Source: Ceratodon purpureus
Lineage: Eukaryota; Streptophyta; Bryopsida; Pseudoditrichales; Ditrichaceae
Assembly (NCBI GenBank): GCA_014871385.1
Contig: CM026422.1
Coordinates: forward strand, 23,863,014-23,927,013
Reading direction: 5' to 3'
Length of the DNA: 64,000 nt
The notes below the pieces were generated by a model. It had not been told where the DNA came from. It saw only the letters and a list, made by a program, of their open reading frames with translations, and searched no databases. Below, one piece after another: positions 1-64,000 of this stretch. A program made the translations under genes and the position numbers. Every line of letters begins with the position of its first letter. Position 1 is the stretch's first letter.

Positions 1-3
1 GTG

Positions 4-13
4 CCTCGACCTT
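4..13. repeat. Target-site duplication, left copy (transposon 1)
   Basis: CCTCGACCTT lies directly outside the left inverted end and is repeated exactly at 7107-7116 outside the right end. A perfect 10-bp direct repeat flanking inverted ends marks a transposon insertion. The length fits Mutator-like elements (usually 8-11 bp). Confidence 0.8.
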
Positions 14-72
14 CAGGAATGCTATCTTGTGAGCGGTGAGCAGTGAGCAGTGAGCGGCGAGCGCTAAATTTC
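14..72 (+). repeat. Left terminal inverted repeat of transposon 1
   Basis: Contains GCTATCTTGTGAGCGG followed by TGAGC hexamer repeats and ends at TAAATTTC. It is matched in inverted orientation by 7047-7106. The hexamer repetition may provide several binding sites for the transposase. Confidence 0.8.
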
Positions 73-449
73 AATAATTTTGAAAAAAAATCCATTAAAA
101 TGTGCTCTAAATCAAGAAGGAAGCCCTATGACCGTGGTTTTTTTAATAGTATTTTTCAAAGATAATACACAAATATTATCATTAGATATGACGCACATAC
201 CCTATTTCCATGCACGTCAATTTAATTAAGTATTATAATTATTAGGTTAGAATTGAATCCTCAAAATTATAAGTCATTGGTGAAACCAATTTTTAACGAC
301 ACCTTTACTGTAAACAAAGCCCAATGTCAAGAGTTTTAGATTAGTTCATGAAGAGTCATATTTCAAGAGTATCAAAATAAGAATCAAGTATAAGGAACTG
401 AAATAGATTAATGTATAAAATGTATCACAATTCTGAATAACATGATAAA

Positions 450-3400
450 TCAAGTACAAGAACTGTCATCACTAGAAACCTCAATGTAGTCATGCTCGGA
501 GTCATTGTCATTACTAGTAGACTCAATGCTCCCGTGCTCAGAATCACTATCGTCACATAGTACCACATTATCTACTTCTACAAATAACTCAAAATACTGC
601 TCTGCGTCACGATGAGGTCCACGATGCTTTGGAGAAGAAGGTGGTGAAGGACCCGCCGCCATTACGTGTGCAAGGTTCTCTACGTGGTAAGGAAGCTCCA
701 AAGGATGGATTGGGCTTCTAATCTTGCTAAGATACCTTGACACAATTCCTTGGGACTTCAACGCTTTCTGCCCCCGTCTGAAGCAAGAGAAATAAGAGAT
801 ACTTAGAAAATTCTATTTCAATAATATAAAGTAGCTGTAAACACCAGAAACTGATAGTATAGACTTACTTACAAGAGCGCTTGGGGGTTGTCTTCTTCTC
901 AGGTTCATCGTCATCTTCCAAGGGGCGCTTATTCTTTGGAGGAGGTAAAGTGGCGTGCTCAGATTGGACTTCATCGGGTTGTGGAATGAGCGGCAATAGT
1001 ACCTCCTTGTACAAGACATTGTCGTCTTCAAAAGCGATGACATGTCGGTTGATGCTTTTGCTAGCACGAATGGATGCACCTGAAAATCGAATAAAGAATT
1101 AGAAAGCGGAGAAAAATGGGAAACAAAAAAACATCTAATTCTAAGTCAGAGAATATAGAACTTACGTGTGGATGCATTGAGGTCCATGACAATATCATTC
1201 TCGACGGTGCAAAGGTCCACAAGAGCCTCCAGGAAATTGACAGACTTCTCACGAGCTCCTCTAAACGGGTTGCGGTTCACTGAATCAACCGTAAGAGAGT
1301 CCACAGTGATAAAGTTGTTGACATGACCATCGGTTGACAACGTGATGCCCTTAGCAGCTTGCTCTGGCCTGTCATGGAAAACAAAACTGGATGCTGCTCG
1401 ACCTTCCATAGGCCTTTCTTTCCAGACAAAACACTTCACCAGAAAGCACTTGTGAGTCTGAGAAGGTTTATCTGGTTTAGTCAATGGAAGCCCATTGATT
1501 GCAAACCACCTCCTCTCCTCTTCAAAGCCAGCCCAATCTGCCCAAGATAGGAGCTCGTTCGAAATGAACTTAGAATCGGGATAGAAGACAATGATCGCTC
1601 CATTGTCCTGAAGGAACTGAGAAGCAAAATCCATAAAGTGTTGAATCCAGTCTGACTCGAACTTCCCTTCTACGCCAGCTACTGGTCTATTGGGGTGGAC
1701 ATTCCACAGAGGAATTTCACCAGAGAGGCTAAGGGCCGGGACCGGTAAGTCTTCTGGCACATCAAATATGATGAGATCTACAACCGTATCATCCTCATCT
1801 CCTTGCTTGTGACGAATCTTGTTCCCTTAGTGAGCCTTAATCCACTTCAAGATGTTTGACCAAATCAGAGGCTCGCCTCCGCGTGTGATATCAGTGAACA
1901 ACTCCTATATTCCTATAATGCTGTCGTTGATGACCTCCACTCCACACTGTTTGTCTTCCACTTGGGTGCAGGGAATGGTGTAAACAGTTTGCGAAGGAAT
2001 GGGCGGAACTGAAAGATGTACCTGAGACATCAATGGAGTGAAGGTCGTCGGCATGCTACTGCCAGATGGAGAAATTCCAGAAAGAGAAAGAAGCTTCTCT
2101 GGACCCTCTTTTGCCACCAACTTAGCCAACTCCTTATTGCAGGCCAAGACCTCCTTCTTTTTATTGAGCTCCTCCTCCTTCTCCTTCTTTTTGTCTTCCT
2201 TGACCTTCAATCGCGCCTCCAACCTTGTCCTCCTCGCGGCCTCCTTCTCCCTTTGTTTCTCCGAAAGTTCATCTTCACCACCAACATCCAAAGTAGGGGA
2301 ATCGGGGAGGACAATGTGCTCAGACACATTCTGTTTCATCTGTTGCTCACAATTTGCTTTCAGATTCCTTTCCTCCCCTGGACATCCGTCGTTCACCTTC
2401 ATCTCAAGATACCATGGACACTGTAATAAATGAGGCCTTCCAAACTGTTTCCTTTGGTACTCAGTGAAAATACAGTCACTACTGGAAACATCCACCCATT
2501 TATTGAAGCGGATAGGAATGTCTTTTCTTTCAATTGCACCCTTGACTACAAGCTCTCTCCAAAAGTACCTTAGAATTGCCCGCTTCATGGCACTTTCAGC
2601 TCCTGCTTGATCAAGGAATGGCAACTTCTTCGTGAACGTTCCAGTCTTAGGGAAGAAATCTTTAAAGGCCTTTCCCCACAACGTGATTGAATGAGAAGCA
2701 ATCCAATCTCCGATATTATCAATCGGTACGTTTAGGCCCTTCGTTTGAATTACAAGACCATCTTCTTCCACTATATCATTGAATTGGGCGACTGCTTCAT
2801 CCTTCAACTGTCATGTAAAATAGATACAAAATACTCAATTTCATTGAAATCATAAGTTGACTCAAGCTCATTAAAAATGACGAGGATTCAAAATGAATGA
2901 TTAGAATAAGACTTACCCCTGCTCAGAAGGCAGCTTGATCAATCTAGACACGAAGGTTATTGTCTAAGGCACGCTTGGGTGGGAAATTATATTCCTGCCG
3001 ACTCAATTTGCTCATGTTCCACCACCTCAACCACTTCTCTTTGTGTTTAGCAGACACTTTGGCAGTAGCAATTAGCTGTAGTTTCTCAGGAGTCATTTCA
3101 AACTTCGACTGAAAAATATCAAAATGGTGTGAAATCTGAAAAATAATGGTCACATAAGTAATACTTTCTTTAAGTAAACCAATAACATAACAGAACATTT
3201 AAACTAAAGTTGATCAAATAAAACAAAATGAATCAAATAAAATGAGAAAAATAAAGCAACCCCACCCCCCTTTCTATTCCAAAACCCTTCTTGAGGGAGG
3301 GCAACTTATTGTGAAATTAATAAAAGGTGTCCATAAAGGAAACCATTCACAAAGCAAAATAGCAAACAGTTGAACCAGGAGCCCCAAATGGGGCCCTTCA

Positions 3401-5790
3401 CCAAAATACAAAAATTGGAAATTCAGAAGAAATAAAAAAAACAAAGCAGCCCCACCCCCCCTCTCGGATCCGAGACCCTCCTTGAGGGGGGCAAATTATT
3501 GTGAAATAAATAAACGGTGCCCATAAAGGGCACCAGTAATGTACCAAAATTCAGAAATAGTTGAAGCAAGGGCCCAAAATGGGGCCCTTCACCAAAACTA
3601 AAAACTGGAAATTCAAAATAAAAGAGAAAAATAAAGCTGCCCCACCCACCTCTCGGATCCGAGACCCTCTTTTGGGGCGGGAAAAAAATGCAAAAAATTC
3701 AAAACGCTGCCCTACATGGACGGCAACTTGGACCACCATGGGCGGATTAAAATAACGGCCTTAATTGGGGCCCTTCACATAAATTTAAACAGGAAAGTAA
3801 AAAAAATGAAAATAAAAAGCAGCCCTATTCCCCCTCTCGGATCCGAGACCCTCCTTGAGGAGGGACAAAACATTGGATATATTTGAAATGGTGCCCTCTG
3901 AGGCCACCAGTACCAAGACAGTCAAACAGTAAAAACACATGGGCCCCATTTGGGGCCCTCCATAAAAATGCCAAATCAGAAAGGAAAAAAAAAAAATGAA
4001 GAAAAAAAAGCAGTCCTACCCCCCTCTCGGATCCGAGACCCTGTCTAAGGGGGGCAGAACATTAAATAATTTGGAAATGGTGCCCTCAAAGGCACCAGTA
4101 CTGTACCATGATGAAGGTCCTGTGGGGCAGACAATTATCTAAATCAAACAAGTGACCCCAATTGGAATATGAGCGCTCCTGTCCAATACAATCATTGCAC
4201 ATGGATAGTTATAAAAAATCTGGCACCAGTGTTTCCAAAACCAAGCCAAGAGCTCCAATTTACTTGTTCCCAACATGCAGGATTGACTTACCAAAAGACA
4301 GCTTGCACCAAAAATCAAATGGGGCTCCAATTGGGCCCTCCATAAAAAATGCCAAATTGGAAAATGAAATAAAAAGAAAAAATAAAAGTAGCCCTACCCC
4401 CCTCTCGGATCCGAGACCTTGTCTGAAGAGGGGGCAAAGTATTAAATTTTTTTGGAATGGTGCCATCAATGGGCACCAGTACCAAGACTGTCACCAGTAC
4501 CAAGACAATCACATTTTTTTAAAATGGTACCATCAATTGGGCCCCATTTGGGGCTGTCCATAAATATAATAAAGCGGATAATAAAATTAAAACAAAAATA
4601 AGAAGCAGCCCCACCCCCCTCTCGGATACGAGACCCTCCCTGAGAGGGGGCAGTATGTTCAATATTTTCAAAATGGTCCCTTCTTGAAAAATGCCAAATC
4701 AAAAAATTACGAAAAAACAAAAATAAAAAATCAGCCCTACCCTCCCTCTCGGATCCGAGACCCTCCTTGAGGGAGGAGAGTATATTCAATATTTCCAAAA
4801 TGGTTCCTTATTTTAAAAAACTAAATTGGAAAATTAACATAGATTTGGACGGGCAGGCTGCAGGAAATACAAAATGTTTTAAAAAGTGACTACAGTAACC
4901 ACTAAAAATCAGCAAGTTGGGAATTAAATGTTCACAAGGTTAACTTACAGATAACATACAGTTCACTAGTTGTTTACTCAACGTTAACTTTGTGTCAAGT
5001 AATAGTAAAGTCAACCTTATGATGTAGATGACATAGTGACTTACAAAAGTCATACACTCAGAAAGTGTAGGAGTTTACCTCTCTAAGAAAATTTGGGCCA
5101 TTTGCGGGATCAGCAATTGCAAGGAACCGCGTCAGACGTGTCAACAACTGTGTCTTTTTCACCTCAACTGCCTCTCCTACAACCTCTTCTAGTTCGGTAG
5201 GGCTTCCCGTTTTGTCGTTGTCTGTACCGGAAATGAGACTGTCCCTGTAGCTCCTTATTGCCTCTTCTTGCGCAGCAGATATTTCACGCTGAATTCATAA
5301 ATACAAGAATTAGAAATTGAATTTACAAAATCAAATGATAAACATTAATACATTGAAATATAGTTAATGACGAATACCTCATAGAGAAATTTCACAAACA
5401 CATCCTGTGTCAAATGGTACCACTTCTTCCCCTTCAGCTTCTTGTATTCTATCATGCTAGCTTGGAGGTCGTTGTCATTAACAAGGCCTTTGAGCTGATC
5501 AAAGTCCAGCAAGCCTAATTGCTGGACACGCTTAAGCTCGTGTGTCAAGTGTGTTGCAACATGGTCAACTTGATTTTTCCTATATTCATCACAAGTTTAG
5601 ATCAATATTTTTAGTCTGTATGAAGAAAACCCCTCATTAGGTCAGAACAGTATAGATAAAAAATATGAAATAGATAACTTACTTGTTCCAGTCCGTCATG
5701 GCATGCAACAACATGTTGCGGTTCTGAGGAGTGACGTTTATGATCACGGAACGAACAGAAACTAACCGAAAATGCCAAGCAATACAGGCT
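450..5790 (-). pseudogene. Broken DNA N-methyltransferase-like gene of transposon 1
   Basis: Minus-strand gene. Readable exons are about 5690-5775, 5378-5577, 5079-5288, 2917-3108, 1166-2807, 869-1079 and 450-777, joined by good splice sites with consistent phase. Near 1770 is FDVPE, a degenerate methyltransferase motif IV (DPPY). Near 1166-1240 are EKSVNFLEALVDL and VMDLNAST, resembling the adenine/cytosine-N methyltransferase SAM-binding end (EKP..L, D.FxGSG). The next exon continues GASIRASKSINRHVIAFE, as these enzymes do (A..lgR..igiE). The C-terminus is acidic and Ser-rich; a Lys/Glu coiled coil is coded near 2060-2270. In-frame stops at 2944-2946 (TAG), 2923-2925 (TGA), 1905-1907 (TAG) and 1827-1829 (TAA) break it. 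Methyltransferase identity is inferred from motifs; the 5' end is uncertain. Confidence 0.6.
3260..4800. repeat. Intronic tandem array, about 185-190 bp unit, with 12-bp palindrome
   Basis: The perfect palindrome CTCGGATCCGAG followed by ACCCT recurs at 3463, 3652, 3836, 4026, 4404 and 4748, with a one-base variant at 4621 and a degenerate unit near 3276. Spacings are 189, 184, 190, 378, 217 and 127. Each unit also has a GGGGCCC-type inverted stretch, a GTGCCC...GGGCACCAGT hairpin and an A-rich tail. The array lies within the intron between exons 5079-5288 and 2917-3108 of the methyltransferase-like gene. Confidence 0.85.
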
Positions 5791-5878
5791 CATACAAATG
5801 AGAAGTGCAATACTCGAGTGCGCCGAGGTACACATGGTACGCCTGCTCCTACCTATGTAGAGCTGAAGAAGGAGTTCA

Positions 5879-6580
5879 GTGACCGATCGCCATATTTCTA
5901 CTGACTTCTGGTTTTGCGCCGATGACATTAATAGATGTGTGAAGGGCACAAAGAAGTCGTTTGTGATCGATTGGCCATCTATCCCGCAGACTTGGCCTGT
6001 GAAAAGGGGCTCGAACTTGACCATCAAAGAGATTTTGGCTCTTGAAGAGGCCGGCTTCCAACTCCAACAACGTAAAGTACTATCACCTCGTCGTCAGTTC
6101 CAAGTCTCTGCTAATATGCCGCTTCCAAGGAGTCATTTCCCGGTTCCTGTCGATCCTGATACACACCCGACGACTCGAAACGGATATGCCATCAGGAGAA
6201 GTTCTGACGCTCCTACCTCCGACCATTGCAACATGTGGAGCAACGCGGGTCTCATGAACAACTATTGGATTACAAGTGTCACATCGATCCCATATCCAGG
6301 ATTTGGCTGTGTCATCTCCTTGAAGAGTCCCAGTGAAACGATATATTGTATCACCATCATAGAATTCTCTGGATGTACTTGCCCCGACTTCATGAAAATG
6401 ACTTCGGAAACCCTTGGCAAAAGAGGACAATGGAAGTACTGCAAGCATGTTTATCATATCTTCCGCTATCTATGTGAGATGGATTACAAGGTTGATACTT
6501 TTATGCACGCCCCTAGCTTCAGCTTCAACGAAGTTATGCGTGTTCTGGAAATGGCCAAAGTTGCTGAACCGCTTCAGTAG
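5879..6580 (+). CDS. SWIM zinc-finger protein of transposon 1 (5' end incomplete)
   Basis: Open frame of about 233 residues ending at TAG 6578-6580. Near residues 178-204 it carries a SWIM-type finger: CTCPDF, a spacer, then CKHVYHIF, giving CxC...CxH. SWIM fingers follow the catalytic core in many Mutator-like and Zisupton-like transposases and in FAR1/FHY3 proteins, so this may be the DNA-binding tail of a transposase. There is no in-frame ATG before about 6115 and the frame opens at a GTG, so a 5' exon or frameshift is likely. A second open stretch just upstream (about 5795-5905, reading TPAPTYVELKKEF) lies in another frame. It is divergent from the methyltransferase-like gene. No catalytic DDE residues were recognised. 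Confidence 0.55.
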   Translation: MTDRHISTDFWFCADDINRCVKGTKKSFVIDWPSIPQTWPVKRGSNLTIKEILALEEAGFQLQQRKVLSPRRQFQVSANMPLPRSHFPVPVDPDTHPTTRNGYAIRRSSDAPTSDHCNMWSNAGLMNNYWITSVTSIPYPGFGCVISLKSPSETIYCITIIEFSGCTCPDFMKMTSETLGKRGQWKYCKHVYHIFRYLCEMDYKVDTFMHAPSFSFNEVMRVLEMAKVAEPLQ

Positions 6581-6760
6581 TTTCTTATGGGTAGACTGTG
6601 AAATCAAGTGACCAACACAGTTCAAGAGTACATTATATGAATAGCGGAATTGATTTGTTTTGGCTTTGTGATGGATTTGGAATCCGCAGAACATAAATAA
6701 ACGTCACTGTTTATTTATATATTGTCCACCTTTCGAATGTGTTTGACGTAAAATGAAAAC

Positions 6761-6803
6761 GAGAGAAGAATATTTCCAATGCATAAAGGAATATTCTTCT
6801 CTC
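6761..6803. terminator. 14-bp perfect hairpin downstream of the SWIM gene
   Basis: GAGAGAAGAATATT at 6761-6774 is perfectly inverted at 6790-6803 around a 15-base loop, about 180 bp after the SWIM stop. It could be an RNA 3'-end hairpin or a small inserted palindrome. Its role is not established. Confidence 0.4.
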
Positions 6804-7046
6804 GGATCACAAAAATGCAATAAAAAAAATTTAAAAACAAAAATTTGGATATACATTCTGTATGTGACTTGAACAGTAAGCTTTCCCATCCAACCATTCA
6901 CATTTGATTGATTCCACGGTTATAGGGTCTACTTTATTTGCATTCATATATTCCAACGAAGAGTCCTAAATTGCTCACCATTGTTTGATTGCTCTCAAAT
7001 AAATTCAAAAAAAAGAAAAAAAATTCAAATTTTTACCTAAAAAAAT

Positions 7047-7106
7047 GAAAATTTAGTGCTCACCGCTCACTGCTCACCGCTCACCGCTCACAAGATAGCG
7101 TCGCTG
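7047..7106 (-). repeat. Right terminal inverted repeat of transposon 1
   Basis: Plus strand reads TAGTGCTCACCGCTCAC..., ends CAAGATAGCGTCGCTG, and is the inverse of 14-72 with a few mismatches. The outermost bases are CAG on both ends. Confidence 0.8.
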
Positions 7107-7116
7107 CCTCGACCTT
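7107..7116. repeat. Target-site duplication, right copy (transposon 1)
   Basis: CCTCGACCTT, identical to 4-13. Its last two bases are also the first two of the next inverted-repeat element. Confidence 0.8.
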
Positions 7117-7967
7117 AACCCCTAATGTCGAAATCAACCGGATGAGGGTTGATTTTGGTCTCGTCAAGCTCGCAAGTACTAAATTTAGATCAAATAAAGT
7201 TTCTATTTTTGAAAAATTGTAGAGTTTTTTCATACCTTCTCGAAAAGTCATTTCATGCTTCAAAATTCCTCATACTTTAGAAGATATCCACAGTCAATGT
7301 TTGAAAACACTATTTAAAATCTACCCAAAACTGCCCAAACTTCGGTATATGCTAATTTATTCTCAAGAACTGCCCAAAATCAATTAAATTGCAGAAACTT
7401 CAAAAACTCACCAAAAATTGAGATTTTACTTTTTTCCAAGTTTTGTTTTTTTTTCAAGTATTTAATGTTTTAAGGCATGATCTCACCTTTTGGATTTCCA
7501 ATCCAATTATTCTTCACATTCCTTTTTTACTATCAAAGATTGGCCTTTGTAGTTGAATTTCAGCATACCTCTATGTGAATAATCAAGCATTTCTTTAGGT
7601 TTTATAGGTTGTATGAGGGTAAAAATTGCAAAGGCATGTTCCTAACTCACCTAAAAACAAGAATTTGAAGAGCCTCATATCAAATTTTCTACCAAAAATG
7701 GTTTTTTTGGACCTCAGAAAACCAATATATCCTTTTTCCAACAAGCATTTTTTTTTTTTTTTTCGATCTTTAAACATTATGATCTCACAATTGGTAATTA
7801 ATTTGAATTTAAGATTTGACAAACATATGCATATACAAGTTAGGTGGAAGATTTTATGGTTGCAAACTCAAATATACATCAAAATTTAATAATTTGCACC
7901 TTGCATTCAAAGAGAGCAGTTTTGAGTGTTTTTTGCAATTTTGAGGGCATTCGACATTAGGGGTTAA
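7115..7967. mobile_element. Inverted-repeat element, TTAACCCCTAA family, copy A
   Basis: TTAACCCCTAATGTCGAA at 7115-7132 is perfectly inverted at 7950-7967. The 853-bp AT-rich interior has no credible ORF. Internal stretches resemble the element at 61816-62647: a TTTCCAATCC...TTCTTCACAT run near 7490-7520, GGCCTTTG...GAATTTCAG near 7545, and AACATTATGATCTCACAATTGG near 7776. No transposase, hence non-autonomous. Confidence 0.75.
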
Positions 7968-8869
7968 TATTTGGCAATCTGTGGCATATCCCCAGAGAGA
8001 CTCCTGAAGTTGTGGTGCTCTTGACTTAGCATTTAAATCCATCTCAACGCAGAATCAATTGCTAGGTCAGAATATTCCTGCAACGGCGTGGCCCAGGCTG
8101 GGAGAAAAGAGCGGCAAGCAACGGCACTTGAATCTTTGAACAGGTTGGAACTGGCACCGGATTCATGTGAGTCTGCTTGAAAATATTGTGCTCTCAGCCG
8201 TAACTGAATGCAAAGTTGTCATTTCACTCCGGTGCCGACAGCAATCAGTAACACCTGCCGGCACCAGTGTTTCATGAAGATCCATCCGGAGTGACGGAGC
8301 CCATCCGAGATCTCTGTGTTCATGGGAGAGTTACAACATGTGTAGGAAGTCACCGATGCTTGACTCCCGATTTGAGAGTAGCGAGAAGCTGAGAGAGCAG
8401 AGAGAAGGGGTTTAGAATGAACATGTTACATTTACAAATATTAGGATGTATTTAGTAATTTTTTCTTTTAGTATTTAAAATATATAGATATTGAGATAAT
8501 GTGACATTTTGAGAAATTATTGTGGAACAACCTAAATTTCCAATAGTGAATCACCCTCAAATCTAAAAACTAATCATTCTTGTAGTTGATATTTCATCAT
8601 TCACTCTCATGGTTGATATTAGATCATTAGACTCATACAAGACGTTGATAGCAGGTTTTTGTTCACCCTTGAACAAAATTAATTTTTCGTTGGAAAATAA
8701 GGTTTGTCTCCAAAAAAATCGATTTTTTTAATTTTAAAAATATATAAAATCACTAAAAATTGCTTCAAATGGCTTAAAGGTAATGTCTTATATATTTTTT
8801 AATTCATTCTCGATTCTTTTGATTTATTTGTTTTAAAAAAATAATTATTTATGAACAAACCTCCTATTG
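7968..8869. other. Intergenic, no gene seen
   Basis: About 900 bp. The first third is of mixed composition and the rest AT-rich. No ORF with recognisable similarity, no RNA gene and no clear repeat seen. Confidence 0.5.
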
Positions 8870-8870
8870 A

Positions 8871-9616
8871 CGGGTGTAAGCAGAGTAAAGTGGACCAGTA
8901 AGTGCAATGTGTGATCACTAGAAAGTGAATATGAAGTGTGCTGTTTTTCAAAGTTCAAATCTGATTATGAGCATTTTGGTGTAGATTTTGAGCATTTTAG
9001 TCACTTTCTAAGGTGTCATAAGGTATCTTACATGCATCTTTGTTAAAAAAACATCTTCAATCGAAACTTGATTTGACCACTAGTTCTAAATCATGAAAAT
9101 AAACTTTTCCAAAGTTTTAATTTCTTCATTTGGTGCCCTCCATTGTCTTTAGAGGATGTTTTTTTCAATTTGAAAAACAATGTTCAGTGAAGAAAAACTC
9201 ACTAAAAGTACCGCGGAAGTGACCCTCTTGAAAACCATTCTTGCGACACTTTTGGAACCCTAAACCAATTAATGAGTATATGAATTGACTATTTTAGAAT
9301 ACCTCTTAAGCATACAGAGGGCCCTCCTTCATCAAAAGTGATTTTAAGATAATTTTTGATTCTTTTCTAGCCACTTTTTCAAATGGTCACATTCACTTTG
9401 CTTGGATTTAAAGCCTTCATACAATAACTTAAAAGTGTCTAATTTGCATGAAACTTTTCCAAGTTGTACAAAAACAAGTTAAGAATCTATATTAGCAAAA
9501 AAATTGAATTCAATAACATTTTTCCATCACTTTTGCACACTTTTAGCAAAAGGGCTGAAACTCACAAATAGTTAAGCACTTTTTTGGTACACTTTACCAT
9601 GCTTACATCCTGACAT
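8871..9616. mobile_element. Possible inverted-repeat element, about 745 bp
   Basis: Near 8870 the plus strand reads GGGTGTAAGCAGAGTAAAGTG and near 9591-9612 the inverse of GGATGTAAGCATGGTAAAGTG, giving imperfect inverted ends of about 28 bp. The interior is AT-rich without ORFs. No target duplication was identified, so the boundaries are tentative. Confidence 0.45.
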
Positions 9617-10311
9617 ATGGTAGTTGATATTAAATTATTCAAACTCATAATTGAAATTTGATCCACAATACTATTAGAGTAAGCTACTCAAGTGGTCTTT
9701 GTTATTGGTCACTAGATTTTAAAGTGTCTATTCTTGAAAGGAAGAAAGTACAGATATATCTTTCTATTTCTTTGTTCCATGGATTAAGGTGTTCATTTCT
9801 TTTACCAATGAAAATGTTGAAATGCCCAAAATCTAGCCTCTCGCCTTCTTACTATGGGCCAAAATCTACGACACGCCGCCTCCAAAAGAGCCCAACTGAC
9901 AATACTTTTAGGAAGTTATGACGCCAACACGATGGCCTCTCGAGCAAAATTTGGGTTGACGAGAAGACTTAACTCAAACTTCCATCAAGAAGCCGATTTT
10001 TATTATTTTATTTATTTATTTATTTTTTTCATTTTCATTTGGCTTGGCCTCTCCACATACTAGATAATTTTAAATTGGCCTAGAAAAGCGACGATGGTGC
10101 TCTCGGATTGGGCATAGTCTCAACCGGCCCTAAGTACTCTTCTTCTTTACTGCCAAGCCTATCAATGAAGATTCATAATTTACAAAGTCGGCATCCCTTC
10201 GCCTTCTCGGCTATAGCCTCCTAATTAAGTCCTTGGTCTGGATTTTGTGTGTAAATTCTTCCCTAAATACTTCCAATGTTCACTGTATCTTTTAAACTGG
10301 GTTTCCGGGTA
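9617..10311. other. Intergenic, no gene seen
   Basis: AT-rich with a T-rich run at about 9993-10040. The short open frames lack codon structure or similarity. Nothing else supported. Confidence 0.5.
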
Positions 10312-10502
10312 CAGTAGAACCTGTCTAAACTAATACTGTCTAAACTAATAACCTCTGTAATCTAATAGAAATGTCTAATAAACCTTCCTAAACTAATAAG
10401 GAGAAACCGTTGCAAAGGGGGAAAAAATAAACCGACCTCCATTAACTAATAACCTGCCTAATCTAATGGTCCCAGCTGTATTAGTTTAGACAGGTTCTAC
10501 TG
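10312..10502. mobile_element. 191-bp pogo/Emigrant-like MITE
   Basis: CAGTAGAACCTGTCTAAAC at the left end is inverted at the right end (10478-10502), and TA flanks both sides (10310-10311 and 10503-10504). The ends resemble plant pogo-type (Emigrant-like) miniature elements, which begin CAGTA and insert at TA. Too short to code for protein. Confidence 0.8.
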
Positions 10503-10691
10503 TATATAAAGCGGGGATAGGCTCTTCACCATTTGAACCCTAATCCTGTGAGGTCTCTCCACCTCTCTCGGAGCTCTCAACGAATTAGAACAGTAGTTCC
10601 AGATATTTTGACGCTGAAGTTAGAAAGCGGGAGGTAACCTCGGGACTGCAGGGGACTACCGGTTTAAATATGAAACAGAGTTGGGCCATGC

Positions 10692-10699
10692 GATGAAAG
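10692..10699. repeat. 8-bp target-site duplication, left copy (giant hAT)
   Basis: GATGAAAG immediately precedes the element's first base and recurs exactly at 28137-28144. An 8-bp duplication is the hallmark of hAT insertion. Confidence 0.85.
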
Positions 10700-10790
10700 C
10701 ATGGTTGTCATAATGGACCGACCGTCCGTTAGTCCGTTAGTCCGTCATGGTGACAAGACAGACCCCCGTGTCCGTCACATAAGGGCGTTG
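10700..10790 (+). repeat. Left inverted end and subterminal repeats of giant hAT
   Basis: The inverted end (10700-10723) is followed by repeats of CCGTCCGT, TTAGTCCGT and GTCCGTCA up to about 10780. Subterminal short repeats are typical hAT transposase-binding sites. The right end has matching GGACGG-type repeats at 28035-28120. Confidence 0.75.
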
Positions 10791-10837
10791 ACCAGTTGAC
10801 TCACGGTAAGGGTAAAACAAATTTACCTAGCGCTGAA

Positions 10838-11150
10838 TTAGTGCGGGCGCGAGCGCGATTACGGGCGCGAGCCGGACGACGGGCGCGAGCGTCCGCGCGA
10901 ACGCGATGTCACGGGCGCGTGCTGGAGTGCGCGAGAGCGAGGGCGCGTGCGTCGTTCCGGCCGCGCGCGTGCGCCTGCGAACGGGCGCGAGCGTCGCTGC
11001 GGGCGCGATCCAGTTGACGGTCGCGAGCACACTTATCGGGCGCGGTCATGTGGGCGCGAGCCTGGATCGGGCGCGTGCATTCGGGCGAGTGCGCTGCATC
11101 GGGCGCCGGCGGTCGGGCGCGAGCGCTGCAGGTTAGTAGGGAAAGAGCGA
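10838..11150 (+). repeat. GC-rich array, GGGCGCGAGC cores (array 1)
   Basis: Some 15 degenerate cores of GGGCGCGAGC, most spaced 14 or 18 bp with variable filler. Extremely CpG-rich. It lies 140 bp inside the left end and downstream of the kinase gene. Arg/Ala-rich ORFs across it are artefacts of the repeat. Confidence 0.85.
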
Positions 11151-11324
11151 CATCGGGCAAAATCATAAATGACAAGAGAGGGCATGTATTTCAGAAGAGG
11201 GCAATTGGGAAGTGCAATGTTTATTGAAAAGTTTTGCAAAATTGTGGCAGTAAACCACTTACAAAAAATGTCCCCTCTTATGGAGAACTGAGAATATCAC
11301 ATTGTTGTCACTACTTGCCTACTT

Positions 11325-12893
11325 CTAAATATGTTTGCGATAACAACACTCTGGGATTTGGAAATTGTAGGGAGGGGCTGTTAGAGTAGCGTGGACCAAA
11401 CGCAAGGTGGAGCGGCTCTTGGGATCGGGATTTGTGAGCTCCTTCAACGCCACCGCAAATCTAGCCTTCCCCGCTGTATCCTTGAAAAGGTCGAAGTCGT
11501 CCTCGTCCTTCCAAATCATATTTGCTACCACTCCAACCGAGTACGCATCGGCAGCCTGCGTATATAGATGTCTCCTCCTTACAGTTTCATATGAGGTCTC
11601 CGAATTTGGCTTACCATAAGTGTACCACAACTCCGGAGCCACAAAACTACCACGTTCCTTGAAGGCTTCCGTACGCGCCTCATCACTTGGGTAACCGTAC
11701 CTTGAAGGAGTTGTCTCACACACCCGACTTGCAAGGCCCCAGTCGCATACTCCAATGTAAACCTCGCTCACTTTATCCTCTGGGAAGTGAAGCAAGACAT
11801 TTCCCGGGGAGATGTCATTATGCTGCAAATACCCCTTATGGACCCGGTCCATAATACAGATGAGTGCCCAAGCTAGCTTGGCCCTATGGGTGCGGAAGGC
11901 CTTAACACGGTCACGTGTTTCCATGGGCATATCGATCTGCTTGTGGATGTTACGGTTCTGAGTACCCTCACCGATATTTGAATTGAACTTGTGCAGAAAA
12001 TTCTGCAGGCAATCCCCATTCCACCAAAGCGTGTAGGCTTCCATCGTCCAGTCATTGACCGCAAAAAACTTAATAACGCCGGGATGGTCAATTCTGCAAA
12101 CCATGGCTTCTATTGATGTCTCGTGCCGCTTCTTGGTCTCGTCAGGAGCCTTGGACGTCTTCCCCGCAAAGACACAAGTCTCAGGTATGGTTTGCATGCC
12201 AACAATACGTAATTTTCGGACTTTACCATAACCGCCTTCCTTTGTGCCTGACAGCGGAACCAACTTGACCCCTCTCGGAACTCCAACCACTGCTCCCCAC
12301 AAGTACTTCTCCATTGCGCTTTTCAGTCCAGCTTCAAGCCATGGCCTCGCCCTCGTCTTATTATTCGAGAATCTCGCGCACGAATCCTGGACATATTTGA
12401 GCTTCTCTATCTCCTCCTTCTGCGCCCGCGAGTAGCCCTCCTTTGGCTTCTTGTTGACACACTCAAAGACATGCACAATGTTCGTAGTGTTTGTTGTTAT
12501 TTGTTGCTCCATCCACTTAGGGAAATGAAAGTAATGAATACAATCATTATATCTCTCGGAAAGGTCCAGCTTCTTCCACAAATACTCTTCCAAATGGGTC
12601 TTCAAGTCCTTAATTCTGGTCTCCCCCTTCTCAACGTACGTGCGGGTAATCATCTCCCGTTTCCGACATCCGTACCACTCCAATGCTAGCTCTCTAACGA
12701 ATTCCTGGTACCGAGGAGGTGGGTAGTCCGGGTCCCTCTCACTCGCCGACTTCCGGTTCTTCTTTCCCGATGAGCTTGATGACGGGTTTGAGCCTGTAAC
12801 GGTCGGTGCTGTGGAGGTTGCCATCACATCCTCTACAGGAGCATCAAGATCTACGTAGGCAGGGCGTTTCCCGGATCCGCGAGAGACCGACAT
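11325..12893 (-). CDS. Protein-kinase-like cargo protein of giant hAT
   Basis: 522 residues from ATG 12891-12893; an extension to 12947 would begin at GTG and is unlikely. The N-terminus is Ser/Lys-rich (about residues 1-55), followed by a helical region of about 150 residues I do not recognise. The kinase domain spans about 205-490: Gly loop GTKEGGYGKV (216-225), beta-3 Lys in VFAGKTS (about K245), catalytic loop HNDISPGN (D360, N365), CDWG in place of DFG (D384) and APE (419-421). The residues needed for phosphotransfer are therefore present. It is intron-free. A TATA box at 13069-13075 and a GC array lie upstream. Its role may be in controlling transposition or the host, but the substrate is unknown. 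Kinase genes are not standard hAT cargo. Confidence 0.85.
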   Translation of the reverse strand: MSVSRGSGKRPAYVDLDAPVEDVMATSTAPTVTGSNPSSSSSGKKNRKSASERDPDYPPPRYQEFVRELALEWYGCRKREMITRTYVEKGETRIKDLKTHLEEYLWKKLDLSERYNDCIHYFHFPKWMEQQITTNTTNIVHVFECVNKKPKEGYSRAQKEEIEKLKYVQDSCARFSNNKTRARPWLEAGLKSAMEKYLWGAVVGVPRGVKLVPLSGTKEGGYGKVRKLRIVGMQTIPETCVFAGKTSKAPDETKKRHETSIEAMVCRIDHPGVIKFFAVNDWTMEAYTLWWNGDCLQNFLHKFNSNIGEGTQNRNIHKQIDMPMETRDRVKAFRTHRAKLAWALICIMDRVHKGYLQHNDISPGNVLLHFPEDKVSEVYIGVCDWGLASRVCETTPSRYGYPSDEARTEAFKERGSFVAPELWYTYGKPNSETSYETVRRRHLYTQAADAYSVGVVANMIWKDEDDFDLFKDTAGKARFAVALKELTNPDPKSRSTLRLVHATLTAPPYNFQIPECCYRKHI

Positions 12894-13068
12894 AGTTGGA
12901 ATAATGAACTGGACACACAATAAAAAAAAATAAAAGATCCCCCCCACCCAATCTGGTTGCTCCCACTTCCTGCAGTTCCAAGCAGAGCACGTGGAGTCAC
13001 GGGCTAGGACAAGGAGCCACCTGGAAGAGGAGACTTTGAAAAGTAGAAAATAAGGGTTAAGGGGCGCC

Positions 13069-13076
13069 TTTTATGC
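13069..13076 (-). promoter_or_regulatory. TATA box of the kinase gene
   Basis: Minus strand reads GCATAAAAGGCG, about 180 bp upstream of the ATG and directly at the edge of GC array 2. The same arrangement precedes the other cargo genes. Confidence 0.55.
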
Positions 13077-13079
13077 TCC

Positions 13080-13445
13080 CCTCGGCTGTTCGCGCCCGTA
13101 AGCGCGTACACGCGCGTGCACAGGGCCTCCACACGCGCCCGTCCGCATGCGCCCGTCTGCACGCGCCCGTCCAACGCGTTCGCGCGGGGGACTGCCCGCG
13201 CCCGTGCCCGTGTGTGCGCGCCCGTGCCCACGTGCGCGCCCGTCAGCCCACATCGGGCGCGCCCGACGCCGCAGGCGCCCGTGCCCGAGTGCTCGCGCCC
13301 GTACCCCTGCGCGCGCCAGTTATCTGTACGCGCGAGCACGCTGTACGCGCCCGTGACCGTGCACGCGCCTGTCCCCGCGCACGCGCCCGACTCCGTGCAC
13401 TCGCCCGCCTTCCTGTACGCGCCCGTCCTAGTGCACGCGCCCAGA
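13080..13445 (-). repeat. GC-rich array 2, upstream of the kinase gene
   Basis: Plus strand reads GCGCCCGT repeated with variable filler. Its core is inverted relative to the other arrays. It lies immediately upstream of the kinase TATA box. Confidence 0.85.
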
Positions 13446-13782
13446 TATGCAGCGTTACATACACTGTACAGGTTCGGTTACGGTATACTCGTATATTGAA
13501 CAGAATACCAAAAAAATTCACTGCGAAATTACTCAATGGAGATATATTAACCGCATTTAGCGCACAAAAATTAATACAGAGCACAACCATACAATTCCTT
13601 CGAGTGTGAGATAATGAACTAGGTTGACTCTAAGTAACAGTATAAGCCTACGTAATAAGAAGGTGCTACCAAAAAAAAAAAAAAAAACATTAAGAATAAC
13701 ATAGTATTTTTTTTGGTTTTTAGCCGGTAGATTGTATGTTTAGATTTACTGCTACTTCATGCGCTAAAAAGGTGACCACAGT

Positions 13783-16700
13783 CTAGACTCTCCTTGCTTT
13801 GCGGGGCTTCTTCTTGCGTGAAGATTGTCTTTTCCGAGCCACAGTGGGCCCCAATTCGTGCCGGATTATCACATCTTCGTCATCTGGCGCCTCATCGCAA
13901 TCGGGGTCTTCCTCCTCTGAGTGCTCGTTGTCACCTTCATCCTCAGGAGCTCCGACCACTGGAGCTTGTACCTCTCCTTCCACCTCCGATGTAAGATTGC
14001 GCACTTGCACGGAAACTTCACCCGTATTGCCATCTCTGGCACTTACTAGGCGCTTCATAGGCCTCTCCTTTCCGGAATTACCGATGGCTGTGATGCCATC
14101 CTCACTGATTATGCGTGTGCGAACAACCCCAGTTCCAGAAGAAGGCCCCCCTTCAGTGTACCCTGTATAGAATGGAAGGGGATCAGGTCCAGTTCTTTTG
14201 CTTGACTTTCGTGTTCCTCCGCGGGGTTCTTGTGATGGTGGTTTCCTAACAACCTTGGCTCTGGACTTCTTCGCACCACGTTGGGCCACATTCTGTACGG
14301 CTTCGTCTATAGCTGGCGCCACGGGGACTAGCTTGGCGGTGGAGGCACCACGCCGACTACCACCAGCTCGATTGAGTGGAGGCCTCGCCGCTGCTGATGA
14401 TCTAAGGAGTCGAGCTACTTTTGCGCCCATTGAACTTGTGGGCCTCCGAGCCAGGCCTCCATCCACGATTGTATCTGGTTCGATACCCCCCGTACCAGTG
14501 GGTTGCGATGGAGCCACACTCTTTGCGGGGATTGCGTGCACGGTCCTTCTCTCGTGAGCAGGAGGAATCTCTTGAAACAAGCTTGAGTCGCCTTGTGCCG
14601 GAACGGTTCCCCAGTTGCCCTCCCCACTAACGAGGCCGGTCCAATGAGGTCCATCTACAGCCCGTCCATGACTTCCATCACCCCCTTCGTCACTGTCCTC
14701 ATCATCATCGCCAGCATGGATATCGTTGCCAAGATGGTCCTCGCTGGATGAATCATCTGCAACCCCGTCATTGTTCTCAGGATTGATTTGGACTGGAATA
14801 GCATCTCTTTCGTCACGAGCGCCTCTTCCTTGTGCATTAGCCGCTTCATCAAATACTGGGAGTGTGGGTAATTCGTCTCCATAGATGTTCATGTCCGGGT
14901 TTCCCTGGTTATATTCTGGTTCATTGTTGAAGTCGTACGCATCACCGTTATCATCATGGTTGTTGCGGTCACGCGGATTGTTGCGGTTAGCGTCACCGCG
15001 TCCGTTGCCATTACCGTCGTTTTGCCCATTCGTGTTAACGTCGACGTTATCATGTCCCCAGACATCATCATCCCCACTGCCTGCATGGTCAACTGGTATG
15101 TAATGATCGTCGTCATCTCCTTCCTCTTCGCTTGGATCTCTCTCCGGATCCGACTCCTCTGACCATGCATTGTTCTCGTACCATCTGAGGGGGTTGGGCT
15201 TTGGGCGTTCGCGGAGGAGTCTGCTATTCGTATAAATGTACACCAAGGCCTCAGACTTCTCTAACCCCAGGCGGTTGCGTACCTTGTTGTGGACAAACGA
15301 GTACATGCTCCAATTCCGTTCACACGATGAGGCGGAGCAGACCTGAGATAAAATGCGCTTCGCAATGACTGCCAATGGTCCCCCTCCAATCCTCTGCCAC
15401 CATTGATGGGGTTCCAGATTCAAACCTCTGATATCGATGGTCACTTCGGGGCTGTAAGGGCCACGTCCCTCGTCGAACTCGATCATCTCTTTCATAAGAT
15501 CGCCAAATGGAATTCCCATTTGGCCACCCACCTGACGAAACACCCGATTGAGAGCCGCCTTTGCTTCTCCTATGACTTGTAAGCCCTTATGCGTTCTAAC
15601 CCAAGGGTTCAAGAGCGCCGCGGCATAATGAAGATCGGTATGCATCATGTCCCATCTACGGTCGAACCGCAGCTCCATCCTTGTTGCCATGACAGGTGGG
15701 AAAAAGCAAGGGGATCCTCGGAGATTGTACACGTGATCCTTTAGGTTGCTCATTGTAATCCATGCCTTGCCCATTGCCGGCTGGCTTCCATCGAAGGTTC
15801 TGAGAGCTACTAGGGCTGGTTTCACTAGGTGCGTGAAGTTGTCACACTGATGCCAGAACCCATCGTCACGAATTGTTTGACGCACTACGCTTGCGCGTGC
15901 ATGATTACGCACCCCCTCGGTTTGGTTGAATAAACCGTCGACATACTCGTACCACTCCTGTGCCATGACCACTTGCTCCAAAGCAAATTTAACCTCCATA
16001 AGGCGCGCTATCATGAGATAGTTACAAGCGAATCTGGTTTCAGCGGGAACCACCAATGACAACTTCGGTTCAAATTTGCGGAAAAGGGCCATGGGAACAT
16101 GATGTCTCCGAATGTAATGACACACGTGTTTAGCCTTGGCGACCAAATCCTTCACAAAGACTTCCTTGCCCCAGTCCTCCATAAGAAGATCTAGAATATG
16201 GGCACAACAGCCCTGCTTGTACATGTGAGGAAACTCCTCTAGGATATTATCCATGGCGCCAAGCATGTTGGCTGCATTGTCCGTGCAAATCTGGACAACA
16301 TTCTGAGGGCCAATTTCTCGAATATATTTCTTCATCTCCCCGGCAATATATCCCATTGACTTCTTCTCGCCAGTCGTATCAACAGACCCAAGAAATACAT
16401 TGCCTGCCGGACATACTAGCATGACATTCATCAACGGTCGGCGATTCACATTATCCCAGCCATCGGAGCATATGGTAGCCCCGTATAACTCGGTCGAGGT
16501 TTTCGTACGTTCATCAATCTTTGCCTTGATTAACTTCTTTTTTTCCTTGATGTGCGTTGTTCGCATCGCGTCATAGGAAGGAGGACCGTAGTTAAATCCG
16601 GCAGCCCCGGTTGTGCTCACCGCCTTAATAAATGCTGGGTGCTTGGCCACGTTGAATGCGACGTTGGCTTCGTAAAAGAAGGATGACCACAACATGTCCA

Positions 16701-17229
16701 GCTCCTTCCGCTTGGCGATCTGGAGTGCTTCACTCATGTCATGTTGCCGCAAGCTCCTAGTGGTATTCGAACCGGCCCTACTAGGTGCAACACTGGAGAC
16801 ATTTCGGTCCTCTTCGGTATCATTATACGAGGGTTCGGATCCACCGTACAGAGTGCCGTGTGTGGAAGCACTGGATGTTCCACGTTGAACTGAAGCGGTG
16901 AACGTTGGCCTGATACCATCCACCTCCTCCTGTGTCAAAGGGCCGGGAATCTTTCCAGCGCAAAACTGAAACTTCCTCTTCACTACGGTAGGTGCCTTTT
17001 GGCAAACCCTCGAGAGATTGGACTGGTCCCAACCATAATGCTGAAAGCACCTATGCCTCACGTACGAAAACTTGGTCCTGCAATACACACATTGGGCTAC
17101 CTTATGTGACAGTGACCCTTCCTGGAGCTTGACCGAAAACCATGGTGCCCACTCTCTCGTACCGAGTCTTGGAATGGCTCTAGCCGGAGCAACCACTTCA
17201 ACCGGTTCAACCGCTTCATCCGGATCCAT
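13783..17229 (-). CDS. hAT-superfamily transposase (DUF659 type), intact
   Basis: 1148 residues, ATG at 17227-17229, uninterrupted. An N-terminal BED-like zinc finger has C47, C50, H59 and H64. The DUF659/RNase-H-like core has catalytic D256 (ICSDGWD) and D317 (QICTDNAAN), the CxxAH-type site near C342/H344, and ETRF (397-400). The hAT C-terminal dimerisation region is at about 608-672, with SSCERNWS carrying the third acidic residue E637 and RNRLG. About 470 further residues are acidic, Asn/Asp-rich and disordered, ending in a basic RKRQSSRKKKPRK stretch that resembles a nuclear signal. That tail makes it longer than usual (600-800). It would excise and insert the element via its inverted ends. 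A TATA box at 17473-17480 and GC array 3 lie upstream. Confidence 0.92.
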   Translation of the reverse strand: MDPDEAVEPVEVVAPARAIPRLGTREWAPWFSVKLQEGSLSHKVAQCVYCRTKFSYVRHRCFQHYGWDQSNLSRVCQKAPTVVKRKFQFCAGKIPGPLTQEEVDGIRPTFTASVQRGTSSASTHGTLYGGSEPSYNDTEEDRNVSSVAPSRAGSNTTRSLRQHDMSEALQIAKRKELDMLWSSFFYEANVAFNVAKHPAFIKAVSTTGAAGFNYGPPSYDAMRTTHIKEKKKLIKAKIDERTKTSTELYGATICSDGWDNVNRRPLMNVMLVCPAGNVFLGSVDTTGEKKSMGYIAGEMKKYIREIGPQNVVQICTDNAANMLGAMDNILEEFPHMYKQGCCAHILDLLMEDWGKEVFVKDLVAKAKHVCHYIRRHHVPMALFRKFEPKLSLVVPAETRFACNYLMIARLMEVKFALEQVVMAQEWYEYVDGLFNQTEGVRNHARASVVRQTIRDDGFWHQCDNFTHLVKPALVALRTFDGSQPAMGKAWITMSNLKDHVYNLRGSPCFFPPVMATRMELRFDRRWDMMHTDLHYAAALLNPWVRTHKGLQVIGEAKAALNRVFRQVGGQMGIPFGDLMKEMIEFDEGRGPYSPEVTIDIRGLNLEPHQWWQRIGGGPLAVIAKRILSQVCSASSCERNWSMYSFVHNKVRNRLGLEKSEALVYIYTNSRLLRERPKPNPLRWYENNAWSEESDPERDPSEEEGDDDDHYIPVDHAGSGDDDVWGHDNVDVNTNGQNDGNGNGRGDANRNNPRDRNNHDDNGDAYDFNNEPEYNQGNPDMNIYGDELPTLPVFDEAANAQGRGARDERDAIPVQINPENNDGVADDSSSEDHLGNDIHAGDDDEDSDEGGDGSHGRAVDGPHWTGLVSGEGNWGTVPAQGDSSLFQEIPPAHERRTVHAIPAKSVAPSQPTGTGGIEPDTIVDGGLARRPTSSMGAKVARLLRSSAAARPPLNRAGGSRRGASTAKLVPVAPAIDEAVQNVAQRGAKKSRAKVVRKPPSQEPRGGTRKSSKRTGPDPLPFYTGYTEGGPSSGTGVVRTRIISEDGITAIGNSGKERPMKRLVSARDGNTGEVSVQVRNLTSEVEGEVQAPVVGAPEDEGDNEHSEEEDPDCDEAPDDEDVIIRHELGPTVARKRQSSRKKKPRKARRV

Positions 17230-17472
17230 AGTGAATGATTAGGGAAGTATCGGGACTAAAAGGACCAGTAGTACCAAAAGATTATTATCTGAATAACTTA
17301 GTGTGTCTGAAAAGTGCTTGACACATTGATTTATGGAGAGAAGAATTTTTACATTCCCCCCACCCAAACCAAGTGTCTCCCCAAGCTAACAGTTTCAAGC
17401 AAGGAGCCCTCAAGGAGACCCAGGACATGAAGCACGCAAGGAGGTAAGGTGGATGTCAAATCAAGGGGGCAG

Positions 17473-17480
17473 TTTATATA
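17473..17480 (-). promoter_or_regulatory. TATA box of the hAT transposase gene
   Basis: Minus strand reads GTATATAAACTGCC, about 245 bp upstream of the ATG and just downstream of the GC array on that strand. Confidence 0.6.
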
Positions 17481-17494
17481 CTGCCGCCCTCGAC

Positions 17495-17822
17495 CGGGCG
17501 AGTACTGTCCGGACGGGCGCGACCGAACGGGCGCGCGCGCACCAGAAGATCGGGCGCGCTCCGAGGCGAACGGGCGGGCGCAGGTGGGTGCGCGCGATTG
17601 AAGGCCGCGTGGCGGATAGCGCGCGCGGTGGAAGACGGGCGGGGGCGGGGGCGGGCGCATGCGGGCGCGAGCGCTGGATCGCGAAGCGGGCGGGCGCGGG
17701 CGCGCACGGGCGGAGAGCGGCGGGCGAATGCCGGCGCGGGCGCGCACGGGCGGAGAGCGGCGGGCGAATGCAGGCGCGGGCGCGCACGGGCGGTCGGGTG
17801 CGGGCGCGATCAAACGGCCGAG
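17495..17822 (+). repeat. GC-rich array 3, upstream of the transposase
   Basis: Repeated GGGCGCG cores. Within it a block of about 50 bp (CGGGCGCGCACGGGCGGAG...) is duplicated in tandem near 17695-17790. CpG-dense. Confidence 0.85.
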
Positions 17823-18154
17823 ATCGATTTGGCCACCTCAATTCAACGAGAAGAAGTAACAACGAGAGGGAAAAATGAATAAAATTTAAATAAATCAAAG
17901 TGTGTAAACTACATACACGTGCACATCTACATAAAAAGGAATCCTATTTAAGTGAAAAGATTGAGAAACATGAGAGTGCGGGAGGACTACCCACCCCATT
18001 CACACATGTCTAAGAACCGGACCAGGCTGTCATCTCGCCCTTTCATGTTTCTGCCCACCCACTGGAAGGTAAGTCGTTTTAAGCTAACCTCAGGGAGTGT
18101 TAACTTAAAATATGGGATAAATTTTACTAGTTACTGCATTAATCCAGTTGAAAC
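17823..18154. other. Spacer between GC arrays 3 and 4
   Basis: About 330 bp of ordinary composition. It holds no recognised gene or repeat. Confidence 0.5.
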
Positions 18155-18410
18155 CCCGAGCGCGCGCGCAGGCGGCGTGGGGCGCGAGCAGGCGCGCGCG
18201 AACGGGTGGGCGCGAGCAGGGCGAGCGCACGTCGGGGAGGGCGCGCGCGCGCGTCGAACAAGCAGGCGCGCGCGCGTACTTGCGGGCGCGGTTGCGAGTG
18301 TGCGCGCGCGCGCGTGGGCAGGTTCAGTGGGTCGACTGCGGACGCCACCGCGCGGGTGCTTGCAGGCGCGTTCGGACGCGCGCGATCCAACAGGGCGCGC
18401 GCAATGAAGT
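18155..18410 (+). repeat. GC-rich array 4, left flank of the satellite
   Basis: Dense GCGCGCG runs with GGGCGCG cores. No gene directly follows; the satellite begins shortly after. Confidence 0.8.
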
Positions 18411-18584
18411 TTAAAAGTCGGAAGTTCAAAAAAAAATAAAAAATAAAGCTTCAGGGAGAGAATGGACTACACTGAAATACCATACATTAGTATGGGAGAT
18501 TGGAGTACCCAAAAGAAAAAAAAAGAAAAAAAAAGTAAACGAAAAGGCATTCAAATTTATAAAATGAAGAAAAAAATAAAAAAA

Positions 18585-21500
18585 CAAATTAAATAGCATA
18601 GGAGTATTGAATAAAAATAAGGCGGGAGGATAGACTAGAGGTGGAATTATAAAAATGAACAAACAAAATGAGAGAAGGAATTAAATAGAAGCGTAGTGTT
18701 CAACGAAGAGGGAAAAAAAAAAAAAAGGAATTAAAGAGCGTAGGAGTATTGAATAAAAATAAGGCGGGAGCATAGACTAGAGGTGGAATTATAAAAATGA
18801 ACAAACAAAATGAGAGAAGGAATTAAATAGAAGCGTGGTGTTCAACGAAGGGGGGAAAAAAAAAAAAGGAATTAAAGAGCGTAGGAGTATTGAATAAAAA
18901 TAAGGCGGGAGGATAGACTAGAGGTGGAATTATAAAAATGAACAAACAAAATGAGAGAAGGAATTAAATAGAAGCGTGGTGTTCAACGAAGGGGGGAAAA
19001 AAAAAAAGGAATTAAAGAGCGTAGGAGTATTGAATAAAAAAAAGGCGGGAGGATAGACTAGAGGTGGAATTATAAAAATGAACAAACAAAATGAGAGAAG
19101 GAATTAAATAGAAGCGTGGTGTTCAACGAAGGGGGAAAAAAAAAAAAGAATTAAAGAGCCTAGGAGTATTGAATAAAAATAAGGCGGGAGGATAGACTAG
19201 AGGTGGAATTATAAAAATGAACAAACAAAATGAGAGAAGGAATTAAATAGAAGCGTGGTGTTCAACGAAGGGGGGGAAAAAAAAAAAGGAATTAAAGAGC
19301 GTAGGAGTATTGAATAAAAATAAGGCGGGAGGATAGACTAGAGGTGGAATTATAAAAATGAACAAACAAAATGAGAGAAGGAATTAAATAGAAGCGTGGT
19401 GTTCAACGAAGGGGGGGAAAAAAAAAAAAGGAATTAAAGAGCGTAGGAGTATTGAATAAAAAAAAGGCGGGAGCATAGACTAGAGGTGGAATTATAAAAA
19501 TGAACAAACAAAATGAGAGAAGGAATTAAATAGAAGCGTGGTGTTCAACGAAGGGGGGAAAAAAAAAAAAGAATTAAAGAGCCTAGGAGTATTGAATAAA
19601 AATAAGGCGGGAGGATAGACTAGAGGTGGAATTATAAAAATGAACAAACAAAATGAGAGAAGGAATTAAATAGAAGCGTGGTGTTCAACGAAGGGGGAAA
19701 AAAAAAAAAGAATTAAAGAGCCTAGGAGTATTGAATAAAAATAAGGCGGGAGGATAGACTAGAGGTGGAATTATAAAAATGAACAAACAAAATGAGAGAA
19801 GGAATTAAATAGAAGCCTGGTGTTCAACGAAGGGGGGAAAAAAAAAAAAGAATTAAAGAGCCTAGGAGTATTGAATAAAAATAAGGCGGGAGGATAGACT
19901 AGAGGTGGAATTATAAAAATGAACAAACAAAATGAGAGAAGGAATTAAATAGAAGCGTGGTGTTCAACGAAGGGGGAGAAAAAAAAAAGAATTAAAGAGC
20001 CTAGGAGTATTGAATAAAAATAAGGCGGGAGGATAGACTAGAGGTGGAATTATAAAAATGAACAAACAAAATGAGAGAAGGAATTAAATAGAAGCGTGGT
20101 GTTCAACGAAGGGGGGGAAAAAAAAAAAAGGAATTAAAGAGCGTAGGAGTATTGAATAAAAAAAAGGCGGGAGCATAGACTAGAGGTGGAATTATAAAAA
20201 TGAACAAACAAAATGAGAGAAGGAATTAAATAGAAGCGTGGTGTTCAACGAAGGGGGGGAAAAAAAAAAAAGGAATTAAAGAGCCTAGGAGTATTGAATA
20301 AAAATAAGGCGGGAGCATAGACTAGAGGTGGAATTATAAAAATGAACAAACAAAATGAGAGAAGGAATTAAATAGAAGCGTGGTGTTCAACGAAGGGGGG
20401 AAAAAAAAAAAAGGAATTAAAGAGCGTAGGAGTATTGAATAAAAATAAGGCGGGAGGATAGACTAGAGGTGGAATTATAAAAATGAACAAACAAAATGAG
20501 AGAAGGAATTAAATAGAAGCGTGGTGTTCAACGAAGGGGGGAAAAAAAAAAAGGAATTAAAGAGCGTAGGAGTATTGAATAAAAAAAAGGCGGGAGGATA
20601 GACTAGAGGTGGAATTATAAAAATGAACAAACAAAATGAGAGAAGGAATTAAATAGAATCGTGGTGTTCAACGAAGGGGGAAAAAAAAAAAAGAATTAAA
20701 GAGCCTAGGAGTATTGAATAAAAATAAGGCGGGAGGATAGACTAGAGGTGGAATTATAAAAATGAACAAACAAAATGAGAGAAGGAATTAAATAGAAGCG
20801 TGGTGTTCAACGAAGGGGGGGAAAAAAAAAAAGGAATTAAAGAGCCTAGGAGTATTGAATAAAAATAAGGCGGGAGGATAGACTAGAGGTGGAATTATAA
20901 AAATGAACAAACAAAATGAGAGAAGGAATTAAATAGAAGCGTGGTGTTCAACGAAGGGGGGGAAAAAAAAAAAAGGAATTAAAGAGCGTAGGAGTATTGA
21001 ATAAAAAAAAGGCGGGAGCATAGACTAGAGGTGGAATTATAAAAATGAACAAACAAAATGAGAGAAGGAATTAAATAGAAGCGTGGTGTTCAACGAAGGG
21101 GGGAAAAAAAAAAAAGAATTAAAGAGCCTAGGAGTATTGAATAAAAATAAGGCGGGAGGATAGACTAGAGGTGGAATTATAAAAATGAACAAACAAAATG
21201 AGAGAAGGAATTAAATAGAAGCGTGGTGTTCAACGAAGGGGGAGAAAAAAAAAAGAATTAAAGAGCCTAGGAGTATTGAATAAAAATAAGGCGGGAGGAT
21301 AGACTAGAGGTGGAATTATAAAAATGAACAAACAAAATGAGAGAAGGAATTAAATAGAAGCGTGGTGTTCAACGAAGGGGGGGAAAAAAAAAAAAGGAAT
21401 TAAAGAGCGTAGGAGTATTGAATAAAAAAAAGGCGGGAGCATAGACTACAGGTGGAATTATAAAAATGAACAAACAAAATGAGAGAAGGAATTAAATAGA

Positions 21501-22520
21501 AGCCTGGTGTTCAACGAAGGGGGGAAAAAAAAAAAAGAATTAAAGAGCCTAGGAGTATTGAATAAAAATAAGGCGGGAGGATAGACTAGAGGTGGAATTA
21601 TAAAAATGAACAAACAAAATGAGAGAAGGAATTAAATAGAAGCGTGGTGTTCAACGAAGGGGGGGAAAAAAAAAAAGGAATTAAAGAGCGTAGGAGTATT
21701 GAATAAAAATAAGGCGGGAGCATAGACTAGAGGTGGAATTATAAAAATGAACAAACAAAATGAGAGAAGGAATTAAATAGAAGCGTGGTGTTCAACGAAG
21801 GGGGGGAAAAAAAAAAAAGGAATTAAAGAGCCTAGGAGTATTGAATAAAAATAAGGCGGGAGCATAGACTAGAGGTGGAATTATAAAAATGAACAAACAA
21901 AATGAGAGAAGGAATTAAATAGAAGCGTGGTGTTCAACGAAGGGGGGAAAAAAAAAAAAAAGGAATTAAAGAGCGTAGGAGTATTGAATAAAAATAAGGC
22001 GGGAGGATAGACTAGAGGTGGAATTATAAAAATGAACAAACAAAATGAGAGAAGGAATTAAATAGAAGCGTGGTGTTCAACGAAGGGGGGGAAAAAAAAA
22101 AAGGAATTAAAGAGCGTAGGAGTATTGAATAAAAATAAGGCGGGAGCATAGACTAGAGGTGGAATTATAAAAATGAACAAACAAAATGAGAGAAGGAATT
22201 AAATAGAAGCGTGGTGTTTAACGAAGGGGGAAAAATAAAATAAAAAATTAAAGAGCGTAGGAGTATTGAATAAAAATAAGGCGGGAGGATAGACTAGAGG
22301 TGGAATTATAAAAATGAACAAACGAAATGAGAGAAGGAATTAAATAGAAGCGTGGTGTTCAACGAAGGGGAAAAAAAATATAAAACAAATTACAGAGCGT
22401 AGAAGTATTGAATAAAAATAAGGCGGGAAGATGGGGGAGAGGTGGAATTATAAAATTGAACAAACGAAATGAGAGAAGGAATTAAATAAAAGCGTAGTAT
22501 TCAACGAAGGGGGAAAAAAA
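18585..22520. repeat. Satellite array: about 28 units of about 140 bp
   Basis: Units start with AATTAAAGAGC(G/C)TAGGAG at 18729, 18870, 19010, 19149, 19290, 19432, 19572, 19711, 19851, 19990 and so on to 22388, spaced 139-144. Each has GGCGGGAG(G/C)ATAGAC, ATTATAAAAATG, CGTGGTGTTCAACG, then a run of five to seven G followed by ten to fourteen A. Central units differ by few bases. The edge units (first, last two) are more diverged, as expected for unequal exchange. No coding potential. Confidence 0.97.
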
Positions 22521-22800
22521 AAAACAGTGGGAAAAAAAAAAAATAGTGGATACATATCAGCTGAACTCAGGCGCTTAGAGGATCTTCATGTGACTCTGGG
22601 TCGACATGAAGATTTGCTACCTTTAGTATATTATAAAAATGAACAGACAAAATGAGATTAGGAGTTAAATAAAAACGTAGTGTTCAAAGAAGGGGAAAAA
22701 AAACAATTAAAAATTTAGAGAGTGTGGGATTATTAAATAAAAACAAAGGGATAGGATGGGAGAGTGGTGGAATCATAAAATTTATTTGAGTGATGTTGTT
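22521..22800. repeat. Decayed satellite edge
   Basis: Recognisable fragments of the 140-bp unit (ATTATAAAAATGAACAGAC, GTAGTGTTCAAAGAAGG) interrupted by an unrelated stretch at about 22545-22625. Confidence 0.7.
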
Positions 22801-22804
22801 GGAG

Positions 22805-23405
22805 TGCTCGACCGCGTGCAAAACGGGCGCCCGCATTGATGGGCGCGAGCGTGTACGGGCGCGTGCAAATGGAACGAGGGAGTTCGGGGGGAGAAATTAG
22901 TTCCATGATATGGTTGCAGTGCGCGCGCGCGAGTATTGACGGGCGCGCGCAATCGGGCGCGCGCGAAATTGGGCGCGAACGGAATGCGGGGGACATTGTG
23001 GGGGAGGAAGAGATTCAGAATCACGCGACCGTGCGCGCGCGGTTGGTTTGACGGGCGCGATCAGGACGCGCGCGCGCGTACGGGCGCGTGCAAATGGAAA
23101 AGAGAGTTTGGGGAGAAAAATTAGTCCCCCACCCAGGTTGCAGTGCTCGCGCGCGTGCAATGTCGGGCGCGCGCGAAATCGGGCGGGCGCATGCGGAATC
23201 GGGCGCGAGCGAAACGACGGAGACACCGTCGGGTGTTCCACATTTCAGTATCCGTTCGCGCGCTGTTGGTGCGACGGGCGCGAGCAGTTCGCGCGCGCGC
23301 ACGTGCGGGCGTAATCCTGGTTTTATTCTCGCTGGGGCAGGTTTGCGCGCGCGCGAGTATGCACACTACGGGCGCGCGCAAACGCGCGCGACCATGCGGG
23401 CGGAA
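22805..23405 (+). repeat. GC-rich array 5, right flank of the satellite
   Basis: About 600 bp of GGGCGCGCGC/GGGCGCGAGC cores. Within it a block of about 200 bp (GTGCAAATGGAA...GGGGAGAAA...GGTTGCAGTGC) is repeated at about 22860-22935 and 23085-23160. Confidence 0.85.
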
Positions 23406-23821
23406 TCAGAGTTCAAATCCACGTAACATAAAATTCAGTCCATAAGTTAAATACACTTACAATAACTTAAGTTCTCTTAGCGTGACTTAAATCCACTGAC
23501 CATATTAAACATTTTGGTGTGCAACAGAGATATTTATACACTTATCATACGATGGAAGGAGATGAGACAACGAGCAGAATGAATAACATGATTGGCAATC
23601 AAAAAAAGGGAGGCCAATGTATTATGAAGGGAGCATAAAAGCGTCTTGAGAATCACGACAATGATTTACAAAAGCAAATTATCATCCATTGTTTGAGTTT
23701 AACAAACATTAAACATGTGAATGTAATCCCAAACCTATCCATACCCCTATGCCATCTACATGTATTTATATTCCGATATCTTTTTACAGAATGTGGACTT
23801 CACTCATGGATCTCCACGACG
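23406..23821. other. Spacer downstream of the RING-like ORF
   Basis: AT-rich, about 415 bp; probably the 3' region of the minus-strand gene. No feature recognised. Confidence 0.45.
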
Positions 23822-24799
23822 TCACGTGCCCGGTGCGGAGGAACTCGATCCACCCTCATCGTGTCGAGCACGAGAGGTACCTGCTGCACTACTTTCTGCC
23901 CCATCGTTGGCAATGAGTTTCCGCTTGGCAGAACGGGTTCTCTTCGCTATGCCATCTCCTGAGAGCATTGCTTCCATGAAGTTGTTGTTGCGCATCCGAC
24001 GGAGCACTGTTACGACATCCGGAGCCACTTCCGCACATAGGAAATCCACGGCTTGATTCTTGAACAATATATCCCATTCAGATTCCGCGGTTTGTACTTC
24101 CTCAGCGATCCGGAAATCCTCTGGAGTCATGTCGTGCAACTCCTTGATCTGATCCGCAACCAACTCCCCTTTGGAATTCCACTTAAATCCAAGAGGATGG
24201 CGGCCGTACTGGAATGTACGAGTTTGAATATCCCAGTGCCCATGTAGCACTTGGTAGAAGAAATTCCTCCTTCCCTCCAGTTCCTCCTCCGTCCCGCCCT
24301 TGATGAGTTCGTGGCAGATCCGTACAATCTCCGCAGGTTTCTGGTCCCACCTCCACTGATCGCTCATTTGTTTAACATAGGACTGGTGCATTCCCATAAG
24401 CCAATTCCAAATCAAGTCTTCACCCCACTTGTCCGGAAAGTCAAGAGTATTTTCCTTATTTAGCTCCCAATGCGGTGGCATCCAATTCACTAGGCCGAAT
24501 TGCTCATAAAAACGCTTGTGTAAGGGGGCCTTACATACTGCACACTTCCGACGTATCAAGGCATGGGAAATCAAGCATTGTGGATGATACATGCATTGAC
24601 AGGATCCAAATTGCCAGCCCCCCTCTGGCCCAAATACATTGCAACAAACTGGACACTCGGTTCCATCCAACACATACTTCGCTGGATTGGGCCAGAGCAA
24701 GCTTGGCTTTGTATTTTTAGGGATCTTCTCATTGGATATGGCGGTCTTGTACTCCCACTCCAACTGCGTCCAATCTATTGCTAACCAATCATCGGTAGG
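23822..24799 (-). CDS. RING-like zinc-binding cargo ORF (probably 3' part of the upstream gene)
   Basis: Frame open from 24802 with no ATG before the zinc motif; the first apparent start at 24763 is TTG. This suggests a downstream exon or shifted frame of the adjoining ORF (24781-26376). Counting from 24763, C37-C40, C55-C57-H60-C63, H67 and C74-C77 form a RING/treble-clef pattern (CPVC...CQCMYHPQC...CAVC). RING folds are usually E3 ubiquitin-ligase modules; that role is inferred. The remainder has Trp-rich helices and ends in a Ser-rich, basic tail. A TGACAG splice-acceptor-like site sits at 24800-24805. Confidence 0.6.
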   Translation of the reverse strand, partial: PTDDWLAIDWTQLEWEYKTAISNEKIPKNTKPSLLWPNPAKYVLDGTECPVCCNVFGPEGGWQFGSCQCMYHPQCLISHALIRRKCAVCKAPLHKRFYEQFGLVNWMPPHWELNKENTLDFPDKWGEDLIWNWLMGMHQSYVKQMSDQWRWDQKPAEIVRICHELIKGGTEEELEGRRNFFYQVLHGHWDIQTRTFQYGRHPLGFKWNSKGELVADQIKELHDMTPEDFRIAEEVQTAESEWDILFKNQAVDFLCAEVAPDVVTVLRRMRNNNFMEAMLSGDGIAKRTRSAKRKLIANDGAESSAAGTSRARHDEGGSSSSAPGT

Positions 24800-26376
24800 C
24801 TGTCAGGGAACATTTCATCTGGATCAACCCACGAGGTAAGTCCGAAATCTCTCTTGGAGTTAAGCTGGAGGTAACCGCGGTCAATCCTCTCGAACTCATC
24901 GCGCATCTGTCTGAAACGGTCGACGTTCATGATGCATGCAATCTTCCATTGGTAGTACTGTCTGCTCATCTCGATCAGATACTTTCTGAGCATCCCGTTG
25001 GTAGCTTGCAATTCGGAGACAGTGGGTACCGATGGCTGTTGAAATCCCAAAGAGTCCTCCGTCTCTTGAGAATCTACGAACATGATTTGCCGCTGAGTGG
25101 GGTGCATCACTTGACTTGATGACGCGAATGGAGTGATTGGCTTACGGGGAACTCGGACCGGGGTATCTTCCAGGAGACCGTGCGTGGCCGATTCAATGAT
25201 GGCATTCACGTCTTCCTCGTTCATTCCAGGGCTACCAGGGATTGGAGCTTGGCTTGCCTCGGGTACGTAAGTCGGAGTCTTCGCAGATCTAAGTTGCGAA
25301 ATCTCTTCATTCTGCTTCCGTATAATCTCATTCATCCTATCAGCTTCTTCGTACAAGTTCTGGATAGTCTTCTCCATCTCAGAAATTATTGCATTTTTTC
25401 CTTCCAGCTCCTTCTGCAATGCATCGCCTTGCAGGCCCTGGGCATCAGCGGCGGCTATTGTAGCCTCCAACTCATCTGCAAACCCAGTGTCATCATCTTC
25501 CATTACATTGCTCGGGCCCGCAATCTGTGGATTCAGTACATGAGGAGCTACATCAACATTGCTCGGGCCCGCAATCTGTGGAACTAATATAGGAGGAGCA
25601 ACATCAACATTGCTCGGGCCCCCGACGATTGCTGGAGGAGCCTGATGAGGAATACCCGGTCCAGTAGGATTTGCAGGCGGTGCACGATTCCTCGTCGACA
25701 AACAGGCAGCTAGCACAGGATCCTTCTTTTTTAACCGTGTGATTCTAGCACTAGTCGCTCCTCTTGTCTGTGACTGAGGGGGACGGTCTACCGTACCATC
25801 AGAATCATTATCCTCCCCTGAGTCACTCCATTCAACAGGCGCTTGATCCTCAGGATCATCCAAGTATGCCCAGTCCACACCTAGAAATCTTAGGACCCCT
25901 GTAGGTATCGCCATCTCATGTGGACGCCGCTGGACGCTAGGAGTCAACCGTATGGTCCTCCAATCCACCTGCCTATGAAGCACTACCTCGGCATATACCA
26001 TTCTACAAATAAAGAGCGGAACCTCATTCCTCTCGTTCATCGCCTGGTTGTATAGGACCTGCCACACCTCCAAACACCGCCTCCCGAACTGACGGTTCTT
26101 GCAATATTTCATGTTTGCCTTGTTTGAAGTACGATTGTTATTATGACGGTGCAACGGGAATAACTTTCCAATGTGGCACCATTCAATGAATTGTTCACAC
26201 GTTGCTAGAGTCCACGGTTGCGATGCAGCTTCCCACCCTCTGAATGCCAGCTTTGCTGGATTCAATAAGACGTGGACCCTCTTATGTTGGACGTTTCCAT
26301 GCCTGGCCCGTCCCGCATCCTTTTGCTTTTTCCTCTGCTCTGCCGCCGTGAGCTGGTTTGGTTCTTGCCGTTCCAT
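24781..26376 (-). CDS. Coiled-coil cargo protein of giant hAT, unknown function
   Basis: 531 residues from ATG 26374-26376; an extension to 26421 would use TTG. The N-terminal 180 residues are globular, basic and rich in Trp/Cys/His. An acidic linker and a short repeat follow, with three occurrences of GPSNVDVAP or GPSNV separated by PQIA. Then comes a clear coiled coil (EGKNAIISEMEKTIQNLYEE and on) and a helical C-terminus. The stop at 24781-24783 overlaps the opening of the RING-like frame by about 20 bp, so the two may be one protein joined by splicing or separated by a one-base shift. No family recognised. A TATA box (26655-26662) and a GC array lie upstream. Confidence 0.7.
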   Translation of the reverse strand: MERQEPNQLTAAEQRKKQKDAGRARHGNVQHKRVHVLLNPAKLAFRGWEAASQPWTLATCEQFIEWCHIGKLFPLHRHNNNRTSNKANMKYCKNRQFGRRCLEVWQVLYNQAMNERNEVPLFICRMVYAEVVLHRQVDWRTIRLTPSVQRRPHEMAIPTGVLRFLGVDWAYLDDPEDQAPVEWSDSGEDNDSDGTVDRPPQSQTRGATSARITRLKKKDPVLAACLSTRNRAPPANPTGPGIPHQAPPAIVGGPSNVDVAPPILVPQIAGPSNVDVAPHVLNPQIAGPSNVMEDDDTGFADELEATIAAADAQGLQGDALQKELEGKNAIISEMEKTIQNLYEEADRMNEIIRKQNEEISQLRSAKTPTYVPEASQAPIPGSPGMNEEDVNAIIESATHGLLEDTPVRVPRKPITPFASSSQVMHPTQRQIMFVDSQETEDSLGFQQPSVPTVSELQATNGMLRKYLIEMSRQYYQWKIACIMNVDRFRQMRDEFERIDRGYLQLNSKRDFGLTSWVDPDEMFPDSLPMIG

Positions 26377-26654
26377 GTCTGCTCGAGGTAGATCGTTCTT
26401 CGAAGTCTTCCGAAGGTGCAAAATTAAAAGCCTACGACTATCTCAGAACCTCAATCACATTTACAAATTATAAACATTTACAAAATTCTCAAATGTAATA
26501 CACAGACACCATAGAGTTCTGGAGAACAAAAACAAGGACACGTGTCAGAGTGCTGGGACCCACCTGAGTACCACGCAATAAGCTACCCGGGGGCTGTTGA
26601 AGGCAAGGTGCTCAAAGGGGGGGGGGGAGTGCAAAATGAGGTGGGAAATCGCCC

Positions 26655-26662
26655 TTTTATAG
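26655..26662 (-). promoter_or_regulatory. TATA box of the coiled-coil/RING unit
   Basis: Minus strand reads GACTATAAAAGGG at the edge of GC array 6. Between it and the ATG is GGGCTGTTGAAGGCAA (plus strand, about 26590), shared with the 27.6-kb gene leader. Confidence 0.6.
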
Positions 26663-27035
26663 TCACGGGCGCCAGGGAACGGGCGCGAACAACCTGCTAC
26701 GGGCGCGAGCGGAAACCCAACGGGCGCGCGCGGGCACCGACGGCGGGGTTTCGGCCGTGTATCCGTCCACGCCCGCGCGGATATCAACGCGCGCGAGCGG
26801 TTCAGTGGCGGGTATATGACGGGCGCGAGCGGGTTTTACCGCGCGCGAGCGGGTACCGACCCGGTCTTTGTCGGGCGCGCGCGGGCGTCGTCCGGGTACC
26901 GAAGGGGCGCGCGCGCGGACGTCGACGTGGGCGCGCGGATATTATTCGGGCGCGATCCGAATTGCACGGGCGCGACGGTCGGGCGCCAACGCTGAATGGA
27001 CGGGCGCGAGCACTGGGCCAGGACGGGCGCCACCA
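26663..27035 (+). repeat. GC-rich array 6, upstream of the coiled-coil gene
   Basis: GGGCGCGAGC-type cores with variable 4-11 bp filler over about 370 bp, abutting the TATA box. Confidence 0.85.
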
Positions 27036-27146
27036 CAACCTAGAACACTGTTAAAAATCAGATTAACCAAAGAGAACTTGCAAATTCAGAGTTAAAAAAA
27101 AATACTTTATTTATTTTGAAAATGTATCACTTCATTGTAATGTCGA

Positions 27147-27551
27147 TTACAGTGCCATGCACTCTAGGTACCGGTCCTCTAGGTCTTTCAAGTGCGTCTC
27201 GAAATGGTTCGTTTGAGCACTAGAGACAATATTGGGGACACAAAGTATTGCCATCTCCTTCTTCAGTTCTTTGATGAGATCGCCAATCTCACAGTCAAGT
27301 TCTTCGACAGTCGCTTGAGTTGCCAACTGCTCTTCAGTGGTTGGAGGCAGAGGGCGTCCATTCTCTGCGTAGGCCACCAATTTGTCACGGCGAGAGATCC
27401 AATCCTCGAAGAACTCAATCAGTTGACGGAGTCGCTCCAGCTTTGACCAAATAACTGTGTCCGTTCGCTGTGCAGTGCTCGGTGGAGTGGCACCATCCGT
27501 TAAACTCATAATGGACTTGATTTGTTGGCAATTGCAGGCGTTGGAATTCAT
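27147..27551 (-). CDS. Small coiled-coil cargo protein of giant hAT
   Basis: 134 residues from ATG 27549-27551; the longer frame to 27599 begins with TTG. Mostly helical and acidic, with heptad-like stretches (KLERLRQLIEFFEDWISRR; ELDCEIGDLIKELKKEMAIL) and few Cys (near residues 7, 9, mid and end). No family recognised. It has its own TATA box (27673-27680) and GC array, which argues that it is a real gene despite its size. It is the first gene from the right end. Coiled coils might pair with the neighbouring coiled-coil protein; this is inference. Confidence 0.65.
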   Translation of the reverse strand: MNSNACNCQQIKSIMSLTDGATPPSTAQRTDTVIWSKLERLRQLIEFFEDWISRRDKLVAYAENGRPLPPTTEEQLATQATVEELDCEIGDLIKELKKEMAILCVPNIVSSAQTNHFETHLKDLEDRYLECMAL

Positions 27552-27584
27552 GTTGGACGGTACAGCGAATGTTGAGAAACCCAC

Positions 27585-27640
27585 CGTAGCACTAAGCAAT
27601 CAGCTACCCTTGGGCTGTTGAAGGCAAAATGCACAAAGTG
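27585..27640 (-). promoter_or_regulatory. Duplicated leader module
   Basis: Plus strand AAGCAATCAGCTACCC then GGGCTGTTGAAGGCAA closely matches 26572-26608, the leader of the coiled-coil gene. Both modules lie between TATA and ATG, so two cargo genes share 5'-leader sequence. Confidence 0.6.
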
Positions 27641-27672
27641 AGGGGGTGCGAAATCAGTGGAGGAGGGTGGCA

Positions 27673-27680
27673 ATTTATAC
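27673..27680 (-). promoter_or_regulatory. TATA box of the small coiled-coil gene
   Basis: Minus strand reads GAGTATAAATTGCC, 120 bp upstream of the ATG, at the edge of GC array 7. Confidence 0.6.
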
Positions 27681-27684
27681 TCAC

Positions 27685-27985
27685 GGGGCCGACAGTGTGG
27701 GCGCGAGCAGGTTGGGCGCGCGCAGGGTGCTACGGGCGCGAGCACGTTACGGGCGCGAGCGACCGTGATCGGGCGAGGGTAATCGGGCGCGAGCACTGTG
27801 CGCGCGCGAGACAGACGACGGGCGCGATCACAGCGAGCGCGCGACGGGCGCGGGCGACCCTGATCGGGCGAGGGTAATCGGGCGCGATCACCGCGCGCGC
27901 GCGAGACTGACGACGGGCGCGAACAACCACATATGACCGGCGCGAACAGGCGCAAAGACGCGCGCGGACACGACGACGGGCTCCA
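27685..27985 (+). repeat. GC-rich array 7, near the right end
   Basis: GGGCGCGAGC and GGGCGCGATCAC cores. A roughly 90-bp sub-block (GACCGTGATCGGGCGAGGG...) is repeated at about 27761 and 27856. Confidence 0.85.
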
Positions 27986-28029
27986 CCCATGGTAAACAGT
28001 AGTAAAGTGTGAGGACAGTAATTTTGCTC

Positions 28030-28136
28030 GCGGTCGGGAGCCCGTCCGATAAGCGTCCGTCCGATAACCGTCCGTCACGTTCGTCACGTGACTACACGAC
28101 AATTTTTTGGCCCGTCCGTCCATTATGACAACTCTG
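28030..28136 (-). repeat. Right inverted end and subterminal repeats of giant hAT
   Basis: GTCCGTCC/CCGTCCG-type repeats followed by GTCCATTATGACAACTCTG ending at 28136, the inverse of the left end. Confidence 0.8.
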
Positions 28137-28144
28137 GATGAAAG
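28137..28144. repeat. 8-bp target-site duplication, right copy (giant hAT)
   Basis: GATGAAAG, identical to 10692-10699. Confidence 0.85.
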
Positions 28145-28232
28145 CCAAGCGGTAAATCCGAAATTTCACTTAGTCGGCCAGTTCATGAATATCGTAAAGG
28201 AAAGAGTACACAACGAGGTACACAAGACCATC

Positions 28233-28240
28233 TATATATA
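28233..28240 (+). promoter_or_regulatory. TATA box upstream of the lectin gene
   Basis: TATATATA followed by ACC about 480 bp before the lectin ATG and only about 100 bp from the end of the giant hAT. The leader beyond it contains a tandem duplication. Confidence 0.45.
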
Positions 28241-28394
28241 ACCTAGCAGACTGTCATCACTGTTTTCCACTGTCCACCTGGAACTTGAGAAGCTAATTTT
28301 GAGCACAGCAAGAAATTTTCAGTAGTGCAAGTTTGTTGTTACCCGTCTAGTATGATCCACTTTTGATCTCTAATTTGCGTCACATGTGAGCATG

Positions 28395-28700
28395 TCAATG
28401 TGCAGACAATTTGCTAGTTCACGATCGCTCTCCGTGATTGATCATCTTCAAGGGTAGAACGGCTCATCCAGGCAGGACTTTCTGACTTCTTTAGCAGATT
28501 GCTTTCAGTAAGTAATGCACAATATACACAGTTTCTATACATGTGCAGACAATTTGCTAGTTCAGGTCCCTTCTCAATAATCGGTCATCTTCAAGGGGGA
28601 GGCGGCCTGTATAAGTAGGAATTTCTCAGTTCTCTAGCAGTTTATAACTTTCAGTACGCAGCACCCTCAAACACTTTACAGGATATACAGTTTTCAAACT
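28395..28700. repeat. Tandem duplication in the lectin 5' region
   Basis: Two diverged copies (28395-28541 and 28542-28700) share GTGCAGACAATTTGCTAGTT, GATCATCTTCAAGGG or GGTCATCTTCAAGGG, TTTAGCAGATT/TCTAGCAGTTT and CTTTCAGTA. The unit is about 150 bp. Confidence 0.75.
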
Positions 28701-28713
28701 CAAGAGCTCAGAC

Positions 28714-30549
28714 ATGGCGGATACCATTTCATGTAGAAGCAATTCGATTTCAGGGTGGGAGTGGACGAGTCGGACCTTCTGTATGATTGTTCTTTCTTGC
28801 TGTCTGCTGCCCTTGCTATCCGAAGGTGCACCCATTCAAGCTGGATATGTATGGAACGGTGACCCGGGATTTGCAAACATAACGGGACCAACTGCCGCCA
28901 AGAGAGTTTCCACCACCTACTTAGCGTCGTCTCCGAATGAGCAGTACGCCCTTGCATTGACCATCGAAACTTCAAGTAAGTAATCGTGACTATAACAGTA
29001 TACTTGTAAAATAAGTAGAATTGGTGTTTCAATATATAATTCCAATGCAACTTGATGCGACTTGGTTAATCAACTCGGTGATATTTATGTAACGGCTCGC
29101 AGAGACGTCCACCCCTACATGTTACCTGGAGGTTTTCTACTTCTCCTCAACTTCAGTCGAAACAGCGCCTCCACCTGGCTCAATAATATCGCATCGTTCA
29201 TTTCCATGGACCCAACCTTGCCCCCGCAAATCGATACCCAATGGAAACTGCACATTTGCATTCACCCAGGACGGGGACATACAACTGCTCAACAACGTGG
29301 CAGGCCGCTCGAATCTGGTTTGGAATAGCAACACCACTGGCCTGGGTGCCACAACTCTTGATGTGCGGGACTATGATATCGTGAACTATGAGTATGATGG
29401 CAACCTGGAGCTGAGAAACTCCTCCGGTGACATAGTGTGGGAAAACGGGCGAAATGACACCAACTATGGTTGTGGTGATCCATCCTGGGGATTAGCTGCT
29501 TCGCACGCTGCTGCTGCAAAACGAGCCTCGGTGATGAATCTCATCTGTTTGGCCCTAATATCCTTCGCCGGAGCTGCTCTCATGTTGTGGGACTCGGGAA
29601 CTGCAAGGCCTGGTCGGGACCAGCTGCTGATCGTTGGCTTCGTCGCCTGCTGCCTCCTCCTGCCTAGTTCATCGGAGAGTAAACCCATTCAAGCTGGATT
29701 TACTACAAAACTGTGGGAAAATTTCACTCTCAATGAAGGTCAATTTGACATCTCGATGTCTCTAGTGGAGTCCGCAACCAACAGGACTGCCCTTTTGTTC
29801 CATGTTGCAGCAACAGGTACGTTGAACGGCGAACCATTATTTTTCGGTTTCGCTCTCCCTCAACCATGAGACATGTCCTTTTTTATTTCTTGTTACAATC
29901 AATCAGAAATTTCTACAATCTAATCAGCAAGAAAGGGAAGTGCAAAAGAAGATATCTGAAAGGTCGAATCGCCCTAAATGTACCGAATTCTGCAATTGTT
30001 TTCAAGTGGAATGATCCTCTGAATTGGTCTTATGTGGATCTGTTTATCATTGTGACAGAAAAATGGGGTGCAACCTGCTATATATCGGTGGGGGCGGACA
30101 GACAAAGTACCGACATCGTCTTAAACGCTTCCGCACCTGGGCCTGCAACTCCATCGAGCAACGTGAACACCGTGGAATACGTTCCCTGGTCGGCTCCATG
30201 CCCTCGAAAACTACTACCTGCCTTTGTAAACTGCACCTTCACCTTCACAACGAGCGGCAACATACAAGTTCACAACTACAACGTTGCGGCTGGTACCTCC
30301 GAGTTACTGTGGAGCAGCAACACGGCGGGTTTGGGAGTCACCAGCCTGGACATGCTGGACTCGGACCCAAGTGGAAGCGGCAGCATGGTCCTGTACAACA
30401 ACCGCAGCGAAGTGGTGTGGAGGAACATCCTGAACGCGACAGACCAGAACTTCCAGTGCTCTACTCCTACTTCGGGAGCTGCACTGCGCGTGTCCATCGC
30501 TTCTTCCAGCCTCGCTCTTCTCGTGCTTTCCACTTCTTTCCTGCTCTAG
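28714..30549 (+). CDS. Bulb-type (GNA) lectin protein, two copies fused in frame
   Basis: Exons 28714-28975 and 29103-29816, then about 29963-30549 (last acceptor least certain): about 520 residues. Copy 1 has a signal peptide (about residues 20-38, ending SEGAPIQAG), then CPRKSIPNGNCTFAFTQDG, VWNSNTTGLG and GNLELRNSSGDIVWENG, which is the B-lectin beta-prism pattern with many N-glycosylation sites. Its hydrophobic tail (NLICLALISFAGAALML) runs without a stop into copy 2's own signal-like segment (LLIVGFVACCLLL...SKPIQAG) and a second lectin domain (GSMVLYNNRSEVVWRN). The protein ends with a hydrophobic tail typical of GPI anchoring. An ATG at 29581 could start copy 2 alone. Such lectins bind mannose-type glycans outside the cell; the sugar-binding residues look degenerate. 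Confidence 0.7.
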
Positions 30550-30899
30550 TTTCCAGCATTCTAAGATGCAGAGAATATTGTTAGAAACTTTAGAGAGTTT
30601 AGTGTAATGTATAGTAATATAGCTTACATGTAGAAAACATGCCAGGTGATTCACGCATGTCGGATAGAGTACAACCAGCGCTAGTGCTATCCCTGAATAA
30701 AACAGAGATGCCGTTGCAATGAAATTCGAAACTTTAAATTATTCAACATGGACGAATCCTGTCTATTTGAAGTGACGGTGCTGTTGGGATTTCCGTATGT
30801 TGCCAGAGTTATAAACATTTCTTCCACTTACGGTTACACCTGCAAATGCAAATTTCTAATATGCAACTTGTTAAGCATTGCAGCTTCGTCAATCTGCTT

Positions 30900-31260
30900 A
30901 TAATTGTCAAGGCTTACAGACACATCCGGTGAGACCGTGTGTTACCCAGGGGTTGTCTACCTTCCTGCCCGACATAAGTACACTTCTGCACCAGCGTCTA
31001 CGGCTGGATATGTACACTATCGGTTTAATACTCGTTGGACACACGTTAGCCCCCAGATGCCATGACCCAATAGCTACTGCTCATTTGCATTTACTGAAGA
31101 CGGCGACATAAATTTGATGAGCACCCGATTTACTCAGTGGCAGCCCGTTCTGCCCTGCTTCAGAGTAGCAATTCCACTAGTGACCTGGGCATACCACAAT
31201 GCTTGTAATATGGCCGAAACATATTAATCATGCCTACGATATCTGGCCTGAACATGGCCA
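30900..31260 (+). pseudogene. Decayed bulb-type lectin copy
   Basis: Fragments in shifting frames match the copies upstream: ATAGCTACTGCTCATTTGCA coding CSFAFTEDGDINL (compare CTFAFTQDGDIQL), then LQSSNSTSDLG. Stops and frameshifts between them rule out a functional gene. Confidence 0.55.
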
Positions 31261-32334
31261 CCGGCCTGGCTCTAGTAAAACTCCTGTAAAACTCCTGCTG
31301 TGACATATAGTGGGCAGATGTCTGTATAACTTAAACTTCCACTATTAACCTCGCAAGCTATGTCGAGAATGAAAGACTCGGTTACTCATGTGCTTGATCC
31401 ATTCTCTGGCAGCTGCCATCTTACGGGAACTGCTCGGTCAGATGGTGGGATGAATTGCTAGCTGCTGGCTTGAACTGGGAGTCCGCCCGTATAAAGCCGC
31501 ACTAGCCTCTTCTCACATTGGTAGCAAAATGTGTTGCTTTTTATTCTTATTTTGAGCCATTGGTGGTGTTGATGAGTTAGGTTTGTCACAATAGACAAGA
31601 AAAAATGGCATTTTTTCTAATGTTCATTCAGTCAAAGCGACATATTTGTAATTAATGTCATTTCTAAGCCTTAATTTTGTGACTGCTCTCCACCTCTTTT
31701 AGACTTGTTTTCGCTATTCAGATGTCCAATCAAGCTATTTTTGGCCTTTAAATGGAGGAACTTTGAAGTAACACTTATTTGTACCCCAAACTTCCTCTTC
31801 AAATGAGGTAACCTCATCTGATTTGAGATCTAATTCTATGAATGCCCTCCATCTCTCTCTTCTCTCTCTCTCTTCTTCTTGCTACTATCACATGCCAGGC
31901 AAATTACCCTAGATCTAGTGCATTGAGTAACTCCACCTTTGCACAACCTCAGAACCTTGAACTTTTGCTTTAACTTGTCCCTAGTAGCTTTCTTTGTGAG
32001 CATCCTTTGATACGATAAGTAAGAGTAATTTTGATTAAGTCAAATTATCACTGCAAATTTCAATTTCAATGATGACAATATTGCACTTGGTGATGAAACT
32101 AGAAAATCAACATTATCTCCCAACAACCAAGAACGCTAATTTTTGGTAAAGGCGCCTATTATTGCTTGCTAATTCTAAACCAACTAACTGATGGTCATCA
32201 ATTCAAATTTTCATGTGAAATGTGTTGAGAATGGTTTTGAGGGATAGGATCCACATTTTAAAGTAGAATTAAAGTTACGTAGGTTCATCAATGTGATTTT
32301 CATATGATGCCGTAACACTAAAAAAATCCCTAAG
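31261..32334. other. Intergenic, no gene seen
   Basis: Contains a CT-dinucleotide-rich tract at about 31848-31880. No supported gene. Confidence 0.5.
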
Positions 32335-32547
32335 TTGGTATTCGCTTCCACCCCTGCTCCACCGACTACTGCGAACACCTTCGGAATCCACCCCCTGGTC
32401 TGCTCATTGCCTCGCAAATTGCAGCCTAAAGGAAACTGCACATTCACCCTCACCAAAGATTCCAACATACCAGCGTACAACGGAGTTGATCAGAACAGCT
32501 GCAAAACTATGTGCAAGAAGGAGCATCTTCTGTTCTGTAAAGTATAA
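32335..32547 (+). pseudogene. Bulb-lectin fragment
   Basis: The open stretch codes CSLPRKLQPKGNCTFTLTKD, matching CPRKSIPNGNCTFAFTQD of the intact lectin. Upstream and downstream lectin parts are absent, so this is a single-exon remnant. Confidence 0.55.
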
Positions 32548-34382
32548 CGCCAGAAATGAAACACTAGCCAGAAGAATGTTGTCCGCAACATGACCACCAG
32601 GATTATCGGTGTTGGAATCCTGTGAGTGCGGAAACATCACTAGTAGAAGCGCTGCGCATTAATTCCTTCGTCTTTCAGTGCCTGATTCTCGTCCGCTTTC
32701 CTGCAGCCCAAGTTCCTAGCCGGTGAGACGTAACTTAACCAAGTAGTTACCATGAGAGCTGCATTCCATAACTTAGAGAAACTTCGGGAAAAGTGATGGT
32801 GACATCAGGGCTTAGATGGACAAACAAAAACGTGATTGATTGAAATATATAGGGTACCGTATTTTGAATATTAAAATGAAATAATTTCAATTTAGGTGGC
32901 CGCACCAGGAACACGACTTTCGGAAGCTTTGTGATGGTTAAATGGTACGTTTGGTGTGAAAAAAATACACGAAGGTTGGTCGGCGAACTCAGTTAATTGC
33001 CTCTAGTTGAATGGCACGCTTCATCAATAAGATCACCTCACGTACCTCACAATCCCACCTTTGCCATAACCCACATTTAAAGATTGCAGCAGTGTGGTCC
33101 CTCAGCTGTTGCAGTCACCCAAGTTCTTACTCTTCCACTCGTGTTTCATAGCAATAAGAAACTTCAAGGATTGGTTTAAGGAGGAATCAGGCTATGCTCA
33201 TGAAAACCGCACATCAGGTAGCTAGGTACGTTGCTTGCAAGAAATCACCCCCATATCCTATGACAACTTCCCTGTTCCTTGTTGCAGAAGAAAACTCTTT
33301 TATGGAATGATCAGCTGCCACGTCACCATAGCAGATCATCATCAGGGTATATTTATGGTATTTCTAAAACCTTTGAAAGACCTCGGCACAGGATGACTGG
33401 ATTCAGTCTCTATCACCAATCTCGTGCAGCAGCTACCTGGAGTTGAATTTTGGTAACAACGTGCATTATTTGCTGAAAAGAGAAACATTTGCAACCGCAG
33501 TTGCTTGTTTTGGTAATCCACACCACATCAATGTACTGATCGCTCATTACAGCTCAGACGTGACTGGATAGAATCACGCTGAGTCACCTGTTTCTAGAAG
33601 TAAGCGTCCAGCAGCGAATTGGCAATGACATGTTCCACACAAAAGTAGCAGGAATACCATTACGAGGTCGTGCTGCACCCACCTCAAAAGAAAGCAGAGT
33701 TGGTTGGAGTCTCTCTGCTTGCGGACAACGACAAATAGCAGTAGACCTCCGGCTCTGTTTGTAAGTTATCTCTTGTCGACAAAGCGCGCTTTTATTGAAC
33801 AATAGTACAGCAGCAGCCTTAGAAGTGAAGATTTTTGAACCTTGAGCGCGTGGATCGACCGGCAAGATAATTGAGCTCTGGGCTCTTTTTTGGCAGAGTA
33901 CTTGGAGTTGCATGCGTAAGATGTAAGTCAATGATGCTGAAGTAACCAATTCGACTCATGCCGTTAGATTCTCGCTCGTTTAGTTGGAATCTTTGGATTT
34001 ATTGAACATGTAGACCTGAAGACTGTACTGCGACTGGTTCGAGTGCGTAGCGTCACGATGATCGCATCGAAATCGGCACGCGGGTAAATGTGGTCTGTCT
34101 GAATGAGGGCAATTATATTATTGCAGAGAAGATGCATCTCCACCTCATGAACATGATCCGTTGAGCGTCCTCCAAAATAAATAGCAAGCTTTGAACGTCG
34201 TCACGGCATAAGAGACTCAAAGTATGTGCAAATTCGAGCAGCTTCAGATTCTCTTGGTTAACCTTGGATCCTCATTTTCATTAGCTGAATTTTTGGATCC
34301 ATGCTAAGGCCATCGCTGCATCACAAGCTAGTCATTTTTCCGACTGAATCGGTACTTCGTCTTCTAAGCTTCCACCTGCAAC
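32548..34382. other. Intergenic and upstream region of the alcohol oxidase
   Basis: About 1.8 kb with only short open frames without recognisable similarity. No repeat structure or RNA gene seen. Confidence 0.5.
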
Positions 34383-37300
34383 ATGGAGGCGACCCAGAAT
34401 CACCACCTCAACGGATTCGGAGGGCACGGCGACGAAGAGATTGAAGGAGCAGGTGGGCATCCGTTGTTGACGTCATGGAATCCACCAACAGAGCACAGCT
34501 TCTCAAAAATCCAGATGACAACTCTGACATCTCTTTGCGATGCTTTCTCGCCGTCAATCGATTACCCTGGAGCAGATTCAGCAGAAGAAGTTAATCTCCA
34601 CGATTCAGATACGAAGTCGTCTCAACAGACTGAGAATTCTGCCGGCTCAAGAAAATCATTCAAAGGCGCTCGTGACATGTCGGCGTTCTATGGATGCTCA
34701 GCGTCAGATATGGGAATTCCTGAGGATGTAAGTGAACACCTAATCCATTGAACTCTTTTGCAAGAACTTGACGATGAAGGTCAACAAGATCTGTTTTGAA
34801 ATGAAATGGAACTGACCTTGTGGTGATGCTCGAGACGATCGGTGCAGATAGCAGGTCTCCTAAGTGTGCTATTGAAGCCGAAGCTACTGGTGGCAATCAG
34901 AGTATTCCTCTGGCTGTTGTCCACACGGTTAGGAACTGTCATCTTGGGAGGGCGAGCGAGCCTCATCTGGCAATTCCCATTTTGCCAGAGCTTCTCGAAT
35001 CTTCCGAGATCAAATCAAGAGACAATCTTACGCCGATGGTCGCTGAGCATGTTCGCGAGTCTGCGAGCTGTGTACAAGCTCTTCAAGATGATCACCATGT
35101 GGGCTGTCTACACTAAGGTTCGGAAGAGAATCTCAAATTACTGCAGTTTCCTCTTTCATAACATCACCACCACTTTCAAACTGATTACGAGCTTGGAGAA
35201 GAACTGATGCTATTCGTTACTACACTTGTTTCCTCTGTTTTGTACAGATCGAGAAAAATGGACATAATCGCAATTGGAAGGCAATCGGCTACTGCGGGGC
35301 GGATCCGCAAGTTATCAGGGACAGGAAATCGTCGAGTGGCTGTAACTGTGCTCCTCGAGATGTGCTGAAGGACATTGTGATTGAGACCCAAGCAGCCGGG
35401 AAGAGTCTCGTCAAGGTACTGGATCGAGCTGGTGTCGCCGTCCTAGACGATATCAGTCCATTGAAGAAGCTGGCAACGACGAAGACGAAGAGAACAACCG
35501 CTATCCCATCTCGGTTGGAAAATTCTGCACAAAATGAGGTGGGAATTAGCTGCGACATTGTAGTGGTGGGATCTGGGAGCGGGGGCGGGGTAGCAGCTAG
35601 TGTTCTTGCGAAAGCGGGTTACAAGGTGATCGTTCTAGAGAAGGGAAAGTATTTCACCACCGAAGACCTCTCCACTCTGGAAGGCCCCTCACAAATGGCC
35701 ATGTTCGAGAAGCTGGGTTCCCTCGCGACAGAGGATGGTGGGGTGAACTTGGTTGCTGGGGCAACAGTGGGCGGGGGATCCACCATCAACTGGTCTGCCT
35801 GCTTTGAAACGCCACTCAATGTTCGTCAGGAATGGAAGGAGATCACTGGGCTCGACTTGTTCACCTCAACCCGGTACCAGCTCGCCATGCGTGAGGTATG
35901 GCGCCGTCTCGGAGTGCAAACCCACGTCACCCGGGAGAATCTGCCAAACTCCGTGCTCAGAGCGGGATGCGAGAAGCTGGGGCATGAGGTCGGTACGCTC
36001 GCGCGCAACACTCCTCCGGATCACGACTGTGGCTGGTGCACGTCCGGTTGCCCACGCAGCCAGAAGGGGTCCACCGCTGCCACTTGGCTTGTGGACGCCG
36101 CCGAATCTGGAAACGCCGTGATCATGTCCGAATGCGAAGCTGAGACAATCCTGTACAGCCCAAACGACAAAGCTGGTAAATGATCGCTCGCCCTCACACC
36201 TCAACTCCAACTCAGCCATAACTCCAATTCACATTGAAAGCACATTGATTAACGAGAAGAACAACCCCTAAACGAGCACAAATTGATTAACAAAATCACT
36301 TCAATGAATTCGTGGAATGTAGGGAAGAAGCAGTATAAAGCAAGAGGAGTGGTAGCTAAAGTTGGGACGAGCGGGTGCAAGGTGTATATTGAAGCGCAGG
36401 CTGTCGTTGTAGCATCAGGTTCCCTGATGACACCACCTCTGCTACTCAACAGTGGACTTCATAACCCCAACATCGGAAAAGGCTTGCATCTGCACCCTGT
36501 GGTGTTCATCTGGGGTTACTTTCCTGAAGAATGTGGACCTAGCGGAACTTGCTATGAGGGCGCCATAATGACATCGTATTCTCGAATCTATAAGAAAAAC
36601 TCTGGTGCCCCAGCTGCACTCTTGGAGGTCCCATCTACGCATCCTGGCAGTTTCGCCAGTTTTCAGCCATGGACATCTGGTGAGCTTCAATTCAGCTCAC
36701 GTACTATCATAGATTGATAAATCATAACACATGTAGCAATCAATGGTGATCACATGTCGATGCACCGCATTCATCTCTGTTGTTTGTGTTTTACGTAATT
36801 TACCAGTGTTGTGATCCTCCTTTGGCAGCTGCTGATTTCAAAGAAAGAATGGCTCGATTCTCCCGCACGGTCACGCTGTGCGTCGTCACCCGAGATGAGA
36901 GCAGTGGACAAGTGAGCGTGGAACCCGACGGCACACCCGTAATCACATACACTCTGAACGCAGCAGACGAGCAAACAGCTCTAGAAGGGATCGAGAAAGG
37001 GCTGCGGGTGCTGATCGCAGCTGGCGCTACAGAGATAGGAACTCATCAACAGGACGGAGAGCGGTTTCGTGTCAAAGGTATGTATATCCTAAACCCCAAA
37101 CTCATATCCAAACATTTGCAACAACATTTCAAATGTCGTTCTCATAACACCCAATTGCTGTGGCTACAGACGCAAACCCTAACGACATAGAAGCCTATCT
37201 CAAGAGAGTCAGAGCGAGGGGCGTGAAGAAGAATCAGATTTCGATGGGCTCCGGCCACCACATGAGCAGCTGCAAGATGGGAAGCGATCCCAAGCACTCC

Positions 37301-37495
37301 GTCGTCGATGGAGAAGGCGAGTCCTGGGAGGTGGAGGGCCTCTACTTGAGTGATGGAAGCGTCCTGCCGAATGCAGTTGGCGTGAACCCCATGGTCACCA
37401 TTCAATCCCTCGCCTACTGCACCGCTCACTCTGTTCTTCAATCCCTTCAATCTCAGTACAAAACTTCCTCAACCAAACGACAATCATTCGACTAA
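34383..37495 (+). CDS. FAO: Long-chain-alcohol oxidase (GMC oxidoreductase)
   Basis: Six exons with consistent phases: 34383-34727, 34848-35117, 35248-36175, 36323-36679, 36829-37077 and 37170-37495, giving 824 residues. It oxidises fatty alcohols to aldehydes with O2 in membranes (omega-oxidation and wax/lipid turnover). The FAD-binding site is VVVGSGSGGGVAA (about residues 310-322) followed by VLEKGKYF. Hydrophobic segments in exon 2 (ALL-rich, about 120-160) suggest membrane anchoring. Family hallmarks are DHDCGWCTSGCP (iron-sulfur-like Cys cluster), VVASGSLMTPPLLL, HLHPVVFIWGYFPE, and C-terminal GSGHHMSSCKMG with NPMVTIQSLAYCT, which include the catalytic His. Introns are short (119-173 bp). 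Somewhat longer than the usual ~750 because of an extended N-terminus. No defects seen. It is tail to tail with the LysM gene. Confidence 0.92.
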
Positions 37496-37631
37496 TTCTT
37501 ATCAGACCACCATGGTTTGCATATTCTGTATCATAATGTAGCCATTAGGATAGAAACAAAGATCAATATCACATGTGAGCTCCATGAGAGCTTCAATCTT
37601 ACAAAATTGGTGTGTACTGAAACCCTAATGG

Positions 37632-38009
37632 CTATCCTTTCTGCAATTGCGCCTGCGCCCTTGCAATGCATGACTCTGTGACATGACTGCCGGGCAGTAG
37701 CAGAAGTGGGTCGGTTCCGAGCTCCCGGCTACAAGCTGCTTGCAGAACCTCCCATTGAGTTGGGTCTCCGAGATACTTCTCGCTCAAGTCCCAGAGCGTG
37801 TCGCCCTCCTCAACCCTGCCCCAGTTTTCCTTCTTCTGTATCCTGATCGCTTCTCTGTCTTCCGAGCCCACTGCTACCACGACCTCCTTCACTGCCCCTG
37901 CCGTTTCTTTCACAGCTCCTGTTGCCGCTCCGGTAAACCCCTGCACTCCCCTGGCTGTCGACAGCACTAGCGATGGAGTGTCCGGGTCTCTGCTCACTTG
38001 TTGTCCCAT
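37632..38009 (-). CDS. Small LysM-domain protein
   Basis: 125 residues, ATG at 38007-38009, single exon. A LysM fold is at about 68-112 (VEEGDTLWDLSEKYLGDPTQWEVL...LLLLPG), a module that binds GlcNAc polymers such as chitin or peptidoglycan. There is no signal peptide. The N-terminus MGQQVS fits the N-myristoylation pattern, suggesting a cytosolic or membrane-associated protein rather than a secreted receptor. Residues 20-50 are an Ala/Val/Glu amphipathic stretch. Its 3' end lies 136 bp from that of the alcohol oxidase. Partner and ligand are unknown. Confidence 0.8.
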   Translation of the reverse strand: MGQQVSRDPDTPSLVLSTARGVQGFTGAATGAVKETAGAVKEVVVAVGSEDREAIRIQKKENWGRVEEGDTLWDLSEKYLGDPTQWEVLQAACSRELGTDPLLLLPGSHVTESCIARAQAQLQKG

Positions 38010-39686
38010 CGCTCACAGCTCACCACCTCCCCCAAATCATCAACAGATTACTGCACACAATCACAGTGTCTTATCTCTTTCAACTCCAAAAAAGCTTTGA
38101 AAAACAGCAACTAATAGCTATCAATCCACTGACAAAGACCTGAGTAGTTCAAAACATTCTTTACAAAATCTGCACTAAATAGTGTAGACTAAGAAATTTG
38201 AGTGTAAAATAAAACAGTTGGTAAAACTAGTGCCTTGACAAGGTGACAATTAGAGTCTCTGACCTCTTAAACCCTAGAAACGTTTTTGAAAAAATGAAGA
38301 AAAAAAAACTATATCCCAAAAAGAATTAAAGTATTGGAACCGGTATTTGGTAGAGCCTGAGGAAAAATATGTAAAAACTTGGCAGTTTGAGTGAAAAGAA
38401 AAGCGGATAGAATCATTACCTTGTCGATGCGAGTCCAAAACAAGTTCAACTTGTGGTGAGCAACTTGCTAAAGTATTCGTGTGAGTTGCAGCTACAGGTG
38501 CTGGCCCACAGTTGGAGGTTTCTTCGAGCAGCTGACAGTTGAGATCATTCAAAACAAGTGAAGTGTTTGCCGCCTCTGCGCAATCATACTCCTTCACTTT
38601 GGCACCACTTTGTAGGAAAGTGAGGAGCAAGCTGTTGCTTCATCGGCCCTGAAGCGTCCTGCAACAAAGGTGGCTTGTCCACATTCAGGAAATATCTCCA
38701 TCGTCAATCTTCCGAGCTTCTGGATCCACAAAAGTGTCGATACTGGAGCACCGAGCGTCCTAACTTATGGCCACTTGTTTATTTGGTAAGATGATGAAGT
38801 GTTCCAGTCACAGGTTGTAGCGGGAAAATAATATTGAACAGCTGATTGGGTGGAGTAAACTTCACTGTTCAGCGGTGCGGAATTGAGATGGGTCCACTGT
38901 GGAAAAGTGCTTAAGATAGTGTAATATTCTGCATATTTAAAATAGATGTATTGGGAAAGATGCTGTTACGTCTGTACTTTCAATGGTCTCGGTTGGACAA
39001 TAACGCTGATAAAAGTTCTGTTTGCGTGCAAAAGTGAGAGAAAGTGTCGAAGATTGAGTGCAGATAACGGCCTTCAGGTACTTGTTATTTTATTGTAGAC
39101 TTTGCAGTTTACAAACATGTCGGGTAGCTGTGGATAACATCATACAATTGCAACTCCATAATGCAATTCTTAAGTATTTGATCAAGGTATGCCAGGATTT
39201 TAATTCGTACTAATTATGTACTTTTAGAATGATACACCTCTTCAAAAGTCTGTCATGCAGTAAAATCTCTAAAGCTCAGAGCAAATTATGTTATGCAAAG
39301 AGTCTAATCCAACAGTTCGAATTAACATGGCATATGACATCGACGTCATTATTGACATATGATCATATCACAGAATATTCTGTGAAAAAAATCATACAAC
39401 ATCCAGGATAGAATTTGAGGGTGAGGGTCGTTATGTCTTAGGACGAGAACCCCAAAATTTCCTTAGGAGAGGGGATATACCCCACCGGCTGTAAATTACA
39501 TAGCAAATTTCTGCTGCCAGAAAGAAGTAAGAGGTTGGCACCGCATTACGATGATATCACCGCCTCTTCTATATACAAAACCCCTCCCTCTCCCTAACAT
39601 GATGTGATTGCTCACAATTTCGCCTCTGGATTAGTTACGAATACATATTTGTTACAATGTTGTGAGAAAGATAGCCCTCGCCTGAA
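38010..39686. other. Intergenic, one doubtful exon-like stretch
   Basis: On the minus strand 38425-38630 is open and ends at a donor-like CAAG/GTAATG, but no start or neighbouring exon was found, so no gene is called. The rest is AT-rich without recognised features. Confidence 0.45.
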
Positions 39687-41419
39687 TTATTGTGAATCCT
39701 TCGACGATAAGTTCTCCTCTGGAGCTGCTTCTTTAGCAACTAATACTAACACTCCCTCTTCACCCGATTCCAACCTCTGCTGCGCCTTCTCGTTTGCGAA
39801 CATGGAGAGGATAGTTACCCAAACAATTTCCACACAGTCCACCCACAGCAAACGCTGTTCTACTGGGACCAACCCGTATGTGATGAGATGTGCAAATGGC
39901 CACAACTTCCAACCAGCCTGCAAGGGAATAAAAGATTGATAAGTTCGATGTCTCACTCAAATAGCGAATTTGTGATTGTTAAAGGAAAAACAAATCTAAA
40001 AAGAGTAATTTGTTTTAAAAAACAATTGAACACTGGTTTTGAGTCCTTATAAAAAAACGGGGACAGAAAAATGATGTGCTATATCTTACCGTCAGACAGG
40101 GAATAAACGTTTCTCTTAGATCCTTGAAAATCCTCACTGGAGACTCGAATCGGAGCAATCCGAGGGCAATAAAATAAATACTATTCCAAATAGCAGACCA
40201 GATAGTTTGATCAAACGCTACTTTTAAGGGAACCACCCACCATCCTTGAAATGGGAACAGAAACTGCACATTCACACAAAATCAAAGCGTTTCAGCATCG
40301 AGCAAACTGCATCCTTATCAACAGCGAGAAACTCGAATGAGAATCTTAAAAACTTGGATATCCCCAGTTCATAAAGTAAAATGTACATACCTCGCAAACA
40401 TGATAGTAGTGATGCGACAAGGAGCCATGCAGGCAGAATCCGACCAGACCCGATCTCAAAAGCCTTACTCTGCTGAACTCGAGTACTGGCTTGCCCTCCA
40501 CACACTGCAAACAAGATATTCACATCTCAGACACAGAATCACCGTACATATCCACAATTCTCAGAAGCTTAAAGTCGTCTTATAACTGAACAAAAACAAA
40601 CAATGTTCCGGTTGGGAAAAAATTTACCTGGCCAATCCAGTCTCCAATTGAGTACACAATCCCACTAATCGTCATCTTCGCCAAAATTGGATTACTCTGG
40701 AGCACTTCCTCATAAGCATGCCAGCTGTGGAGAGGAGCATACTTGAGAACCTCAAACATAGTCCAACCGTGCCAAACATCATGATCAACAGTAACAGCCT
40801 TTGTAAACGCATACGAAATAGCAGCTCCAGCCAAGAGCGCGTTGAACGTCCTGTCAATAAACCTGTTCTCCTCATCCTCAGACTTCGTAAACCACAGCAA
40901 CTTAGGCCTATACAACACCGCAGACATGGCTTGAACCTCCTGCCCCCTCATCGCATCCATCATCTCCAAACTCATCTGATTCCCAGCACCATACCCCCCA
41001 ACCGGCTGCGGCCTGTCACTCTCCAGCAACTCCGCCAACATCCCCGTCGCGCCATTCAACCCCGTATCCTCAGGCATCGCCTGCACGACCGAAACACTCC
41101 GCACTCCATTCTCAGCCGCGACCGCCACATCCTCCTCCACCCACCGCAAATTCTTCGAGCTCCCACTCTTCCCTAAACTCTTCGACGTCCCAGGGGAGCT
41201 ACTATCCCCAGGCAAACTCGAGCACCGCACCGAACCCCCCTTAATCGAACCAACAAAATCCGAAACCCGAGCACACCCCGCCTTCCTCCCAATCGCAACC
41301 CTCCCCTTCCCCGAAGAACTACACACCTTCCCCGACAACACACGCTCCGGCAACCCGGAGCTCCCGCTCAACCCCCTCACATCCCTCCCGAACACACACG
41401 CAGGATTCACAGCTGCCAT
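39687..41419 (-). CDS. Mpv17/PMP22 family membrane protein, probably plastid
   Basis: Four exons, all phase 0: 40628-41419, 40391-40504, 40090-40263 and 39687-39917 (436 residues). The start ATG at 41417-41419 is chosen over a TTG-initiated extension. The first ~90 residues are Ser/Gly/Arg-rich and poor in acids, like a plastid transit peptide. The Mpv17/PMP22 region begins at about 243: YEEVLQSNP...YSIGDWIGQ, then VRLLRSGLVGF...HHYYH, WVVPLKVAFDQTIW, and a final GWKLWPFAHLITYGLVP with R.LWVD. The family forms four-helix channels or pores in organelle membranes; the transported solute is generally unclear. The C-terminal tail is acidic. No defects seen. Confidence 0.88.
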
Positions 41420-41797
41420 CCCTCCAAACCCCAATCCTCAAAAACTCACGACTCAGGAAACGAAAAAAACTAAAAAAACTTAGAAAAAATTACTGGAATC
41501 TTCCGCTACCACCACGGCCACGACCACCGCACGAGCAGCGAGCTCTGCGTTAAATGAAGCAGACGGAAACTCCCACTCCGACCTTGAAGGAAGCGTGCGA
41601 GACGCCCTCCTTATGAACGTCCTCCGCAATCCCCACCCTGCATGCCCCTCCTCATGAAGAGACCCAGATTTGAGCCCCTAACCCTAATTACCAACTCACT
41701 AACCACAATCACTAACTCACTAATCACAATCAATAACTTACTAAGAACTTACTAGTGACTAAGAGTTCGGGATTACAGGAAGATTCGGGAGTCGGCA

Positions 41798-41820
41798 GGG
41801 GATGGGGGTGGGGGATGGGG
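41798..41820 (+). other. G-quadruplex motif
   Basis: Four G runs of four to five bases separated by AT, T and AT. It lies about 380 bp upstream of the Mpv17-family ATG, with its G-rich strand opposite to the gene. Confidence 0.6.
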
Positions 41821-43016
41821 CCACGTGGAGTAGGGAGGGGATATGGGCCGTTGGATGGGGGGTGACACATTGCTGGATGTGAGTGGGGTGGGCGATTCGC
41901 ACCCAATCGGGATGGGGGGATGGGTGTGGGGTGCCAGGTGGCGGGGTGAGTGGAGCGGCGGGCGTCCAGGTGGCCGGGGGGAGAGGAGGAGGGGGTGCCA
42001 ACGGGGCGGGTGGAAAGGGGGGTCGTCAATGGAGAGTGCACAGTTGGAGGTGCGACTGACCGGGAGGGGATTGGCTTCGGCGGGGGAGGGCTCTGCGTCT
42101 TCGATATGTATCGACGATTGTCGAAGATCGGTTTCATGCATGTCTGGTCGCAGGTGGTGATTTTTTAAGGGTGTTTTGTGGGGGTTGTGGGAGCTGTCAA
42201 TGATTTGCGTTGCCGTTGTGTGACTGGTTTGGTTTCCGGGTGGCTGATGAGGGAATTATTGTGAGTTTCCTTGCGTACGGGTTTTTGTTTCAGGGTTTTT
42301 GTGTGAGTTTTGTACGAGAGCATCATAGCTGGGACGCCTCCCATGTGGCGAATATTTTAATTTTTTCTCAAAAATAAAATAATATATATATAATAAATAA
42401 ATATATATTTATATTTATATATTTTTTATTTTTTTTGAAAAAATGAGGTCCACCTTTCCAAAAAAAGAAATTCTATTTTTGTTTCTTGGCAAAAAAAGAA
42501 TCACTAGAAATGACCTGATGTGGCTTAGAAGGAGCAAAACGCTGCAAAATTATTTTCATTCTTATAAATTAATTAATTTTTAAATAAATAAATTATATTT
42601 AGACAAACGTTGCTATGGTGATATAGTATGTATGTGGGTTTTAAGGTGAATTAATCTGCGATCACCTCACAATAAGAAAGGCAACAGATTGCAAGTATGT
42701 GTTAAATATTAAATATTTATTTATTCATAAACCTCGTATTTTCAATAAATACAACTAAACTAATTCATTATACACTCAATCAATAAAAAATTATTACTTT
42801 ATACAAAGTGAAAATCAATTTAATTTCATTCAAATAAAGTCATGTACAAAAACTATTACTACCACATGTTTTTTTTTAGATTTATAATATTATAGTTCTT
42901 TTTCATCAATTGCATCAAATTGTAGACCATAACCACTACTCTCTCATCCATAATTTACTAATTACTTGAATTTAGTGGCTATTGAATGTAGTTGGCCTTC
43001 ATAGATTAGTGATATG
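41821..43016. other. Intergenic, no gene seen
   Basis: G-rich up to about 42150, then strongly AT-rich, including an AT repeat tract at 42375-42435. Open frames in the G-rich part are compositional. Confidence 0.5.
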
Positions 43017-43950
43017 AACCCCTAACTATCCTTAAAACCCAAAATGGGTTTTGGCTATTTCGGGCAGCCTGGATGGGGAGGTTAAAATTAATATTTTTTT
43101 TCAAGATTTTTACTGGGATCTCCCTTTACTGTAAGGTCTATGTAGTAAAAATTTTGAAGCCAAATTCCAATTTTAGAACCTTCATCTAGAAATTTTAGGT
43201 TTCAAGTCCAAAACGGGCAGTCTAAAATTAGGTCTTTCAAAAAAAATAAAAATTGAAATATTTTCATAACCAAATCACTAATCAACTTCCATAGTGACCC
43301 AAGTCAAAAAGTTTACCAATTTTACAAGGGCAGCCTCCAAAACTTACAAAGACAAGCTTCACAGTTTTTAGTAATTTTTGAATTTTTTCTTTAGAAATTT
43401 GTCAAAATTCGAGATTTTTGAATTTTTTTAAAATATTTTTTCCTAAAAATCACAAATTTATAAAGGTAGCTACTCACCGTTCACTTTTTCTTAGCTCACA
43501 AATTGTTTTTGTAATGCATGTTTTACTATTTTATCAATTTTATACCTTCTTATAGAAAATAATTTTTATGAAGATCTAAAAAGCGTTTTTTTGGCCTAAA
43601 ATTTTGCATGAGCATACCTAACTTAGTAAGCTACATGGAAAAAAATGTGACCAAAATGTTTGAAGTAATAATCATCAAGTCTCCCTTTGGCCCATTTGCA
43701 CTATGCCTCTCCGCCAAGGCCGAAAAAAATATTTGCTGAAACTTTGAACACTATGATCTCCCTAATGAAAAACATCCAACGGTTGAAACTTGGATCAGTT
43801 CTTCTAAGTAGAGTTAGGTACAAGATCTTACGGTTGAAATTCCCAAAAAGGTTTAAAAGTTTGTTTCATATCCTCGGGAGGGCATAGTGGTAAAAAATCG
43901 CAGTTTTGAGGATTCAAGCTCTCAAAAACACAAGGAAATTTAGGGGTTAA
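43017..43950. mobile_element. Inverted-repeat element, TTAACCCCTAA family, copy B
   Basis: Left end GAACCCCTAAC at 43016 and right end TTAGGGGTTAA at 43940-43950. Internal similarity to copy C includes ACAAGATCTTACGGTTGAAA (about 43818) and a motif near AACACTATGATCTC. The inverted ends match only over about 9-11 bp. No ORF. Confidence 0.55.
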
Positions 43951-45110
43951 TACGACAACTTATCTTGTGATAACCCAATTGTTAATGAAACATAATTGAG
44001 ACAATTAGGTTTCTATTCTTTAATTGAATTAGTAATTGGAGATTTTGGAGCAAAGTCTCCATATCCAATAGAAGGCCCAATTTCTATATATCAAAACTTA
44101 TATACTTGTAGAAAGATACTTGAATATTCATCAAAATGACTGATTCAAGTTTGAAGAAGATGATTTTGGATCATAAATTTTGGATTAAGCACAATCAAAC
44201 AGTATATTAGATTAATTATGATTCCTTGGTGGGTTTGTACTTGAGGCATTTGAACCAATGGATTAGAGTTGAGTGAAGAAAATTCAGTAATTTGTGTTTG
44301 AGATTTGGCTACTTGAGCTGATTCTCCGGGTGGTGTTCACACCGGGATGGAATTTGTGGTATTAAAGTAGAAAGTATTCACGAAAGATAAGCCTCACCAA
44401 TCATAGCCGCCAGAGGAGTCTGGAAGGTGGCGTTACTAGACGGAGAGAATAAGTTCTAGGTGGTTCACAGACATCTGACGTGGCCACTCTTGATAACTCA
44501 GTTACACTACCCAGTGCCCAAAGTACTTACACACAATACCCTTGTGATATCTAAGTTTTGGTTGAGAGCAACTTGAAGTAGACTGTGAGAAGCTTCAGAG
44601 AGGAACGCCTCATCTCTAGACCATGTTCTTTAATGCTACCAACTGGGAGCACAATCCAGATTGGCATGTGGATGGAATATCTGGCTTGTTACCTTTCCAA
44701 ATTGGTGGTCTGTGTCCAAACTCTCTTGTGGTTAGCATTCAAATTAGCAATTCTGATAATCGATTAATGCATGCTTTTTCCATGCTTTTTCTCAAGTAGG
44801 TTGATGCTTGCATATTGTCTTTGCAATCGCAGAACCTTACGAATGGCATTTTAAATCTTGTCACCTGTGCGTGGGTTGCTAGGTTCGGAGTAAAAAAACA
44901 TTAGATCAGGTACTCCGTGTGCAGTTAGAAGGTACACAAGAGTATGGGATAACAATGGCACTTGAAGTACAGTGGTGCTTGACCGGCATAGATATGGAGA
45001 TCCAAGTATAGATCGAAGAAATGTACCTTGTATGGGATGAACCGATGGATCATATCATTGACTGTGTTCTATGACAGTTTCTTTGACTCTCTTCGAAACA
45101 TAAAACTTTA
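43951..45110. other. Intergenic, no gene seen
   Basis: AT-rich, about 1.2 kb. No supported gene or repeat. Confidence 0.5.
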
Positions 45111-46459
45111 CTGTACAGTACCCGGAAGAAAAGATACGTGATTCTATGAAATGTTTTAGAAAAATGTACTGAACAGCTAATTTGGTGAGCTCATGGGAGG
45201 TTAAAAATTCATGGAATTCAATGCAAAAAATTGCATTTGAAAGCCTTCAGACTCTATTTCAATAATACTATTTATTTACATAGAAAAAAAATCAAAATCA
45301 ACACAAAATTTGCTTTCTCCTATATAGTACTCAAAATCTAGTACTACCACCTTTTGCACTAATTACTTCTTTCATACGTGTAGGCATGGTATCAACAAGG
45401 GTTTTTAAGAGATCTAAAGGTATCTCTTCCCATACTCTATGAAGTGATTCCACCATTTCTTTTGCATTGTGTGACCGGGATGTACTTTAAACTGTATCTT
45501 TAATAATCTTCCATAGATTCTCTATTGGATTCAGATCTAGAGAGTTGGCAGGCCACTTCAACCTCTTTATACCCATTTTTTCTCTCCACTTGTTTGGCAA
45601 ATTGCTGCGATGGACCAGAGCGCCATCCTCCATAATCAACACAGCTTCTATCACCAAGGGTGTGCAAAGCCTTCCTTACAGTACGAGTACCAACCTCTGC
45701 AACACGTGCCATCTCATTTGTAATTTCTGTGAGTGGTCTACGACGATCTTTACTAAGGAGGTGTTCTAAGTATCTCATATTCCGCTTTGTGAACATTCCA
45801 GGCCTACCCGATGGCTTTGGTGACTTCACAGTTCCTTATTTTTTGAAACTGTTTATAACACCATAAACAGTTGAAGAGGGCATACCTAATTCTCTTGCTA
45901 TCTCCACACCTTTGCTTCCAGTTCTGTGCATTCCAACCACTTGTTCTTTCTCAGCATCTGTCAAGGCTCTAGTCTTCATCTTTCTCAAAAGATTATGCCA
46001 CTCAACCTATCCACATCACTAAACAAAATTATTTCAACAAGAATAATATACCACACGCTAAACAAAGTCACGCTAACACCCACAATCATCTCAAAAGTTA
46101 ACCCTACAACTTACAATGCAATCACAATTCAATATCACATACATATCTTTTTTTAAAACAGTGGCCAAAAACATTATTATACCATAATGAGGCCTAATAA
46201 TAGTTAATGCATGAAAAAGGCATGGACACACTTTAGATAGGGCAATGGAGAACTATTACTTTACATAGATTTTTTCTATAATTAGACACAAATCATTTAC
46301 TTTTCACAACCTTACTACTAGTTCTAAAAATAGGTGAAAACCCCAAGGCAATTGCTCACAAAGTGAAAGTGTAGTGCTCACTTGAAGTTCACTGTGCATA
46401 CTCTAGTCAACTTGGAGATAAGTAAAATTCACGTATCTTTTCTTCCGGGTACTGTACAG
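45111..46459. mobile_element. Tc1-like (DD34E) transposon, 1349 bp, internally deleted
   Basis: Inverted ends share CTGTACAGTACCCGGAAGAA followed by AAGATACGTGA (31 bp identical). Left flank is TA; the right flank has lost it. It contains a broken Tc1-type transposase. Length is near that of full Tc1 elements because of non-coding sequence, although the coding region lacks its middle. Confidence 0.88.
45331..45979 (-). pseudogene. Broken Tc1-type transposase
   Basis: ATG at 45977-45979. The paired helix-turn-helix DNA-binding region reads ALTDAEKEQVVGMH...ELGMPSSTVY, then after a stop GRPGMFTKRNMRYLEHLL and EVGTRTVRKALHTLG. The following catalytic part is in another frame and begins at VLIMEDGALVHRSN (second Asp). 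WPANSLDLNPIENLW follows exactly 34 residues later with the Glu, hence DD34E. The segment with the first catalytic Asp is missing, and further stops occur (after IIKDTV). Not functional. Confidence 0.88.
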
Positions 46460-46712
46460 GTGAACATCTTCCCCCAAACAGGAGAGGTTATTACTAATTT
46501 CCTACTCTACACCTCTCAAAAGGATATTAGACAAGCAAGTATCTTCCCTGCTGCTATAGGAGGCCACTGTTGAGCATTTTGCTTCAGCAACCAACCTTGT
46601 TAACAATGAATGGATAAATGGTGCCGTGCACTGATGAACTGAATTTGGTTGGCAGCAATTAACATCAAGACATTGTATCTGTAATCCTCTTGGTGCTGAA
46701 TTTGGCGAAAAG

Positions 46713-49700
46713 TCACTTCGGATCTAGTATGGCTAAATGATGGGATTGAAACACCCGTGTGGCCAATATGTTTCGGATTGGTATCAAAGCCAATATCACC
46801 ACAGGGAATGCAAGTCCTGTATGAGACACAACAGCCGATTTTTAACAACACAGTGCTGTGACACTCGGAGTCACAACGGCAGACGCAAGTACCAAGCGAT
46901 CAAGATGCACAAAACAATGGAACCGATAGGTGAGACTGAAAGGTGGCATTAGTTACTTACCCCATTTGCTTTCTTTCAGGTTCCACAGAGCCCAAAGACA
47001 AGCGAGCTGCAGCACGGTGAACTTGTGAACTTCATGCTTCGGTACTTGCTTTGTAAATTCATGCTCTGGAGTTAATTCCGGATGGTATAGCCAAAGCTTC
47101 ACCCTGAAAGTTTCCAATCAAAGATGCATTTAGTTTCAAAATTAATACATGCATACACAAGATTGTTGGTAGTGTAGGTTCTGCAGATCATTTCATGTGA
47201 TGGTTATACCTATAAGCATGGATAATTTGTCGTGTGGACTCAGACCCGCTGTCAAGGAACAATTTGGATACTTTTTAAAACTGCTATCGCGATTGTCTTC
47301 GATAGTAAGTGGTGCTAAGTGGTAAAGATTAAATACAAATAAAGTGGAGTAGAGGTGACTTGCCTTTCTACAAATTGACTGCCATTAATGATGCCCAATG
47401 ACATGAATACAAATAGACCACTTGTAACCTGGTTTCACATCCCAACATAACATGTGAATAATAATGTTCATTATAGGAAGACAATTGATTCATCCTACAA
47501 ATCAGCTCCAGCTACAGAAACTAAGGGCCAAGGTATTACCGGAAGTGGAACACGTCGCAGAAGTGGCCAAAATGCTAATGATGCGCCTACACCCGCCTGC
47601 CAAAACACATTCAACCTTTAGATGATTACGTTTACGTCACCTTTGCAAACAAAAAACGTAAGAAATTGCTTCAATAGCTGTTAACATTGCATATCCAAAA
47701 GTGTGAGGACAGTGAACCTGGATTTTATGCATGAATGCATCTCCACAATAGGGTTAAGAACAACTCTATTTACTGATAAGTTCAATCGGAGAGAAACGGT
47801 TCATATATGTACACAATCAAGAGAATATCATAACTACATTAAACAAAGAAAATTACGTCGTAAAATGAAATTAGGAACAGGAGCATTACAGAGATCATGA
47901 TGCCTGTGAGACGATTTTCCAGCACACGATGTCTAATCTCTTCTTTCTTCATGTCTTCACTTCCACTGTTGCACAAAATCCAGCTCAGAAGTTATAGAGC
48001 TTACACTTTTCTTATATGCAAAGAACTTTTAGTCTTGGTCGTTGAAAATTACAAATTCGTTACTGCAGTGGCAACATTCCACCTCAATATGAACTACAAT
48101 TCTATAAGAAAAATACCTGGCAGATGTAGTCTTTGCTGGAACAACTAGACTCCGAACGTGGTTCAAAGATGGCACTGCTGAGGCCACCATCCAGGGCAAT
48201 CCAAATAAAGATGCCAGTGCCGTGGTCACTGTCAGAGCACAAGCATAACATATCAAGAAAAAGTTACCAAAAAGAAGTCTTTCAGTGAACAAAAAGACTT
48301 CAGTATTTAGCTTCAAATAATAAAATCAAAATAACGTCTATAATTTGGAGGTTCCAAATTTTAAGAGCGCTTAGGAAAAGCAACATATTCAATTTGGTAA
48401 AACATTTGTGCATTGCAAAGCAAAGAAACGATGCCCAGATGACTTCTGTACCTCCAACCATGGCCAGATCAAGGTTGTATCCTTCGCCCTTCTGAAGTGA
48501 AGGAGACTGAAACTTATTTACTAGTCGGCTGGTCATAGTCTGAAAATGAACACAGCATCATCATTTAGTCAAATTATAAAAGATCGACAAGAAATTGACA
48601 ATTGTGCAATATCTGCCAGCGAGAAAGGGTCATAAAACCAAATGGCAAGTGACATGAAAGAAAGGGCTCTTCAGGAATTGAAAAAAACTGATTCAAGCAG
48701 GGAAAATCTCACCTGATCAAGGAAAATTAGCAGACTGACAAAGACTGCAGGAATAGCCGATGCAGCAATAACCCAAGGGGGTACGCTGAACAAGGGCACA
48801 AGCCAAGGACGGGCTGCAGTTGCTGCTATTTTTGAGGCTGCTGGCATCGGAGGCAGAGGTACTGTTGGAAAAAACCTAACTGGCACCATAGACATAAGGA
48901 AGATTGCCAAAGGAGGTCCGAAATCGGCAATAACACCAGCAACTGGGCGTAGCAGCAAGCGTGAAGATCTCAGCTGCAGTTCATTCCAAACACTAGTCAG
49001 TCACTAAAATTTTATTAGGAATGGCAGCCTAGGTTAAACTCAGAGATGTAGACTGTTTGAAACAAATATTGCGAAGTGAAGATCCTCTGCTTAAGTTGGT
49101 GATGAAAAACGGCCCTCTAATTTACGCTCAACCTGAGACTCAGTGTATATAAAATAGTATGACAACTTCACCTTCTGAACATCCCATTATAGACCAGTGT
49201 TTAATTGCTTGCATAGACATGATTGGAATCACGGCAAAAAGAGCCTTCATAAATCAAGGAGGTGTGAACCTGAGTTAGAAATTTGGCAGTCGCATAGGTC
49301 CCAGCGGCCAGAACGAATGACAACAAGGCAGTCTCAATTGGATAAGGGCTGGCAGGGCTGTACAAACTTGCAATTCCCTGCAAAGTACGTGTCACCATTA
49401 TCAAATTATGTGTACAAGAACCAAGATGAGGAACACGTGGAACACCTGTTTCAGAATTCTCTATCAAGGCAAAAGCAGTGAGAGCAATTAGCAAACAAAC
49501 CTTGTATGCTTCACACATGAAGCCAATTGAGATGAATGTGGTAAATGTCTCGTCCACGAACCTCGTCAAGTACTTGACTAACTGATCACATGCACAAAGC
49601 ACCATTCAGTAAAAAAATCTCTTCTAATTGTTCACTTGAATGCTACAGAAAGGAATACCTTCACAGTACTTAAACAATCATATTGAAAATACCTCAGAGC

Positions 49701-50898
49701 TGGCCTCCAGGGCTCCCAGACCAACAAGAAACAAGCACGACCAGATGCCGACCCATCCGTAAACAGGGAAAAATGGCACCATTGCTTGCTTTGTTAACTG
49801 CAGAGGAGGAAACATATCGTTAAGTACACAACTTCGTCTTTGAAATTAAAGAAACAAACACACATGAGTTTCGTCTTGGAATGATGACCTTACCCTGTAC
49901 AAAGCACCAGTAATCACGACCATGAAGCCAGTGGGGCCAAGTAGGGTAAGAGGTTGTGCCGCCAATGACGTGTAGATGAGCCCTGACACTGCAGAGAAGC
50001 AATGCAAAAGAGAGGCCAAATGTTACCAAAAGCATTCTGTTGGATACAAGCCCCCAGAGAAGATAGAAGCTTTGAAATGACTTGTATAAAGAATGCAAGG
50101 AGATCACGGTGGAATTTGATGTGTATTTTTATATTACCTGCACAACTTATTATGGTCTCAAGAAGCCCCATCTGGGATGCCGTGACGCGCGAAAGCATTC
50201 TGAACCATGTCAAAAGGAAACGAAATAAGATACAGCATGCAAATGAGTACATTGCAAGAACACAAAAGAATGAGAAAGAAAAACAAGATATACAGACCAT
50301 GTGAAGGTGACCCAAATTGGTAACTGCCTAAAGGTGAAGTGAACGACTGGAGCAGAAAGGAAAGGAAACAAAAGCAAGAGAGCATCACTGACCCGCCGAA
50401 GGCAAAGCATGGAGCAAGCGAGGCGAAGATCATGTAGACAACGGAACTCAGAGCCTTCGGGTGGAGTCCATCCGTGAAGTCACTGAAGTAGTGCGGAAGC
50501 CTGCGTTCAATGTCCTTGGCAATGCCAGCTCCGAACCCTTGTGCTCCATCTCCTGGCTGGCCAAAGGATCCGAAGGCATCGGCACCAGCAGTTGCTGCCC
50601 GACACTTCACCGATTGCTGGTCATCTCCAGAAATGGATCCCCTGCTCCGCAAGGGAAACTCCAATCCTAAATTGTTGGTATGTCTCCTTGAGCTCCATGA
50701 GCCATCATGTGCACTGTAGGTTAAGCACTTTACTCTTGAGGACTGCCTCAAGCTCCTGCAACATCTTCCTTGTTTTTGGTGGAAGAGTGGGCCACTTTGA
50801 AATGTTCGAAGGGAAGATAACGCCTGGCGTTGAATTGCTGAGGGAGAGTTTGGAAATGCTGTTGATCCACTCCCCAAAAGTTTCTGTGCACAAATCAT
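46713..50898 (-). CDS. SLC4/boron-transporter-like anion transporter, plastid-like leader
   Basis: Fourteen exons with consistent phase give 620 residues: 50393-50898, 50138-50199, 49894-49988, 49693-49797, 49501-49581, 49270-49377, 48713-48973, 48452-48539, 48117-48228, 47890-47965, 47540-47596, 47364-47428, 46961-47103 and 46713-46816. The first ~125 residues are Ser/Arg-rich, as in plastid leaders. The bicarbonate/borate transporter core follows: DFTDGLHPKALSSVVYMIFA, LAAQPLTLLGPTGFM, LTRFVDETFTTFISIGF, IPAVFVSLLIFLDQ, FGLPWMVASAVPSLNHVRSL, ENRLTGIMIS, GLFVFMSLGIINGSQF, FPVVILALIPIRN and a final LAILDPK. SLC4 proteins exchange or export HCO3-/borate. Organelle targeting and substrate are inference. 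The intron after 47364 has a GC donor. Confidence 0.88.
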
Positions 50899-52189
50899 GC
50901 ATCAAGAGGATCAGAACCAAAAATCAATTCTTAAAAAATGTAGTAGCTGATGAGAAGAGAGACGATTTCTGGAAGTTTTAAAAAAAAAGTTTAGAATTTA
51001 AAAAATCCTTAAAATATCTAAGACAAACAAGCGACATGATAGCGCTTATTCACAAGTGAACAAAATTTGGCCCCGTTCTCGATTGAATTTGCTACTGACT
51101 TGGCTTAAAATTCTTTCAAAAAAAATTCTCACTGGGCAAAATTTGCTGTGATCTACCCCTGGAAATCAGAGAATTCTCTGTGGCTATGGCCAGATTTTCA
51201 GCGAGGAGAATGACCGACATCGCGTCTAATTCACTGCCACTCTGAATTTCTCACTCAATTACTGCTGATTGATATTACACCGAGCATTTTCTGGAGCTTG
51301 CAATTGGTAAAACAAGTGCAGCTGAGTGGCTCACACGACGTCTATCGGATCGATACGACTCGATCCGACTAGCTACGTTGATCAATTTGTCCGTAATAAA
51401 AAAGAAAGGACAATATCCAAATCCACTGCGACACTACTGTATACCAATTTCCGCGCCTGAGCTCCACACAGCTCCAATTTCGACAGACCCCTAAATGGGT
51501 CCTTCCACACTACTTCCATCGAGGCTACAAGCGCAACAAAATCAACACAAAAGCAACAGAAACACACCCACGTACCTCCATAGCCTGCGAATTCATCGCG
51601 AGATCAAACTAATTGTCGTCAAATCTTATCGCCGCAATCCTCCACAATCCTCCACAATCCTCTTCAACCTTCCCGAACTAATCCTCTTACTCCAAACACC
51701 CACCCTCTCCAACCTCGCGTCACCTCCCCAACCGGGTACCCCCAAAACGCCAACAGTCGATCATATCATCCCAGTCAAGCCCAATCTGCAGGCCCAATCC
51801 TCACTATCAGCACCAAATTCACTCACCAACAGAACCAACCAAACAAAACCATGAACATCACATCACCAACACCAAAAGCTCACTGAGAAACTGTCACTAA
51901 AAATATATTCCCACTCAGAAACTGTCAACTGCCATTCCCGTTCCAGGAACTGTACCCACTGGTGATGATCACGACCTCGAGTACTTCAAGTACAGCATCA
52001 AGTGCCGACCGGGAGCAGAAAATTTATGGCTTTGTGAAGTCCGCGGCGTGATGCCGGTGGAGAGAAGCGGAGAGGAGAGCGCGAGGCGCGGCCCCGCCCC
52101 CGTTTGCGCAAGCGTGCGAGGGGCGTCGCGTCGCAGAGCCATGGTTTTCTGGTCGCTCTTTTCTGATAGGGCTCCCTCACAAATCAGGG
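50899..52189. other. Intergenic, no gene seen
   Basis: 5' side of the anion-transporter gene. Contains a C/T/A-rich tract near 51640-51720 with a triplicated ATCCTCCACA-type motif. No gene supported. Confidence 0.5.
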
Positions 52190-52870
52190 CTCCCCGGGTG
52201 GGGAAATCTATGGCTGCTGTAGATTTCTGGAGCGGAGTGCGCTGTGTGGCGCGGTGTTTGTGGCGATGAGGCTACCAGATGTCGGAGTTCTGATAGGCCC
52301 TTTCTAAGGTCGTCCGCTCCTCTGGTAGTGCTCTCGAGAAGGATCTAGGGCTCTTGTAGATACTGAACCACTCTTCTGATAGTGCTCCCAGTGTTCCACG
52401 AGGAGGATCTAGGGCTCTTGTAGATACTAAACTGGAGTTCGGTGCGTTGGAGCTTTGTGGTGATGGAGTCATGCATGAGTTCTGATAGGGGTTCAAAGTG
52501 GGGATTGGGGAAATCTACGAATATTGTAGATTTTGGGGAGGAGGGAGCGGTCGAGTTCTGAGTTATGATACGGGAACTGTTTGAAGTTTGAGGTTTGTTG
52601 ACAAGTTCTCGGGTAGTGGTTTCCTTGTTGCCACTTCCAAGGATGGGAGGATCTAGGATTTTTGTAGATGCTGGAGTGCAGTGTGGTGTTTGTCGTGAAG
52701 AAGGAATCGTTTTGAGTTTGGTAGATTTTTATCAGAAGTCAGACTTCTGGTAGGGCTCCGACTGTTGGCGGTTGGAATCTAGGTTTCTGTAGATGCTATT
52801 ACAGAAGTTCTGTGCTGCGTCGGGCCCTGGGGCGGTGTTTGTAGTCCTCAAGGAATCTTTTGGGTTGTGG
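52190..52870. repeat. Degenerate minisatellite, about 60-130 bp unit
   Basis: About six imperfect copies of AAATCT...TTGTAGAT or GGATCTAGGGCTCTTGTAGA followed by GTG(C/T)GGTGTTTGT, around 52200, 52340, 52405, 52510, 52650 and 52775. Phrases such as TTCTGATAG(G/T)GCTC also recur. Non-coding. Confidence 0.7.
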
Positions 52871-53538
52871 GGGGGTTGGTATGTGATATACCAAATAGTT
52901 TAGTTCTGGTAGGAGATACCAAAAATATGTACCCTAGTTTCGTTGCGGATTCTACAATCTTCTGTCAAATTAATTATTTTCTCAGAAAAAAAAGTTCAAC
53001 AAAAGCCCGAGTTATGGGGTATTTATCCTGTGAAATCCTCAATTTGGAAAGTTATAATTTTTTAGGATTTAAGCATTTGTTTCTGAGTCATTCTATGCAA
53101 ATCTGCCACCAACACATGATATACATACAATTATTTTAGTAAAATTAAAATCCATGACAGTATGTGAAAGTTGTTAGTATGTGAAAGTTGTTGAATGATA
53201 CATTTGCTCAAGTTTGTCTTTGAATTTGGAAAGACGTTACTCTTGGTTATATGAATTGAACACGGACTACCGTATGAGGAACGAAGAGCGAGTGATCAGA
53301 ATCCATAATAGGATCACATTCAACTGGATTGTACAGCTGCAGGGAGGAAGTTGGTAAAATTTTCAACTAAAACAAATAGTTCGTGCACACACAGACCTAG
53401 TCTAGGAACACTAAATGACAATCTTGTGCTCGCATGGATACAATCCTACCAAATATAATGTACATAATTTTCCTCTCCAACACATAGTTCTGGCAATGAA
53501 TTAATACTATTAGCTTCAAATTTGTGAAACCCCAAACT
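52871..53538. other. Intergenic, no gene seen
   Basis: Downstream of the thioesterase gene. Contains a tandem TAGTATGTGAAAGTTGTT duplication near 53158-53190. No gene. Confidence 0.5.
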
Positions 53539-56500
53539 TCATGAACTTAATACTCTAACCTCACCGGTAGGTGAACTCTTAAGATACGGAATAATGAAAT
53601 CCCTAACTTCCAAATCGTTTATACTTAGGTGATCACCGGGGAAAGCAATATACGTCACTCGACCACCTTCGTCCAAGGCCCTAAGACCAATCCAGTCCTC
53701 CTTGTATAAATCCGTCTGCATCTCAACAAACAAACACAGTTTCAATTAGCATTAAGATGATACCATGAAAAAAATCATATTCCGCACAACTACCTGACTG
53801 CTAATACCATCACAAGCAGGGCAATTACACACTTCAAAGGAGACAGAACGAGTTTCAAGGAATGCACTACAAATATACAAAGACTGCATCATTCATCTAG
53901 CGACAGTTTGATAGGACAGTAGATACTGAGAACATCAATGCCATGTAACGCTCAAAGCTAACTTTATGGATATGACATCTTTTAAAAAAATGCACTTGCC
54001 TCTTCAGGAGGTAGAACAGTGCCGAAATCGTTATCAGCATAATAACCAAACCAAGCTGTTTGAGGAGGAATCAATATAGCATCTTGCTGGAACTGCAAAA
54101 TCAAGTCATTGGCCGACTTAAAAATTAGCAAAAACACTAATCCGTAATCGTACAGTTCAAGACACAAAGTTTTGGAATACATGTACATCACACGACTACT
54201 TCCAATCATGTATTAATAAGTGAGGAAGAGACTCACCATAATCAACACCAGATGATTGAGACTCTCCAATCTCTTTTTATAGGTTTCATTCCGGTAAATA
54301 GCGATCTCGTTGTTTAGTTTTGGTAGAAACAAGGAACCCTTGTAGTAAGCATCCAAATCCTACACAATCCACAGCCAAAGATTAAGTCTGCAGTATGACA
54401 GAATTCAGTGAAATACAACTCTACTGGTTGGTTAGAGCTGTAGGCACCTAGGTAATAGCAGCCAAATTATGCATGCCACCCAGCAAAGCAATTCAGTAGG
54501 CAGTATGACTAACTTTAATAATTACCTTGTCATTCCGAAAAAAATGCTTTGGTTTTAAGAAATAACTTAATGAACATAGACACGAAATCGGACTGATGAG
54601 TAAATTCGTCGGAAATCAAATCTCAACAGAGAAAACTTCGAAGTCTACTAGGCACAGTTACTCACAGTTGGAATTTTTACGTAGCCACTTGGAGCAAGAT
54701 GGTTCTGTAGGCATTGCATAAACACGAGATTGTTATGTCAAAACCACAACACTCAGAAGAATGGTTCTCTACCTCAGAGGATGACTCTTTCAGAATTGAA
54801 ATGAATGGCAAGAAATGGAACACGTTTGAGTCGATACGAAGGTGGACAATGTCAAACCTGTACAAAAGGTGAATATACACCAAGTCGAATGAGAGCGTTG
54901 GCTAATTTACAAAGAGACATGAGCTGCATATTTCCAAATCACAAACATGTACAAAAACTTCTTTGTTAGACTTCAGTCAAGATGATCTCTCAAGTGTTTT
55001 ATAAACACTATCTCTATTATAACCGAAACTATACCCTTATCAAAACAGAATTGAAATTGCTCATCAACTACCACACCCAACAACTGAGTCTTCATAGCTT
55101 ACCGTACACCCAGGTATTGAGGCTGTTCCTGCATGGGGTCCTCCTAAGGATACGAAGTTATGGACCTGATCACATTTGAGAGAATCAGTAGAGCTCAATA
55201 GAGCTTTCAATAGCTAAATAGAATTTATTCAAAAACCTAACTACTGGATTCTAACACTGGTCTAATGTTTTTTTCATGGTTTCTCAAGTAAAAAGAGCTG
55301 ATACAAGGATACCCAAAAATTCTAGCGTAGGAAAATCCAGATAAAGATCGTCACCATTAAATGAATTAGATTGATTTTTTCTTTACAAAAAATACAACTT
55401 CTTGGTGTCTCCGGAAAAGGTTTATGTGCTTGTATTGCCAGGAAAGAGAAAGTGAGGGCGTAAGATGAAGGGTGAATAACAAAAACTCACTGGTGGTCCA
55501 CCGTCACAAAATTCAATCACAGCTCGAGCAACCACATTTCCCTGCAAGCATGTAACTAATTGTTACGTAACGATCTTGACGATTGACTTGTATCTTAGAA
55601 CAAGAATCGCAAAATCAACTGCACTAGATCAAATTCGCACATTGCATCGTTACCTGTGATAGTCCAACAATGTTGTAACCGTCTTTCAGCCCTTGAATGC
55701 TCTTCACCTACCAAAACAATCAAAGGGAGCTTCCTTAGAACAAAACACATACACGCACAATAGCGCAGTTGTTTCATTTCTTAGTGAGAACCCGAAGTAT
55801 TCACGTTAGATGGACTGGAAGCAAAGAGTTCGATCCCGAGATGTGAAAAGTTTAACAGCCGCATTCACACGAATGCGAATGCGAAAATACTTCACAACAG
55901 AGTAGAAAATCGAGGTGTACCTGGTCGCACACAAGGTCTGCCTGCGCCCACCACAACATCACATCAATTAGTACCAGCCTCTTGCAATTGGTAGCGCACA
56001 ACAAATGTGAAGCTTTAGCCAACATACTAATATAATAAAATCTTCACATAACCAGATTTACAAGCTATTCACCTGCTTGTCAAGGCGCATAAAAAAGGAG
56101 TCACTTGCTCCATTGCCTATCTCTCTGTAAAAGAAAACAGATTAGCATAGAATGGAAAGACACTCACAGCGTTAGCTTACTAAGTATAATCGCATCCTGT
56201 TCACGCAGAATTAAATTGGGAAAAAGTTGTTCATGCTGCTAACAAACCAACTATATCCCAAGTAGCTCAACGAACTCTCTTTCACTCCCTACTCGTCACG
56301 GAAGAGAGCGTGAATGACACTGTGCCGAGTTTAAACAAAATTCACTGTTCACAACACCCTAAAATAAATCTGATAAAAAATTAGCATGAGCATCAGAACG
56401 AGTTCCTAAATGCTTAAGGCACGAAGGCAAACAAACATACTTTAACGCAGCTGAATTACCCATAGAGTGATGACCTTGAGACGACAATGCATAAGTTTTT

Positions 56501-57386
56501 TGCGAAGTTACAGAACCATATCTGCATCTAAAAAAATGTCAAAAATCATGATACCGAATATGCTATTGACAATAAGACTGACCACAACCATATCTTACAT
56601 GCAGAATCCCACAGCTCCAGACATGTTAATAAGAAGCTGAGTGAACTCGTAAAGCCCTTGGTTCTTGCACTCATCTCCAATGCCTGGTCCAAAAGCAACG
56701 ATCACAGCTTTTAGCTCACCACCCGCCAACTCAAAAATATAACCATCACATTTATGTGGACCTCGGAACATCAAAAACAGATGAAACAGAGAGCCATCAA
56801 AACACAACAAAACTAACCTAAAACACCCTCAATCTGGTTATTCTCCAAAGCTGAGAAAAAACGGAGACTAGAAAATTAGGGCACCAGTAATACTGAACAT
56901 AAGTCGCCAAAATAAAAAAACTAAACCACATAGGCTCGACTACATCCAACCAATTCTCTCGAATTCAACGCTTTGGTAAATTACCAACAGTCATCAAAAC
57001 CTAGACTGTCTCCAAAACAACCACATAAGCTGAAAACACACACAGAACTCCTCACACTCGAATCAACAAAAACAAGCTACAGCCTGACAGCAACTCAATG
57101 CAAACAATCACATAAATCACAGAACCCACAAACGAACACCCCACAAAGCACCACACAAACAGCTGCTCCACTCTCCAAAGACCAGATCATAACACCACCA
57201 CAAAACGTGCAACTCACTCAACCAAAACACACAAGTCCTAAACCACACCAAACCAAACCAAACCTCACCATGGAGAATAATGAACGGCAAAGGCTTCTCC
57301 CCCTCAGAAGCATCAACACTGCCACCGACGAGCGCGACGAGAATCACTGCCACGACCAGCAGCGCATGACACTTCCGCTCCGCCAT
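53539..57386 (-). CDS. PPT1: Palmitoyl-protein thioesterase (PPT1 family)
   Basis: Multi-exon gene. ATG at 57384-57386 begins a signal peptide (LLVVAVILVALVGG) and PFIILHG. Readable exons then give GIGDECKNQGLYEFTQLL, EIGNGASDSFFMRLDKQ, ADLVCDQ (21-bp micro-exon), VKSIQGLKDGYNIVGLSQ, GNVVARAVIEFCDGGPP, VHNFVSLGGPHAGTASIPGC, NHLAPSGYVKIPT, DLDAYYKGSLFLPKLNNE, QQDAILIPPQTAWFGYY and the last exon 53539-53715 with IAFPGDHLSINDLE. The catalytic Ser lies in GLSQGN, the Asp probably in QQDAILIPP and the His in GDHL. The enzyme removes thioester-linked fatty acids from proteins in lysosome/vacuole. One exon (about 54780-54870) is uncertain. The intron after 54000 uses a GC donor. Confidence 0.88.
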
Positions 57387-57798
57387 GACTCCCTGCTCCA
57401 GCTCCCAACTTCTCAATCCAATATAACCAATTCGACCTGATGTTGCCGAAGCTGTAGATCGAACTAACTCCACTTTGATGAGACTCTCAATTCACCTGCC
57501 GGGAGTTCACCGACATGCACTGAGGCGATCCGGCAGTGAAGAATGGATTTGGTACATGGAGGTGTAGGAGGAAGGTGATAGCTTTGAGGATCTGTCAGTG
57601 ATGTTGAGTCGGGTGAAGTGGGAGATGAAGATGCATCGAGTGAAGATGATGATCGTCACGGTGGTGAAGATGCTGCATCATCGGCTGTCGACGTTGTTGC
57701 AGCAGCGGGCAACACGAATCATTTCAGTGAGTGCGCACCGCCATTTGCGAGCCCGTCTTGCGACAGCGGATTATCGACTGATTGTCAATGGAAGTAGT
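57387..57798. other. Upstream region of the thioesterase gene
   Basis: About 410 bp, GT-rich on the plus strand with GATGAAGATG-type imperfect repeats. Likely promoter of the minus-strand gene; no distinct element identified. Confidence 0.4.
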
Positions 57799-58048
57799 TG
57801 AGGTGATACTCAGGTGATACAGTGGTGATACTGTGGTGATGCTGGGTAGATGCCAGGGTGATGCAAGGGTGATACTCGAGAAGGACTGGAGAATGTACTG
57901 GTATGGTACTAGGCTGATACTAGTGTGATATTAGGGTGATACTAGGGTGATACTAGGGTGATACTAGGGTGATACTAGGGTGATACTAGGGTGATACTAG
58001 GGTGATACTAGTGTGATACTAGGGTGATACTAGGGTGATACTATGGTA
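57799..58048 (+). repeat. 11-bp minisatellite (GGGTGATACTA)
   Basis: At least ten near-perfect tandem copies of GGGTGATACTA between about 57930 and 58045, preceded by degenerate copies (GGTGATACTC, GGTGATACAG) from 57800. Confidence 0.92.
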
Positions 58049-58256
58049 AACAAAGGTGATTCCCGTATGATGTCCTGCTGATAATGAAGGGCGTTCGAGG
58101 GAGATATCGGATGATGGTGATCCGTCGGAGTCTGGACTTGTCCCACGATGAGACCGATTTCATGTGGTCGCGGCGGGAGAGATATATTGAACAGGACCAC
58201 TTGTGGGTATCTGGATTTTGTTTTGTAGAGTAAAATTTCATTCCGAAACATATGGG

Positions 58257-58328
58257 GGATTCGTGGCGCAATGGTAGCGCGTCTGACTCCAGATCAGAAG
58301 GTTGCGTGTTCGATTCACGTCGAGTTCA
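58257..58328 (+). tRNA. tRNA-Trp: tRNA-Trp (CCA)
   Basis: 72-nt cloverleaf. Acceptor GGATTCG (58257-58263) pairs with CGAGTTC (58321-58327). The D arm has GCGCAATGGTAGCGC. The anticodon stem TCTGA/TCAGA carries loop CTCCAGA with anticodon CCA (58289-58291). The T arm has GTTCGATTC. Intron-free, CCA tail not encoded. Internal A and B boxes are intact. Confidence 0.96.
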
Positions 58329-58355
58329 ATCTCTCGATAATCATCATGACCCCGA

Positions 58356-58370
58356 CTTTTCTTTTTTTTC
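58356..58370 (+). terminator. RNA polymerase III terminator of tRNA-Trp
   Basis: TTTTCTTTTTTTT about 30 bp after the tRNA 3' end, the first T run long enough to stop Pol III. Confidence 0.75.
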
Positions 58371-58379
58371 TATTTAAAA

Positions 58380-61300
58380 TCTGTATCATATGTTGTGAAA
58401 ATTTTATTTTTTTCTACTTGAAATCTGTATCATATGTTGTGGAAATTCTAAATTTATTTTTCAATTTAAACAATAGTTGAATTGTTGCAATTGCAGTTTA
58501 AGACAACCTGCAAACTGAGCAGGGAGAACCCCGTCTTACTCAACAACTTCTAAACCTTTGAAATGAAATTGCAACTTTTTTAATGGAGTGATGTCAATAT
58601 CATCATTATTTCCAATCACAACGGAATCATGCCTCCTTTAAAGTATACACACCCATGAGGGATCACTTACCCATGACTGATGTGTAGGCTCCCCATTCCA
58701 AAGCAATGAGAAACGAGTAAAGGATAATTGATGAACAGTAGCATCCTCCAATAGAATGTCTCTGTGACTGTGACGGAATCAAGTAGCCATATGTTTGTTC
58801 ACTAATCTGAGTATGGTCAGTCATTGGTACACCTATATGTCAGTCATGGTAACCCTAACTTTTGGACTAAAAAATTTGTAGAAGTTTGAAATTTACTGAA
58901 TTAATTTTGAAAAAATGCTCATTCTTCATGAACCTTATGATACTACGCACGTAAAATAACTCCTTATTGAAAACCCAAGATTTACTATGCTGAAATGCTT
59001 AAGTGATCGGTCATAGGTGTGTATACCTTATGCAATCCTTGGATGATTTATTATTTTACAAATGCCTTCAATATTACATTTTTTGCTATTGTAATATAGA
59101 ATCTTATGCTTTGTTACAATTTGTAATCAACTTAGAAAGAAGAAGCAAGTTGAAGTTTGGATGGTGCCTTGAGAAGAACAAAGAGTCACGCATATACATT
59201 ATCGATGTGGAGAATGAGAACTATGAACAAACCCTTATCTTTATGGAAGTGGAAGTTTTGATTGGCACCATCTCGTATCTAGTGTATAATATGCCTCATT
59301 TTAATTTCTTCAAACATTGATATGCTATAGTGAAGATATCAAAAGTACACTTGGTTTAAACACATTTGGTGTTTATTTCAAGTGCGTTTCTAAAAGATTG
59401 CAATTGGCATTATCAGATACAAAGAGGATAATTTTGTAGAAGTTGGTTTGTAGAAACAAATCGTATTATAATTGTAACTAAAGAAGAAAGAAGGGGAGCC
59501 GAGAAAAAATAGTCTTAGCTCTATGAGGGATGAAAACTTAAATAAGAACTAATGAAGTTAGAAGAGCCAAGAAAGGTAGCTAAGATAAAATCATAACAAT
59601 GCTGATGTTGAACATTCTTGAACACATCTTTAACTCGAGAAAGCTAATGTGAAAAAGATGAAAAGTAGTCATATAGAGATCTGTGTTTTTAATTTACAAA
59701 GATTGCATTGTTGAAAATCAACGATATAATGGTGTATTTTAAGAAGACATCTTCGAGCATTACAATATCCATAGACTAAGTGCAGTATGACCGCATCAAA
59801 GTCATAATGAAATGAAGTCTAATTAAATATAATGCATTTTAATATATTGGTATTTATTTGCATATTAGTAGATTCTATTTGAAAATTTAACACGAATGAG
59901 ACAAGTGCGTTGGATGCATTCAATTTGTATAAAGTGAATGACCTATAGGAAAAATTGAAAAAGAAGACAAATTTTGAATTCAATAATTGTTGGTTTTTGG
60001 TTTTAAGCAAATTCTAATTGGATTGATAGGTAATCAAAGGTAAAATCCTTGATATTGAAAAGGACGGTATAGTCCTTAGAAAACAAGAAAACTGTTTGCA
60101 TCAAACTCATTGATGGATTGAAATTGGAAAGAATAAATATTTAATGGACAACTTGTCTTTGAAGAATAAAGTGGTTTAATGCATATTAACAAACCCGTGT
60201 TCTTTCAATTAATTCAATAATCATCAATGCATTTCAATAGTAAAATAATTCACTTGTACTAATTAATGAATGTATTAACTACAGCTACGCAATGCTTTGC
60301 ACAACAGTCGACGTAAATCATAATTTTTTAATATAAAAAATGAAAAGTGTTCATGCCAAAATAAAATAAAATAAAATTTACACAAAAAATGAATGAAGTC
60401 AAGCTCTGCTTTTGTTTTAAAAATATGTCAATTGATTTTTAAATATTGTTTAAAATAACTTTTGCAATAAACTTTTGAATAGCCATCTATATAATCTATA
60501 CAACCTTTCAATCAATCTTTCAAGTTTTTGACTCTAACTTCTATTCTTATTTATTTATTTGATTTTTTTTAATTTTTTAATTTTTTTTTTTTTTTTTTCC
60601 ACAATCATTTAGGACCAATAATACCAAAGAACATGTACATTATGTATAGTTAACAATTTGAAATATCTTTGCGGATGAACAAAGAATGGCCTCATTGTTT
60701 AAGGAATGGTGGTTAATTGGATGCATTGTAAACTCCATCCAAAAAGTAGATGAAATTGGTGTACATCTTTCAACTTCATTTCATCTCTAATAGAAAGAAT
60801 GGAATATTTTGAAATAAAAGTAATTTGGGATGATGAGAAACTATCTTGAAGCATGAGTAATTTATTCACAACTTTGTATATCAAATTCTTAGTTTGCTTT
60901 TAGTTAAAATTGTTACAATTTTTTTAAAGATGATTTATGATAATTTTAGAGGCATTTATCTTGTGTATAAAAAGTTTTAGAGTAAAATTTTTTTAGTAGA
61001 TATGTGCATAAAAGTAGTTAATTGTTCTTCACATTTCATATCAATTATCAATGCATTTATATAATCTATATAACCTTTCAAACAACTTTTTAAGTTTCCA
61101 ACTCCAATTTCAATCTCTTCTTTCTTTTCACAACCATATAAGACCAATAACACCAAAGGACATGATCGTTGCCACCAACCTCAATGGTTCCGCAAGGAGG
61201 TGGTGGAGCTTTCTTGTTGTGAAAGCCTGTTGCCTGCCAAGGCAGCGTCTCGCGCATTTTGCAGGTTTTTGGTCAATGGAGGTTGTTGTGGTAAATTGTA

Positions 61301-61569
61301 TTTTGGTTCACATTTTCAAAATAATTATTGAGATTTCCAATTTATTACATGTGAATTTTTACTTGGAATTAATTGTGATTTATGTTATATCCCACATTAA
61401 TAATAAATTTGACGATTTTGGGGTAATATAGTATATACTCTTATATTTATACTCTTTGAGAAAATAGTCCTTTATGGCATGTATTAGTGTAAGAAGTAAA
61501 ATGAGTGAAATCTCCAAGGATTTTTTCAATAAAGATTGTAATACTGTAATTATTATAAACATTAAACAT
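58380..61569. other. AT-rich intergenic DNA, no gene seen
   Basis: About 3.2 kb, strongly AT-rich, with a T-rich tract at 60570-60600. The phrase CCATCTATATAATCTATACAACCTTTCAA-like (short form ATAATCTATA.AACCTTTCAA) occurs at about 60485 and 61057, together with GACCAATAA.ACCAAAGAACATG-like sequence at about 60613 and 61143, so a diverged duplication is likely. No coding sequence supported. Confidence 0.5.
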
Positions 61570-61812
61570 AGTCTCGAGGGTGCGGGGATGACTGTATGTA
61601 TTATCGAGGGTAGGGAAGTCCCATTTGTGGGAGGAACCTCACTAGAGTTGCAGTTTATCATCCCCACCTCCAGTCTGTCATTGTGCGTGGAAGTGAAGCG
61701 ATGTGCTTTAGTCTCGGGGGTCCGGCAATCTCTGTATGTCTTCTCGAGGGTAGGAAAGTCCCATTTGACAAAAGAACGTCACTAGAGTTGCAATTTATCG
61801 TCCCGACCTCCG
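61570..61812. repeat. Direct duplication, about 95-bp copies
   Basis: Two copies (61572-61670 and 61737-61810) share CGAGGGTAGGRAAGTCCCAT, CACTAGAGTTGCARTTTATC and TCCC(C/G)ACCTCC. The second abuts inverted-repeat element copy C. Confidence 0.75.
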
Positions 61813-61815
61813 GTT

Positions 61816-62647
61816 TTAACCCCTAAACGGCCATTGTCCTGGAATGGGCGTTTTTGAAATTTGGGCAGGTTCCTAAAAATTCAAATTTACTTGAAAAATT
61901 TTGAATTTTTTTGTGGTAAAAGTTTTTTTCAAGAGGTTTATGGGGATATTTTTTTAATTTTTTTTGGATGAAGTGAGAAAAAGTTATGCTCCTCTGAGCA
62001 TAAAACGCCCTTCCGCGGGCAGGCTCTCAGCCACTATGAATGCAGCAATTTCTGCCCAAAACTGCCCAAAACTGCCCAAATCTGCCCAAATCTGCCTAAA
62101 GACGAAGCTTTGAAATTCCACCAAATAAAAATTTCTATGTATTGATAAGGTAGTAGAGCATGTTCTCACCGTTCGGATTTTTAATCCAAAATTTCTTCAC
62201 ATGCTATTTTTATTGTCAAAAAACGGCCTTTGTTTGTGAATTTCAGTATACCCCCTAGCGGAAAATGATTGTTTTGGCAACCTTCTACAACTTTTTTGAA
62301 TATCATTTTTTTAACACAATTAGCTAACTCAGTCTTCTTTGACGTGCATCAAAACCCCCAAATTCCATAATGGAAAAAAATGGTTTTTTGGGCCTTCAAA
62401 ACTCTGCTGATCCCTTTTTGGCAGGGAAAAAAAACTTGTTTTTCAACATTTGAACATTATGATCTTGCAATTGGTGAGGAATGAGTGTGTATGATTTGGT
62501 GGACATGTAGACATAGAAGTTAGCTACAAGATCTTACGGTTAAATGTACTAATTAAGACCCCGAGTTTGCAAAATCAACCTTGCTTTGAAGAGGGGCTGT
62601 TTTCAGGCAGTTTTGATGAAAAACACCCTTGGCCGTTTAGGGGTTAA
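61816..62647. mobile_element. Inverted-repeat element, TTAACCCCTAA family, copy C
   Basis: TTAACCCCTAAACGGCC at 61816-61832 is perfectly inverted at 62631-62647. The 832-bp AT-rich interior is similar in several stretches to copy A (7115-7967). No transposase. Confidence 0.75.
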
Positions 62648-63471
62648 GAAATCATACACAAATGGATTATGGTCCTTGAATCTTACTTGGGAAGAAATGA
62701 AGGTCCAAATGATTGAGCGCTTCACTACCAAGTTCCTGGATTTTAGCGACGTAGTGGAGTTTACTCGAATCCAGCAAGACCAACGAACCCTGAGCCAATA
62801 CACGTCGGAGTTTATCACCAAAATGAAACAAGCTCCAAACTTGGTCCACAACTATGCCAAAAGAGTTATATAATTTTTGGGTTTGTCGAATAAGGATATA
62901 AAGTTCTTCTTTCAAGGAGTGACGAATCTACCTACTAGTGTAGCGGAATTGCTCAAAAAGGCTGACCGACTTGGTCGTAGTCATAAGGCCGCTAACCTTT
63001 TAGAGGGAGCTAAAGTGGGTGATGATGGCCAAAAAGGCGATCATAAGAGGAAGGGGTTCAATCCGAACTACCCCTCTAAGAAGTTCAAAGGAGGGGCTTC
63101 AGAAGAGGCCAATCCCAAGGACATCAAGGCGACCACGACCAAAGAAAAGGGTACGGAAAAGAAGACCAAGGATGGAAAAAGGTGGAAAGGGAATGGTGCA
63201 GCATGATTAGGGAGCCCTTCACCCTGCCTTGGCTGATACCTAAGCTTCAGCGCTGATGACGTTTTCCTTGCCCATGCCATACCAAGGACCTCAACATGTT
63301 CAGCAATGAGCACCAACAATTATATCAGCCCTTCCCTTGTAAGCCAAAATGGTTTGCTTTAATTGTAATGAGAAGTGTCATTTGATTAAGGATTGCCCTA
63401 AAGCGAAGAAGGTCAACGCGTTGCAAGAAGAGGACTTAAGTGAAGGGGGGTTTGAGGCCAAAATCCTTTAA
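62648..63471 (+). pseudogene. Ty3-type retrotransposon gag remnant
   Basis: An open stretch matches the plant gag (retrotrans_gag) pattern: WEEMKVQMIERFTTKF, then LSQYTSEFITKMKQ, a stop at about 62871, then a basic Lys-rich linker. A CCHC zinc knuckle CFNCNEKCHLIKDC (C-x2-C-x4-H-x4-C) lies at 63355-63396 in a shifted frame, ending at TAA 63469-63471. Stops and frame changes show it is dead. Protease and polymerase regions are absent. Confidence 0.75.
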
Positions 63472-63723
63472 ACCTAGGAGTGTGTAAAGAATCCCTTAAA
63501 GCCAAATCCATGGCCGGGTAAATCTGCCATATGAATGGGGATCCTAACAAAGGGTCAATCTTAACTTGAAGTATGGCTTTGCTATGGCAAGGCTAAGTGA
63601 CAAGCAAAATTTGAAAAAACTTGGGTTAGAGAGAGAAATCACAAAAGACAATAGCATTCCTAAATTAAAGTAATTGCCTCAAGGAACTAATTTGGCACGT
63701 GATGAGACTTCACCCTTTTTTTT
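63472..63723. other. Retrotransposon remnant between gag and LTR
   Basis: About 250 bp without protease, reverse transcriptase or integrase motifs. Probably what is left after an internal deletion. Confidence 0.45.
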
Positions 63724-64000
63724 ATGGGAGGAGGGTGTCACGACCAAAAGTTTAGACACAACGTGACTAGGAGGGACACCCCATAGTAGTGACCGGGCTT
63801 AGTTAGTGGTGGCTCACCCCGAAGTGGTAAACTTGTAATTAGGTTGACGCCGGTTGGGTTTAACTCATGTTGGAGTCGGCAGGCAGACCTTCGCCTTAGG
63901 CCTAAAGTGGGCTATGAGCCGCGTGAGGGCGATGACTAGTCGAGGTGGAACCAAGTGGTTCCGGAGCTATGCAAGCGCTAGACTTGTCTTGGGAAGGCTT
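63724..64000 (+). repeat. Polypurine tract and start of a 3' LTR
   Basis: ATGGGAGGAGGG (63724-63735) is a polypurine tract immediately followed by TGTCACGACC at 63736, the usual TG start of a plant LTR. The LTR runs off the window, so its end and length cannot be seen. Confidence 0.6.

Follow-up and report, generated by a model that had tools for sequence, protein, structure and literature searches.

A giant hAT transposon family of Ceratodon purpureus with a fixed three-gene unit and oriented motif arrays

The element and its ends

The window analyzed here is a continuous stretch of 64,000 nucleotides of the Ceratodon purpureus genome, and it contains a giant hAT element in which a kinase gene, a transposase gene, and a coiled-coil/RING gene follow one another in a fixed order. 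The features of the locus are listed below by window position.

10692..10699, no strand: left target-site duplication, GATGAAAG
10700..28136: giant hAT element, window copy, with three genes, all on the minus strand
10700..10718, plus: left (kinase-side) terminal inverted repeat, CATGGTTGTCATAATGGAC
10719..11300, plus: left subterminal region with GGGCGCG array (11 motifs in 10700-11300, all plus)
11325..12893, minus: protein kinase gene, 522 aa, one open frame
12901..13780, minus: upstream spacer of the kinase, with 13 arrayed motifs, 12 of them on minus
13783..17229, minus: hAT transposase gene, 1148 aa, one open frame
17241..18570, plus: upstream spacer of the transposase, with 14 arrayed motifs, all on plus
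18573..22524, no strand: A-rich internal satellite of about 28 units of 142 bp
22531..23800, plus: downstream spacer of the coiled-coil/RING gene, with 11 arrayed motifs, all on plus
23822..26376, minus: coiled-coil/RING gene, about 850 aa in one-frame copies, broken near 24.8 kb here
26451..28117, plus: right subterminal region, upstream of the coiled-coil/RING gene (19 of 19 motifs on plus)
28118..28136, minus: right terminal inverted repeat, CAGAGTTGTCATAATGGAC
28137..28144, no strand: right target-site duplication, GATGAAAG

On the plus strand of the window, GATGAAAG occurs at 10692-10699 and 28137-28144 only, and the 15-bp end core, GTTGTCATAATGGAC, was located at 10704 (plus) and 28118 (minus), with no third place on either strand of the window. 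Exact matches to this core in the 362-Mb genome numbered 364 (181 forward and 183 reverse), against 1 for the reversed control (0 forward and 1 reverse), so the ends are not a product of chance; the perfect 8-bp duplication and inverted ends reported in the original prediction are thereby borne out. Among the first 100 core places listed, 72 formed 36 pairs and 28 were unpaired; the pairs spanned 13.1-17.5 kb in 27 cases and 26.5-51.2 kb in 9. In the 30 pairs whose terminal bases were read, each end opens with CATGG, CAGAG, or CAGGG and continues into GTTGTCATAATGGAC. In the same 30 pairs the duplication was identical at 8 of 8 positions in 23 and at 7 of 8 in 3 more, while 2 pairs had exchanged, unrelated flanks and 2 were unmatched. 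Copies with both ends, for which a genome search had been proposed, were therefore found among those examined. Some of the 364 cores mark no copy, because three of the 30 fetched loci (L012, L027, and L034) adjoin unrelated DNA with no DNA match to the element; no relatives of the three proteins were detected at E 1e-3 within 8.0 kb inward of L034 or 7.2 kb inward of L027. The giant hAT is a large family of elements of about 14-17 kb with many near-identical copies in C. purpureus.

Terminal inverted repeats of hAT elements carry A2 and G5. Their length is given as 5-27 bp in the accessible part of one source (PMC12506042), and the window element has short terminal inverted repeats and an 8-bp target-site duplication, as hAT elements do. 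It is very improbable that the apparent unit is really two mobile elements, side by side or nested, or that it was created by an assembly error: pairs of 26.5 kb and more are expected for nested insertions, and two contigs start at or near an element, but the order, strand, and spacing of the genes are repeated at many sites with different duplications.

The three genes

The transposase had been described as intact, and its frame is indeed open for 1151 codons, with Pfam matches to PF04937 (DUF659, 5.2e-35) and PF05699 (hAT dimerisation, 9.7e-6). In an alignment of 22 rows (the window sequence and 21 of the 29 relatives found), D256, D317, C341, H344, R399, E637, and W640 were invariant throughout. 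These residues presumably include the D/D/E and CxxH of hAT transposases, so that the window protein combines the DDE and CxxH residues with the dimerisation domain. A C-x2-C...H...C segment lies at the N-terminus in 17 of the 22 rows, the other 5 being without this stretch in whole or in part, and the window transposase gave no match to Pfam zf-BED at E 1.

The kinase of the window copy matched PF00069 at 1.4e-7 (31.6 bits, just below the gathering cut-off of 31.7), and all 21 rows of the kinase alignment, comprising the window sequence and 20 of the 35 relatives found, matched this family at E<=0.1 (best 2.5e-15). K245, E262, H358, D360, N365, D384, and G386 were invariant in every row, which gives the element kinase the Lys/Glu pair, H-x-D-x4-N, and D-x-G of protein kinases, and relatives at 25-70% identity retain these catalytic residues. 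When 83 of 1370 candidate matches were scored, 82 were full-length and none was below 97% identity. Membership of FunK1 (PF17667) was rejected, as matches were weak and confined to 3 of 21 rows (best 0.0093); the window kinase had no match to PF17667 at E 0.1, and a longer frame had none at E 1.

At least three further long ORFs had been counted as cargo, but they represent two genes. The 'coiled-coil' ORF (24781-26442) and the 'RING' ORF (23822-24802) overlap in different frames, and a 96%-identical relative spans both; they are one gene, whose frame is broken near codon 531 in the window copy. In eight other copies this gene was one frame in 4, had a common break near codon 425 in 3, and was multiply broken in 1, and none of the matches scored (53 of 1675 candidates) fell below 95% identity. 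The RING alignment held 9 rows (the element's RING protein, P0065, together with 8 of 14 further relatives), in which seven zinc-ligand columns were invariant and the eighth was C or H, so that all eight zinc ligands of a RING are present in every row. Eight of the 9 rows matched zf-RING_2 at E<=0.1; the exception was P0065, which is the closest to the window element and had no Pfam family at E 0.1, and the window RING ORF alone scored 0.18. The 9-row profile matched RING structures (best 1.3e-6). Judged by these sequence features, the coiled-coil/RING protein is probably ubiquitin-ligase-like, a putative E3.

Linkage, selection, and recent mobility

Linkage of the three genes was read within the C. 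purpureus genome. Among the matches listed on C1-C5, together with one on C6, the distance to an exact end was constant for 28 of 29 kinases, 17 of 18 transposases, and 17 of 17 coiled-coil/RING genes, which agrees with the large multi-gene hAT unit envisaged originally. For 33 of the 40 listed transposases, a listed kinase lay downstream in the same orientation at 0.87-0.93 kb, and a listed coiled-coil/RING gene accompanied 23 of the 40; the kinase and RING genes do travel with the transposase, as had been supposed, and all three genes occurred together at at least 20 loci among the matches listed. Six of the 53 listed coiled-coil/RING genes had no listed kinase and no listed transposase within 40 kb. 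The cargo genes were thus not solely ordinary host genes outside such ends among the matches listed. The gap between the transposase and the coiled-coil/RING gene, which bears the satellite, varies between copies.

An excess of synonymous changes among copies was obtained for the transposase (P=0.001), kinase (P=0.004), and coiled-coil/RING gene (P=0.0145), and a spacer control gave P=0.81. Pairwise pN/pS was 0.41 for the transposase, 0.65 for the coiled-coil/RING gene, and 0.43 and 0.27 for the C-terminal and N-terminal parts of the kinase, respectively. The C-terminal half of the kinase, compared across 17 sequences, showed no selection signal (P=0.26), and for the coiled-coil/RING gene a shortage of amino-acid changes was not clear (P=0.079); the selection signal on the cargo is modest, and the rows tested are related sequences. 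Among five copies picked by their ends, 4 had an open kinase frame and 2 an open transposase frame; the coiled-coil/RING gene was fetched from 4 of them and was open in 1. These data bear on the view that an ordinary hAT captured two host genes, the kinase and coiled-coil/RING gene being passengers that hitch-hike without a role in transposition. The considerable proportion of copies with broken cargo frames, together with a modest selection signal that is absent for one kinase subset, would suit passengers; however, both cargo genes keep a constant distance from the ends, each as one open frame with an upstream array, no diverged host counterpart appeared among the scored matches (83/1370 kinase, 53/1675 coiled-coil/RING), and kinase relatives at 25-70% identity retain their catalytic residues. 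We regard this view as unlikely.

The giant hAT family has been recently mobile. For the copy at C2:1813096-1828308, the joined flanks matched seven genome places at 180/180, with the 8 duplicated bases present once at each of these empty sites, and one fetched empty site of the seven lies within a gag frame. The mobility is considered recent because the matches listed for the element genes are 95-99% identical and the empty sites are exact, and the ends, duplications, and empty sites together demonstrate insertion of the hAT type. Recent activity had been proposed originally from ORFs free of stops; the mobility stands, but not its stop-free basis, since the coiled-coil/RING gene of the window copy is broken and stops were present in 4 of the 7 other kinase N-terminal halves examined.

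Spacer arrays, proposed regulation, and known systems

All five non-coding spacers hold dense arrays of GGGCGCG, and the pattern is kept in other copies. The window element contains 68 such motifs, 67 of them in the prevailing orientation of their own array, and none was found in its three genes, its satellite, or the 46.6 kb of flank. The left subterminal region of 10 of 10 other copies held 9-12 motifs on the plus strand and 0 on the minus strand, the right subterminal region of each of 8 other copies held 16-20 on plus and 1 on minus, and only 1 of 12 transposase regions of other copies contained the motif (once). TATA-like boxes precede the ATG of the kinase (ATAAAA, by about 181 bases), the transposase (about 250 bases), and the coiled-coil/RING gene (about 285 bases). 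The boxes and arrays are putative promoters of the three genes. Alternatively, tandem duplication may have produced the arrays as a side effect.

Taking all parts jointly, we consider it probable that this is a recently mobile, high-copy hAT family (at least 82 full-length kinases among the matches listed, and 364 end cores) with a fixed three-gene unit and self- or host-regulating cargo. Where a copy is intact, each of the three genes reads through in a single frame and is preceded by a motif array and a TATA-like box. An element protein, either the transposase or the coiled-coil/RING protein, most likely binds the GGGCGCGAGC arrays of the spacers, and the proposed role of the kinase and RING protein is to regulate the element itself or its host. 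Candidate means are the switching of the transposase, degradation of a host silencing factor, and the countering of silencing at the arrays, the last being modelled on VANC, which serves VANDAL. These features suggest that a normally minimal transposon type acquired its own regulatory machinery.

It is quite possible, if short of an even chance, that the arrays are simply transposase-binding sites and that the kinase and RING protein time the transposase, without any anti-silencing role. Both element ends carry arrays, a C-x2-C...H...C segment lies at the N-terminus of most aligned transposases (17/22 rows), and the hAT transposase of Hermes contacts the transposon end through several BED domains according to the available text of one study (PMC10368747); yet arrays also occupy internal spacers kilobases from the ends, where they should be needless for end recognition.

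Elements of the hAT superfamily are generally seen as small, most of them with a single gene, a picture that a fixed high-copy unit with a kinase and a RING protein challenges. The giant element resembles the superfamily (Ac/Ds, Hermes; DUF659-type) in its 8-bp duplications, short CA...G ends, and DUF659 and hAT dimerisation domains, but differs in its size (mostly 13-17 kb), two additional conserved genes, motif arrays in all spacers, and internal satellite; Ac measures 4.6 kb in the portion of the source available (PMC3260210). Such an element was not described in the open literature searched, which does not prove that it is unpublished. Viral origin was considered and rejected, as scans of viral contigs with the transposase, kinase, and coiled-coil/RING alignments gave 27, 21, and 33 pattern matches, respectively, and no relatives. 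Among 44 pattern matches in prokaryote genomes there was 1 relative; it lies in a 3.6-kb contig from a Halorubrum-labelled MAG and is most likely contamination.

Starships, the giant transposons of fungi, are likewise large DNA elements with genes beyond the transposase, but they have a tyrosine recombinase with DUF3435, are larger, and carry variable cargo, as far as the accessible part of the source goes (PMC12506042), whereas the giant hAT combines its hAT transposase with genes that recur as a set; when the four long ORFs of the window element were compared with Pfam at E 1, no DUF3435 captain was among the matches. The fungal ToxhAT (14 kb) is similar in size and in its hAT name. It is no hAT precedent, because it has a TA duplication and, in the same partial source, is renamed ToxTA and held to be a likely Tc1/mariner, non-autonomous element (PMC12506042). 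The element kinase resembles FunK1 and the fungal protein kinases (PF17667) in being divergent.

VANDALs are MULEs, and their transposase is of the MULE type, whereas that of the giant hAT is hAT by Pfam. In the available parts of two studies (PMC5735166, PMC10398659), VANDALs are Arabidopsis DNA transposons with VANC anti-silencing proteins, and their motif is short, dense, of the same orientation, mainly non-coding, and often in tandem repeats. The giant hAT is similarly a DNA transposon with more than one gene and with same-orientation motif arrays in non-coding DNA, although the motifs themselves differ (YAGTATTAY against GGGCGCGAGC). We tentatively raise the possibility that a hAT lineage independently evolved its own regulatory and anti-silencing apparatus of coiled-coil/RING E3 and kinase acting via the arrays in every spacer, convergent with VANDAL/VANC. 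If so, the apparatus would allow a cut-and-paste element of very large size to become abundant in a haploid-dominant plant. The family offers a plant system for self-regulation and silencing escape of large cut-and-paste elements, with the motif arrays as a directly testable prediction of the target bound by an element protein. The GGGCGCG arrays resemble the anti-silencing targets of VANDAL/VANC.

Ends, duplication and identity of the element

Reading of the window sequence confirmed the predicted positions of both copies of the 8-bp duplication GATGAAAG and of the inverted ends, which are CATGGTTGTCATAATGGAC and CAGAGTTGTCATAATGGAC; the element is 17,437 bases long. Its transposase ORF matched the Pfam family DUF659 (5.2e-35) and the hAT dimerisation domain (9.7e-6), and by ends, duplication and transposase it is a hAT transposon. 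The coiled-coil and RING ORFs, treated as separate in the original prediction, are one gene, because P0065, an 850-aa relative that is 96% identical, extends across both. With the gene count corrected in this way, the observation made in the window is real, and the element is a hAT variant. No such element was described in the open literature surveyed on the element and its host, a survey that did not include the C. purpureus genome paper. Movement would be by cut-and-paste through the element's own transposase, with the kinase and the RING protein as putative regulators.

Copies in the genome and the three-gene unit

The genome searched comprised 362,488,568 bases in 151 contigs, with the window on contig C2 and with C6 accounting for 110.5 Mb (30% of the total). 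The exact 15-bp core of the ends was found at 364 places genome-wide, versus 1 for the reversed control. Pairing was analyzed for the first 100 of these places in contig order, of which 72 formed 36 inward-facing pairs and 28 were unpaired. The span was 13.1-17.5 kb in 27 pairs and 26.5-51.2 kb in the other 9, sizes as would be expected from nested insertions. Flanks were examined for 30 pairs (the 6 omitted were all at least 26.9 kb): the 8-bp duplications were identical in 23, so that further copies with both ends and duplications, proposed as a check in the original prediction, do exist, and 3 more had a one-base mismatch. The remaining 4 were 2 adjacent elements with swapped flanks and 2 pairs without matching flanks. 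By their diagnostic bases, 28 of the 30 pairs combine a kinase-side with a right-side end; in the other 2, one end was unclassed.

At loci L030-L033 (C2:9760846-9863792), the target-site flanks of two elements separated by about 52 kb are swapped: ATTATTCC and GGAATAAT are reverse complements and the other pair agrees at 7/8 positions, as inversion by recombination between both elements would leave. The copy occupying the first bases of C2 (1-14257) and one at C2:310356 (310 kb) have their flank and the duplication CTGAGGTG in common, and the start of C11 coincides almost exactly with an element; either an error of assembly or a segmental duplication would account for these cases. Three further loci (L012, L027, and L034) carry the core with CAGGG ends and no DNA match to the window element, and probably represent related or non-autonomous families.

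Empty sites were sought for the copy at C2:1813096-1828308 using its joined flanks (180 bases, a single duplication copy) as the query. Among the best 40 of 192 candidates scored, all were at least 97% identical, 39 over the full length, and 7 places matched at 100%. One of these 7, when fetched, lay within a frame of 955 codons that carries Retrotrans_gag and Ty3 capsid domains; the target of this copy was thus a Ty3-type retrotransposon repeat.

The three genes form a fixed unit. Among the matches listed, 33 of 40 transposases had a kinase on their own strand, 0.87-0.93 kb downstream, a same-strand coiled-coil/RING partner was present for 23 of the 40, and all three genes occurred together at 20 loci; 6 of 53 listed coiled-coil/RING genes had no listed kinase or transposase within 40 kb. 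Since end cores were taken in contig order, their list seems to be exhaustive for C1-C5 and the part of C6 up to 10.96 Mb, and distances from listed genes to exact ends were measured in that region. The distance was 606-639 bases for 28 of 29 kinases, 1732-1913 bases for 17 of 17 coiled-coil/RING genes, and 3065-3104 bases for 17 of 18 transposases, the two exceptions lying 18.5 and 21.8 kb from an exact end. Given these fixed distances, cargo present only as ordinary host genes, the refuting outcome named beforehand, was not seen among the scored matches.

Intactness, conservation and selection

Genome matches were scored best-first for part of the candidates, and the following counts are therefore biased to intact copies and too low: at least 40 for the transposase, 37 without a stop (best 40 of 1580); at least 82 full-length for the kinase, 71 of them stop-free, and one more in two pieces (best 83 of 1370); and at least 53 over 844 or more of 850 residues for the coiled-coil/RING gene, 40 without a stop (best 53 of 1675). 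In five copies picked by their ends, the kinase was open in 4/5, and the transposase in 2/5, while the coiled-coil/RING gene, fetched for four of them, was open in one; the N-terminal kinase part contained a stop in 4 of 7 further copies. The coiled-coil/RING frame is broken near codon 531 in the window copy; in eight others it was single in 4, broken at a common point near codon 425 in 3, and multiply broken in 1. The copies sharing the codon-425 break (L042, L090, and L092) are on three chromosomes, which suggests that elements with a damaged cargo gene have also multiplied. Two older copies on C6 (L091-L094; protein identity 78-94% by piece) are mostly broken, one keeping an open kinase frame; the C6 copies in the best-match lists for the three genes are 95-99% identical.

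Relatives found by protein search numbered 29 for the transposase, 35 for the kinase, and 15 for the coiled-coil/RING protein, and almost all come from short contigs; five transposase relatives carry organism names (Scenedesmus, Closterium) and one kinase relative is labelled a bacterial MAG. Alignments were made with 21, 20, and 9 of these, respectively, at identities of 31-98% and 25-70% to the window transposase and kinase, and 37-42% to P0065. Catalytic transposase residues D256, D317, C341, H344, and E637 were unchanged in 22/22 rows, and catalytic kinase residues K245, E262, H358, D360, N365, D384, and G386 in 21/21. A candidate BED finger, a C-x2-C...H...C segment at the transposase N-terminus, is present in 17 of the 22 rows, and the window protein has no zf-BED match in Pfam at E 1. 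Seven RING zinc ligands were unchanged in 9/9 rows, the eighth being C or H; counting against a conserved RING, P0065 matched no Pfam family at E 0.1. The Pfam scan of the aligned relatives matched no family that hints at the identity of the conserved N-terminal part of this protein.

For the selection test, unique changes among copies were compared with same-type changes randomly re-placed within the gene, keeping CpG context. As the copies are related, the P values are indications and not strict probabilities: synonymous changes were in excess in the transposase (P=0.001 for 6 sequences picked by ends; 0/2000 for all 13), kinase (P=0.004 for 6), and coiled-coil/RING gene (P=0.0145 for 9), and amino-acid changes were below expectation (P=0.008, 0.0325, and 0.079, respectively). 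No synonymous excess was found in a spacer translated as if coding, used as control (P=0.81), or in 17 sequences of the kinase C-terminal half (P=0.26; L036 was excluded, part of the region being missing). Pairwise pN/pS was 0.41 for the transposase (8 copies, all among the best-scoring), 0.43 and 0.27 for the kinase parts, and 0.65 for the coiled-coil/RING gene.

Motif arrays, satellite and comparison with VANDAL elements

The motif GGGCGCG, a putative protein-binding site with an extended form of approximately CGGGCGCGAGC, occurs 68 times in the window element, at 9-18 per kb across all five non-coding spacers, and no instance falls within the three genes or the satellite, or in the 46.6 kb of window outside the element; in 300 shuffles per spacer it never exceeded 4. 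Orientation is uniform, with 55/55 on the plus strand in four spacers and 12/13 on the minus strand upstream of the kinase. The pattern was kept upstream of the kinase in 12 copies, upstream of the transposase in 7, and at 10 left and 8 right ends of other copies, the exceptions being one motif in 1 of 12 transposase regions, one opposite-strand motif per right end, and lower motif numbers in two older copies. Candidate TATA-like hexamers lie 181-285 bases upstream of each gene's ATG, adjoining an array. CpG observed/expected is 1.35-1.60 in the spacers, which are not depleted, and 0.59 and 0.67 in the flanks.

The internal satellite (window 18573-22524), whose plus strand is rich in A and G, repeats a 142-bp unit about 28 times. 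The gap that bears it measures 6.6 kb in the window copy versus 3.3-6.4 kb in 23 others, and array length therefore probably varies. Elsewhere in the window (29093-30549), two ORFs that are alike by eye are probably a tandem duplication.

The target motifs of VANC21, an anti-silencing protein of Arabidopsis VANDAL transposons, are described as mainly non-coding, dense, in the same orientation, and often in tandem repeats (PMC5735166), a layout that matches that of the GGGCGCG arrays. Classification of the element as a VANDAL was rejected, its transposase being of hAT type, and any working in the manner of VANDAL/VANC would be, at most, by analogy.
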